DNA of 64,000 bases. It comes from Linanthus parryae. Lineage: Eukaryota > Streptophyta > Magnoliopsida > Ericales > Polemoniaceae. A program made the translations under genes and the position numbers. Under the pieces are notes generated by a model. It did no database searches. It was given only the letters and a program-made list of their open reading frames with translations, and had not been told where the DNA came from. The stretch is from assembly GCA_023055425.1 (NCBI GenBank), contig JALGPY010000010.1, positions 53,047,665 through 53,111,664 of the forward strand, given 5' to 3'. Positions 1 to 64,000 of the stretch are shown here, piece by piece (position 1 is the first letter of the stretch; each line of letters opens with the position of its first letter).

Positions 1-519
1 TGCCACATGGCTGCCACGTCATCGCCACGTCAGCCATTTGTTGACGTGGCACCGCGACGTCATCTGCCACGTCATCCCTAGGGCCACGTCAACAGCACCG
101 CCAGCCCTCTGGCGCGTGCGGCGCGTGGCTGCGCGTGGAGGCGGCGTCGGTGGCGCGTGAAGCCCACGCGCCGCCTTCCCGTGCTCCGTTCCCGAGTAAA
201 TTAATTTTTCTGGGATCGTCTTTTCGTCCTGATCCCAATTATGTGGTCAAAATCCAATTTTAACTAGTTTTAAAAAACGTGTTCTACTGATTGGATCTAG
301 CAGTCCAGATTAATACAGTTCCGAATCTTTAAAAATTCATAACTAATTCATCGTAAGTCCAAGAAATATAAAGTTTACATTTCTGGAATCCTCGTGAAAA
401 ACCCTACCTAACCGTATAGGTTTCGTCTACTGGTTATGAAATTTCAGAAACTCGATTTTTAAATCAGATTCGGGAACGCAAAACGAGGAACGAAAAAAAA
501 CTTATGGCTCTGATACCAA
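1..519 (-). other. Leader (5' internal region) of minus-strand copia C0
   Basis: No coding region is visible. Because the element reads on the minus strand, this stretch lies just inside its 5' LTR and should be untranslated leader. Bases 1-180 are GC-rich and hold a cluster of ACGT-core motifs (CCACGTCA and its reverse); the rest is AT-rich. The copia body continues off the left edge of the window. The assignment rests on the adjacent primer-binding site and LTR, not on coding sequence. Confidence 0.5.
504..519 (-). other. Primer-binding site of copia C0 (initiator-Met tRNA type)
   Basis: The reverse complement reads TTGGTATCAGAGCCAT, the standard plant copia primer-binding site complementary to the 3' end of initiator methionine tRNA. 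It directly abuts an LTR that starts with TG at 520, which fixes the orientation of C0 as minus. Confidence 0.85.
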
Positions 520-895
520 TGAAGGGCAGGAAGGATCTATCACATACAGATCTACAACATGAATTATAGCGGAAGATTCATGTGTTTACCTTGTCTTCCT
601 AAGCTCCTTAATGCAGCGGATGATCGTTTGTTGCTTGCTTTCACGCGCCTCCTTCTTGATCTTGCTCCCACCAATCAAGTGTGAATCTCGAGGACGAACT
701 CTGTGATCCACACCACGTTCCACCTCCTTGGATGAAGTTGGAGAGAGACTAGGGTTCTCTACAACTAGTATGAATCTAGACAGAGTAACTTTTCTATATG
801 GAATAGCAATATAATATGTAGGAGGCTGCCTCCTTATATAGGCAAAACTTCTCCTAGGTTTGCACATAAATCCCTAGGGTTTGAGCCTTAGCTAC
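520..895 (-). mobile_element. Copia C0 5' LTR, left part (split by the Gypsy insertion)
   Basis: This part starts TGAAGGGCAGG directly after the primer-binding site. It is interrupted at 895 by the Gypsy element and continues at 15913 to the terminus GCTAACA at 16004, giving an LTR of about 468 bp. The pentamer GCTAC at 891-895 is the left target-site duplicate of the Gypsy insertion. Confidence 0.75.
832..840 (-). promoter_or_regulatory. TATA box of copia C0 LTR
   Basis: The minus strand reads CCTATATAAGGAGG, a good plant TATA box in the LTR, on the strand that would transcribe C0. The Gypsy insertion at 896 separates it from upstream U3 sequence, so it is probably disabled. Confidence 0.5.
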
Positions 896-1523
896 TGTGC
901 ACAAGAGATTGCGGCAGGGAGAACTCTGTGTGCACCGTAAGTAGAGGATTGGAGATGGCACAGGAAGCGTTGGGTTGTGTGTAGGGAGAGAGTAAGGAAA
1001 TAGTAATGTCTGAGAGAGAGACAGGGGTTTGGCAGAGCTTCCGCGTATGGCTGGTGTGTCCACCTTTGTATGGAAAGGTTATCGTCCTATATATAACGGA
1101 GAATGTGACCGTTGTAGTGTGGTTAATGCGCCCATCAATGGCGGCTTAATTAGCTTAACCACAACGGCACGTCCTTCCTCATATATAGGGACCGTTACAG
1201 CACGTTATGCGCGAATACCGGAACCGTTATGGGGTTGACCGGGTTTGACCGGATTGACCGGGTTTATGGAGCTCGTGCCATAAAACTCTCAAAAGCAGTT
1301 ACTAAAGGTCGCGCGCGGGCTTGGCTCGCACGCGACAGGACTTACTCTAGCCTCCAAACCACTAAGTCCCTACAAGTCCCGTGCAGTGGTATGCGAGGGC
1401 CTTGTCTCGCAGCCCCCACATGGATCAGTGCGGCTGGTGATTTAATGTGTGTGGAGCACAATATGGTGTGCTAGATGATTGCCACGCGGCCAAGATCTGT
1501 CTGTTCAGAAAGCATTATCTACA
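896..1523 (-). repeat. Gypsy 3' LTR (left copy)
   Basis: This 628-bp copy ends TG...CA. It is preceded by GCTAC and followed by the polypurine tract (minus strand). It contains the TATA-like sequence TATATATAGG on the minus strand near 1087-1098. About 30 differences from the right copy were counted by eye. Confidence 0.93.
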
Positions 1524-1537
1524 TTAGCCCCCTTTCT
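1524..1537 (-). other. Polypurine tract of the Gypsy element
   Basis: The minus strand reads AGAAAGGGGGCTAA directly before the 3' LTR start TGTAGATA. This is the expected plus-strand priming site for reverse transcription. Confidence 0.75.
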
Positions 1538-2267
1538 GCGCGTGAAGACTCATAACCGGATAGACTTCCATGCGCAGAAACCAACGTACGCGTCGCCGCC
1601 ACGTACCAATTCAAATATGAGCAAGTTCAGCCCCCGTGCGTGCCATTATGACCTAAAACCCCTAGAGTCGTGCCGTCTGGCCTTTAGGGTTTTAGGCGTG
1701 ACGTCAGCTTGTCCTGTGATTGCGTGATTCGACGGTGACGGTTGCGATTCGACTACTGAAGTGACGCAACCTTTCATTGTTTTCGGATAAATACTCTGTA
1801 CTCTCCATTGTTGCAAAGCATCACTTCTTTCTCTTAAAGTGAATGATACCCGAAAGTCTTCAAGAGAAGATTCAGATAATCAATCACCAGTTCAAAATTG
1901 CAAATCGTCTTCTTCAATTGTCTGCATCCAAGCAAGCTTTACAGAAACAAGGTTGGCCTTGTTCAATTTTTATTTAATATGCTAGTATATGCTTTGAAGT
2001 GCGTTGGATCTGCAAACCCATGACATTATCTGCTGAAAACTTGTGAAGAGGCTCACAATATTTGAATCCAATCTCGATTTAATCCCCCAATGATAAAGAC
2101 CTGGAATGTAGGGTTTTTGAAATCTCTGATAATGCAAACGATTCCAATTTCTAATTTCTGAAATTGATACCAGACTGTTCATCTTTCTTCCCATAGATCT
2201 TGAATCTCGAAATTCAAACTGAAGTGTGCATATTTCTCCCCCTTTTTTTTCTTGCTTTTCCGCAGGA
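1524..2267 (+). promoter_or_regulatory. Promoter and 5' leader of the antisense PMD gene
   Basis: Between the LTR and the PMD start codon, the plus strand holds three TGACG (bZIP/as-1-like) motifs at 1699, 1736 and 1762, then a TATA-like GATAAATACT at about 1784-1793 and a pyrimidine-rich stretch that could hold the start site. Just before the ATG lies a long T-rich tract ending CGCAG at 2265, a convincing intron acceptor. The 5' leader probably contains an intron; one possible donor is CAAG/GTTGG near 1950. Promoter activity is inferred. Confidence 0.45.
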
Positions 2268-4148
2268 ATGGCAAAGACAAAAGGAACTAGACCCAATAAA
2301 GAGGATGAAGAAATACCTGATCTTCCGCAAGCTCTATGGCGAAAAGCCCCCTATCTGGGTGGCAAAGACTTCTACCATGCTAGGGTTAAGGCAAAGAGAC
2401 TGCCTACCCCTGTCCCTAGTGAGGGATTGCAAACATTGACCCCTCCAGTTAACTCAGCCTTGCTCGAATTGATTGGCTCCGAAGACGTGGTTCGATTGGG
2501 AGTCGAAAATGGGTACTTCTCGTATACTGCGATTTCCACCCAAGCTTTTGTTCAGAAATTGGACTACATGGATGAATGGATCGACCATGTATTGACTTAT
2601 CATGCCATGACTCTAAATGATGCTAGCGTATACTTCGCAGTTCGTGCTATGAAGGGTGCTGCCGTGAAGCTGGACCAGTCCATGCTTCTAAACCTTCTTT
2701 CCCGCTACTCGCCTGCGACTCACACCTTCCATTTTGCTGAGTTTGAGGCTGCCCCCACGCTCGAGGACGTGCACATGCTATACGATATGTCTCCCATGGG
2801 TGAGGTGGATCCTTTGAGTCCATTGAGAACGGATGGGGAGATTGCTTTGTACACGCAGATGGAGGAGTGCTTGTCAAAAGTAAAGAAAATTTCCACCCGG
2901 TGGACCACTACAGAAGTCCTTCCTGACTGGCAGTTGGTTGATACATCTGCGAAGAACACTTGGAACAAGTGGGTGCAGTACTTTTTCCGTGATTATGCGA
3001 ACAACAGCATCACCAAGAAGCTTCTAAGTCAAAACCCGAAGGCTAAGAACTATGTGGATGGCAAGGGTTATCACTTGACCCTATGCGCCTTCCTCTGCGC
3101 CTGGTTGTCGAGGTACTTAATCGATGGCCACCCGCACGATGGGGTCTTCTATCACGTTCTGCCCCTTGCTGTGAAATTGGCCCTCGGCCAGAAAGTCGCA
3201 CTCGGACCCTTGGTCTTGGGCACACTGTACTACATACTGGATCAACTGGTCGTGGCCATGAAGGAGTGGCGTGGCCGCCTCGACATACTGACTTTCATTA
3301 ACATTGCCTTCTTAACAATGTGGGTCTTCGAGCGATGGCCTTCCTATGCCCCAGGTGCTTCTAAGCCCAACAAGTGGTGTCCCCCAGGCGCGGTGGAGGA
3401 ACGTAACAGCGGCAGAGCTGCGAGGTGGTTCGGAACAAACTACCCCAAGTGCGTCTGGAGCCTGATATGCGACAATCGAGAAGAGTTCATAGCCAGGCCC
3501 TATGCCATGCGTATTGAAAACGTGCGATGGTTTCCAAAACTGTATCCCTCTAAGGGTTTTGTCTTTTCAGAAGAGCTCCTCTTCGAAGGTGGAGAGCATT
3601 TCCACGAGCGCTATCGTGAATTCTTTTGCTGGTGCCTGCGAGGCTCCCTTCCTGCTCTCGCAGAGCATGTCCGCGAGCTCGCGCCGAGGTACGAGAGGAT
3701 TACCGTGGATGTTGATCCCACTCGCGTTTCTCCCCAATTCGGCTTCAATGCAGTGGCGCCATCAATCTGGCCGCAGTCTATCATCAGAGGCTGCTATAAG
3801 CGTTTGTTGTCAAAGCAGTGTAAAACAGTCTTGCTGAGCAATCTCCCCTTTGAGCAACCTGCAGGTAACCGTGAAGGCGGCTGTTCCAAAAACTGGCTCG
3901 CATACTGGAACGCCCAGCAAACAAGGTTTGAGACGCAGTCGATCCCCCAGCCAAGCAGAGCTCCTGTGATCAAAAGGAATTCTTTTCCTTTTCGTCCCAA
4001 TTGTAGCCTGGACGAGTCTGAATATGGTTGCTATTCATTGCTAGATCGCGAGAACCATCTGTGTCCCTCCATCATTCTAGATGAAAAGATCGCTGCGGTT
4101 AGAAAAGGCGACTCGCATGTCATCAGATAGAGCGAAACTTTTGCTAAG
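2268..4148 (+). pseudogene. Plant mobile domain (PMD) protein, exon 1, antisense to gag-pol
   Basis: This is a long plus-strand reading frame inside the minus-strand Gypsy element. The start at 2268 (MAKTKG) is preferred over the earlier in-frame ATG at 2226, because a T-rich tract and CGCAG acceptor lie just upstream of it. The domain is the plant mobile (aminotransferase-like) domain: around residues 145-185 it has LSRYSPATHTFHF followed by APTLEDVHMLYDM, and a later hydrophobic block includes LCAFLCAWLSRYLIDG and VLGTLYYILDQL. PMD proteins occur in plants both as host factors (MAIN/MAIL type) and inside transposons (established knowledge). The frame ends in TAG at 4128-4130, 18 bases before a good donor (AAG/GTAAAC, 4148/4149). 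The same frame continues across the predicted intron, so the TAG looks like a later mutation. Role in the element is unknown. Confidence 0.8.
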
Positions 4149-4226
4149 GTAAACAACTTCTCTTGCACGCGCTAAGCTTCTTTACTTCAATATACTGAAG
4201 ACTTCATATTACACTTTTTGGTGCAG

Positions 4227-4718
4227 TGCCATGTGCGGAGGTTTGCATCTGGTGAGCGCTCCAAATCGCTGGTTACCACCATTGTTACTTCAAGAAGGCA
4301 AAGACAGCCGTTTCGGCTGGCATCGAGAATGGATCCCGAGGTCGAGGCCAGAATTCGCTAGGTCATGAATGCTTTTGCCGATTCGCTGATAGACAATACC
4401 CCAGCCTTGTCTCCCCTAGAGATGATCCGTCTCCTCCGGCGACTGCTGCACCAAGAGCGAAGAGGCCCAGGCAAAGAGGAATTACCATTTCTTCCCCTAG
4501 AAGCGCTCCAACTTCCCCTCCTGCGAGGTCCCTTTCTGCCAGGGATAAAGGTAAAGGTCGCATGACTGGTAAAGCGCGGAAGGAGCTCGCAGTGGAGACC
4601 TTCGTTTCGTTCGACCAGGAGGAAGAAGAGGAGAGGCGGGAGCCAAGAGGGGATGAAGAAGAGGAAAGAATTGAAGATGTCTGCGAGAGATATGCGATAC
4701 ATGAGGAAGAATCAGGAG
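4227..4718 (+). pseudogene. PMD gene, exon 2 (broken)
   Basis: The predicted intron 4149-4226 (GT..AG, 78 bp, acceptor TTTTTGGTGCAG) joins in phase with exon 1. The frame reads CHVRRFASGERSKSLVTT, then hits a TAG near 4360. Further right the plausible frame changes to a Ser/Pro/Arg-rich stretch (SSPRSAPTSPPARSLSARDK), then an acidic one (EEEEERREPRGDEEEE), so a one-base indel lies between about 4370 and 4440. The exon ends at a GGAG/GTATCT donor. Low-complexity charged linkers of this kind often follow PMD domains in transposon copies. Confidence 0.5.
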
Positions 4719-4794
4719 GTATCTCAATCGTACTTCTCTTCTCATTATCTTAACTCTTTCGCAATCTGCTTTGAACAAATTGTTTCTTTAGCAG

Positions 4795-5151
4795 ATGATG
4801 ATGATGACGAGACCATCGGTGGCCTCTTGGCCAAGAAGCAGAAGAAAGGTTCTCACGCTGGCGTTTTAGATGAAACCATAAGCGAGGACATTCTTGCCGA
4901 GTCCCGGAGAACAGCTGCGGAGGCTGCCGAAAGACGAAGAAAGCGAGAGGAAGAGGAGCTCGAACGCGTGAAGCAGAGGAGCCTAGAAGAACAACACGTC
5001 GACGACTTAGTGCGTCCAACTGATGAGGAAGATGTGATTCCCGAAGAGGTGGCTCCTCGAGTGGAAGAGGAGGATGTGGCTCCAGAAGAAGATGCGACAG
5101 CCTTAAAGCAAGCCCAAGCAGATTTTGAAGAAATCGCAGGCGGCAATGAAG
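4795..5151 (+). pseudogene. PMD gene, exon 3: acidic and Glu/Arg-rich linker
   Basis: Intron 4719-4794 (acceptor TTTCTTTAGCAG) joins in phase 1, so the acidic run of exon 2 continues into DDDDDETIGGLLAKKQKK. A Glu/Arg-rich helical segment follows (AAEAAERRRKREEEELERV) and then a Glu-rich region. The exon ends at AATGAAG/GTGAGA. Intron phase and reading frame agree on both sides, which supports a real spliced gene. Confidence 0.6.
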
Positions 5152-5529
5152 GTGAGATTTTTAATCTCGCAGTAACTTATCGAGATGTTATTGTTGGTGT
5201 GTTAAAGCACGGTGTGTCAAAAGCTGACATTCGCCGCTGGCTAGTAGGCAAGTGCGGTGAACGCTCAGGTAATCATTTGGACAATATGCGTGAACTAGGC
5301 TTAGAAACTCAAACATAATCATGACCGTTTTCTTCGCGCCCCAGGTCACGCTCACCTTAAAGACATGCTTAACGAAGACACGTTAATAGGGTAAGGTTCC
5401 ACGTCCTTAGCGTATGACGAGGATACTTCAATCCCACCTTTGCGTGGAGGTGCTTGCTCTTAGCTTAACAAAGATAGTAAAATAACATACGATACAAGTT
5501 ACCTCATACCATCGCATTTTTTATCGCAG

Positions 5530-6035
5530 GCAATGCTGATGGACCCGTGTTGGAGCAAAGGAGTCAACCTTCTGCGTCCTATGTCCCGGTGCCGAGTTCT
5601 CATGCTGAGAAGCCGGTCGCAGCTGCTGAGTATGCAGGAGAGCCCCTCGAGGACGTCATTGAACTCTACGATGATGCCGAAGCTGACACTGTTTTGATGG
5701 AGGAAGATGCCCCTGCTGGTGCTGAGGAAACAGGGACGAACGCTACTGACGCTATCGCACCTGAAGGCATCCCAAATCAAGCTGCAACTTCTGCTGCTGC
5801 CATACCCCCGGCAATGACTGAGCCTGCGACACCTCTTCCTGCGTGGAACTTTTGGGGTTCGCAGGTCGGGGCTGCAATCGCACCCGGTGCGGCTTATACT
5901 CTTCCCCCCAACTATGAGGAGTTAGAACTCGCAGCTGATATGTCGCAGCTGATAGGAGGGAAATGGAGCGAGGACAATCTTCAACTGCCCCAGCGATGCG
6001 CATTCCTTCTCTGCGTGAGATCCTTGAAGGAACAA
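5530..6035 (+). pseudogene. PMD gene, exon 4: Ala/Pro-rich acidic region
   Basis: Intron 5152-5529 (378 bp, acceptor TTTTTTATCGCAG) joins in phase 1 and continues as NADGPVLEQRSQPSASY. The exon codes an acidic, Ala/Pro-rich stretch with a WNFWGSQVGAA segment and no recognised domain. Near its end (about 5960-6000) the likely frame changes by one base: the frame that matches exon 5 in phase reads AMRIPSLREILEGT, whereas the frame open from upstream reads RCAFLLCVRS. A small indel is inferred. The donor is CAA/GTATGT at 6035/6036. Confidence 0.55.
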
Positions 6036-6116
6036 GTATGTCGTGATTTGCTGTTCGCATCTTGCGTTCTTCATTTGCGAGTTTGATAGTCTAACTTGGC
6101 TTTGACATTACTTTAG

Positions 6117-6592
6117 GTTTGAAGCAACCCGACGTGGACTGGCTAGTTCGGATGTGCCTCACCTATCCTCAATCATTTGCGAGGTCTCTGGAGATAGGGC
6201 CCTTCGAAAGGAGGCTATTTCTTACTGAAGCCATCTGGATTTTGGAGCAGCTGTCCGCGGCCACACCTGCGACCATTTCTCCTCAGAGCGCGGAATTGCT
6301 TTTTGGCATGTGCCGAAATCTTCTCGCCAAAGTTCAAGGCAAGCTGGGCTTCAAGTTTCTTATCAAAAGAGTTACCCTGATTCGCGTGGCCGTGACTTTG
6401 AAACGCGAACACCAAAACCTCGCAGCTGAAAAGCAGAAGGTAGAGCAGCAAAGGCAAAAGGTTGAAGAGGCTATGAAGCTCATTCATGAGATGAATGCCA
6501 AATGCGAGCAATTGAAACAAGAAGTGGAGCAAATAGAAGACCTTAGCCGTCAGTTTACTCCTAACGATTCCTTGATCAAAGGCTTGTTTTAA
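6117..6592 (+). pseudogene. PMD gene, last exon: C-terminal coiled coil
   Basis: The acceptor CTTTAG ends at 6116. The frame reads LKQPDVDWLVRMCLTYPQS and ends in a strong predicted coiled coil (about 55 residues of Lys/Glu/Gln-rich heptads such as AAEKQKVEQQRQKVEEAMK) before TAA at 6590-6592. A coiled-coil tail suggests self-association or partner binding (inference). With exons 1-4 the product would be near 1,200 residues. Confidence 0.55.
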
Positions 6593-7312
6593 AAGTAGCA
6601 AAACATTACCGTAATGTTGCTAGGGTTTCTCCCCCTTTTTTTTCAAAAAGAATTGAAGTGCCCGTTTTGCCCTTTTCGGGATTTGCTCGAATATCTCTGT
6701 GTATATCAATTTATGACGTCAGCAAATTGATACTCTTCCTTGATTTTCGCGCTAATTACTCATTAGATAGGCACGCCTTCCTTGGGAAGTCCATCCGTAT
6801 CATGACTATCCTTCATTAATTAGGATACGCAATCGAATCGTCGTAGCCTTTAGTAGGGCAATTGATTGTTACCGCTTTTCAAGGCGTAAGTGATTGACCT
6901 TACCCTCTTTTCAAATTCTGCTGACTCATCTTAGCAACTGAAGAGTCTCCACAAGGTCTATATAAACCCTGGCTTTTGCTATTTGGGTTGTTTATCCCAA
7001 AATGTGGCTTGCCGTGATTCTTCACGACTGCTGGCTTCAACGCTTGTTTTTCGTTGATTCATGGCAACTTCAAGTTGTGAAACCTGAGTTTGCGCTTTGT
7101 GCTATAGAAATAGTTTCCAAGATCCGCTTTATAAGGTCTATTGATCTTCATAACTATCATAAAGAAGATGCAGATAATACCTCATGTTTGCTCGAAGAAT
7201 TTTCTTCGTCTATTATTCTTGCAGGTCATGTTTCTGGCCGCCTCCCGGCGAGGTGCAGCGCCATAGTGATCTTGCTACCGACTCGTAATGAACGGCGGTA
7301 TTCTCCTCCAGC
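6593..7312 (+). promoter_or_regulatory. Gap after the PMD gene with a second possible plus-strand promoter
   Basis: A strong TATA box, TCTATATAAACCC, lies at 6957-6968, with TGACGTCA-like and TGACTCAT motifs upstream at about 6713 and 6921. A T-rich acceptor-like sequence (TTATTCTTGCAG) ends near 7224. This suggests a second plus-strand transcript, but I see no convincing long coding region for it. Nothing else is recognised here. Confidence 0.35.
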
Positions 7313-7678
7313 ATGCCCGGAGGAGAATTTATTTCCTCCTCGTTCTTGAACTCAGGGTGGCGAGCCAATGTGCTCGTCTTCGTGGACAAGGAGCCCATTG
7401 CCCGAGGAATAACTGCTCCCCTGTTTTGTACGGCTGCATATGCCGGAACAGGTGGTTCCTCTGGCACATATCTTGATCAGACAGAGGCCTTGTCAGATCC
7501 TGAGATCTTGGACGTAGCGTCCCCCTGGTCTTGCAGTTGTAGACATAGCGGATGGCAGGCTGATCTTCTCGCAGGAGCGCCCTACTTGCTACAGATCTTT
7601 GGTCGCAGATCTGTGCATCGCATAGCTTGTGCTAGGACCGTTAGGTCCATCGTTTTTCAGCTAGGATTCCCCCGATGA
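7313..7678 (+). CDS. Unrecognised plus-strand ORF, 121 aa, downstream of the second promoter
   Basis: The ORF starts MPGGEFISSSFLNSGWRA and ends QLGFPR before TGA. It lies about 350 bases after the TATA box at 6957 and after a possible acceptor at 7224, so it could be the product of a second antisense transcript. No domain or motif is recognised, and overlapping alternative frames are also open. It may be chance. Confidence 0.2.
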   Translation: MPGGEFISSSFLNSGWRANVLVFVDKEPIARGITAPLFCTAAYAGTGGSSGTYLDQTEALSDPEILDVASPWSCSCRHSGWQADLLAGAPYLLQIFGRRSVHRIACARTVRSIVFQLGFPR

Positions 7679-7929
7679 GTAACTTCTGTATGCGAGTTAC
7701 CATGTAGATGCATTGTAAGCCATGTTGGCTGCGTAGTTAGCTTGAACTGAGCTTGTAAGCTGTTATCTAGACAGATAAAGTGTAAGTCTTTTTTACTCTT
7801 AATGATAAATCGTTTTGTATGATTTGCTGTCTTGTTACAACAAATTACAATTTCGCATGCGTATTGGCAAATTTTGCCTTCTTTAGTGCTATATACACAC
7901 TTTGCATTGTCGCTTGGATATGTTTTTAG

Positions 7930-8690
7930 ATCGTTCGAGATCGTGTTTGCGCAGCTTTTCTATCCTTAGCAGATAGGCTTGTGATTTGCTTTAGCTTCGA
8001 GTGCAATCTCTATTTCATCAGATAGGCCTTTGTAGATCACTTAAGATCATTTTGCATAATGCTGCTATCATGGCAGATAGACTTAAGAACGATTTTAAAA
8101 TCGCATTTGTATAGCGCTGCTATCGCGGCAGATAGGCTTGAAAGATCATTCAAGATCACGTTCGCATAGGCTGCTATCATAGCAGATAGGCTTAGAAGAT
8201 CAATTAAGATCGATTTCGCATAGGTTGCTATCGTGGCAGATAGGCTTAGAAGATCAATTAAGATTGTTTTCGCATGAGCTGCTATCGTGGCAGATAGGCT
8301 TAGAAGATCAATTAAATCGTTTTCGCATGAGCTGCTATCGTGGCAGATAGGCTTAGAAGATCAATTAAGATCGTTTTCGCATAAGCTGCTATCGTGGCAG
8401 ATAGGCTTAGAAGATCAATTAAGATCGTTTTCGCATGAGCTGCTATCGTGGCAGATAGGCTTAGAAGATCAATTAAGATCGTTTTCGCATAAGCTGCTAT
8501 CGTGGCAGATAGGCTTAGAAGATCAATTAAGATCGTTTTCGCATGAGCTGCCATCGTGGCAGATAGGCTTAGAAGATCAATTAAGATCGTTTTCGCATGA
8601 GCTGCCATCGTGGCAGATAGGCTTAAAAGATCAATCAAGATCGTTTTCGTACAGGCTGCTATCACGGCGGATAGGCTCTTGCTAACAATA
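7930..8690. repeat. 54-bp tandem repeat inside the Gypsy element, about 13-14 units
   Basis: Units begin (GCTATCG-type anchor) at 8064, 8119, 8173, 8227, 8281, 8334, 8388, 8442, 8496, 8550, 8604 and 8658, with spacing 53-55 and mostly 54. Two or more degenerate units precede 8064. Each unit has an internal dyad CTATC..GATAG and the near-dyad GATCAATTAAGATC. Central units are almost identical and edge units are diverged, as expected for unequal exchange. In element sense the array lies 3' of pol. Tandem repeats here are known in Retand and Ogre relatives and can seed satellites (established knowledge). Confidence 0.95.
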
Positions 8691-8734
8691 ATAATTAACT
8701 AAATGAAGCGGTAAAGACAGCTAGAAGCATAAAG

Positions 8735-8817
8735 TTCTTCTCATTTGGGAGAAGTCTTTTATTATAGAACTCTCATGTGGGAGAGATGAGATTACAATTC
8801 TCTCATATGGGAGAGAA
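8735..8817. repeat. Three consecutive short palindromes downstream of pol
   Basis: Three related hairpin-like units lie at 8735-8754 (TTCTCATTTGGGAGAA core), 8770-8785 (CTCTCATGTGGGAGAG) and 8798-8817 (TTCTCTCATATGGGAGAGAA), about 30 bp apart. They sit between the end of integrase and the 54-bp array. Function unknown; a 3' RNA structure is possible. Confidence 0.7.
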
Positions 8818-8885
8818 GATATGCGATTCATGGCAATATGGAGCATAAAGCAAACGTTGTAATATAACGCGTAAAATAAGAGAAG

Positions 8886-9130
8886 TTAGGGATAGTACTT
8901 CTTGATCCAGCGCATATTGACTGAGCTTGGGTTTGAGGTCGTGCCATGTAACCTCCGTATGCTGCAGTAGCCACTGTCAAAGACTTCTGTGACTTGAAAG
9001 GGTCCTTCCCAATTGGCTGCGAACTTTGGATGAGCCGCCTCTCGCATGCAATGATCTGAGGCGCGCAAGACCAGGTCCCCAACTGCGAAATCTCGACGTT
9101 GGACTGTTTTGTTGTACGCACGAGCAATCC
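8886..9130 (-). pseudogene. Integrase C-terminal segment (Gypsy)
   Basis: The frame includes REAAHPKFAANWEGPFQV and ends MRWIKKYYP before a stop at 8886. This is the usual Gypsy integrase C-terminal region (the PxxLxxxWEGP-type motif followed by a KKYY end). It is in a different frame from the integrase core, so one indel lies near 9130. Confidence 0.75.
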
Positions 9131-9169
9131 TTTCTTGGCGAGCTTATTGGTCCTTTTGGCTTGTTCCCG

Positions 9170-10290
9170 CTATTCTTCTAGCAGGACTAAGTCATGGTCG
9201 CTTTGATTGTTGTACAATGCGTGGAAAGCCAATCTTGCAGAGTTAACCTTTACTTCCGCAGGTACTACAGCCTCAGCTCCATAGCATAGAAGGAATGGTG
9301 AGACCCCTGTGGGTGTTCTTGGAGAAGTCCGGTAAGCCCACAGGGCTATGCTCAAAGAATCAGCCCACTTCTTGTGATCATCTGCGACCATCTTGCTCAA
9401 AATCCTCAACAGCGTCTTGTTGGTCGCTTCCGCTTGCCCATTCCCCTTCGGGTAGTATGGGGTGGAGCATATCTGCCTGATGTTGTATTCTGCAAGCTTT
9501 GCAGCCACCTGGCGATTAACAAAAGGAGTGCCATTATCCGAAAGGATGGTGTTGGGAATTCCGAACCTGCATATGATGCTTTCTTGGATGAAATGGACCA
9601 CAGCTAGCGCATTTGCCGTCTTCAGTGGTATTGCTTCCACCCACTTGGTGAACAACTCAGTCGCGGTGAGAGTGAAGTGATTCCCATGTGAAGTTGGTCG
9701 AATGGGACCAATAAAATGCAGAGCCCATGTGTGAAATGGCCACGGTGTTCCCAATGCATGTAGATCTACAGCACGAGCGTGCACTAGATTACCTTTAAAT
9801 TGACAATCCTGGCAGCGTCGTACTTTGGTGCGGCAATCAGCCTCCATAGTGGGCCAGAAATATCCAATTGAGAGGAGTTGTCTGCATAATTTCGCACCTC
9901 CCTGATGTTCCACCTGGTGAGAAAGGTCCATCACTTCTTGTGCTTCCCTGCTGTCTAGACATCGCAGCAAGTTACCTTCATGGCCTCTTCGCCAAAGCAG
10001 ATTTTCTTGCACCACATATCGGGCTGCTTTCCTCCTTAGTTTCTCAGCTTCTTTTCTTGATTCGGGTACAGTACCTTGGGTGAGAAACTCAAAGAGTGGT
10101 TTCCTCCAATCCGCATCATCGTCGGTCAGAGCAATGAGCTTGCCTTGAACTTTGATCAATGCGCAACTCTCGCACTTTCCTTGTATCAACGCTGCGGCCG
10201 TTGACATGTCCGGCCAATGGATGCCATATCTCTGAGCTTTCCGATAGATTGACACCTAACTTTCCCCGCACGCATGTTGGTGAATCTTTT
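9170..10290 (-). pseudogene. Integrase (Gypsy pol), catalytic Asp replaced
   Basis: The open frame 10255-9170 codes 361 residues. The HHCC zinc finger is present (H113, H117, C148, C151). The catalytic core keeps the second acidic residue (D240 in ILSDNGTPF) and the Glu (E276 in GNGQAEATNK). The first Asp is His: codon 180 at 9718-9716 is CAT in TWALHFIGP, where the family has Asp. Integrase joins the cDNA to host DNA, so this copy should be inactive. The frame also differs from upstream RNase H (shift near 10260-10290) and from the C-terminus. Confidence 0.9.
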
Positions 10291-11262
10291 CTAATAGCAG
10301 TTGTCCCTTTTGCTCGGAGACGCATCGCATAAGTATTCCGCCAGGGCCCTTGTAATAATGGGTGTAGTCATGTATGCAATAGCCTTTTGTGGATGCCCAG
10401 CTCTCGCTGCTCGTGCCTTCTGCGATGGCGCGAAGATTGAATTTCTCCAGTCCACTTCGTCCATGTATTCATCGTCGCACGCGACTTCCTTCAATGCCGA
10501 GGACGTTCGCACTTCAATGAAGATCCTTGCAGGACATTTGTCCGTACTGACCTTGGATCCCAAGGTAGCTAAAGCATCAGCATGCTTGTTGTCCGCTCAA
10601 GGTTTGTGTTCGTATTTAACATCATAGAGTTGTTGCACCAATCTTTGCACTAGGGTCCTGTAGGGCAATAAGTTTATTTCCTTTAAACCATACTCGCCCG
10701 AGGCTTGTTTGACGATTAGCTTGCAATCCCCCATAACCGTCAAGTTGCTTACTTCCAAGGCCCTTGCTGCGCGGAGCCCTCCGATGAGAGCTTCGTACTC
10801 TGCTTCATTTTTGATTACCGCGAAGTCAAGTTTTGCGGACATCTGTATGAATTCCCCATCTGGTTTGGTCAAGACTATCCCAATGCCTCCACCTTTTCTT
10901 GTGGACGAGCCGTCGAAATGAAGCGTCCAGTAAGGCAACTCAACTGCGTAAATTTTAGGTCCCTCCAATTCCTCTTCGATCACGGGCTCGTGACTGTTAT
11001 CGGGAAACTGCGCCAACAAATCCGCTACCGCCTGCGACTTGATCGCCCGCGGTCGCACGCATGTGATGTTTTACTGGGAGATGGTCATATACCATTTTCC
11101 CAATCTTCCCCCAGGAGTGGTATGCGTCAGAAGATATCGTATGGGATCACTCTTTGTGACCACCACCACTTTGTGCGAAGCAAAGTAGTGTTTCAGCTTC
11201 TCTATTACGAAAAATAGGGCAAGGCAATGACGCTCGATGTCCGTGTACCTTGATTCTGCGGG
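10291..11262 (-). pseudogene. Second RNase H (Tat-type) and linker to integrase
   Basis: The frame holds PYWTLHFDGSSTRKGGGIGI, the first-Asp motif of the extra, archaeal-like RNase H that marks the Tat lineage. It then has NEAEYEALIGGL with the catalytic Glu and VMGDCKL with the next Asp. The same frame carries TAA at 11073-11071, TGA at 10599-10597 (just before ADNKHADALATL, the conserved end motif) and TAA at 10293-10291. The active-site residues survive but the polyprotein cannot be read through. Confidence 0.85.
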
Positions 11263-12492
11263 CTACACAATGCGAGAGATGTAGTAGATGGGCCTTTCTT
11301 GGCCCTCGTACTCTTGAGCCAAAAGAGCTCCTATAGACTTTCTTGTTGACGTCCGATACAGCAAAAGCGGTGATCCTAGCTGAGGTGCGATCATCACTTT
11401 TGAAAACATCAGCAGCTCCTTTAGTTTCCCAAACGCAGCTTCGTGCTCCGGAGTCCAGTTGTATGCAGCATCTTTCTTGAGAAGATCACTGAAACAGAAA
11501 GTAATCTCAGCAATCGCTGGGATGAACCTTCGCAGATATGATAGCTTTCCCAAGAACGTTTTCAAGGCACTTTGATTATGTGGCGGTGTCATGTCGGTTA
11601 TGGCTGATACTTTTGCAGGGTGAGGCTCGATTCCTTGGCGATGCACTACGCATCCCAAGAACTTCCCTGATGTCACTCCGAATGCGCACTTCATGGGGTT
11701 CATCTTCAATTGAAAGCGTCTGCATCTATTGAACACTTTCCGCAAATCCGCCAGATGATCTGCCTCCTGTTTGGATTTAACCACCAGGTCATCCACATAG
11801 AATTCCACTTCTTTGTGCATCATGTCGTGAAACAGAGCCATCATGGCCCGCTGATAGGTTGCACCTGCGTTTTTGAGGCCAAAAGGAATCTCCGTGTAGT
11901 TGAACACCCCCACTGGGGTGATGAATGTGGTTTTCCGCGCATCTTAACGGTCCATCTTGATCTGATTGTACCCGCTGAAGCCGTCCATGAAACTGAACAT
12001 GCGATGACCCGCTGTCGAATCAATAAGCAGATCAATGTTGGGGAGCGGAAAATCGTCCTTGGGGCAGAAACGATTGAGATCCCGGAAATCCACGCAAATG
12101 CGAAGCTGCCCATTCTTCTTTACCACGGGCACAATGTTGGCCAACCATGTGGGATGGTGATTCGGTTCTATGAACTTGGCGTCTAGGAGTTTGACAATCT
12201 CCTGTTTAATCTTCACATTGAGCTTCGTCCTAAAGCTTCTTGTGCTCTGCTTTATCGGCTTGGACCCCGGTATCACATCCAACCGGTGCGTGGTGATGCT
12301 CGTGTCGAGACCCGGCATTTCGTCGTACTCCCATGCGAATACATCCTTGTATTCGATCAAGAGTTGTAGCAATCTTTCCTCCTCTTCGCTCGTGAGGTCC
12401 GCACTTAGAAAGACCGGTCTTTTCTTTTCTTCGCTTGGGCTTAGGAACACCTCCTTCAGCTCCTGCTTTTGCGGTCTGGGTTTGTCTTCCAT
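11263..12492 (-). pseudogene. Reverse transcriptase and first RNase H (Gypsy pol)
   Basis: Two in-frame pieces, 12492-11944 and 11913-11263, are separated by TAA at 11946-11944, directly after SFMDGFSGYNQIKMDR. The first piece has LRICVDFRDLNRFCPKDDFP. The second has EIPFGLKNAGATYQRAM and the catalytic EFYVDDLVV (YVDD, residues 39-42 of that piece). It runs into the connection and degenerate RNase H region (PIYYISRIV) and ends in TAG at 11265-11263. All key reverse transcriptase blocks are visible, so only the stops disable it. Confidence 0.93.
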
Positions 12493-13402
12493 GCATTCGG
12501 GCGCTTCTTTTGAGTTTCTCTTCTAGAGTGCTTAGCTTTGGTTTTTCTGTCTCTGCAACCTGCTCGATTTGGTTGATTTGCTCGGGGATATCCCCATGCC
12601 CGTGTGAGGACACCCCCGCGAACCTTCATATGCGATAGCATTTCTTCCCATTGGCGTAGAAACTCTCTATTTCCTGGCCTTCAGGATCATACTTTGCTAT
12701 TCTTTTCAAAGTGTACACATTCTTTCGCTGGTAAGCGATCCGCGGCGCTTCTTCTCGCGTGAGCGGCTCTTCCTTGGCATCATCTCTTGTCACCATCACT
12801 CCCGCAGGTGACTGATCTTTGATATCCTCCCATCGGGGCAACGAAGTGGGGTTAAATGGTCCTGGTGTTTGCTCGTCCGCCATCTCGGTGAACCACACCG
12901 CCTCACTGAGATGCGCTTCATCCATGTTGAATGGATTTGTCGAAGTTGGTATCTTGACTATTCTGTCATTCCAAATAGCTTTCATCACTTGGTGAGCTGT
13001 TGAAGGGACAGCATCAAAGCGATGAATCCAGGCTCGACCTATGATCATGTGATACGTAGTGTTCGCATCTATGACATAGAACTTCGCTGAGTACTTGATT
13101 TTGCCGATTTGGATACCCAGGCGGATCCATCCTATCGTCATTCTGGAGTCGCTTCCAAATCCCATCAACGGAGATGGACGCTTGACAATCTTGAGTTCTT
13201 GAATTCCCGCTAGTTTCAAGGTATGGAGCGAAACAACGTTGACTGCTGCACCTCCGTCAACGAACGCTCTCCTAAACTCAACGCCATTGATGATAGCCAT
13301 CACATACAGAGGCCTCTGGTGGCTCGCATCTGTCCTCTTGTCGCTTGCGGAAAAAGGTGATGACCTTCTCTGTAGGGCGAGACGCCCTAACAACTTTCCC
13401 AT
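12493..13402 (-). pseudogene. Aspartic protease and linker (Gypsy pol)
   Basis: The frame 13402-12626 contains the retropepsin active site as AFVDGGAAVNVVS (D49-G50-G51). DGG in place of DSG/DTG is seen in Tat relatives, so I do not read it as a defect. The frame stops with TGA at 12628-12626, continues in the same frame to about 12500, then must shift to reach reverse transcriptase. It overlaps the gag frame by about 125 bases in another frame. Confidence 0.85.
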
Positions 13403-15239
13403 TTGAGACTACGAGATCCTCCTCGTAATCTTCTGCTATCCTTAAGATCGCTTTTGTCATTTCCGTCCTACATTTTTCGGAGAAGTTCATCTCGTCGAAG
13501 AATCTACTGAAGCCGTGCGACCCCTTCATCCGGTCGGCACGCTTGTCCTCCGTGTCTATGCTGTAGTCTTCATCATCATGGACTTCGGCAATAATGGGTA
13601 GACCATCCTCTGCGACTTCTTCCAGATCCACAATCGAGATCATAGCGACCTCTTTGCCTTTCAATTCTTGCTCAGCATGGGCAGGAAGTGGATTGATGCG
13701 CACATCCTGCCTTTGGTCTCTAACGATCAGTTCGCCATTCTTCATCTTTTGGCTGAACACAATCCTGAGCTTCTTACAGTCCGCCGTGGGATGCATGACC
13801 TTGCCGTGGTACTCGCACCACTTCGGTTCCCTCACCATTTCCTTGGAGGGTGCCCTTTCGAGCGGCGGTAGGACACCGTCCTTACGCCATTGCCTGCAAA
13901 GGTCGCTTGCCTCTTCCACCGAACATGGCAGAGGTGGTGCATCAAAGTTCACAATCTTCGCCTGCTTTTGGGGTGAGACCACATTCACTTCAGCCTCGCG
14001 CCCCCTCTTGTAGCTGAATCTCCCGATCTTGAAAGTAGTACCACCCGAGGGTCGCTCAGGGGCGTTTCTCTTTTTTTGCCTCTCCACTATAGGCTCGATG
14101 GTCTTCGTGCATTCGATTAGTTTTGAAAACATAGGCGTTTGCAAGTTAATAAGCATACCTTTGTACTCGTCTCGCATGAACTGCAAGCATACCTCTACGA
14201 GTCTGCTTTCGAGTATCACATCTTTGCATTCCAAGGACTTGGCCCTGAACTTCTTGATGAAAGTTATTCCGTCCTCCTCGCGTTTCTGATACATCCGCGA
14301 GAGGTGAATCATTATCACCTTTTCCTCCATCTGGAAAAACTTGGTGTAGAACTTTTGGACCATATCGTCCCAAGTCTTCACGGACCCGGCTTCCAACGTC
14401 CTGTACCACTTGTACGCTACGTTTCCCAAGGATTTTGGGAAATCGCGCATCAGCAGTTTGGGATCGGCTCCATATGGCCCCATTACATCAATGTAACGCA
14501 TGACATGTTCATGAGCGTTCCCATTGACATCTTCGAACTTGTCCCATTTAGGAGCCTTGTACCCAACAGGGTTAGGCATAAGATAGATCTCTCGTGGGAT
14601 AGGCGGGTCGTTGTCTAGTTTCGGGATGATGGTATCCGCGAATGATTGATGAGCCAGAATGGTGTCTATGCGCCGTTGCAGAGACGTCATACACTCTGGA
14701 GTGTTTCCCTTGGTAGCAGGAGGGGGGGTTGCTGCAGGCGGAGGCGACACATATGCCGCAGGAGGACTAGGGACATATTGTGCGTTCACATTGCCCCAGA
14801 TTGCCGTTGGAGGAGGCAAGGGATACTGCGAGGCCGGATTAGGTACCAAAGCTGGAGGCTGAGGAGTATGAGCGGTGAGGGGCAACATTTGAGCTGTTGA
14901 CCCTTGAATTGAGGGTAGCTGCGTAGTCGCCGGTGGAGTTTGCAGATTAGGGTTGGGTGGTGTGGCTGACACTCCCAATCCTTGAGCGGTGGATACTCCT
15001 CCCCCCTGAGAGATGGCGGTGGCTGGTGCAGGGTTAGGAGCAAGAGTCCCCAAGACAGCCATGATCCATTCTAGTTGCGCAGATTGAGCTTTGAGAGCCT
15101 TCGCCTGACTTTGGATGGTGGCGTCCAAGGCTTCTAGCGTCGGAGCTTCACCGGGGGCTGTAGGAGTACGGCGAATCTCCTCTCCTGAGGCGGCCTCCGT
15201 AGAAGGCGATATGTTGCTGACATCATCCTTCTAAGACAT
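13278..15239 (-). pseudogene. Gag (Gypsy)
   Basis: The likely start ATG is at 15239-15237, but codon 3 is TAG (15233-15231), so the frame is only open from there; the longest intact ORF starts at 15128. Residues about 40-140 of that ORF are Pro/Ala-rich. Residues 205-330 are the retrotransposon gag (capsid) domain, with YIDVMGPYGADPKLLMRDFP and WDDMVQKFYTKFF. A CEYHGKVMHPTADC zinc-binding-like motif lies at 438-451. The frame runs into a shift near 13340, just before protease. Confidence 0.88.
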
Positions 15240-15258
15240 GGTTGCTTAAGATGGTAGG

Positions 15259-15276
15259 TTCACGTCGGGTTCACCA
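15259..15276 (-). other. Primer-binding site of the Gypsy element
   Basis: Four bases inside the 5' LTR the minus strand reads TGGTGAACCCGACGTGAA. It begins with the TGG expected from a tRNA CCA end. I could not name the tRNA from memory. Confidence 0.7.
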
Positions 15277-15279
15277 AAA

Positions 15280-15907
15280 TGTGCACAAGAAATTCCGGCA
15301 GGGAGAACTCTGTGTGCACCGTAAGTAGAGGATCGGAGATGGCACAGGAAGAGTTGGGTTGTGTGAAGGGAGAGAGTAAGGCAATAGTAATGTCTGAGAA
15401 AGAGACAAGGGTTTGGCAGAGCTTCCGCGTATGGCTGGTGTGTCCCCCTTTGTATGGAAAGTTTAACGTCCTATATATAACAGAGAATGTGACCGTTGTA
15501 GTGTGGTTAATGCGCCCATCAATGGCGGCTTAATTAGCTTAACCACAACGGCACGTTTGTCCTCATATATAGGGACCGTTACAGCACGTTATGCGCGAAT
15601 ACCGGAACCGTTATAGGGTTGACCGGGTTTGACCGGATTGACCGGTTTTATGGAGCTCGTGCCATAAATCTCTCAAAAGCAGTGACTACAGGTCGCGCGC
15701 GGGCTTGGCTCGCATGCGACAGGACTTACTCTAGCCTCCAAACCACTAAGTCCCTACAAGTCCCGTGCAGTGGTATGCGAGGGCCCTGTCTCGCAGCCCC
15801 CACATGGATCAGCGCGGCTGGTGATCCAGTGTGTGTGGAGCACAATATGGTGTGCTGGATGATTGCCACGTGGCCAAGATCTGTCTGTTCAGAAAGCACT
15901 ATCTACA
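15280..15907 (-). repeat. Gypsy 5' LTR (right copy)
   Basis: This 628-bp LTR is followed by the second GCTAC duplicate at 15908-15912. The minus strand has TATA-like sequences near 15470-15481 (TTATATATAGG) and 15563-15572. This copy would drive the gag-pol transcript. Confidence 0.93.
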
Positions 15908-15912
15908 GCTAC

Positions 15913-16004
15913 TAACCCCTCTAGTTTGTGCATTAGTGCAACTAACCCCATAAGGTTACGATAATTGCATTGGGCACCCCACATGGGCGCACCAATTGCT
16001 AACA
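15913..16004 (-). mobile_element. Copia C0 5' LTR, right part
   Basis: Sequence right of the Gypsy duplicate resumes the C0 LTR and ends CCAATTGCTAACA, i.e. TGTTAGCAATTGG in element sense. The outer target duplicate cannot be checked, because the left end of C0 is outside the window. Confidence 0.65.
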
Positions 16005-16379
16005 ACATGTTAAGCTAAATCTTATCAGGAACAAAATAATGATGTATCCATTGTTTGTATATACTGCGGAGCAAAAGAAGATGAATCGCACCTTTCTTAC
16101 CTGATGTTCATAGGCTCCTTCGGTTTGGGTTCTCCTCTTCTTGACCACCAAAACAATCAATGTAATCCGTCCAATTCAGATCCAAATGAAGCAACTTGCA
16201 GAATCGTTCTATGAAAAGTGGGATCTAATCTCCTTCTTCTTCTGGGAAATATAGAGATCTCGCAACAGAAAATATTTGATTCAGAATCAATTGAAAAAGA
16301 TTCTCTAGTTCCAAGTGCTATTGATCATCTAACAGAACATCACGATACTACTAACCAATGTCTTAGAAATGGTGTTGCG
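16005..16379. other. Non-coding stretch, nothing recognised
   Basis: AT-rich sequence between the copia LTR and the RNase H-like remnant. An open frame from 16218 leads into the remnant without recognisable motifs. Confidence 0.5.
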
Positions 16380-16668
16380 TGTTCGGATCAGGAGCGAAAG
16401 CGATGGCAGCTGTCATCAGTCGGTTGGTTGAGGATGAATATGGATGCCTAAACTTGCGACGAATTGGGGATTGCATGTGGAGAATCTGTGATAAGAAACT
16501 CGAAAGGGAATAGTTTTTTGAGATTTTCTATTTCTGATTTCGTCCAGCAAAAACTCTTCATAACGAAGGTGTTTGCCATGAGATCAGCAATTAGATATGC
16601 TCGGAGTTATGGGTTTCAAGATCCTCTCATCGAAACCTACTGTATGGATCTCTCACATCATCTCTGAA
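16380..16668 (+). pseudogene. RNase H-like (RVT_3 type) pseudogene fragment
   Basis: The frame reads RWQLSSVGWLRMNMDA, then a stop at about 16449-16451, then in the same frame GIACGESVIRNSKGNSFLRF and ITKVFAMRSAIRYARSYGF. This is the layout of plant RNase H-like domains found at the end of LINE polyproteins and in related host genes: W..P..GWLKxNVD, GxVIRxSxG, AExxAxRxAxxxAxxxG. The substrate-side Asp/Glu positions are eroded (MRSA instead of ALREA). Which parent it came from cannot be decided. Confidence 0.6.
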
Positions 16669-17240
16669 GGTGGTGCTTTTCTGGAGCGGAAGTGGAAAGA
16701 GTGCTTAAGGAACTCGCAATGGAGGCAAAGGAGAGAGAGGAGGTGATCTATATCGAGGACGCAAAAAAACCTAATTGATAGGATGATATCTAATGTGCCT
16801 AGAGTATCATAGTTTATGAGTTGGGTAGTGATTCGTCCACAAGGATCAATATCTACTTACCTGTCAGGCAAGATTCTGATAAAATTAATAAATAAATTCC
16901 AAGTAACAAAAACCCTTATGGGTTTAAGAGAGAATGAAACGTAAGGCATAAGATGAAAAATATGCATTGTATTTACACACTGAATCGATAAAGAAGTTTC
17001 CAGAGAGAGATATGAATAGGACTACATCAAACGGTCATAAGCCAGCCGCACAATCGAACGGTAATACATCTATTAGGGCAACATCTATAAAATAGAAAAA
17101 ACCGTTCATTCCTTGACAAATATCGTTGGTCTTCTTATGAATAAAGAAAGAAGGTTGGGCTTGGACAGCAGAGGAAGCCCATAGCAAAATCAAATCCCAA
17201 ATACTAGAAATGAGAGACCCAATATGTGATAGCTTCTATG
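16669..17240 (-). mobile_element. Probable 3' LTR region of copia C1, boundaries unclear
   Basis: A purine tract on the minus strand (TTAAGGGGGCG, near 17240-17250) follows the C1 pol stop, as expected just before a 3' LTR. The LTR would therefore lie to its left. I could not find the outer TG/CA end or a second LTR copy to confirm it. Confidence 0.4.
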
Positions 17241-17249
17241 ACGCCCCCT

Positions 17250-17605
17250 TAAACTGAAGGTGGTCAGACCGTAAGTTTAAATCTGAGATCTTCGAAGTGA
17301 GTGGTATATCGCCCTTTGGTGAAGGTGTAGGCGATTTGATCTGCACTTGAGACAAAGGAGACAATAAGTTGACGAAGGAGAGCCCTTTCACACATATAGT
17401 GATAATCAATTTTGATATGTTTGGTACGTGCGTGAAGAAGGGGATTAGATGTTCAGGCTAAGGAGGATAAATTATCAGTCCATAATATAGGAGGATCCGG
17501 AATAGTAAATTTTTAATTATAAAACAACAATTTAAACCAAGAAATTTCAGTCGCGGCATTGGCAAGAGCCCGATATTCGGCTTTCCTAGAAAACCGGGCC
17601 ACAGT
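17250..17605 (-). pseudogene. Copia C1 RNase H C-terminal part (Ale/Retrofit-like)
   Basis: On the minus strand the frame reads STVARFSRKAEYRALANAA, then HARTKHIKIDYHYMCERALL, then IAYTFTKGRYTTHFEDLRFK and a stop near 17272. This is the standard copia pol terminus (RSSAEAEYRALA; RTKHIEIDYHFVRE; DIFTKGL). Several stops and shifts are present. The missing left half of RNase H lies 32 kb away at 49574, because element B inserted here. Confidence 0.85.
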
Positions 17606-17610
17606 GGACT
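17606..17610. repeat. Target-site duplicate of element B, left (GGACT)
   Basis: It pairs with GGGCT at 49569-49573, with one mismatch. Removing element B and one copy joins the two C1 halves into a continuous copia RNase H reading. Confidence 0.75.
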
Positions 17611-17935
17611 TGATACACGAATATAGCGGGTTGTTAGGGTTCACCTAACTTGATAGTAATTCTAGACACTATCAAGTCTCCAGACACACGAGCACTGTAT
17701 TTTTAACCCAACACACATTTTAATTTCTTATTTTATTGATTGATAAAATAAAGAAACTACCATGTTTAAATAGGAAAATGATTAACCCTAACTAGAAAAT
17801 TTGATGTAACGGGCTCGACCTACTAACTAATTAAATAAATATACTATGTAATAAAAATAATTAATTAAATAAATTAACCGTACTACTTAACGATAGTAAT
17901 ACTAGTGATCCGTACGATACGGTTGACCCCTATCA
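17611..17935 (-). repeat. Element B left LTR (3' LTR)
   Basis: Starts TGATACACG, ends CCCTATCA, with inverted terminal pentamers TGATA/TATCA. It keeps the empty site ATAGT (cgATAGTaatactag), which shows what the right LTR looked like before the array inserted. Confidence 0.75.
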
Positions 17936-19030
17936 ACTCTCCCGCGGATGAATCATCTTGTAGATCACCTAGGGCTATAAACGAGTTCCAGATAATCTGA
18001 ATAACACGTTTATTCGGTCTAACTAAGTCGGGTACTAGCACTGACCATCTCCTCTCGGTCTCAGGATTCACCTAGGGTCCTTTCAGTCAACCTATGTATA
18101 CCGGTCCGTTCTAGCAGGTTCTCTAGTGATATACTAATGGTTCGTATCGTTCCACCATTTCACTAAACAGCTGAATGATTCTACTGAAGCTACACACATG
18201 GCCAATCCTAACACTTTTCCTTTCGGTCTCAATAGTTAGGATTGATGTTCATATCACCCTAGCTAGTTAAAGTCACTTTCTTGCACTCACTAACTACATA
18301 GTACATGAACAATTAGTTTAGAATGCACTAACAATTAAGCATGAATATCAATGACAGAACCCTAGCTCATGATTATTAGTTCATCTCCTACTCGTGTCAG
18401 TAGACTAGGATTGCTAATGGAATCAAGAAACTACAAATTATTCAATAGAAGAAATCATAAAGGCATGAAATTAGATTCAATCCAAAAAAATACCTTTACA
18501 TCAACCCTAGGATCTCATATGAGAGGCCTAAATATGAAAGTTTAGCTACTCATCATAGGATAAACAATAACAAAGAGTATCTCCATGAATTTGATTAAGA
18601 AAAGAGAAGAAGAAATCAAACAAGGTTTTCCAATGGTGAAGTCTTCGTCTCCTCTTTATTCCTTGCCTCTCCTGAGCGTGAATGACTCACCCTTGGTCTT
18701 CTATCGGGTTTTTACCAGTTGGGGCCGAGTTGTTAATGTACTTTGGCCGAAATTGCACTTTTGCCCCTCCAGTTTGTCGTTCTTGGACAGAATTGTAAGC
18801 TGATCTTGCGCGGGCCATTACTCTCTCATCCGGACTCCGATCATGCTCCTTGACCTATCGTTGGAAATTTCTTTGAGTCTACTTTCATTTGGCACTGGTC
18901 TCACTCCTAAAGTAATTTTATAACTTAAGATATCATCAAGACTGGTCATTTTAGCTCCTCCAACTTGGCATCTCTTCGCTCCACTTGAGCTCCCTTTGTT
19001 TCCGAATTTCGTTCCATGCCTCCTATCAAT
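17936..19030. other. Element B interior, left half, non-coding
   Basis: No coding region seen. It contains stretches typical of repeated non-coding plant sequence (e.g. a run including TCTCATCCGGACTCCGATC at about 18825). It begins next to the left LTR with a purine tract on the minus strand. Confidence 0.5.
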
Positions 19031-19033
19031 CGA

Positions 19034-20267
19034 CTAGCATCCTTTCCTTCCAGGAAAACGTGAACAAACATACCAAGCGATTATATTTGACAAATAACAA
19101 TGAAATATGCATCGGAACGCCCGGACTAACAATATAGCGCATGAGGAGCAACAAGTGATAAAACGACTCATATTCTCTAACATTAAGCTAAAATCACTCG
19201 TGATAATGTGGAAAAATGGAGGTAATAGATAGCTCCTAAAAGGCGCTATCAAACACCCACAAGTTTTCCCAAATTTTGACCCAAAACCACATGTTGGCCC
19301 ACCTGTTGGTAGGGCCTGCGTGAGTTCCAATTCTGAGTAACCAAGTGCGCTACTGCTCCAGAATGTGCGTGGATGGCGCTTCAATGGACGGAGGTAAACG
19401 GGTGAATGAAGGGTTGGCCGTAGATTGACGCTGGATCTGTGAGAGGAGGTGCTGGACGCAGGAACTCCGACGGTATGGGCTGTCGTTTCAGCAAAGGAGG
19501 AGATGGCCATGGAGGCTAAACGACGATTGTTGCTGATTGTTGCCGCGATGGCGGCGTGGGGAGGCTGATTTATCGGAAAATCGAGGGTCGTCTTTCGATT
19601 GAGGTTGTTTGTGGATGGCTGTGGATTGGGGCGGTGCTAGAAGAAGGGCTGGACCTCGGTTCGCCAGAATCAATGGTAGTGGCGTGGTTAGCGGCGTTTG
19701 TTCAATCGGTGTCTGTTTTTGTTGCTCTTGCGTTGGTGGCGGCGATTCTTCGTCTAGCGTGGCGGGTTCTCTGCAAGGTCCGGTGGCTTTGGTGGGTCCG
19801 AAAAAATCACCGCCTTCTCGTGGAGCTGGTACGACGGTGATGGTGGAATGGATAACTGGCAGCCGCGACCGAAATCTGCATCGACTATAGAAGCATCCAA
19901 ATCTAGATTCTTCTAAATCTCATGAGCTGTCAGAACCTTTCCAATAACTTTTTGATTTGTTTCAATTCTTCTTTCTCCCTTTGGTGCTTGATTTTCTGTG
20001 TCAAGTCTTTCACGTTCAGCAATTGGCGTCATCTGGTCCGGCTTGATTGGCGATTGCTGAACCTGTTGGTTCGCCGGCTTCTTTGGATCTGAATATGTCC
20101 TCGAGCCGACAAAAATCATCTGTGGAAATCAATCGATATTGTTTCTCACTGAGAGATATTCGTCTCGCACTTGCTTTGAGGCCTGCAAAGGCTGGGATGT
20201 CCTCGATGTCAAGAACGGCGCAAGGGTAATCACCCATGTCCGCCATTAACTCAATGCAAGCGCCAAT
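19034..20267 (-). other. Element B interior, right half: gene-like GC-rich fragments
   Basis: Composition shifts to GC-rich. Minus-strand open frames include 20246-20016 (MADMGDYPCAVLDIEDI..., starting just inside the presumed 5' end of B) and 19510-19034 (MAISSFAETTAHTVGVPASS..., which resembles the start of an organelle-targeted protein). Plus-strand frames also open at 19556-19890. None is recognised. They could be captured host gene pieces; no splice evidence was found. Confidence 0.3.
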
Positions 20268-20530
20268 TAATACATGAATGTATCGGGTTGTTAGGGTTTA
20301 TCTAACGTGATAGTAATTCTAGACTCAATGCAAGCGCCAACACACACTTTAATTTCTTCTTTTATTGATTGATAAAATAATAAAACTACAACGTTTAAAT
20401 AAAAAAATGACTAACCATAACTGGATGATTTGACCTAACAGGCTCGGCCCGGTCTACTAACTAATTAATAAATAAACTAAGTAATAACAATAATTAATGA
20501 AGTAAATAAACGGTACTACTTAACGATAGT
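20268..20530 (-). repeat. Element B right LTR, left part
   Basis: Aligns with 17611 onward (T.ATACA.GAAT, then CGGGTTGTTAGGGTT) up to ATAGT, where the array interrupts it. It lacks about 40 bp present in the left LTR and instead carries a 17-bp segment, CTCAATGCAAGCGCCAA, also found just outside it at about 20250. Confidence 0.8.
20526..20530. repeat. Target-site duplicate of the array, left (ATAGT)
   Basis: Identical to 49526-49530. The unfilled counterpart is in the left LTR of element B, so both the duplication and the insertion point are confirmed by a paralogous empty site. Confidence 0.92.
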
Positions 20531-23500
20531 TGTAACACCCCTATTTCTCAAGCGAGCTCTAAGTGCAATATCAAGACTTTGGGGGCGAATTTGTAAATAT
20601 TTTTTTTTCACGGCTTTAATGTGGGCATTTTGGAGCGTTGGCAATATTTGGACCTTGTTAGAATGATTTTGAGGCACTAGAGATGTTCGGGGTGGTTGTG
20701 CAATTCTCTACAAGTAAGTAGAAGCTTTATTTCTAGTTGTACCCAAAAGTTTAGAAAACTACACTTTCACCCCCACTATGCATGTAAGACACTTGTTAAC
20801 ATTCTTTTGACACCCAAAAGCTAGGTGGCAGCTCCAATCTCCCTCTTCAGCACCAGCTGATTTTTGTCAAAGAGGAATTCTCATCTCTTTCCATCATCAT
20901 CATCTTCTTCTTCCTATTCACCACCAACAACCACCAACTCCACCCTAGCTCTACCACCACTTCACCATCTGGAAAGCTGCTATAGCTGGAGGTAGAGGGT
21001 GACCAGGGGATCAAAAGGCACAAATCAATTTCAGGGGAGGGGACGTATCGAGAGAGAAAAATCAATCCTAAGGTATGAACCCTAGCTTAGTAATCGGTCA
21101 AATTCTCCTTCATCCTTGCGTTTCAGCCCCTCTAATCAGTCTTGTTGTGTTCCTGTGGTGATTGCGAGCATGACACACCCAAAATCAGCAGCCAATTCGT
21201 CCGATTTTGACCTTCGCCGGAATCTGGGTTCGAAAACCCGTCGGGAGCACCATCGGTGGCTGGGCTTGGTGGTTTTGTCCGTTCGTGGCCTTCTCTTTCC
21301 GTTCCAGCAGTTGCTTCAGGACTCTGAGCATCGTGGACAATGCTGGCGAACTCAGAAGCACCAGGGGACGCGTTGAATCGCCGGCAACCAAGTCGTGGGT
21401 CGTCGGAATCCGCCATGGCCGCCGGAATCCGCAGAGCTTGGTACAGCCCCTTTTTCTTGCTTGTTTTGATCGATTGAAAGCAGGAGCATGATCCTAATCA
21501 CGTCTAGAACACATTTAGATCACCTAAACACGACTGTAACAAAAAATTATACGGGTTTGATTCGTGCATGTTGAGTGATACGGTTTGAAAACCTGCCCTG
21601 TTCGTCGGCCTGTAACTCCCTTAATCTTGACCAAATAATGCGCGGTTTCTTCCTATGTACTCCTGGGTATGTTGGCTACAAGTTTGGTGTTAATTTCTTC
21701 TTCCAATTCGGTCTCTACCACCCCTGAAATTGGGCTTGAACATGGCTAGTTAGCAAAGTGGTTGCTGTGTTCTTGGCTGCCAAGTGCCAAAAAAAAATTC
21801 TAAGTATGAAAAGTCATTGTGAAACCCTCATTTTGTAACCCTTGTATCTTCTTCAAAACTTAATGAAATTTGGATCTGTTTTCTCCTTTGTGAAGCTGAT
21901 ACATAATACTTCAAATCATCGTCTCTGGGTCATGTTCAAATTTATAACGGATTTCTCACAAAACGATCCTAAAGTTGCTAGTTTGAACTCGCGAAGCACT
22001 ATCGAATTTTTCTAAGTATTGAATCGTAATTTTCATCCAACTTTGGCTAGCGATATTTCTTTGAATACTTGGAGTTTTTAGGAGTTCAAATATGTTCTGG
22101 AATCCTTGCAATGTCATCTTCAAAACCCTATTTCCGGTTTCTTAAAACTCCTTCTCAATTGATCATAAATCAGTCGCGAAGTTGACTACTTGAAAAGACT
22201 TTTCGCTATCTTTGATATTCGGTTTTGAGCATTTGAATGACGTTTCTGGCCTTAACGTTCTTCACGAAACTTGTTCGTATTCATATTCTGAGTCTATATA
22301 TCAATTTTGACCAAGTTTGACTTTCCGAAAACCCTAGTTTGACTGAACTGTATAGGAGGGGCAAAATAGTCATTTCACATAAAATTTGAATTGAGGTTAG
22401 TTTAGTAACTTGGAGTTTGTCAGCATGTCTTGTATGCGTGTTTGGAGTACTTGTATGTAATTCTGGGCTAGGGTTGACCAAGTCAAATGTGGGGGTCTTT
22501 TTGCAGTTTTGCTAAACTTCTGGGGCCTATGTGCAATTAATTAAAACTTTGCATTTGAACAAAGTTAATGTTTGGAGACCAACAACCTGACTTAGAAGGA
22601 TACTTGGAGCCTTAAGAAGGAAGTATTTGACTCGGGAGTGACCAAATCAATAGTTGGGGTCCTTTTGCAATTTAAGAAAATTTTAGGGGCCTAAGTGCAA
22701 TTTATTGAAAGTTGTAGATTTCGTTGCTAAGTTCATATGGAAGAGTTTGAAGTTAATTCTCGCATGTCTTCGGGCCAATATGAGTATAATTTGGGATCTA
22801 GGAAGTTTCAGACACTGTACTAAACGGTTTTGGAGTATCAGGGGCATTTTGGTCAAGTTAGCTTGCATGACCTGCATTTCATTGCATTCTTGCATAAAAC
22901 CTCATATAGAGGGTAAATGCTAATAGACTGTATACTTGACTTGTTTATATCCAGCCGTTGTTCAGGACCGTTCCGCAATAGACGAACGTGTTCGTATCGC
23001 TGCATTCATTGTTAGACCGGATTCACATGAGATGAGCGTTATATGAGTGCTAGCTTTGCTTTGCGCCTTTCATGGCTCAGAGGTAAGTACATATGTACGG
23101 CCTTTTCATATCAAAATCTGCGTATGTGTTTGATGTTTCAAATGAATGTTGTCATATGAAATAGTATGAGAATGCATGTTTTCCACTCGAAAGTTGTTAA
23201 ACTATTTTATTCATCTCCTTTGAGAACTCTCGGAAATTACTTGTCAAAATTTTGATACCTTGATTCTGGTTATGTGACAGAGAAGAAATAAAATACCTCT
23301 AATAGACTTAGGACGATGTAGAGAGTACTGTTATTAATGGGAGGCGTCAAGCGATCCTCCATTTTCTTATGGCTAAGACCATTGAAGCAATGCTTCTTAT
23401 TATTGGATAGAACGTCAATGTTCAAAAATCCGCCCCCGATGAGCCAAAATGTATCAAGATATTGAGGCCAAGGGGTTTATAGAGCTATAGAGTGCTACTT

Positions 23501-24315
23501 ATACTTGTAAGGGTCACTACGGTATAGGGGTGTCGACACTTAAGGCCTTTTAGCTAATGTTGTGAGCGGGGTTGACGAATGGGCTCCCTTAACGCTCGGG
23601 TGAAATAGGGTTTGACAGACCCTAGAAGGAACCCTTAGTGATTATTTCTTTATCCCTATGTTTACATCGATCCTGCTGGTGGCTCTTGACACGCCTCAGC
23701 TAAATTAAACTGTTGATTGAAGTCGAAATTCAAAATTGGCTACTTATTAATGTTGTTTGTGGCTCTTGATATGCCCTTATTGATTTGAAATGAATTGTAA
23801 ATCTTGGCTACTCATGAAGTACTACCGTTATTAGTTCAAATGAACTTGTTTACTCTGGATATTTTACCAACTACTCGTGGTTTCTCAATGTTATTAAATT
23901 GAGAGGTTTTTGTTACTCGTTTACTTCCAGTTGTTCCAAATTCTCCAACATGATAGCTTTACTATTTAACTCTTCTAATTTGTTTCAACTCATGCTTCCG
24001 TGCCACTCGATGCTTTACATGTCGTAGTATGTATTTACTCAGTTTTTACTGATTATTTCTTCAAAACTGCGTCGGCATTTGCCATTTTAAAACCGCAGGT
24101 CGTCAATCAAAGAGGGGGTTGGGAACGCTGGAACGAGACGAAGAAGTTTAGCTTAAGTCAGATCACTTAGTAGATCACACACGATTTGTTTTAGATTGTA
24201 CTTATTATCGAAATTTTGTTATGTACATTAAGCCAAATGTAATATTAATTGTATATTTCTAATTTTGGTTGTCGATTGTCTCTTTAACCCTGAACCGAGA
24301 TCCCGGGTAGTTTCA
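20531..24315 (+). repeat. Array LTR 1 (outer left)
   Basis: 3,785 bp. It carries the most private differences of the six, concentrated in the first 2 kb (e.g. GGACCTTG for GGACGTTG near 20654, CTGATTTTTG for CTGAGTTTTG near 20858, and ACAAAAAATTA for ACAACAAATTA near 21539). Internal landmarks common to all copies are a CCA/CT-rich stretch near offset 350-440 followed by a GC-rich patch, as in R-region leaders of chromovirus LTRs, and TATATAT near offset 1,765. Confidence 0.95.
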
Positions 24316-25571
24316 GATGGTATCAGAGCATCGGTTCTCCGGTTAAAGTGACTTTTCGATATCCATTAGTAGTGAATAAGAAAGATAAAACGTTTTCGAA
24401 ATTTAAAAATTAACTAGGATAACTCAATTTGAAAATAAATGAAATAAACAAGCCGTCTGGGTGTTTGGGTACTTATCTATAGTTAAACTTGGTTTGTACT
24501 GTACTTGTTGATTAAATGTTAACGGCTATTTGTTTTGTGAATCATGCATTATCTGCTTGTCTATTAAAACGCGCAGTACCTATGTGACATTTATTTATAT
24601 CTAATTGTTTGTCCTATTTGTGAATGCGTATCTTTGACTCTTTATTATGTAAGTAATTTCTCGACGAGAGAGTAACGACGTTGTGACTGAGAAGACCCCG
24701 AGACCATTCTTTCGCACCTACGAGTGACGAACCTTAAAACATTAGTTTGAATTTGGTTTATTTTGAGTTAGTTTGACATGGTTCTTTCCAAAATTAGAAA
24801 CTTCTGAAAATAAAGTATTTATTACAAAAAAAAAATGGGTTCTGAAAAATTATTGACGTTTCGAGCTACCAAATGCCAAGTGATATTGACCACTTTGGTT
24901 ATCAGTCCGCTGGCGCGACTCTTAGTACGACGGTACTATAAGTTGTACCCGCTGTGTAGACTAAGTTGGAACATTTGAAGCACATGCGAGTTGTGTTGGA
25001 AAGGCACGTTGTGTGACGACACATAGTGTTCTTTCTCCCTCGTATGCGTGGAACACTTTAGGTGATTGGTTTATCTAACCCTATAGAGGTAAGACAACAT
25101 TTTTAACCCGGATGATTCAAGCAAAACGACATATTATCCTTGATAAAAGTATTTGTCTAAAAGTTCCGAGATTTGTATAAATTCTAGCAAATTTTTGAGT
25201 TGCTTCTAAAATTGAGAACTTGTATGTTGTTATCAAACTTTCAAAATCTTGTTTCGAACTCTTACTTGTACTAATCATATACGAAACCCTATTGTGATGC
25301 GAGTCTAGGCTGGATAGTAATATAGACTCATAATAGACCCCGTCGTGCGGAGAGTAAGAATGAGAAATTTCTACCGGTTAAGGTGTTTCTAGCTGACCAA
25401 CTAAGGAAGCCATATTTTGGGAGCAGAACATTCGACGAGAGCGGTTTATGTACTTGTCTGGCTAAGTCAAATAGACTGAGTCACTGTGCTACATTTCATG
25501 TGCATTTCATGTATGAGGGTAAGTATAGTATGAGATCTTCGGGGACGAAGATTCTTTTAAGGTGGGTAGAT
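24316..25571 (+). mobile_element. Array internal segment 1
   Basis: 1,256 bp; primer site at 24318, purine tract 25559-25570. Non-coding. Shares TATTATCC, TTTTTGAGTTGC and GCCATATTTTGGG with internal 3. Confidence 0.93.
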
Positions 25572-28500
25572 TGTAACACCCCTATTTCTCAAGCGAGCTC
25601 TAAGTGCAATATCAAGACTTTGGGGGCGAATTTGTAAATATTTTTTTTTCACGGCTTTAATGTGGGCATTTTGGAGCGTTGGCAATATTTGGACGTTGTT
25701 AGAATGATTTTGAGTCACTAGAGATGTTCGGGGTGGTTGTGCAATTCTCTACAAGTAAGTAGAAGCTCTATTTCTAGATGTACCCAAAAGTTTAGAAAAC
25801 TACACTTTCACCCCCACTATGCATGTAAGACACTTGTTAACATTCTTTTGACACCCAAAAGCTAGGTGGCAGCTCCAATCTCCCTCTTCAGCACCAGCTG
25901 AGTTTTGTCAAAGAGGAATTCTCATCTCTTTCCATCATCATCATCTTCTTCTTCCTATTCACCACCAACAACCACCAACTCCACCCTAGCTATACCACCA
26001 CTTCACCATCTGGAAAGCTGCTATAGCTGGAGGTAGAGGGTGACCAGGGGATCAAAAGGCACAAATCAATTTCAGGGGAGGGGACGTATCGAGAGAGAAA
26101 AATCAATCCTAAGGTATGAACCCTAGCTTAGTAATCGGTCAAATTCTCCTTCATCCTTGCGTTTCAGCCCCTCTAATCAGTCTTGTTGTGTTCCTGTGGT
26201 GATTGCGAGCATGACACACCCAAAATCAGCAGCCAATTCGTCCGATTTTGACCTTCGCCGGAATCTGGGTTCGAAAACCCGTCGGGAGCACCATCGGTGG
26301 CTGGGCTTGGTGGTTCTGTCCGTTCGTGGCCTTCTCTTTCCGTTCCAGCAGTTGCTTCAGGACTCTGAGCATCGTGGACAATGCTGGCGAACTCAGAAGC
26401 ACCAGGGGACGCGTTGAATCGCCGGCAACCAAGTCGTGGGTCGCCGGAATCCGCCATGGCCGCCGGAATCCGCAGAGCTTGGTACAGCCCCTTTTTCTTG
26501 CTTGTTTTGATCGATTGAAAGCAGGAGCATGATCCTAATCACGTCTAGAACAAATTTAGATCACCTAAACACGACTGTAACAACAAATTATACGGGTTTG
26601 ATTCGTGCATGTTGAGTTATACGGTTTGAAAACCTGCCCTGTTCGTCGGCCTGTAACTCCCTCAATTCTTGACCAAATAATGCGCGGTTTCTTCCTATGT
26701 ACTCCTGGGTATGTTGGCTACCAGTTTGGTGTTAATTTCTTCTTCCAATTCGGTCTCTACCACCCCTGAAATTGGGCTTGAACATGGCTAGTTAGCAAAG
26801 TGGTTGCTGTGTTCTTGGCTGCCAAGTGCCTAAAAAAAATTCTAAGTATGAAAAGTCATTGTGAAACCCTCATTTTGTAACCCTTGTATCTTCTTCAAAA
26901 CTTAATGAAATTTGGATCTGTTTTCTCCTTTGTGAAGCTGATACATAATACTTCAAATCATTGTCTCTGGGTCATGTTCAAATTTATAACGGATTTCTCA
27001 CAAAACGAGCCTAAAGTTGCTAGTTTGAACTCGCGAAGCACTATCGAATTTTTCTAAGTATTGAATCGTAATTTTCATCCAACTTTGGCTAGCGATATTT
27101 CTTTGAATACTTGGAGTTTTTAGGAGTTCAAATATGTTCTGGAATCCTTGCAATGTCATCTTCAAAACCCTATTTCCGGTTTCTTAAAACTCCTTCTCAA
27201 TTGATCATAAATCAATCGCGAAGTTGACTACTTGAAACGACTTTTCGCTATCTTTGATATTCGGTTTTGAGCTTTTGAATGACGTTTCTGGCCTTAACGT
27301 TCTTCACAAAACTTGTTCGTATTCATATTCTGAGTCTATATATCAATTTTGACCAAGTTTTACTTTCCGAAAACCCTAGTTTGACTGAACTGTATAGGAG
27401 GGGCAAAATAGTCATTTCACATAAACTTTGAATTGAGGTTAGTTTAGTAACTTGGAGTTTGTCAGCATGTCTTGTATGCGTGTTTGGAGTACTTGTATGT
27501 AATTCTGGGCTAGGGTTGACCAAGTCAAATGTGGGGGTCTTTTTGCAGTTTTGCTAAACTTCTGGGGCCTATGTGCAATTAATTAAAACTTTGCATTTGA
27601 ACAAAGTTAATGTTTGGAGACCAACAACCTGACTTAGAAGGATACTTGGAGCCTTAAGAAGGAAGTATTTGACTCGGGAGTGACCAAATCAATAGTTGGG
27701 GTCCTTTTGCAAATTAAGAAACTTTAGGGGCCTAAGTGCAATTTATTGAAAGTTGTAGATTTCGTTGCTAAGTTCATATGGAAGAGTTTGAAGTTAATTC
27801 TCGCATGTCTTCGGGCCAATATGAGTATAATTTGGGATCTAGGAAGTTTCAGACACTGTACTAAACGGTTTTGGAGTATCAGGGGCATTTTGGTCAAGTT
27901 AGCTTGCATGACCTGCATTTCATTGCATTCTTGCATAAAACCTCATATAGAGGGTAAATGCTAATAGACTGTATACTTGACTTGTTTATATCCAGCCGTT
28001 GTTCAGGACCGTTCCGCAATAGACGAACGTGTTCGTATCGCTGCATTCACTGTTAGACCGGATTCACATGAGATGAGCGTTATATGAGTGCTAGCTTTGC
28101 TTTGCGCCTTTCATGGCTCAGAGGTAAGTACATATGTACGGCCTTTTCATATCAAAATCTGCGTATGTGTTTGATGTTTCAAATGAATGTTGTCATATGA
28201 AATAGTATGAGAATGCATGTTTTCCACTCGAAAGTTGTTAAACTATTTTATTCATCTCCTTTGAGAACTCTCGGAAATTACTTGTCAAAATTTTGATACC
28301 TTGATTCTGGTTATGTGACAGAGAAGAAATAAAATACCTCTAATAGACTTAGGACGATGTACAGAGTACTGTTATTAATGGGAGGCGTCAAGCGATCCTC
28401 CATTTTCTTATGGCTAAGACCATTGAAGCAATGCTTCTTATTATTGGATAGAACGTCAATGTTCAAAAATCCGCCCCCGATGAGCCAAAATGTATCAAGA

Positions 28501-29356
28501 TATTGAGGCCAAGGGGTTTATAGAGCTATAGAGTGCTACTTATAGTTGTAAGGGTCACTACGGTATAGGGGTGTCGACACTTAAGGCCTTTTAGCTAATG
28601 TTGTGAGCGGGGTTGACGAATGGGCTCCCTTAACGCTCGGGTGAAATAGGGTTTGACAGACCCTAGAAGGAACCCTTAGTGATTATTTCTTTATCCCTCT
28701 GTTTACATCGATCCTGCTGGTGGCTCTTGACACGCCTCAGCTAAATTAAACTGTAGATTGAAGTCGAAATTCAAAATTGGCTACTTATTAATGTTGTTTG
28801 TGGCTCTTGATATGCCCTTATTGATTTGAAATGAATTGTAAATCTTGGCTACTCATGAAGTACTACCGTTATTAGTTCAAATGAACTTGTTTACTCTGGA
28901 TATTTTACCAACTACTCGTGGTTTCTCAATGTTATTAAATTGAGAGGTTTTTGTTACTCGTTTACTTCCAGTTGTTCCAAATTCTCCAACATGATAGCTT
29001 TACTATTTAACTCTTCTAATTTGTTTCAACTCATGCTTCCGTGCCACTCGATGCTTTACATGTCGTAGTATGTATTTACTTAGTTTTTACTGATTATTTC
29101 TTCAAAACTGCGTCGGCATTTGCCATTTTAAAACCGCAGGTCGTCAATCAAAGAGGGGGTTGGGAACGCTGGAACGAGACGAAGAAGTTTAGCTTAAGTC
29201 ATATCACTTAGTAGATCACACACGATTTGTTTTAGATTGTACTTATTATCGAAATTTTGTTATGTACATTAAGCCAAATGTAATATTAATTGTATATTTC
29301 TACTTTTGGTTGTCGATTGTCTCTTTAACCCTGAACCGAGATCCCGGGTAGTTTCA
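25572..29356 (+). repeat. Array LTR 2
   Basis: 3,785 bp. Shares GAGTCAC (25712), AATCATTGTC (26956) and TATAGTTG (28541) with LTR 4 only. Confidence 0.95.
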
Positions 29357-30612
29357 GATGGTATCAGAGCATCGGTTCTCCGGTTAAAGTGACTTTTCGA
29401 TATCCATTAGTAGAGAATAAGAAAGATAAAAAGTTTTCGAAATTTAAAAATTAACTAGGATAACTCAATTTGAAAATAAATGAAATAAACAAGCCGTCTG
29501 GGTGTTTGGGTACTTATCTATAGTTAAACTTGGTTTGTACTGTACTTGTTGATTAAATGTTAACGGCTATTTGTTTTGTGAATCATGCATTATCTGCTTG
29601 TCTATTTAAACGCGCAGTACCTATGTGACATTTATTTATATCTAATTGTTTGTCCTATTTGTGAATGCGTATCTTTGACTCTTTATTATGTAAGTAATTT
29701 CTCGACGAGAGAGTAACAACGTTGTGACTGAGAAGACCCCGAGACCATTCTTTCACACCTACGAGTGACGAACCTTAAAACATTAGTTTGAATTTGGTTT
29801 ATTTTGAGTTAGTTTGACATGGTTCTTTCCAAAATTAGAAACTTCTGAAAATAAAGTATTTATTACAAAAAAAAAATGGGTTCTGAAAAATTATTGACGT
29901 TTCGAGCTACCAAATGCCAAGTGATATTGACCACTTTGGTTATCAGTCCGCTGGCGCGACTCTTAGTACGACGGTACTATAAGTTGTACCCGCTGTGTAG
30001 ACTAAGTTGGAACATTTGAAGCACATGCGAGTTGTGTTGGAAAGGCACGTTGTGTGACGACACATAGTGTTCTTTCTCCCTCGTATGCGTGGAACACTTT
30101 AGGTGATTGGTTTATCTAACCCTATAGAGGTAAGACAACATTTTTAACCCGGATGATTCAAGCAAAACGACATATTAGCCTTGATAAAAGTATTTGTCTA
30201 AAAGTTCCGAGATTTGTATAAATTCTAGCAAATTTTTGGGTTGCTTCTAAAATTGAGAACTTGTATGTTGTTATCAAACTTTCAAAATCTTGTTTCGAAC
30301 TCTTACTTGTACTAATCATATACGAAACCCTATTGTGATGCGAGTCTAGGCTGGATAGTAATATAGACTCATAATAGACCCCGTCGTGCGGAGAGTAAGA
30401 ATGAGAAATTTCTACCGGTTAAGGTGTTTCTAGCTGACCAACTAAGGAAGCCATCTTTTGGGAGCAGAACATTCGACGAGAGCGGTTTATGTACTTGTCT
30501 GGCTAAGTCAAATAGACTGAGTCACTGTGCTACATTTCATGTGCATTTCATGTATGAGGGTAAGTATAGTATGAGATCTTCGGGGACGAAGATTCTTTTA
30601 AGGTGGGTAGAT
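29357..30612 (+). mobile_element. Array internal segment 2
   Basis: 1,256 bp; primer site at 29359. Private GATAAAAAG near 29425. Its 3' part matches internals 4 and 5 (TTTTTGGGTTGC, GCCATCTTTTGGG). Confidence 0.93.
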
Positions 30613-33600
30613 TGTAACACCCCTATTTCTCAAGCGAGCTCTAAGTGCAATATCAAGACTTTGGGGGCGAATTTGTAAATATTTTTTTTTCACGGCTTTA
30701 ATGTGGGCATTTTGGAGCGTTGGCAATATTTGGACGTTGTTAGAATGATTTTGAGGCACTAGAGATGTTCGGGGTGGTTGTGCAATTCTCTACAAGTAAG
30801 TAGAAGCTCTATTTCTAGTTGTACCCAAAAGTTCAAAAAACTACACTTTCACCCCCACTATGCATGTAAGACACTTGTTAACATTCTTTTGACACCCAAA
30901 AGCTAGGTGGCAGCTCCAATCTCCCTCTTCAGCACCAGCTGAGTTTTGTCAAAGAGGAATTCTCATCTCTTTCCATCATCATCATCTTCTTCTTCCTATT
31001 CACCACCAACAACCACCAACTCCACCCTAGCTATACCACCACTTCACCATCTGGAAAGCTGCTATAGCTGGAGGTACAGGGTGACCAGGGGATCAAAAGG
31101 CACAAATCAATTTCAGGGGAGGGGACGTATCGAGAGAGAAAAATCAATCCTAAGGTATGAACCCTAGCTTAGTAATCGGTCAAATTCTCCTTCATCCTTG
31201 CGTTTCAGCCCCTCTAATCAGTCTTGTTGTGTTCCTGTGGTGATTGCGAGCATGACACACCAGAAATCAGCAGCCAATTCGTCCGATTTTGACCTTCGCC
31301 GGAATCTGGGTTCGAAAACCCGTCGGGAGCACCATCGGTGGCTGGGCTTGGTGGTTCTGTCCGTTCGTGGCCTTCTCTTTCCGTTCCAGCAGTTGCTTCA
31401 GGACTCTGAGCATCGTGGACAATGCTGGCGAACTCAGAAGCACCAGGGGACGCGTTGAATCGCCGGCAACCAAGTCGTGGGTCGCCGGAATCCGCCATGG
31501 CCGCCGGAATCCGCAGAGCTTGGTACAGCCCCTTTTTCTTGCTTGTTTTGATCGATTGAAAGCAGGAGCATGATCCTAATCACGTCTAGAACAAATTTAG
31601 ATCACCTAAACACGACTGTAACAACAAATTATACGGGTTTGATTCGTGCATGTTGAGTTATACGGTTTGAAAACCTGCCCTGTTCGTCGGCCTGTAACTC
31701 CCTCAATTCTTGACCAAATAATGCGCGGTTTCTTCCTATGTACTCCTGGGTATGTTGGCTACAAGTTTGGTGTTAATTTCTTCTTCCAATTCGGTCTCTA
31801 CCACCCCTGAAATTGGGCTTGAACATGGCTAGTTAGCAAAGTGGTTGCTGTGTTCTTGGCTGCCAAGTGCCTAAAAAAAATTCTAAGTATGAAAAGTCAT
31901 TGTGAAACCCTCATTTTGTAACCCTTGTATCTTCTTCAAAACTTAATGAAATTTGGATCTGTTTTCTCCTTTGTGAAGCTGATACATAATACTTCAAATC
32001 ATCGTCTCTGGGTAATGTTCAAATTTATAACGGATTTCTCACAAAACGAGCCTAAAGTTGCTAGTTTGAACTCGCGAAGCACTATCGAATTTTTCTAAGT
32101 ATTGAATCGTAATTTTCATCCAACTTTGGCTAGCGATATTTCTTTGAATACTTGGAGTTTTTAGGAGTTCAAATATGTTCTGGAATCCTTGCAATGTCAT
32201 CTTCAAAACCCTATTTCCGGTTTCTTAGAACTCCTTCTCAATTAATCATAAATCAGTCGCGAAGTTGACTACTTGAAACGACTTTTCGCTATCTTTGATA
32301 TTCGGTTTTGAGCATTTGAATGACGTTTCTGGCCTTAACGTTCTTCACGAAACTTGTTCGTATTCATATTCTGAGTCTATATATCAATTTTGACCAAGTT
32401 TGACTTTCCGAAAACCCTAGTTTGACTGAACTGTATAGGAGGGGCAAAATAGTCATTTCACATAAACTTTGAATTGAGGTTAGTTTAGTAACTTGGAGTT
32501 TGTCAGCATGTCTTGTATGCGTGTTTGGAGTACTTGTATGTAATTCTGGGCTAGGGTTGACCAAGTCAAATGTGGGGGTCTTTTTGCAGTTTTGCTAAAC
32601 TTCTGGGGCCTATGTGCAATTAATTAAAACTTTGCATTTGAACAAAGTTAATGTTTGGAGACCAACAACCTGACTTAGAAGGATACTTGGAGCCTTAAGA
32701 AGGAAGTATTTGACTCGGGAGTGACCAAATCAATAGTTGGGGTCCTTTTGCAATTTAAGAAAATTTTAGGGGCCTAAGTGCAATTTATTGAAAGTTGTAG
32801 ATTTCGTTGCTAAGTTCATATGGAAGAGTTTGAAGTTAATTCTCGCATGTCTTCGGGCCAATATGAGTATAATTTGGGATCTAGGAAGTTTCAGACACTG
32901 TACTAAACGGTTTTGGAGTATCAGGGGCATTTTGGTCAAGTTAGCTTGCATGACCTGCATTTCATTGCATTCTTGCATAAAACCTCATATAGAGGGTAAA
33001 TGCTAATAGACTGTATACTTGACTTGTTTATATCCAGCCGTTGTTCAGGACCGTTCCGCAATAGACGAACGTGTTCGTATCGCTGCATTCATTGTTAGAC
33101 CGGATTCACATGAGATGAGCGTTATATGAGTGCTAGCTTTGCTTTGCGCCTTTCATGGCTCAGAGGTAAGTACATATGTACGGCCTTTTCATATCAAAAT
33201 CTGCGTATGTGTTTGATGTTTCAAATGAATGTTGTCATATGAAATAGTATGAGAATGCATGTTTTCCACTCGAAAGTTGTTAAACTATTTTATTCATCTC
33301 CTTTGAGAACTCTCGGAAATTACTTGTCAAAATTTTGATACCTTGATTCTGGTTATGTGACAGAGAAGAAATAAAATACCTCTAATAGACTTAGGACGAT
33401 GTACAGAGTACTGTTATTAATGGGAGGCGTCAAGCGATCCTCCATTTTCTTATGGCTAAGACCATTGAAGCAATGCTTCTTATTATTGGATAGAACGTCA
33501 ATGTTCAAAAATCCGCCCCCGATGAGCCAAAATGTATCAAGATATTGAAGCCAAGGGGTTTATAGAGCTATAGAGTGATACTTATACTTGTAAGGGTCAC

Positions 33601-34398
33601 TACGGTATAGGGGTGTCGACACTTAAGGCCTTTTAGCTAATGTTGTGAGCGGGGTTGACGAATGGGCTCCCTTAACGCTCGGGTGAAATAGGGTTTGACA
33701 GACCCTAGAAGGAACCCTTAGTGATTATTTCTTTATCCCTATGTTTACATCGATCCTGCTGGTGGCTCTTGACACGCCTCAGCTAAATTAAACTGTAGAT
33801 TGAAGTCGAAATTCAAAATTGGCTACTTATTAATGTTGTTTGTGGCTCTTGATATGCCCTTATTGATTTGAAATGAATTGTAAATCTTGGCTACTCATGA
33901 AGTACTACCGTTATTAGTTCAAATGAACTTGTTTACTCTGGATATTTTACCAACTACTCGTGGTTTCTCAATGTTATTAAATTGAGAGGTTTTTGTTACT
34001 CGTTTACTTCCAGTTGTTCCAAATTCTCCAACATGATAGCTTTACTATTTAACTCTTCTAATTTGTTTCAACTCATGCTTCCGTGCCACTCGATGCTTTA
34101 CATGTCGTAGTATGTATTTGCTCAGTTTTTACTGATTATTTCTTCAAAACTGCGTCGGCATTTGCCATTTTAAAACCGCAGGTCGTCAATCAAAGAGGGG
34201 GTTGGGAACGCTGGAACGAGACGAAGAAGTTTAGCTTAAGTCAGATCACTTAGTAGATCACACACGATTTGTTTTAGATTGTACTTATTATCGAAATTTT
34301 GTTATGTACATTAAGCCAAATGTAATATTAATTGTATATTTCTAATTTTGGTTGTCGATTGTCTCTTTAACCCTGAACCGAGATCCCGGGTAGTTTCA
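30613..34398 (+). repeat. Array LTR 3
   Basis: 3,786 bp. Shares TTCTTAGAACTCC and CAATTAATC (near 32225-32245) with LTR 5, and GGTACAGGG (31074) with LTR 6. Near its 3' end it matches LTR 1 (ATTCATTGTTAG, CCCTATGTTTAC). Confidence 0.95.
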
Positions 34399-35653
34399 GA
34401 TGGTATCAGAGCATCGGTTCTCCGGTTAAAGTGACTTTTCGATATCCATTAGTAGAGAATAAGAAAGATAAAACGTTTTCGAAATTTAAAAATTAACTAG
34501 GATAACTCAATTTGAAAATAAATGAAATAAACAAGCCGTCTGGGTGTTTGGGTACTTATCTATAGTTAAACTTGGTTTGTACTGTACTTGTTGATTAAAT
34601 GTTAACGGCTATTTGTTTTGTGAATCATGCATTATCTGCTTGTCTATTTAAACGCGCAGTACCTATGTGACATTTATTTATATCTAATTGTTTGTCCTAT
34701 TTGTGAATGCGTATCTTTGACTCTTTATTATGTAAGTAATTTCTCGACGAGAGAGTAACGACGTTGTGACTGAGAAGACCCCGAGACCATTCTTTCGCAC
34801 CTACGAGTGACGAACCTTAAAACATTAGTTTGAATTTGGTTTATTTTGAGTTAGTTTGACATGGTTCTTTCCAAAATTAGAAACTTCTGAAAATAAAGTA
34901 TTTATTACAAAAAAAAATGGGTTCTGAAAAATTATTGACGTTTCGAGCTACCAAATGCCAAGTGATATTGACCACTTTGGTTATCAGTCCGCTGGCGCGA
35001 CTCTTAGTACGACGGTACTATAAGTTGTACCCGCTGTGTAGACTAAGTTGGAACATTTGAAGCACATGCGAGTTGTGTTGGAAAGGCACGTTGTGTGACG
35101 ACACATAGTGTTCTTTCTCCCTCGTATGCGTGGAACACTTTAGGTGATTGGTTTATCTAACCCTATAGAGGTAAGACAACATTTTTAACCCGGATGATTC
35201 AAGCAAAACGACATATTATCCTTGATAAAAGTATTTTTCTAAAAGTTCCGAGATTTGTATAAATTCTAGCAAATTTTTGAGTTGCTTCTAAAATTGAGAA
35301 CTTGTATGTTGTTATCAAACTTTCAAAATCTTGTTTCGAACTCTTACTTGTACTAATCATATACGAAACCCTATTGTGATGCGAGTCTAGGCTGGATAGT
35401 AATATAGACTCATAATAGACCCCGTCGTGCGGAGAGTAAGAATGAGAAATTTCTACCGGTTAAGGTGTTTCTAGCTGACCAACTAAGGAAGCCATATTTT
35501 GGGAGCAGAACATTCGACGAGAGCGGTTTATGTACTTGTCTGGCTAAGTCAAATAGACTGAGTCACTGTGCTACATTTCATGTGCATTTCATGTATGAGG
35601 GTAAGTATAGTATGAGATCTTCGGGGACGAAGATTCTTTTAAGGTGGGTAGAT
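34399..35653 (+). mobile_element. Array internal segment 3
   Basis: 1,255 bp; primer site at 34401. The A-run near 34908 is one base shorter than in internal 1. The 3' variants match internal 1. Confidence 0.93.
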
Positions 35654-38600
35654 TGTAACACCCCTATTTCTCAAGCGAGCTCTAAGTGCAATATCAAGAC
35701 TTTGGGGGCGAATTTGTAAATATTTTTTTTTCACGGCTTTAATGTGGGCATTTTGGAGCGTTGGCAATATTTGGACGTTGTTAGAATGATTTTGAGTCAC
35801 TAGAGATGTTCGGGGTGGTTGTGCAATTCTCTACAAGTAAGTAGAAGCTCTATTTCTAGTTGTACCCAAAAGTTTAGAAAACTACACTTTCACCCCCACT
35901 ATGCATGTAAGACACTTGTTAACATTCTTTTGACACCCAAAAGCTAGGTGGCAGCTCCAATCTCCCTCTTCAGCACCAGCTGAGTTTTGTCAAAGAGGAA
36001 TTCTCATCTCTTTCCATCATCATCATCTTCTTCTTCCTATTCACCACCAACAACCACCAACTCCACCCTAGCTATACCACCACTTCACCATCTGGAAAGC
36101 TGCTATAGCTGGAGGTAGAGGGTGACCAGGGGATCAAAAGGCACAAATCAATTTCAGGGGAGGGGACGTATCGAGAGAGAAAAATCAATCCTAAGGTATG
36201 AACCCTAGCTTAGTAATCGGTCAAATTCTCCTTCATCCTTGCGTTTCAGCCCCTCTAATCAGTCTTGTTGTGTTCCTGTGGTGATTGCGAGCATGACACA
36301 CCCAAAATCAGCAGCCAATTCGTCCGATTTTGACCTTCGCCGGAATCTGGGTTCGAAAACCCGTCGGGAGCACCATCGGTGGCTGGGCTTGGTGGTTCTG
36401 TCCGTTCGTGGCCTTCTCTTTCCGTTCCAGCAGTTGCTTCAGGACTCTGAGCATCGTGGACAATGCTGGCGAACTCAGAAGCACCAGGGGACGCGTTGAA
36501 TCGCCGGCAACCAAGTCGTGGGTCGCCGGAATCCGCCATGGCCGCCGGAATCCGCAGAGCTTGGTACAGCCCCTTTTTCTTGCTTGTTTTGATCGATTGA
36601 AAGCAGGAGCATGATCCTAATCACGTCTAGAACAAATTTAGATCACCTAAACACGACTGTAACAACAAATTATACGGGTTTGATTCGTGCATGTTGAGTT
36701 AAACGGTTTGAAAACCTGCCCTGTTCGTCGGCCTGTAACTCCCTCAATTCTTGACCACATAATGCGCGGTTTCTTCCTATGTACTCCTGGGTATGTTGGC
36801 TACAAGTTTGGTGTTAATTTCTTCTTCCAATTCGGTCTCTACCACCCCTGAAATTGGGCTTGAACATGGCTAGTTAGCAAAGTGGTTGCTGTGTTCTTGG
36901 CTGCCAAGTGCCTAAAAAAAATTCTAAGTATGAAAAGTCATTGTGAAACCCTCATTTTGTAACCCTTGTATCTTCTTCAAAACTTAATGAAATTTGGATC
37001 TGTTTTCTCCTTTGTGAAGCTGATACATAATACTTCAAATCATTGTCTCTGGGTCATGTTCAAATTTATAACGGATTTCTCACAAAACGAGCCTAAAGTT
37101 GCTAGTTTGAACTCGCGAAGCACTATCGAATTTTTCTAAGTATTGAATCGTAATTTTCATCCAACTTTGGCTAGCGATATTTCTTTGAATACTTGGAGTT
37201 TTTAGGAGTTCAAATATGTTCTGGAATCCTTGCAATGTCATCTTCAAAACCCTATTTCCGGTTTCTTAAAACTCCTTCTCAATTGATCATAAATCAGTCG
37301 CGAAGTTGACTACTTGAAACGACTTTTCGCTATCTTTGATATTCGGTTTTGAGCATTTGAATGACGTTTCTGGCCTTAACGTTCTTCACGAAACTTGTTC
37401 GTATTCATATTCTGAGTCTATATATCAATTTTGACCAAGTTTGACTTTCCGAAAACCCTAGTTTGACTGAACTGTATAGGAGGGGCAAAATAGTCATTTC
37501 ACATAAACTTTGAATTGAGGTTAGTTTAGTAACTTGGAGTTTGTCAGCATGTCTTGTATGCGTGTTTGCAGTACTTGTACGTAATTCTGGGCTAGGGTTG
37601 ACCAAGTCAAATGTGGGGGTCTTTTTGCAGTTTTGCTAAACTTCTGGGGCCTATGTGCAATTAATTAAGACTTTGCATTTGAACAAAGTTAATGTTTGGA
37701 GACCAACAACCTGACTTAGAAGGATACTTGGAGCCTTAAGAAGGAAGTATTTGACTCGGGAGTGACCAAATAAAAAGTTGGGGTCCTTTTGCAATTTAAG
37801 AAAATTTTAGGGGCCTAAGTGCAATTTATTGAAAGTTGTAGATTTCGTTGCTAAGTTCATATGGAAGAGTTTGAAGTTAATTCTCGCATGTCTTCGTGCC
37901 AATATGAGTATAATTTGGGATCTAGGAATTTTCAGACACTGTACTAAACGGTTTTGGAGTATCAGGGGCATTTTGGTCAAGTTAGCTTGCATGACCTGCA
38001 TTTCATTGCATTCTTGCATAAAACCTCATATAGAGGGTAAATGCTAATAGACTGTATACTTGACTTGTTTATATCCAGCCGTTGTTCAGGACCGTTCCGC
38101 AATAGACGAACGTGTTCGTATCGCTGCATTCACTGTTAGACCGGATTCACATGAGATGAGCGTTATATGAGTGCTAGCTTTGCTTTGCGCCTTTCATGGC
38201 TCAGAGGTATGTACATATGTACGGCCTTTTTCATATCAAAATCTGCGTATTTCATTGATGTTTCAAATGAATGTTGTCATATGAAATAGTATGAGAATGC
38301 ATGTTTTCCACTCGAAAGTTGTTAAACTATTTTATTCATCTCCTTTGAGAACTCTCGGAAATTACTTGTCAAAATTTTGATACCTTGATTCTGGTTATGT
38401 GACAGAGAAGAAATAAAATACCTCTAATAGACTTAGGACGATGTACAGAGTACTGTTATTAATGGGAGGCGTCAAGCGATCCTCCATTTTCTTATGGCTA
38501 AGACCATTGAAGCAATGCTTCTTATTATTGGATAGAACGTCAATGTTCAAAAATCCGCCCCCGATGAGCCAAAATGTATCAAGATATTGAGGCCAAGGGG

Positions 38601-39440
38601 TTTATAGAGCTATAGAGTGCTACTTATAGTTGTAAGGGTCACTACGGTATAGGGGTGTCGACACTTAAGGCCTTTTAGCTAATGTTGTGAGCGGGGTTGA
38701 CGACTGGGCTCCCTTAACGCTCGGGTGAAATAGGGTTTGACAGACCCTAGAAGGAACCCTTAGTGATTATTTCTTTATCCCTCTGTTTACATCGATCCTG
38801 CTGGTGGCTCTTGACACGCCTCAGCTAAATTAAACTGTTGATTGAAGTCGAAATTCAAAATTGGCTACTTATTAATGTTGTTTGTGGCTCTTGATATGCC
38901 CTTATTGATTTGAAATGAATTGTAAATCTTGGCTACTCATGAAGTAATACCGTTATTAGTTCAAATGAACTTGTTTACTCTGAATATTTTACCAACTACT
39001 CGTGGTTTCTCAATGTTATTAAATTGAGAGGTTTTTGTTACTCGTTGACTTCCAGTTGTTCCAAATTCTCCAACATGATAGCTTTACTATTTAACTCTTC
39101 TAATTTGTTTCAACTCATGCTTCCGTGCCACTCGATGCTTTACATGTCGTAGTATGTATTTACTCAGTTTTTACTGATTATTTCTTCAAAACTGCGTTGG
39201 CATTTGCCATTTTAAAACCGCAGGTCGTCAATCAAAGAAGGGGTTGGGAACGCTGGAACGAGACGAAGAAGTTTAGCTTAAGTCAGATCACTTAGTAGAT
39301 CACACACGATTTGTTTTAGATTGTACTTATTATCGAAATTTTGTTATGTACATTAAGCCAAATGTAATATTAATTGTATATTTCTAATTTTGGTTGTCGA
39401 TTGTCTCTTTAACCCTGAACCGAGATCCCGGGTAGTTTCA
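35654..39440 (+). repeat. Array LTR 4
   Basis: 3,787 bp. Matches LTR 2 at diagnostic sites in its first and middle thirds, and LTR 5 near its 3' end (TTGACGACTGG at 38697, TCGTTGACTTCC at 39042). Confidence 0.95.
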
Positions 39441-40697
39441 GATGGTATCAGAGCATCGGTTCTCCGGTTAAAGTGACTTTTCGATATCCATTAGTAGAGA
39501 ATAAGAAAGATAAAACGTTTCCGAAATTTAAAAATTAACTAGGATAACTCAATTTGAAAATAAATGAAATAAACAAGCCGTCTGGGTGTTTGGGTACTTA
39601 TCTATAGTTAAACTTGGTTTGTACTGTACTTGTTGATTAAATGTTAACGGCTATTTGTTTTGTGAATCATGCATTATCTGCTTGTCTATTTAAACGCGCA
39701 GTACCTATGTGACATTTATTTATATCTAATTGTTTGTCCTATTTGTGAATGCGTATCTTTGACTCTTTATTATGTAAGTAATTTCTCGACGAGAGAGTAA
39801 TGACGTTGTGACTGAGAAGACCCCGAGACCATTCTTTCGCACCTACGAGTGACGAACCTTAAAACATTAGTTTGAATTTAGGTTTATTTTGAGTTAGTTT
39901 GACATGGTTCTTTCCAAAATTAGAAACTTCTGAAAATAAAGTATTTATTACAAAAAAAAAATGGGTTCTGAAAAATTATTGACGTTTCGAGCTACCAAAT
40001 GCCAAGTGATATTGACCACTTTGGTTATCAGTCCGCTGGCGCGACTCTTAGTACGACGGTACTATAAGTTGTACCCGCTGTGTAGACTAAGTTGGAACAT
40101 TTGAAGCACATGCGAGTTGTGTTGGAAAGGCACGTTGTGTGACGACACATAGTGTTCTTTCTCCCTCGTATGCGTGGAACACTTTAGGTCATTGGTTTAT
40201 CTAACCCTATAGAGGTAAGACAACATTTTTAACCCGGATGATTCAAGCAAAACGACATATTAGCCTAGATAAAAGTATTTGTCTAAAAGTTCCGAGATTT
40301 GTATAAATTCTAGCAAATTTTTGGGTTGCTTCTAAAATTGAGAACTTGTATGTTGTTATCAAACTTTCAAAATCTTGTTTCGAACTCTTACTTGTACTAA
40401 TCATATACGAAACCCTATTGTGATGCGAGTCTAGGCTGGATAGTAATATAGACTCATAATAGACCCCGTCGTGCGGAGAGTAAGAATGAGAAATTTCTAC
40501 CGGTTAAGGTGTTTCTAGCTGACCAACTAAGGAAGCCATCTTTTGGGAGCAGAACATTCGACGAGAGCGGTTTATGTACTTGTCTGGCTAAGTCAAATAG
40601 ACTGAGTCACTGTGCTACATTTCATGTGCATTTCATGTATGAGGGTAAGTATAGTATGAGATCTTCGGGGACGAAGATTCTTTTAAGGTGGGTAGAT
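39441..40697 (+). mobile_element. Array internal segment 4
   Basis: 1,257 bp; primer site at 39443. Shares CGTTTCCGAAAT with internal 5; 3' variants match internals 2 and 5. One extra A in GAATTTAGGTTT near 39877. Confidence 0.93.
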
Positions 40698-43600
40698 TGT
40701 AACACCCCTATTTCTCAAGCGAGCTCTAAGTGCAATATCAAGACTTTGGGGGCGAATTTGTAAATATTTTTTTTTCACGGCTTTAATGTGGGCATTTTGG
40801 AGCGTTGGCAATATTTGGACGTTGTTAGAATGATTTTGAGGCACTAGAGATGTTCGGGGTGGTTGTGCAATTCTCTACAAGTAAGTAGAAGCTCTATTTC
40901 TAGTTGTACCCAAAAGTTCAGAAAACTACACTTTCACCCCCACTATGCATGTAAGACACTTGTTAACATTCTTTTGACACCCAAAAGCTAGGTGGCAGCT
41001 CCAATCTCCCTCTTCAGCACCAGCTGAGTTTTGTCAAAGAGGAATTCTCATCTCTTTCCATCATCATCATCTTCTTCTTCCTATTCACCACCAACAACCA
41101 CCAACTCCACCCTAGCTATACCACCACTTCACCATCTGGAAAGCTGCTATAGCTGGAGGTAGAGGGTGACCAGGGGATCAAAAGGCACAAATCAATTTCA
41201 GGGGAGGGGACGTATCGAGAGAGAAAAATCAATCCTAAGGTATGAACCCTAGCTTAGTAATCGGTCAAATTCTCCTTCATCCTTGCGTTTCAGCCCCTCT
41301 AATCAGTCTTGTTGTGTTCCTGTGGTGATTGCGAGCATGACACACCCAAAATCAGCAGCCAATTCGTCCGGTTTTGACCTTCGCCGGAATCAGGGTTCGA
41401 AAACCCGTCGGGAGCACCATCGGTGGCTGGGCTTGGTGGTTCTGTCCGTTCGTGGCCTTCTCTTTCCGTTCCAGCAGTTTCTTCAGGACTCTGAGCATCG
41501 TGGACAATGCTGGCGAACTCAGAAGCACCAGGGGACGCGTTGAATCGCCGGCAACCAAGTCGTGGGTCGCCGGAATCCGCCATGGCCGCCGGAATCCGCA
41601 GAGCTTGGTACAGCCCCTTTTTCTTGCTTGTTTTGATCGATTGAAAGCAGGAGCATGATCCTAATCACGTCTAGAACAAATTTAGATCACCTAAACACGA
41701 CTGTAACAACAAATTATACGGGTTTGATTCGTGCATGTTGAGTTATACGGTTTAAAAACCTGCCCTGTTCGTCGGCCTGTAACTCCCTCAATTCTTGACC
41801 AAATAATGCGCGGTTTCTTCCTATGTACTCCTGGGTATGTTGGCTACAAGTTTGGTGTTAATTTCTTCTTCCAATTCGGTCTCTACCACCCCTGAAATTG
41901 GGCTTGAACATGGCTAGTTAGCAAAGTGGTTGCTGTGTTCTTGGCTGCCAAGTGCCTAAAAAAAATTCTAAGTATGAAAAGTCATTGTGAAACCCTCATT
42001 TTGTAACCCTTGTATCTTCTTCAAAACTTAATGAAATTTGGATCTGTTTTCTCCTTTGTGAAGCTGATACATAATACTTCAAATCATCGTCTCTGGGTCA
42101 TGTTCAAATTTATAACGGATTTCTCACAAAACGAGCCTAAAGTTGCTAGTTTGAACTCGCGAAGCACTATCGAATTTTTCTAAGTATTGAATCGTAATTT
42201 TCATCCAACTTTGGCTAGCGATATTTCTTTGAATACTTGGAGTTTTTAGGAGTTCAAATATGTTCTGGAATCCTTGCAATGTCATCTTCAAAACCCTATT
42301 TCCGGTTTCTTAGAACTCCTTCTCAATTAATCATAAATCAGTCGCGAAGTTGACTACTTGAAACGACTTTTCGCTATCTTTGATATTCGGTTTTGAGCAT
42401 TTGAATGACGTTTCTGGCCTTAACGTTCTTCACGAAACTTGTTCGTATTCATATTCTGAGTCTATATATCAATTTTGACCAAGTTTGACTTTCCGAAAAC
42501 CCTAGTTTGACTGAACTGTATAGGAGGGGCAAAATAGTCATTTCACATAAACTTTGAATTGAGGTTAGTTTAGTATCTTGGAGTTTGTCAGCATGCCTTG
42601 TATGCGTGTTTGGAGTACTTGTATGTAATTCTGGGCTAGGGTTGACCAAGTCAAATGTGGGGGTCTTTTTGCAGTTTTGCTAAACTTCTGGGGCCTATGT
42701 GCAATTAATTAAAACTTTGCATTTGAACAATGTTAATGTTTGGAGACCAACAACCTGACTTAGAAGGATACTTGGAGCCTTAAGAAGGAAGTATTTGACT
42801 CGGGAGTGACCAAATCAATAGTTGGAGTCCTTTTGCAATTTAAGAAAACTTTAGGGGCCTAAGTGCAATTTATTGAAAGTTGTAGATTTCGTTGCTAAGT
42901 TCATATGGAAGAGTTTGAAGTTAATTCTCGCATGTCTTCGGGCCAATATGAGTATAATTTGGGATCTAGGAAGTTTCAGACACTGTACTAAACGGTTTTG
43001 GAGTATCAGGGGCATTTTGGTCAAGTTAGCTTGCATGACCTGCATTTCATTGCATTCTTGCATAAAACCTCATATAGAGGGTAAATGCTAATAGACTGTA
43101 TACTTGACTTGTTTATATCCAGCCGTTGTTCAGGACCGTTCCGCAATAGACGAACGTGTTCGTATCGCTGCATTCACTGTTAGACCGGATTCACATGAGA
43201 TGAGCGTTATATGAGTGCTAGCTTTGCTTTGCGCCTTTCATGGCTCAGAGGTAAGTACATATGTACGGCCTTTTCATATCAAAATCTGCGTATGTGTTTG
43301 ATGTTTCAAATGAATGTTGTCATATGAAATAGTATGAGAATGCATGTTTTCCACTCGAAAGTTGTTAAACTATTTTATTCATCTCCTTTGAGAACTCTCG
43401 GAAATTACTTGTCAAAATTTTGATACCTTGATTCTGGTTATGTGACAGAGAAGAAATAAAATACCTCTAATAGACTTAGGACGATGTACAGAGTACTGTT
43501 ATTAATGGGAGGCGTCAAGCGATCCTCCATTTTCTTATGGCTAAGACCATTGAAGCAATGCTTCTTATTATTGGATAGAACGTCAATGTTCAAAAATCCG

Positions 43601-44483
43601 CCCCCGATGAGCCAAAATGTATCAAGATATTGAGGCCAAGGGGTTTATAGAGCTATAGAGTGCTACTTATACTTGTAAGGGTCACTACGGTATAGGGGTG
43701 TCGACACTTAAGTTCTTTTAGCTAATGTTGTGAGCGGGGTTGACGACTGGGCTCCCTTAACGCTCGGGTGAAATAGGGTTTGACAGACCCTAGAAGGAAC
43801 CCTTAGTGATTATTTCTTTATCCCTCTGTTTACATCGATCCTGCTGGTGGCTCTTGACACGCCTCAGCTAAATTAAACTGTTGATTGAAGTCGAAATTCA
43901 AAATTGGCTACTTATTAATGTTGTTTGTGGCTCTTGATATGCCCTTATTGATTTGAAATGAATTGTAAATCTTGGCTACTCATGAAGTACTACCGTTATT
44001 AGTTCAAATGAACTTGTTTACTCTGGATATTTTACCAACTACTCGTGGTTTCTCAATGTTATTAAATTGAGAGGTTTTTGTTACTCGTTGACTTCCAGTT
44101 GTTCCAAATTCTCCAACATGATAGCTTTACTATTTAACTCTTCTAATTTGTTTCAACTCATGCTTCCGTGCCACTCGATGCTTTACATGTCGTAGTATGT
44201 ATTTACTCAGTTTTTACTGATTATTTCTTCAAAACTGCGTCGGCATTTGCCATTTTAAAACCGCAGGTCGTCAATCAAAGAGGGGGTTGGGAACGCTGGA
44301 ACGAGACGAAGAAGTTTAGCTTAAGTCAGATCACTTAGTAGATCACACACGATTTGTTTTAGATTGTACTTATTATCGAAATTTTGTTATGTACATTAAG
44401 CCAAATGTAATATTAATTGTATATTTCTACTTTTGGTTGTCGATTGTCTCTTTAACCCTGAACCGAGATCCCGGGTAGTTTCA
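40698..44483 (+). repeat. Array LTR 5
   Basis: 3,786 bp. Shares the TTAGAACTCC/TTAATC pair with LTR 3 and TTGACGACTGG with LTR 4. Private changes include CCAATCAGGGTTCG-type substitutions near 41390. Confidence 0.95.
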
Positions 44484-45739
44484 GATGGTATCAGAGCATC
44501 GGTTCTCCGGTTAAAGTGACTTTTCGGTATCCATTAGTAGAGAATAAGAAAGATAAAACGTTTCCGAAATTTAAAAATTAACTAGGATAACTCAATTTGA
44601 AAATAAATGAAATAAACAAGCCGTCTGGGTGTTTGGGTACTCATCTATAGTTAAACTTGGTTTGTACTGTACTTGTTGATTAAATGTTAACGGCTATTTG
44701 TTTTGTGAATCATGCATTATCTGCTTGTTTATTTAAACGCGCAGTACCTATGTGACATTTATTTATATCTAATTGTTTGTCCTATTTGTGAATGCGTATC
44801 TTTGACTCTTTATTATGTAAGTAATTTCTCGACGAGAGAGTAACGACGTTGTGACTGAGAAGACCCCGAGACCATTCTTTCGCACCTACGAGTGACGAAC
44901 CTTAAAACATTAGTTTGAATTTGGTTTATTTTGAGTTAGTTTGACATGGTTCTTTCCAAAATTAGAAACTTCTGAAAATAAAGTATTTATTACAAAAAAA
45001 AAATGGGTTCTGAAAAATTATTGATGTTTCGAGCTACCAAATGCCAAGTGATATTGACCACTTTGGTTATCAGTCCGCTGGCGCGACTCTTAGTACGACG
45101 GTACTATAAGTTGTACCCGCTGTGTAGACTAAGTTGGAACATTTGAAGCACATGCGAGTTGTGTTGGAAAGGCACGTTGTGTGACGACACATAGTGTTCT
45201 TTCTCCCTCGTATGCGTGGAACACTTTAGGTGATTGGTTTATCTAACCCTATAGAGGTAAGACAACATTTTTAACCCGGATGATTCAAGCAAAACGACAT
45301 ATTAGCCTTGATAAAAGTATTTGTCTAAAAGTTCCGAGATTTGTATAAATTCTAGCAAATTTTTGGGTTGCTTCTAAAATTGAGAACTTGTATGTTGTTA
45401 TCAAACTTTCAAAATCTTGTTTCGAACTCTTACTTGTACTAATCATATACGAAACCCTATTGTGATGCGATTCTAGGCTGGATAGTAATATAGACTCATA
45501 ATAGACCCCGTCGTGCGGAGAGTAAGAATGAGAAATTTCTACCGGTTAAGGTGTTTCTAGCTGACCAACTAAGGAAGCCATCTTTTGGGAGCAGAACATT
45601 CGACGAGAGCGGTTTATGTACTTGTCTGGCTAAGTCAAATAGACTGAGTCACTGTGCTACATTTCATGTGCATTTCATGTATGAGGGTAAGTATAGTATG
45701 AGATCTTCGGGGACGAAGATTCTTTTAAGGTGGGTAGAT
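44484..45739 (+). mobile_element. Array internal segment 5
   Basis: 1,256 bp; primer site at 44486, purine tract ending just before 45740. Shares its variants with internals 2 and 4. Confidence 0.93.
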
Positions 45740-48700
45740 TGTAACACCCCTATTTCTCAAGCGAGCTCTAAGTGCAATATCAAGACTTTGGGGGCGAATT
45801 TGTAAATATTTTTTTTTCACGGCTTTAATGTGGGCATTTTGGAGCGTTGGCAATATTTGGACGTTGTTAGTATGATTTTGAGGCACTAGAGATGTTCGGG
45901 GTGGTTGTGCAATTCTCTACAAGTAAGTAGAAGCTCTATTTCTAGTTGTACCCAAAAGTTCAGAAAACTACACTTTCACCCCCACTATGCATGTAAGACA
46001 CTTGTTAACATTCTTTTGACACCCAAAAGCTAGGTGGCAGCTCCAATCTCCCTCTTCAGCACCAGCTGAGTTTTGTCAAAGAGGAATTCTCATCTCTTTC
46101 CATCATCATCATCTTCTTCTTCCTATTCACCACCAACAACCACCAACTCCACCCTAGCTATACCACCACTTCACCATCTGGAAAGCTGCTATAGCTGGAG
46201 GTACAGGGTGACCAGGGGATCAAAAGGCACAAATCAATTTCAGGGGAGGGGACGTATCGAGAGAGAAAAATCAATCCTAAGGTATGAACCCTAGCTTAGT
46301 AATCGGTCAAATTCTCCTTCATCCTTGCGTTTCAGCCCCTCTAATCAGTCTTGTTGTGTTCCTGTGGTGATTGCGAGCATGACACACCCAAAATCAGCAG
46401 CCAATTCGTCCGATTTTGACCTTCGCCGGAATCTGGGTTCGAAAACCCGTCGGGAGCACCATCGGTGGCTGGGCTTGGTGGTTCTGTCCGTTCGTGGCCT
46501 TCTCTTTCTGTTCCAGCAGTTGCTTCAGGACTCTGAGCATCGTGGACAATGCTGGCGAACTCAGAAGCACCAGGGGACGCGTTGAATCGCCGGCAACCAA
46601 GTCGTGGGTCGCCGGAATCCGCCATGGCCGCCGGAATCCGCAGAGCTTGGTACAGCCCCTTTTTTTTGCTTGTTTTGATCGATTGAAAGCAGAAGCATGA
46701 TCCTAATCACGTCTAGAACACATTTAGATCACCTAAACACGACTGTAACAACAAATTATACGGGTTTGATTCGTGCATGTTGAGTTATACGGTTTGAAAA
46801 CCTGCCCTGTTCGTCGGCCTGTAACTCCCTCAATTCTTGACCAAATAATGCGCAGTTTCTTCCTATGTACTCCTGGGTATGTTGGCTACAAGTTTGGTGT
46901 TAATTTCTTCTTCCAATTCGGTCTCTACCACCCCTGAAATTGGGCTTGAACATGGCTAGTTAGCAAAGTGGTTGCTGTGTTCTTGGCTGCCAAGTGCCTA
47001 AAAAAAATTCTAAGTATGAAAAGTCATTGTGAAACCCTCATTTTGTAACCCTTGTATCTTCTTCAAAACTTAATGAAATTTGGATCTGTTTTCTCCTTTG
47101 TGAAGCTGATACATAATACTTCAAATCATCGTCTCTGGGTCATGTTCAAATTTATAACGGATTTCTCACAAAACGAGCCTAAAGTTGCTAGTTTGAACTC
47201 GCGAAGCACTATCGAATTTTTCTAAGTATTGAATCGTAATTTTCATCCAAATTTGGCTAGCGATATTTCTTTGAATACTTGGAGTTTTTAGGAGTTCAAA
47301 TATGTTCTGGAATCCTTGCAATGTCATCTTCAAAACCCTATTTCCGGTTTCTTAAAACTCCTTCTCAATTGATCATAAATCAGTCGCGAAATTGACTACT
47401 TGAAACGACTTTTCGCTATCTTTGATATTCGGTTTTGAGCATTTGAATGACGTTTCTGGCCTTAACGTTCTTCACGAAACTTGTTCGTATTCATATTCTG
47501 AGTCTATATATCAATTTTGACCAAGTTTGACTTTCCGAAAACCCTAGTTTGACTGAACTGTATAGGAGGGGCAAAATAGTCATTTCACATAAACTTTGAA
47601 TTGAGGTTAGTTTAGTAACTTGGAGTTTGTCAGCATGTCTTGTATGCGTGTTTGGAGTACTTGTATGTAATTCTGGGCTAGGGTTGACCAAGTCAAATGT
47701 GGGGGTCTTTTTGCAGTTTTGCTAAACTTTTGGGGCCTATGTGCAATTAATTAAAACTTTGCATTTGAACAAAGTTAATGTTTGGAGACCAACAACCTGA
47801 CTTAGAAGGATACTTGGAGCCTTAAGAAGGAAGTATTTGACTCGGGAGTGACCAAATCAATAGTTGGGGTCCTTTTGCAATTTAAGAAAACTTTAGGGGC
47901 CTAAGTGCAATTTATTGAAAGTTGTAGATTTCGTTGCTAAGTTCATATGGAAGAGTTTGAAGTTAATTCTCGCATGTCTTCGGGCCAATATGAGTATAAT
48001 TTGGGATCTAGGAAGTTTCAGACACTGTACTAAACGGTTTTGGAGTATCAGGGGCATTTTGGTCAAGTTAGCTTGCATGACCTGCATTTCATTGCATTCT
48101 TGCATAAAACCTCATATAGAGGGTAAATGCTAATAGACTGTATACTTGACTTGTTTATATCCAGCCGTTGTTCAGGACCGTTCCGCAATAGACGAACGTG
48201 TTCGTATCGCTGCATTCACTGTTAGACCGGATTCACATGAGAAGAGCGTTATATGAGTGCTAGCTTTGCTTTGCGCCTTTCATGGCTCAGAGGTAAGTAC
48301 ATATGTACGGCCTTTTCATATCAAAATCTGCGTATGTGTTTGATGTTTCAAATGAATGTTGTCATATGAAATAGTATGAGAATGCATGTTTTCCACTCGA
48401 AAGTTGTTAAACTATTTTATTCATCTCCTTTGAGAACTCTCAGAAATTACTTGTCAAAATTTTGATACCTTGATTCTGGTTATGTGACAGAGAAGAAATA
48501 AAATACCTCTAATAGACTTAGGACGATGTACAGAGTACTGTTATTAATGGGAGGCGTCAAGCGATCCTCCATTTTCTTATGGCTAAGACCATTGAAGCAA
48601 TGCTTCTTATTATTGGATAGAACGTCAATGTTCAAAAATCCGCCCCCGATGAGCCAAAATGTATCAAGATATTGAGGCCAAGGGGTTTATAGAGCTATAG

Positions 48701-49525
48701 AGTGCTACTTATACTTGTAAGGGTCACTACGGTATAGGGGTGTCGACACTTAAGGCCTTTTAGCTAATGTTGTGAGCGGGGTTGACGAATGGGCTCCCTT
48801 AACGCTCGGGTGAAATAGGGTTTGACAGACCCTAGAAGGAACCCTTAGTGATTATTTCTTTATCCCTCTGTTTACATCGATCCTGCTGGTGGCTCTTGAC
48901 ACGCCTCAGCTAAATTAAACTGTTGATTGAAGTCGAAATTCAAAATTGGCTACTTATTAATGTTGTTTGTGGCTCTTGATATGCCCTTATTGATTTGAAA
49001 TGAATTGTAAATCTTGGCTACTCATGAAGTACTACCGTTATTAGTTCAAATGAACTTGTTTACTCTGGATATTTTACCAACTACTCGTGGTTTCTCAATG
49101 TTATTAAATTGAGCGGTTTTTGTTACTCGTTTACTTCCAGTTGTTCCAAATTCTCCAACATGATAGCTTTACTATTTAAATATTCTAATTTGTTTCAACT
49201 CATGCTTCCGTGCCACTCGATGCTTTACATGTCGTAGTATGTATTTACTTAGTTTTTACTGATTATTTCTTCAAAACTGCGTCGGCATTTGCCATTTTAA
49301 AACCGCAGGTCGTCAATCAAAGAGGGGGATGGGAACGCTGGAACGAGACGAAGAAGTTTAGCTTAAGTCAGATCACTTAGTAGATCACACACGATTTGTT
49401 TTAGATTGTACTTATTATCGAAATTTTGTTATGTACATTAAGCCAAATGTAATATTAATTGTATATTTCTACTTTTGGTTGTCGATTGTCTCTTTAACCC
49501 TGAACCGAGATCCCGGGTAGTATCA
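45740..49525 (+). repeat. Array LTR 6 (outer right)
   Basis: 3,786 bp, ending GGTAGTATCA followed by the ATAGT duplicate. Many private changes (e.g. TTTCTGTTCC near 46505, GAGAAGAGCG near 48239, GAGCGGTTT near 49112, AAATATTCT near 49178). Shares CTAGAACACATTT with LTR 1 only. Confidence 0.95.
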
Positions 49526-49530
49526 ATAGT

Positions 49531-49568
49531 AGTACTAGTGACCCGTACGATATGGTTGACCCTTATCA
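49531..49568 (-). repeat. Element B right LTR, right part
   Basis: Resumes after the array's ATAGT duplicate as AGTACTAGTGACCCGTACGA and ends CCCTTATCA, matching the left LTR of B at 17898-17935 with a few substitutions. Confidence 0.85.
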
Positions 49569-49573
49569 GGGCT

Positions 49574-49880
49574 ACTTTTTCGAGGCGCAGTGGAAAGGAT
49601 TTGGGCTGAGAATGACAACTAATTCGGTGGTACTGCGTCGGTCGGTAGCATTGTCGGCCCAATCTGCATTCTTAAAAACTTGAAAAGGTAAGTGACCATA
49701 TTGACAAAACAAACCCTGAGTTTGTGTCCCTTGTAAGTAGTGAAGAACACTTTTAGCACCACTTAAGTGATGATCATGCGGAGAGTGCATAAATTGACAG
49801 AGAAATTTGACTGCAAAGACAACATTCGGGCGATTTGAGCTTTAGGACATGCGTAAGAGAGGATAAAATTAATTACTAAC
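49574..49880 (-). pseudogene. Copia C1 pol, N-terminal side of RNase H
   Basis: Minus-strand frame: RPNVVFAVKFLCQFMHSPHD, then KSVLHYLQGTQTQGLF, then NADWADNATDRRSTTE and HCASKK. These are the copia reverse transcriptase end and RNase H start (RPDIxFAV..QFMHxP; VLRYLKGT; DADWAGxxxDRRSTxG; SWSSKK). It joins 17605 once element B is removed. Beyond about 49880 copia similarity is lost. Confidence 0.85.
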
Positions 49881-50508
49881 TCCCAACTTTACATAGAATA
49901 AAGAAGAAATGTATTCCTTTGAATGCATTGCAAGATATGATCATTCAAAAATGATTGTTTTCACTAATTCTTCATCCTCTTTAGTCGAATTTTCCAGCAT
50001 GAAAGACTTCCATATTCAAAGGGGTCACTTTGCTGACCAACTCCAGGGTGATTAAGGACAAGGTTTGTAGTAACCCGAACATGGATTTGAAGACTGGATC
50101 ACAGCTGCACATAGGATAAAATTAAATTCTAAAGAACTACGTGTTGAACAAGATATGATCTCTAAAAGTTAGAAAAAAATCACAAGTGATGTTCTTGACA
50201 GTCTGAGAGCCTTATAGATGATTTCAAAGAAATAATAAAATGAAATTTGTAGTTTGACATAAAGAAAACAAGCAGCGACAACTAGTTTCTCAAACCAGTC
50301 AATAGAGAGTGAGATATTGGCTCAGGAATAGGTTACGGTCATTGCCAAAAAAAAAGAAGACATTCAAGAATCAAATTCACTGTAAATGATGTTACGGAAA
50401 AATTATTAATGAATAGACATGTTCTATAGCATCAAGTGATCACATAGAAAAAGTCATAATGGAAATCGACCAAAGATTGAGTGCTTTATTAAATTCCTTA
50501 TTGGGGAT
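49881..50508. other. Non-coding stretch, nothing recognised
   Basis: AT-rich with no open frame of note. It may be decayed C1 sequence or an older insertion. The C2 target duplicate GAGTT is at 50509-50513. Confidence 0.5.
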
Positions 50509-50513
50509 GAGTT

Positions 50514-51189
50514 TGTTGGTCACGGGGCTGAATCGACGGACTAGAATGAAAAAACAACGCCAACACGAACAAGTAGGGAAAAGAAGAAGATGTAGGACCA
50601 AAGAATTTAACGTAGGAAAAACCCTCTAATCGAGAAGGACAAAAAGAATCCACTAAACTTCCACTATAACAATTACAATGGGTAGACAATCTTCCACAAC
50701 GAATGTGGGTAAAGTAGCTAGAAACTCGTAATGGGTAAAACTAAACATCGCCGCTAGGCGGAAACCAAGCAAATTAATTGCTAACAAAGTTACCCAAAAT
50801 CAGCTCCTGAAATCTTCGTCGTCGTAGTCGCGAACGATTACGTCGTGGTATCTTTTTCTCTTCCTCTCATGTTAACGAATGCGAGGAATATTCTCCCGCC
50901 TTTCTTACATCGCAGACCCCCGGAATAAATTGTGTTTCACTTGGAACACATACTGACGCAAGAGAATTACTCACTGTTTGAGAGAATCAAATTGAGAGAA
51001 TTAAATTTGTACCAAAAGGCACAGTGCATGTGTCCTTAAATATGCCACAATGGTGGCGGTGGTGTAATTCATTAGAAAGTTTTCTAATTGATTTACTTTC
51101 TTCCAAAGCAAGCAAGTTTCATGGCCATTAAAGCCTAGCCATCATCACTGCTTCAATTTGTTTGGGCTATCTTGGGCTTGGATCCAATA
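50514..51189 (-). repeat. Copia C2 3' LTR (left)
   Basis: 676 bp, clearly homologous to 55262-55926 throughout, with small indels (e.g. one extra G in GTTGGGTC of the right copy). Confidence 0.93.
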
Positions 51190-51238
51190 AATCTCCCCCT
51201 CCAAGCCCAACTGGAGGAGGGAATACTATCACAACTCC

Positions 51239-51900
51239 TTACTTGAAGTCCATCCCATACCTGCCTCTGCAAAACTCGAACTTTTCCCTGGTCACCACCT
51301 TCGTCAGCATGTCGGACGGATTCTGATCAGTGTGAATCATCTCGAGTCGCATCAATTGCTTATCTATCACATCGCGTATCCAATGATAGCGAACATCAAT
51401 GTGCTATGTGCGAGAATGGTACATGGAATTCTTGCTCAAGACCAAAGCGCTTTGACTATCACAATTAACCACGTACACGTCTTGCTTCAAACCCAGTTCT
51501 TGGAGAAATCGCTTCAACCATAACATATCTTTGTCAGCTTCAACTGCAGCAATGTACTCAGCCTCGGTAGTTTATAGAGAAACACATTTTTTCTGTCTGG
51601 ACTGCCATGATACAGCTCCCCCTGCAAAAGTAAACAAGTATCCTGAAGTGCTTTTTCGACTATCGAGGTCGTCTCCCATATCGGCGTCTGTAAAACCTTC
51701 CAAGACTGGTTTAGAACCACCAAAGCACAAACACCAATTGGAAGTCCCTTACAAGTAGCTTAGAATCCATTTGACTGCTTCCCTATGTTTTCTCCCAGGG
51801 TTAGAGAGAAACCTACTCACTACCCCCAACGGCATGAGCAATGTCTGGCCAGGTGCAAATCATAGCATACATTAAACTTCCTACTGCAGAGGAGTGGAGA
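51239..51900 (-). pseudogene. Copia C2 RNase H
   Basis: Minus strand: KSTSGYLFTFAGGAVSWQSR, EAEYIAAVEADKDMLWLKRF, VNCDSQSALVLSKNSMYHSR, HIDVRYHWIRDVI, NPSDMLTKVV and the end GMDFK before TAA at 51241-51239. Catalytic-region Glu and Asp motifs are visible. Several stops interrupt it. Confidence 0.85.
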
Positions 51901-51926
51901 ATAGCTGCCATACCATCTCTATCTGC

Positions 51927-52746
51927 TTACCTAGAGGGACACGATCTCTTAATCAACATGAAGTGACTGGAAAGTGGAGTGCTAGTAGGCTTAGCACCTT
52001 TCATATTGAACTTCTTAATCACGCGTTCAACGTACTTCTCTTGCAAAAACCAAATCTTCCTTTCTTTCCTGTCACGAACAATCTTCATGCCCAATATCTG
52101 TTGAGCGGAACCTAAATCCTTCATGTCAAAAGACTTGAATAACTCTTTCTTCAACTTGCCAATCATCTCCAAACTCTTACCGATAACCAACATGTCATCG
52201 ACATACAGCAATAACAAGATGAAGTTACCATCGGGGAATCTTCTAATGTAAACAAAATGGTCTGCCTGTGTTCTCTTATACCCATGACTCACCATGAATC
52301 AGTTGAACGTCTTGTACCATTGTCTTGGTGCTTGCTTAATGTCATATAGACTCTACTTTAGTTTGCAAACCATGTTCTACTTCCCTTTCACTTCAAATCC
52401 TTCAGGCTGCTCCATGTAGATCTCTTCCTTCGAGTCACCGTGGAGAAAGGTAGTCTTCACATCAAGTTGTTCAAGCTCGAGGTCTATGCTAGCTACTAGC
52501 CCTAAGGCAACTCGAACTGAGGTATTCCTAACAACTGGTGAAAAGATCTCATCAAAATCAATACGTTTTTTGGCTGAAACCTTGGACCATCAATTGTGCC
52601 TTGTAGTTCACTAGCTTCCCATCATTATCCTTCTTTATCTTGAACACCCACTTGTTCTTCAGTGCTTTTCTTCCCTTCGGTAGCTTTACTAACTCATAAG
52701 TATCATTCTTCTGAAAGGAACTCATCTCTTCTTGCATAGCCTTCAT
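51927..52746 (-). pseudogene. Copia C2 reverse transcriptase
   Basis: Two frames: 52746-52558 (KWVFKIKKDNDGKLVNYKAQ, GFSQKTY) and 52295-51927, which contains the catalytic LLLYVDDMLVIG. Between them the block EQLDVKTTFLHGDSKEEIYM is readable with stops. Frame changes and stops make it inactive, although the YVDD site is intact. Confidence 0.9.
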
Positions 52747-52904
52747 ATAGATGGACTTATCTTCATGATTTTGTGCCTCCCGGAAACTCTAAGGCTCCCC
52801 TCATCAATAATTAAAATATACTAAGACGATGGGTTCCTGACAGATGGTTGCGGATTCCTGGTGGACCTTCTTAGCTTAGGTCCTTCGTTCTGTGGTGGAG
52901 GGGG

Positions 52905-54060
52905 CTACTCCCCCTGCTCAACACCCTCTTCATCGTAATCATCATCGTCATCGTCATCTTCCATATATGGAATCTCTATCTCTGGAACATCTCCAGGAAT
53001 CTCTTCTCCACCCGTAGAACTAGGGGAGATATCTGGACTGAGGTTGAGAGCGACAACTTTCTTCGACTTTGAAGACATCTCGATATCTTCAATAGTCTGG
53101 TTCTCATAGAAAACCACATCCCTGCTTCTTATCAGCTTCTTATTCACTGGATCCCATAGCCCGTAGCCGAAATTCGCATCTCCAAATCCCACAAAAACAC
53201 ATGGATTGGCTTTGTCATCAAGCTTTCTCCTGGGGTATGTGCGCGAACGCCTTGTAGCCAAACACCTTCAGATGAGAGTATGAAATTTCTCTACCATGTC
53301 ATACCTTATCTGGAATCTCAAAACCCAAAGGAGATGATGGAGACCTGTTAATCGCATAACAGGCGGTACTAACTGCTTCACCCCATAATGACTTTGGCAG
53401 CATTGCCATTCTGAGCATACATCGAAATCTCTCAAAAATAGTTCGCTTCATCCTCTCGGAAACGCCGTTGTGTTGTGGGGTACGTGGAACCGTCATCTCA
53501 TTCCGAATACCGTGGGCATCACAATAGGCTTCGAACTCGTCTGAAGTATATTCCCCACCATTGTCTGTACGTAGACGCTTCGAAAGATTTTCTGTCTCTC
53601 TTTAAACCATGGGATGGAACTTCTTGAAGTACTAAATTACTTCATCCTTAGTCTTCATGAAATACACCCACACTTTGCGTGAAGTATTGTTAATAAAGGT
53701 CACAAAGTATCTGGGACCACCAATAGCCTCCACCTTTATAGGACCACACACATCAGAGTGCACTAACTCTAGTATATTCGACTTTCCTCTAGCAGAGGAA
53801 CTAAACGTAATCATGTGATGTTTTCCAAACAAGCAATAATAACAAAGATTTAGTGGTGTACCTTTGGCAAAAGAAATCAAAGATTTCCTTGCGAGAATCT
53901 TAAAACCTTTCTCACTCATGTGAGCAAGCCTCTTGTGCCACAAGTTTGGTGATGCTGCATCCTCAACTGCATTCGGGCTATCACCAAGTATCTTCACATG
54001 AGTCTTGTAGAGTGTGAAGCAAACTTCTCCTCTAGCCACGACCATTGATCCCTTGGTCAT
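52905..54060 (-). pseudogene. Copia C2 integrase
   Basis: The GAG-pre-integrase/zinc region reads LWHKRLAHMSEKGFKIL...CYYCLFGKHH. Core acidic residues are visible as LELVHSDVCGPI, LRTDNGGEYTSDEF and PQHNGVSERMKRT, so the DDE triad is kept. Segment 53261-52905 is in another frame and holds the C-terminal part (VFVGFGDANFGYGLWDP) followed by a long Asp/Glu run. Confidence 0.88.
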
Positions 54061-54321
54061 CTTCCACGTACAACTACCAACGTAGCTTTCATATCCTTGG
54101 CGATCTACAGAAATACCATAGAATAGGTTCAGTCACAAATTAGGAATATGTCGTACATCTTTCAACACCATCTTGCACCCAACATTGATTTGGATGCGAA
54201 TATCTCCAATCCCTGCGATCTTCGAGGTACTCGTATTACCCATCTTCACAGTGTCAAAGTCTCCATCTTTGTATGTAGTGAAGAATATCGTCTCGAAGTT
54301 TCATGGTATGAAGCGGTTGTA

Positions 54322-55170
54322 TCAACAACCCACTCGATTTCCTGATTTGCTACAACGTGAAGGCATTCTTATTATCCCATGGAGGACCACAAGGTTCTGA
54401 AAGATTGTGGTTGTTGTATCATCATCCTCACTCTTATTATTCTTCTGGTTCCTTCTATTGCCGCTTAGGTTCTGATCATTCTTCGGGAATCGGCACAATC
54501 TTGCCATGTGACCCTGCTAGTTGTAACACTTGACCTTGGATCTTGGGTGAGAACCTCCATTCCTGGACTTGCTGGGATCTCTTTTCTTGTTCCTTTTTTG
54601 GCTTCTCTCTCGATCCTTGTTCTTGTCTTTATTCTCCGTGACAAGAGCATGCGCGTTGTTAGAGCCCATCTCCTTCCTCCTTGCCTCCTCGTTGAACATC
54701 GCGTCCTTGACCATTATCATGGACAACTTTCCGTCGGGGTCAGAATTGCTCAATGACACGACCAACATCTCCCACGAGGTTAATAGGGAGCTAAGAAATA
54801 ATAAGGCTTGTGTCTCATCATCCCAATCGATCTTGACGGTAGTCAATTGCTTTATGAGACTCTGAAAGTGACTCAAGTGCTCAGCAACTTTTTGATCGTC
54901 TTTGTACTTCAAGTCCACGAGCGATCTCATCAGCAACACTTTCGTCCTGTCAGTCTTCCTCTCATACATGCCCTCTAACTTTATCCACACCCGGTAGGCA
55001 TCCGTCTCCTGAGAAACATGGTGGAACACCGAATCGTCAATCCACTGGTGGATATGACCAATTGTCTTCATATTCATCTTGGTCCACTCATAATCTTTAA
55101 CTTCGGTTGGCTTGACCCCTTTCACAAGAATTGGGTCCATCAAATCCTTGCAATAAAATAAATCCTGCAT
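54322..55170 (-). pseudogene. Copia C2 gag
   Basis: Frame 55170-54517 (217 residues) matches the copia gag domain (VFHHVSQETDAYRVWIKLEG, LMRSLVDLKYKDDQKVAEHL) and ends at the zinc knuckle: KCYN is followed by TAG at 54519-54517 where the next Cys is expected, then in frame GHMARLCRFPKN. Confidence 0.88.
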
Positions 55171-55241
55171 CCTAGGTTTTCATATCAAGTAGTTGCTAGC
55201 TGTCAAGTTGATCATGGAACCCGTTGGCTCCCCCCATTGAA

Positions 55242-55257
55242 CCTGGCTCTGATACCA
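55242..55257 (-). other. Copia C2 primer-binding site
   Basis: Minus strand TGGTATCAGAGCCAGG, initiator-Met tRNA type, four bases from the 5' LTR. Confidence 0.9.
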
Positions 55258-55261
55258 TTTT

Positions 55262-55926
55262 TGTTGGGTCACGGGGCTGAATCGACGGACTATAATGCGA
55301 AAACATCGCCAAGACGAACAAGTTCGGAAAAGTAGAAGATGTAGGACACAAGAATTTAAAGTAGGAAAAACCCTCTAATCGAGAAGGACAAAAAAACCCC
55401 ACTAAACTTCCATTATAAAAATTACACTGGGTAGACAATCTTCCAAAAAGAATGTGGGTAAACAAGCTAGAAACTAATAAACAAGTAAAACTAAACCTCG
55501 CCGCTAGGCGGAAACCAAGCAAATAAATTGCTAACAAAGTTACCCGGAATCAGCTCCTGAAATCTTCGTCGTCGCAGTCGCGAACGTCGCAGTATCTTCT
55601 TCTCACCGTCACACGTTAACGAACGCGAGGAATCTTCTCCCGTCTTTCTTACGTCGCAGACGCCCCCAGAATAAATTGTGTTCACTTGGAACACATAATG
55701 ACGCAAGAGAATCACTGTTTGAGAGAATCAAATTGAGAGAATTCAATGTGTACCAAAAGGCACACTGCATGTGTCCTTAAATATGCTAAGTGGCGGTGGT
55801 GGAATTCATTAGAAAGTTTCCTAATTATTTTATTTGCTGCCAAAGCAAGCAAGTTTCATGGACATTAAAACCAAGCCATCATCACCACTACAATTTGTTT
55901 GGGCTATCTTGGTCTTGGACCCAATA
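55262..55926 (-). repeat. Copia C2 5' LTR (right)
   Basis: 665 bp; partner of 50514-51189. Followed by GAGTT. Confidence 0.93.
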
Positions 55927-55931
55927 GAGTT

Positions 55932-57529
55932 TTCCCCCGACTGCAACCCTAATTGATTGTGATGACTAGGTGAGTTCCAATAGGTAACCTAGGTTTGCTA
56001 CAATCCTCAGGAGTCCAAAGAAACCAATTAGAGGTCATGAATTCTCTCACAAAATTGAGTTGGAGTTTTGATTCAGCGATATTTCTCTATGACATCCTGT
56101 CATGTCAGGAAGATAAGAGAAACTGAGAGATAGATCTTTGAAGCTTGATGAACACTTTCAATTTTGAGTGTTAGACCATGTGATTTTGATCTATCAGCTA
56201 TGTTGAGTCATTGAGAAAGTTCTAGGAGAGTTTGAAACCTCCTTGTTGAGGTGTCTGGTGATTAAATGGTGAATCATGCATTAGAGATAAGCTATGTGCA
56301 TTTTAGGGTACTTTGTGATATTTTTCAAATTTTATGGTTAGTTTTAGGATTAGTAGAGACTTCAACTTCCTCAAAGTATATTTCTGCCCCCATTACTTCT
56401 AGCAGTATAATTCAAACCCTACATTACCTGAGATCCCTTTATTGCCCAATCTACTATCAGTTAGGTAACTTGAATTTTATTCACAAATTTGTTCCAAAAT
56501 TTTATGATATTACACTTTTATTTAGGGGGGGGGGGGGGTGATATTGCACTTGGATCATGCTTAAAATCTAGAGGTATTACAGTTGGTATTCCTATAGGGA
56601 TGAAATTGCCTGCGCGCATTGTGTTGTGGGGTTGGGCTTTTACTAATTCGGCTATGTGTCTTGGGAAATGAGTCTAAAGATTTTGATAAATGAAGATATG
56701 CAATATGTAATCTAGCATATGTTAAAATATACTCCGATATTCTCATTATAACTACATAATTCTTTGATTATCTCAAAAGACTTTTTCTCATCTCTTAAGA
56801 ATAGTAACTTAGTGAATTCAGTAACCGAGTCTTCTTGTACTATAAAATTTCTTGATCTCGTATATAATCGTACCAGGGTTCATATATAAGGAACCATAAG
56901 ATGGGCCCTTTGCATATGCATATCAACAGCTTTGTTACAGCTCTCTGCACCTCTAGTGACAAGTATCTTAAAGCCATGGCTTTACTTTCAGAATTTGTGA
57001 TTCTTAAGTCAAAGAGATGTTTCTTCAATTATGTACTTTGAGATATTTAATATTTTTCATTGTTTGTATGGCCCCTGAGCGATTTGCAACTTTTTTCATG
57101 TTAAATTTACAAAAACAAAATCCTATAAGTGTAATTTGTAAATACGAGTATCGACGCTCCGAATGACCTCAAGCGCACTAAACGGAGCAAAAATGTTACT
57201 AAAATAAAAAAAATAAAGAGCAAAGTGAAGGCTCAAAACAAGATATATTAAGAATAAATTTTGAACAAATTACATGAGAGACTCCCTATTATACATGTTA
57301 CAACAAATACTCCTTCCATTGTCAGCAGAATGCAGCATTTGGATCCAATTCCTTCCTTACAATCCTAACTTGACCACCACCTATACTGGATATCAAGAGC
57401 CCTATGGGGTTGAAAAAACCCGATAACAAACATGGTGAAAAAATAATAACCAAATTTAGGGGAAAGACGAGCGTCAATCAATCAATCATGTTTCTCTAGT
57501 CAACACCTCCAATGAGTCACCTGCCAAAA
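55932..57529. other. Unrecognised AT-rich stretch with a 14-base G run
   Basis: No domain is recognised. Short open frames look like chance. A run of 14 G lies at 56525-56538. Confidence 0.5.
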
Positions 57530-57800
57530 TACCATCATAACTTATCGACACAGACTACCAGGCGCACACACATTTTTGGCTTAAAGAGATTGCCAATGAT
57601 CTAGGCCTACATCAAGATCAACTGATACTATACTGTGATAACTTGAGTGCAATATGCTTGACTAAAGATCAAGTCTCAGGTATCATTTTCTGAGAAACGA
57701 GAGCAGAATGCGGGTCAAGAAGGTGGAGATAGTTGACAACTCTGGGGATATGTTAACCAAGCCAATTACGGGGAGCACGCTTTAGAATTTTCTTGGAATG
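57530..57800 (+). pseudogene. Copia C3 RNase H C-terminal remnant
   Basis: Plus strand: WLKEIANDLGLHQDQLILYC, DNLSAICLTKDQV, then VEIVDNSGDMLTKPITGSTL and a stop at 57783-57785. These are the copia terminus motifs (YCDSQSAIxLxKN; NPADMLTK). The upstream part of pol is not present. Confidence 0.8.
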
Positions 57801-57932
57801 CTCAACGTTTTGATCCATTAGATCCATTCGGAGCTGTCGGAGCCGGTGCGGGTCTAGTGAGTCTTTTTCACGAGAGAAATTTGGGTACGGAGAATGCGTA
57901 GCTTTGTCTACGAGAAGAGAAATATTCGTTTT

Positions 57933-58002
57933 AAGGTGGAGATTTGTTGGAAATATGACTTGATTGAAGATATCACCCAAAAGCAACTAAGATGGCTCCA
58001 GG
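57933..58002 (+). mobile_element. Copia C3 purine tract and truncated 3' LTR start
   Basis: AAGGTGGAGATT (57933-57944) is followed by TGTTGGAAATATG, the usual copia purine tract and LTR start. Only about 58 bp of LTR remain before TGTAACACCCC at 58003. Confidence 0.65.
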
Positions 58003-59060
58003 TGTAACACCCCGTCATCTTCCTTCAGGGTTAACGCAACTGGGTCCCAAAAGTAGAATTTGAACTACTAAGATTACATTTCAGTAAAAGCATATAGAAA
58101 ATCTTGTAGAAATAAGTTTTAAGAAGTGAAATGTGAAATGATTTCAACTACCATTTTTATAAAAAAGTGAAATGATTTCAACTACAATTTTTACAATATA
58201 CTAAATAAAAAGATAGAGATGATTCGTACTAAATAGCCTTTGGAGGGCGTAGAGAGGATGTATGTATGCATGGAAGCTTGGACTCCTCAAAAACTTGAAG
58301 CTTGTTCAATGGAGGGAGAGAAGATAGGTCTTGAAGCAGTGAATAAGTGTTGAAGAAGAAAAAAGTGTGTGGAGAGGTGTAGGAAGTGATGGAGAAAAAG
58401 TGAAATGATGTGATGAGTGTGTGAGAGTGTGTTTATATATATAGGGGTAGTAATGATGATGAGGGTAAATAATATTTTAAGGTAAACTTAGTTAGTGGTT
58501 GAGTGGTTGGAGCGGAATAACTAGAAATTGGAATATCAAGACAATGATGGTTGATATGCAAATATTGGAAAATAAAGGTAACTACAAAATTACACATACA
58601 AGAGTGTTATTTTCGGAGTTCGATAGTAACTAATAAAAATTAACACAAAATTCTCTTCTTTTCTTATAATAAAACTAGCAAGTACTGAAATATTTCCGAA
58701 ATTTTTAAAATTATGAAAACGACCCCAAACAAAATACTTGATAATCATAAATTCAACATGATACCCTATATTTTAGAAACTTACAATAAGTCAAGAATAA
58801 ATTTGAAATAGTAATTTATTGAAATCCTCAAAACTTTTTGAAATTTTCAAAATGACCCCCAAAATAAAATACGGGATATTTCATCAGGACCATTCGCACG
58901 AAAGAAAACAACTCAGTGCAATTTCTTATAAACTGGGGTCTAGAACACAGTAAATTGGTTATTTCATAATTTTTTAGGTAGGTTTGGGGATGATTAGGGC
59001 CCCATAAATAGGTTCTTCGGGGTGTGGAACTGGTATACAATCATTGTACCCCATTTATAT
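58003..59060 (+). mobile_element. Possible LTR fragment starting TGTAACACCCC
   Basis: It begins with the same 11 bases as the array LTRs and abuts a truncated copia LTR, so it looks like an element start. I found no matching end, primer site or duplicate. The sequence after the first bases does not resemble the array LTR. The right limit is a guess. Confidence 0.3.
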
Positions 59061-59844
59061 CCCGTGGACGTAGTGAGCATAATTTGTGTTAGCGGACCAA
59101 GTAATTCTTATGTTTTGCATTTTCGTTCATTATTTGGTGATGTGGTTTGTCATAACAAGTACTATAATTTATTCTTTTAAGGATACTTCACTTCATCTCA
59201 TTTGATGCAATCCCTTGTGGTTAACGTTGTGGTAACCTTAAATTATAATCATTCATTTCTCTACAAGAATAAAGAATTATCCGTTGAATCGATATAATTT
59301 CGTGCATTACATGTGATATTGTATAAAAATACTCTATATTTATGGTAATATGCTAGCTGAATAATATTGTCACCTCGTGTATATTATAATGCTATTAACG
59401 TGGCGTAATTTTTTATGAAATACCATAATTGGATTGTAAATTTGAATTTAGTTGGATTCTTTTTTGTTAAATAAGTGATTTATACAATTATGTATTGTCT
59501 AAAATAGCTCACCAAAACATTCCATTTCTATTCCAATATTGGTAGTACATGGTTATCACATGGTCAGGTTTTGCTACGAATCAAAACCTTACGGTTGTTG
59601 TGCAGTTCAAATCGGATGGAAACAATTTAGCCACGTTGCATTCATTAAACAGATCCTGACAGCTACAAATGCATTCATCAAACAGAACGTGACAGCTATA
59701 AAAATTCTCACACTTACCTCACACGCGACTCTGTCTGTTCAACAAGTTCTTGTTCAGTCGATGGTTCATACTTTTGCTTCTTCAAATTGAACAAGAGACT
59801 TGGTTAACTGCGGCCACGACAACGTGCATATTCACAGGTCTCAA
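59061..59844. other. Non-coding stretch, nothing recognised
   Basis: AT-rich. An 83-residue open frame at 59539-59790 has no recognisable motif. Confidence 0.4.
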
Positions 59845-60320
59845 CACTAAAAAAAATCGGTTTATTACGACGAATAAACTCGTCGTTAAAACACAAAATA
59901 TCGTCGTAAGAATAAAAAGACGACGAGAAAAATTCGTCCAAAAAACGTCGGAATAGCTCCGTTGTTAGTTCGACGCAACTGCCGACTGGATAGGTTCGTC
60001 GTTAATATTTTGCCGACGACTTACCGACCATAATTTTATGTGGTCAAAACTTTTGCCGACGAATATTTCGACCAAACGTTTGTGGTCGTCTAATTTATGC
60101 CGACAAGTATTCTCGTCGTGTTTGGTATCTGCTCGACTGCTATTTTCATCGTTATTTATTATCTAATTTCGTAAATTTTGTGCTGTTTGTCTATTTTTTT
60201 CATGAAAATACGACCATAGTACTTGTCTTTATTTCTTAAAATGACAATTTTACTCGTCGTATATAGCTATTTTGCTCACTAATTGTTCGTCGAGAAGTGG
60301 TTGTCTATAAAATAATATTT
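59845..60320 (+). mobile_element. CACTA (En/Spm-type) transposon left end
   Basis: Starts CACTAAAAAAAATCGG at 59845 after the trinucleotide CAA. Then come dense subterminal copies of CGACGA / TCGTCG (about 59868-60300), e.g. ACTCGTCGTTAA, GCCGACGA and TTCGTCGTTAA. This layout is typical of plant CACTA ends, where the transposase binds subterminal repeats. No right terminus or transposase gene is seen in the window. Confidence 0.6.
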
Positions 60321-61335
60321 TTTATAAATAAATACTAAATTTTTGAAAAGAAATGAAATTTCTATTAATATCAACCGAACCCAGTGTACCAAAAATTTGT
60401 ACATTTACATCAACTACAACATAAAATCATAAAAAACTATATATCATCCTAACCAAAACTACAAACTTAGCATAATCTACACTTGCTAGGTACGTAGTTG
60501 TGAGTAGGGAAGCTCCGATGTGAACGTGTATCGTGCATAAGAGGTGGAGGCGACCTTGAGTTCTTGCAAGCTACAAGGTCATGCAATCGTCGTGTTTGGA
60601 TTATGATTCACAAAACCTGAAGACATTCACAAACACCATATAAATTTTCTTACAAGTAAGAAGAAGAATTATGTTACGCAGTACAAGGTGTATGCTAAAC
60701 TAAACTCAGCTAGCTAGCTGTTCGCCCGATATACAAAATTCACATTCTCAAATCTGATTCACACAAATAACAATGGACAACTGCCGTAAGAAGGCGCAAC
60801 AGTGACATTGTCAAATGCAATTTTCAGCTCTCAGGGAGCCCTCATCTCAATTCAACTATACCGATAAACTTCCATAACTTTTGAGCGCATACAGTGTACA
60901 TATAATATTGTGCGTGCAGTGTGTGAATTGTAGGCATGGTCTCCACCAGGCAGGAGTCTCCACCCGCACCACGCAGGGGTCTCGAGCGAGCAATATGCAG
61001 CATACAACAGTGGAAGTGTAAAACATATATAGTGAGTGTTTCAGTGCGTGTTCCATGCATAGCTTCCACCTGGCAGGAGCCTCCACCCACACCATGCAGG
61101 GGTCTCGTTTACGATTTTCAAATGCGAGGAACAGTCACATGATGTAAAGTATTGCAAGGTAATTTACCTTTATTGGCGACGCAACTCATCCTCCAACGAA
61201 ATACTCTGCAAATATTTTGGAGATTTCTGGCCTTGTATTTTTTGGGCATCACATAAGGCGCTAATATACTGCTAATATCAATGTTCTGTATCATTCAAAT
61301 TGTACCTGCAACAGGTGAGTGGAAAAAAAGTTAGT
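60321..61335. other. Possible CACTA interior, non-coding
   Basis: No coding region recognised. A short duplicated motif pair lies at 60941-60982 and 61063-61107. Confidence 0.35.
60941..61107. repeat. Short direct duplication, period about 124 bp
   Basis: Two copies of a segment containing GGCAGGAG, CTCCACCC and GCAGGGGTCTCG, at 60941-60982 and 61063-61107, differ at a few bases. Confidence 0.75.
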
Positions 61336-61339
61336 ATTT

Positions 61340-63100
61340 GTAATGTTGCCACCCCTATTTATAACCAATGACGTGGTTCATGAGCCTATACCTACTGCAC
61401 TAATCTCTAAACCAGCAATAATGTCTCTGCAACCACATTTTTAACCCAGCAATGATTACTCTGAAACCAAAATTTTAAACCAACATTTATTAATCCATTA
61501 ACCCCCCACCCTCTCCATCTTCTCCTAACCCCCAGGTTCCCCACTATGTATAAAACCAGAGCATACAGCCTTACATCCATGCAGATAATTGAAGTTTAGA
61601 TTTTGGGCAAGCTAGCATGTGGATGTCAAGAGTCAGTTATGTTCTCGCCCCCTTGCGGAAGCGCTGTGATGCATGGAATGGTCACACAGAAGCTTCTGGA
61701 GAGGGCTAGAACACAACGGATTCTACTGTCCATTTCACTACACCTATCATCCACCTATATAGAGTTTTGATTGTGGGAAAGCACGTCAATGTGAACAATC
61801 TCCACGAGGTTAATTTCGTTATATTCTGGTTGTCTTGATGCAGCATTGTGATGCATGGAATGATCACAAATATGTTGCTTCAGGTAGTCAGAATATAACA
61901 ATGCCAACCTCTGTTTATCATAGCACCACTTGTCATCGATCTTAGATGAGTGCTAAATCGATGGCAACCTCTGTTTCTCATAGCACAAAAACTCGTCTGA
62001 GAACTTCTCATCTGATCAGATGAGTGGTTGTGCTATGGGAAACAGGGGGTTGTCGGGCTACCACTGCGCGGCCGAATAATCATCACAGATAAAGCTGCTG
62101 GATTTTAGTCCTATTACTTCACATGTTTTTCCTTCTACTCACTCTAAATTTTCTCACATGCTACAACTAATGCATTCACACAGTAGTTACTCGAAAGCTA
62201 TGTTAAAGAAAACAATGTTAAAACTATTTTAAGAACATTTCCACCCCTAATCAATGAGGTTCAGCATTAACCTATACCTACTGACCTGCACTACTCTTTA
62301 AACCAGCAATAATTTTGATATGAAACCACATCTTCAAACTAGCATTTATTAAACTTAATTAATCCCCCCAACCCCTAACCAGTCAATCTTTAAACTCTCA
62401 ATCTTCTCCTAAGCCCCCATCTTCCCAACTGTGTATTAAACCAAAGCCTACAGCCTTATAGATTTTACTACACCTTTCATCATCCTATATAGAGTTTTGC
62501 TTGTCTGAAAGCATGTCGATGTCAACGATCTCCACAAGGTTGATTTCGTTATGCTCTAGTTGTCTTGATGCAGCATTGTGATGCATGGAATGATCACAAA
62601 GATGTTGCATCAAGTAGTCAGAACATAACGATGCCAACCCCTATTAATCATAGCCCAACTCCTGATCGACGGCAATTCCGTTCGGCAATCATAAAGAAGT
62701 AGCAAGAGATGGCAGCTAGCTTTTTTATGATTGTTTCCAGTATCCCAATGAGATATACAAAATCTCGTCTACCACCACCCGGGCACGGAGAATCATCACA
62801 GATAAAGCTGGCATGGCGGTCTAAAATCAATTGGGTTGCTGCGTGTATGGTTCATCTACCATATTATGCCCCAACCCAATATGTTGATGTATTCGATGGT
62901 TGATGAACCCTACTATGCAGTAACCCCATAGGTTTTGGACTTCCAACCCGGGCTTCTTGTGATGCATTGAATAACCACTAAGAAGCTGCTGGATTTTAGT
63001 GATATTACTTCACATGTTTTTCTTTGTACTCGCTATTAATTTTGTCCCATGTCACAACTAATGCATCCAGACAGTATTTACTTTGAAAGCTATGTTAGGT
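61340..63100. repeat. Tandem duplication of a 0.89-kb non-coding segment
   Basis: Matching blocks in the same order: CCAGCAATAA near 61411 and 62302; TATATAGAGTTTTG near 61759 and 62486; CAGCATTGTGATGCATGGAA at 61841 and 62571; GCTGCTGGATTTTAGT near 62094 and 62984; CTATGTTA near 62199 and 63090. Spacing is 890 bp at the ends but 730 in the middle, so large indels separate the copies. Similarity is roughly 80-85% by eye, so the duplication is old. No coding region. Confidence 0.8.
61965..62052. repeat. Foldback (inverted repeat) of about 88 bp
   Basis: Arm 61965-61987 (CAACCTCTGTTTCTCATAGC...) pairs with 62029-62052 (...GCTATGGGAAACAGGGGG...) with about two mismatches. The loop holds a perfect 16-bp palindrome, TCATCTGATCAGATGA, at 62008-62023. 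Confidence 0.8.
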
Positions 63101-64000
63101 GATCATAAAACAAGGTTTCCCTCCAAAAGGGAATTTCAAAATCAACAATAGACTGGAGAATCATCAACATTAAGAAGTATCGGTTTTAAGACAAGGTTGC
63201 ACGATCATAAGACAAGGTAGTTACTCTAAAAGCTATGTTACTCTAAAAGCTATGTTGCCGATCATAAGACAAGGTTTCCCTCAAAACGGGAATATCAACA
63301 TCAAGAAGAGAGTGGACTTAAGGAAATGAAGGGGGCACCAAAATATGTTTACCTCTGGAAAAATTCTAAACAGTGCTCACTCATCCATACTATCGATTAA
63401 TGTTCTGTAACCTGGAAATGTTACCTGCAACAGGTGATAGAAAATAGAGTTTTGTTTTTTTTATTCATCTTACGTTGATGTGAAAATTATGGATCAACAA
63501 GATAATAGAAACAAAGTTTACCTCTGCTGATATTCCGCGCAGTGCACAACCATTATCGAAAATGAACGTGAGAGTGAAAATGAATTAATTTGGACAAGGG
63601 CATTGGTAAGGCACGTGAATTCAGTGGTAAATTCATGGATCGTTGCTAGTAGTGACAAATTGGGGATCACTAGAGCGCAAACAGTGAGCATTCAGTAGAT
63701 TATAATAATCATGAAGAGGCCTAGTTCAGTACTACATGGAAACAAATAACGAGCATGAAGGACATCATAATAAACTAATAAGCCACTAATCATCATGACC
63801 ATTCACAAAAATTTGTGCAGTAACTGTTCGAATTCCCTAAACTGCCTCATTGAACATCATTAATGTACAAGGCAATCAATTAGACAATTACTTGCATGTT
63901 TAATGAGGAGGAAAGAGAAACTGACAGCTGATTAACTCTACTTAATCTCATACATCCATTCCAAAACAGTCACAGCAAATTCACTTCTCCAAGGACTCCA
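63101..64000. other. Non-coding stretch with a short local duplication
   Basis: GATCATAA(A/G)ACAAGGTTTCCCTC occurs near 63101 and 63257, and CTCTAAAAGCTATGTT occurs twice in a row at 63228-63255. The block TTACCTGCAACAGGTGA near 63420 resembles one near 61303, so more of the 0.89-kb unit may recur here. Nothing else recognised. Confidence 0.5.

Follow-up and report, generated by a model that had tools for sequence, protein, structure and literature searches.

Organization of the locus

The window, i.e., the whole stretch of DNA analysed here, comprises 64,000 nt of Linanthus parryae (Polemoniaceae; GCA_023055425.1, contig JALGPY010000010.1, 53,047,665-53,111,664, forward strand). At positions 20531-49525 of it, the assembly holds an LTR-(internal-LTR)x5 structure, in which six LTRs (3785-3787 bp) alternate with five internals (1255-1257 bp) at a spacing of 5041-5044 bp. 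The features are:

17610-17935, + strand: paralogous empty site, a diverged duplicate of the target, unbroken at the insertion point and with one ATAGT
20526-20530, no strand: target-site duplication (TSD), left copy (ATAGT), by flank match
20531-24315, + strand: LTR1, regarded as the 5' LTR of the initial insertion; sole LTR in which LTR position 421 is still ancestral
24316-25571, + strand: internal 1, with PBS TGGTATCAGAGC at 24318-24329 and purine-rich tract at 25559-25571; no Pfam domain at cut-off
25572-29356, + strand: LTR2, middle LTR, inferred chimera
29357-30612, + strand: internal 2
30613-34398, + strand: LTR3, middle LTR; 3' part nearest to LTR1 by sequence comparison
34399-35653, + strand: internal 3, nearest to internal 1 (3 differences) by sequence comparison
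35654-39440, + strand: LTR4, middle LTR; first 1 kb nearest to LTR2 by sequence comparison
39441-40697, + strand: internal 4
40698-44483, + strand: LTR5, middle LTR, inferred chimera
44484-45739, + strand: internal 5
45740-49525, + strand: LTR6, regarded as the 3' LTR of the initial insertion; sole LTR in which LTR positions 3442 and 3591 are still ancestral
49526-49530, no strand: target-site duplication, right copy (ATAGT), by flank match

Every internal carries the PBS TGGTATCAGAGC and, ahead of the following LTR, the purine-rich AAGGTGGGTAGA (5/5 for both), and all six LTRs run from TGTAACACC to TTTCA or TATCA, with the TG start and the CA end expected of an LTR retrotransposon. The purine tract is a loose PPT, with Ts within. 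The PBS presumably matches the initiator tRNA-Met, and we take the LTR start and the PPT to resemble those of Tekay elements (Ty3 Tekay/Del lineage). The original prediction had described six LTRs alternating with five internals, a primer site and a purine tract in each internal and a 5.04-kb unit; all of this was recovered, with coordinates exact to the base.

Pairwise divergence within the array amounts to 0.66-1.14 % for the LTRs and 0.24-0.88 % for the internals and is almost star-like, which leaves the order of the growth steps ambiguous. All units have private differences (at least seven in each LTR and at least one in each internal), and these speak against an assembly artefact, i.e., a repeat that was collapsed or falsely expanded, which we regard as very improbable.

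None of the 18 ORFs of at least 60 aa in the first unit, the one scanned, reached a Pfam cut-off, and the gag and pol of an autonomous element were not found in it. Judging from its sequence, the element is probably a non-autonomous LTR retrotransposon, with an LTR of ~3.79 kb and an internal of ~1.26 kb without recognisable protein domains; a single-unit version would span about 8.8 kb. LARDs have long LTRs around a conserved non-coding internal that is itself several kb long; the long LTRs fit this class, but the internal has only 1.26 kb. A TRIM is ruled out by size, the limit given in the excerpted text of PMC4717578 being under about 1 kb. Having n+1 LTRs, n internals, neighbours that share an LTR and no inner TSD, the structure is a tandem LTR-RT array. 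Satellite DNA proper, with very many units in long arrays, was rejected as a label, since the window holds five units and the largest array read ~12. From the earlier description as "behaving like a 5-kb satellite", the tandem 5-kb unit stands, whereas the satellite is an analogy only, the arrays of the family holding 2 to ~12 units at scattered loci.

A single insertion site and the kinship of the units

When each LTR start was paired with its own LTR end and with those of all later LTRs (21 pairs), matching flanking 5-mers appeared in the outermost pair only (ATAGT). There is no TSD at the inner junctions, where the LTR starts are preceded by TAGAT and the ends followed by GATGG. Furthermore, 17610-17935 aligns with the joined flanks of the array straight across the insertion point (260/331 identical), and the continuity of this empty-site paralogue over the joined flanks argues for one insertion. 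Both results agree with the prediction that ATAGT marks the two outermost ends only, at one insertion site; ATAGT-like duplications between units, named there as contrary evidence, were looked for and are absent at all inner junctions.

Direct repeats that share family and orientation would also be expected from side-by-side independent insertions, or from recombination between two neighbouring elements, which is favoured for multi-LTR Wukong members in the excerpted text of PMC4528315. However, adjacent units have an LTR in common, inner TSDs are absent, the empty-site paralogue contains no extra junction sequence, and the units are each other's nearest relatives in a tree of 31 internals; we give this explanation almost no credence. 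In that tree the window units are monophyletic, with the nearest outside internal 3.8 % away versus at most 0.88 % inside, and because of this monophyly the recruitment of unrelated family members is not favoured. The array on C35 (at 94.9 Mb) is separated by 4.1 % from the closest of the 31 internals that lie outside it. The units of the arrays tested in the tree are monophyletic, and the four arrays tested have separate origins. Inside each of 16 arrays the units differ in length by no more than 21 bp; between arrays, unit length ranges from 4396 to 5460 bp.

Exactly one unit, and no TSD, would also be added if an extrachromosomal one-LTR circle or a cDNA were integrated into a resident LTR by homology. 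Unit length and the single TSD are consistent with it, and an integrase-independent integration route in yeast is mentioned in PMC11899658. Nevertheless, circles or cDNA from other family members should break the monophyly seen in the window and on C35, and the chimeric LTRs of the C1 array at 22.15 Mb (see below) join LTRs of one array; we hold this route to be quite unlikely. A variant in which circles excised from the array itself are reinserted is possible.

Polarised mutations in the window array

The LTR differences were polarised by the votes of other genomic copies (outgroups). LTR position 421 is derived in LTR2-6 and ancestral in LTR1 (6/7 votes), positions 3442 and 3591 are derived in LTR1-5 and ancestral in LTR6 (15/15 and 14/15 votes), and position 982 is derived in LTR2-5 only (7/7 votes). 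We interpret these sites as mutations that arose after insertion, on the left in the 3' LTR and on the right in the 5' LTR, and were passed to the middle LTRs; they indicate that the latter probably took their 5' part from the original 3' LTR and their 3' part from the original 5' LTR. The primary signal comprises three sites, with 1.34 reversions to be expected among the full set of 59 polarised singletons. For the 3' third of LTR6, a region picked after the sites were seen, chance predicts 0.05 reversions, against two seen (P 0.001).

Among the informative LTR sites, 64/120 pairs are incompatible with one tree. A 4-kb tract joining the 3' half of LTR1 to the 5' part of LTR2 has 9 mismatches with its counterpart from LTR3 to LTR4, a value equally low in 0/1000 permutations; the skew of unit sharing towards units two apart is weak (P 0.027 by label permutation alone), the tract test being the stronger. 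As far as such comparisons go, they demonstrate later copying between window units two apart. Transitions are few in the window LTRs (34 to 53), but an unusual mutation spectrum was dismissed, other repeat pairs of the window being similar (29:36, 12:12, 17:12, 14:10).

The single outer TSD and the near-equal divergence of the units are also what would be predicted if a ready-made concatemer had integrated, e.g., one made when a tandem transcript was reverse-transcribed or when the template was switched. Private changes do not differ significantly between outer and middle window LTRs (29/71, P 0.11), and this mechanism is kept open in PMC11899658 and in the excerpted text of PMC7215508. Against it, mutations present in LTR2-6 and missing in LTR1, or present in LTR1-5 and missing in LTR6, are best read as having arisen after insertion and before copying. 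The sister arrays bear on the same alternative.

Sister arrays as tests of the mechanism

In the C1 array at 22.15 Mb, eight derived sites (809-2542) are common to LTR3-5, five (3124-3449) are found in LTR5 alone and one (3514) is common to LTR2-4, so that LTR3 and LTR4 resemble LTR5 in their 5' part and LTR2 in their 3' part, as if the two had been joined at a breakpoint in 2542-3124. The two later middle LTRs carry changes common to the outer 3' LTR only, which argues against a concatemer. One site dissents (654, derived in LTR2 and LTR5 only, with 3 outgroup votes), and its conflict with a simple history requires repeat mutation or conversion.

In the C35 array, three substitutions and a 7-bp deletion are common to LTR2-6 and absent in LTR1, LTR7 and the outgroup. 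Its middle LTRs differ by 2-6 bases and its outer LTRs by 9-13 from any other, suggesting old outer and young middle LTRs. The outer LTRs are richer in private changes (10/19 by hand count, P 0.02), again contrary to a concatemer; site 783 points the opposite way, judged against a single outgroup ~18 % away, and without it the figure is 9/18 (P 0.045). In a three-LTR array on C90, two sites fit unit addition after insertion and two do not. The units of the C1 array at 69.68 Mb are not evenly spaced (about 4.9 and 4.8 kb), a point against such addition. As the sole mechanism, concatemer integration fits the C1 22.15-Mb and C35 arrays poorly, and we consider it improbable.

Taken at the level of the sequence, these comparisons demonstrate one insertion site, a local common origin of the units and their addition after insertion, the last supported by few sites in the window and by more in the two sister arrays. 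The explanation that we think very probable is a single insertion followed by in-place gain of units, by out-of-register exchange between the LTRs of one element. The unequal recombination between long LTRs proposed by the original prediction thus finds support in the few polarised sites of the window and stronger support in these two arrays. One non-autonomous element would have inserted once, duplicating ATAGT, and its two LTRs would have paired out of register, either between sister chromatids or between homologues. A homologous exchange in which the 3' LTR of one copy met the 5' LTR of the other would then add one LTR+internal unit, the new middle LTR being a chimera with its 5' part from the 3' LTR and its 3' part from the 5' LTR. 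More out-of-register exchanges or conversions inside the growing array would have led to five units. The pairing partner (sister or homologue) and the type of event (crossover, as against conversion or break-induced repair) are matters of inference, as is a causal role of LTR length, relative to the short internal, in the high array rate.

Array frequency across the genome

The genome search for further arrays of the family suggested with the original prediction was rewarded: outside the window, 48/95 sampled primer sites lie in 15 arrays, which make up 15/62 sampled loci (in both cases among the matches listed). These frequencies derive from 100 listed of 1485 exact primer-site matches, all on seven contigs, and neighbours that deviate from the pattern escape. 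Arrays are a habit of this family: in two control families of the same assembly, close sites amount to 2/61 and 2/100, although the gypsy-type control, with 100 listed of 3412 matches, is more sparsely sampled and its pairs are more easily missed. By spacing, the array habit is seen at 25 loci. The ends of 15 arrays were sought, both being reached in 7 and one or none in the other 8, and the outer 5-bp flanks match in 7/7 of the former. On its left side, the C46 array ends in a truncated internal. The recurrence at 25 loci, the matching outer 5-mers and the low control values all argue against an assembly artefact.

The LTR makes up about three quarters of the unit, so nearly all out-of-register pairings would end within an LTR and each insertion would be the seed of an array. 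We lean slightly towards the view that, in the multiplication of this family, crossing-over between its own LTRs counts for as much as jumping, each insertion seeding a tandem array, with dozens of independent satellite births in the genome. If this were true, array births of different ages, some of them old at the edges and young in the core, would make exchange rates, breakpoints and the order of events readable. Copy counts and LTR-pair dating can mislead in families that form such arrays. With about half of the sampled copies in arrays, and four tree-tested arrays of separate origin, early steps from mobile element to satellite-like repeat become comparable within one genome.

Comparison with known systems

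Tandem LTR structures have already been published for plants (PMC11899658, PMC4717578, PMC7215508 and PMC4528315, the last three drawn on here as excerpts), so that what is new is the direct evidence on mechanism and the high array frequency, and not the type of array. In rice and other plants (Morales-Diaz et al. 2025, PMC11899658), LTRs and internals alternate in mostly Ty3 elements, with Tekay enriched in rice, and two loci described in detail, as well as 10/28 selected arrays, are bounded on the outside by a 5-bp TSD. The window family has the same alternation and the same 5-bp outer TSD; unlike it, those detailed loci hold two internals each and the 28 selected arrays hold coding domains, whereas the window family has 2 to ~12 units without recognisable coding domains. 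Array formation was left undecided there, both mechanisms being possible, and, in its excerpted text, also in the Cassandra study (PMC7215508), while the mutations shared within three arrays (window, C1 at 22.15 Mb and C35) bear on it and favour units having been gained in place, after insertion, via LTR exchange.

TRIM arrays (PMC4717578) and maize Wukong (PMC4528315) are, according to the excerpts, non-autonomous like the window family. TRIMs measure less than 1 kb, versus ~3.8 kb for the LTR alone here, and Wukong members reach seven LTRs. Multi-LTR members account for 8 % of Wukong and 5 % of pear Cassandra, as against 15/62 sampled loci of the window family (among the matches listed), with denominators that differ. 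Cassandra, in the same excerpted text, also forms LTR-internal arrays of up to 12 units, but its LTRs are short and contain 5S RNA sequence, whereas no Rfam family reaches threshold anywhere in the 64-kb window. Finally, in the Ogre elements behind satellites of Lathyrus, as described in an excerpt of PMC7004042, a retrotransposon likewise supplies a growing tandem repeat; the Ogre unit is a short repeat of the 3' untranslated region, and that of the window family is the whole LTR+internal.

Structure of the array and its insertion site

The window, at G000:C2:53047665-53111664 (contig C2 of genome G000, 1.51 Gb), contains a plant mobile domain and plant-type retroelements. As originally described, 20531-49525 is an alternation of six LTRs and five internals, with one unit every 5041-5044 bp; every internal starts with GATGGTATCAGAGC and ends, adjoining the next LTR, with AAGGTGGGTAGAT. 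The claim that only the outer ends carry the target-site duplication (TSD) also holds, since ATAGT stands immediately 5' of LTR1 and immediately 3' of LTR6 and, when duplications between units were looked for, it was absent from all inner junctions. The first unit, the one scanned, is overlapped by 18 ORFs of 60 or more codons; all of them stayed below the Pfam cut-off, and the element is therefore taken as non-autonomous.

A diverged duplicate of the target lies 2.6 kb upstream of it. Once joined, the array flanks align with 17610-17935 unbroken across the junction (single ATAGT, 260/331 identical), and this segment is a paralogous empty site of the array. Given this continuity, the 29 kb therefore entered, or grew, at one place, in agreement with the single insertion site of the original prediction. 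The direct duplicates, about 2.6 kb apart (17610-17935 and 20267-20530 + 49531-49569, the array being inserted into one copy), are possibly the ends of another small element.

Probable addition of units by exchange between LTRs

The two LTRs of an LTR retrotransposon are identical at insertion. If the 3' LTR of one copy underwent exchange with the 5' LTR of another, one unit would be gained, and the new middle LTR would derive from the 3' LTR on its left and from the 5' LTR on its right; mutations older than the exchange are predicted, on the left side, in all LTRs but LTR1 and, on the right side, in all but the last. Other genomic copies polarised 72 of the 90 variable LTR columns of the window. 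The new base is present at site 421 (numbered within the LTR) in all LTRs except LTR1, at 3442 and 3591 in all except LTR6, and at 982 only in the four middle LTRs. By chance reversion, 1.34 singletons of this kind are expected along the full LTR; for the 3' third of LTR6, a region picked after the sites were seen, 0.05 are expected and two observed. No significant excess of private changes is found in the outer window LTRs (29/71, P 0.11). As far as sequence can tell, the units were added after insertion, by exchange between LTRs, and the recombination originally proposed gains direct support from polarised shared mutations.

The case is clearer in the array at 22.15 Mb on C1, which has five LTRs and the TSD CAGCC. 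Common to LTR2-5 are a deletion of 2 bp (348-349) and the changes at sites 54 and 2120; eight changes from 809 to 2542 are shared by LTR3-5 and the change at 3514 by LTR2-4, and five more, from 3124 to 3449, are in LTR5 alone. LTR3 and LTR4 differ from each other by four bases and, because the eight left-hand sites go with LTR5 and 3514 with LTR2, the best reading of both is a fusion of the LTR5 left part with the LTR2 right part, by crossover or conversion with a breakpoint between 2542 and 3124. Among informative site pairs 17/45 are incompatible: eight pair 3514 with each of the left-hand sites, which exchange predicts, and the other nine all include site 654, where LTR2 and LTR5 alone have the new base, a pattern unexplained by a simple exchange history.

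An age structure is present in the array at 94.9 Mb on C35, with seven LTRs and the TSD ACAAC: three substitutions and a 7-bp deletion are common to LTR2-6 and absent in LTR1, LTR7 and the outgroup, and site 2012 is new in LTR2-7. Its middle LTRs are 2-6 bases apart, and either outer LTR is 9-13 bases from any other. The outer LTRs hold 10/19 private changes against 2/7 expected (P 0.02; hand count, two neighbouring changes taken as one), or 9/18 (P 0.045) without site 783, a poor fit judged against one outgroup about 18 % away. In the C90 array (three LTRs, TSD CTAAG; outgroup about 17 % away), two sites fit and two do not.

Common origin and later copying

In a tree of 31 internals, in which C46, a further array, is represented by 6 of about 12, the unit sets of all four arrays (window, C35, C90, C46) are monophyletic, with supports of 0.94, 0.999 and 0.95 and none given for C46. 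The window internals are at most 0.88 % apart and the nearest of the other 26 is 3.8 % away; the corresponding values are at most 0.24 % vs 4.1 % for C35 and 0.72 % vs 1.1 % for C90, C46 being less clear-cut (up to 2.2 % within vs 1.5 % to the nearest outside copy). The units of an array thus share a local origin.

Within the window array, 64/120 informative LTR site pairs conflict with a single tree. Over 4 kb, the sequence running from the 3' half of LTR1 across internal 1 into the 5' part of LTR2 has only 9 differences from the path LTR3-LTR4, as few being reached in 0/1000 permutations of site positions, and private changes are uneven between LTR halves (LTR1 13:1, LTR4 2:15; permutation P 0.0005). 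Units two apart have thus copied from one another.

Frequency of arrays in the family

The LTR-end and primer-site pattern has 1485 genome matches at up to 3 mismatches (reversed control, 0). The 100 exact matches listed come from seven contigs; 53 of them have a same-strand neighbour within 6 kb, forming 16 arrays of 2-6; leaving the window out, 48/95 fall in 15 arrays, the loci then numbering 62. Within any of the 16 arrays the spacing differs by 21 bp or less, and across arrays it ranges from 4396 to 5460 bp. The genome search proposed with the original prediction yielded 25 array loci in total, most by spacing only; those read through are the window array, C35, C90 and C1:22.15. Two window elements served as control families:

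896-15907, minus strand: gypsy-type element; repeat pair 896-1523 / 15280-15907, 95 % identical; gag, RT and integrase matches
50512-55926, minus strand: copia-type element; LTR-like pair 50512-51189 / 55260-55926; gag and GAG-pre-integrase domains

On its opposite strand the gypsy-type element has an ORF with a plant mobile domain, and a tandem repeat of 54 bp spans 8019-8677, a layout resembling that of Tat/Retand elements. Elsewhere in the window, 61732-63097 holds two short repeat pairs (61732/62462, 62092/62983), 86-87 % identical.

Sites close to another number 2/61 in the copia-type family and 2 of the 100 listed (of 3412) in the gypsy-type family, one pair 14.6 kb apart (family vs controls: Fisher P <1e-10 counting sites, these being non-independent, and <0.001 counting loci). 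Because the aligned LTR pairs of both controls are shorter (about 0.7 kb in the copia-type and 0.6 kb in the gypsy-type), LTR length is a candidate cause of the high array frequency.

Ends were sought in 15 arrays, both being reached in seven and one or none in eight. The flanking 5-mers are identical in 7/7 two-ended arrays (ATAGT, ACAAC, CTAAG, CAGCC, CCATC, TCACC, GTATT), with a chance of about 0.001 per pair. The longest array read is:

G000:C46:107758834-107800198: unit about 3.49 kb; about 12 internals, including a truncated one and one inferred within an unread gap

In its LTR, nothing matches the window LTR from about position 415 to about 2423. In family copies L006-L030, the internals are 93-96 % identical to those of the window and the 3' part of the LTR also aligns well; from about 285 to 1100 most copies show poor LTR alignment or none, as though the U3 part had been swapped or were fast-evolving. 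At G000:C2:45142319-45214732, eight units are 98-100 % identical, with 13.8 and 33 kb between some, which suggests an array split by later insertions.

Comparison with known arrays

This kind of structure is already known from rice and other plants, in which LTR retrotransposons form tandem arrays that carry an outer TSD, and in the rice study complex insertion and recombination could not be decided between (PMC11899658). Further sources report TRIMs in tandem arrays (PMC4717578), Cassandra arrays (PMC7215508) and, among tandem or multi-LTR cases, Wukong (PMC4528315). A literature search of titles and abstract starts, with subscription literature mostly outside it, found no study reading the mechanism from polarised shared mutations, which is weak evidence of novelty. 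What stands out here is the share of the family's sampled copies that lie in arrays, together with the apparent exchange products kept in them.
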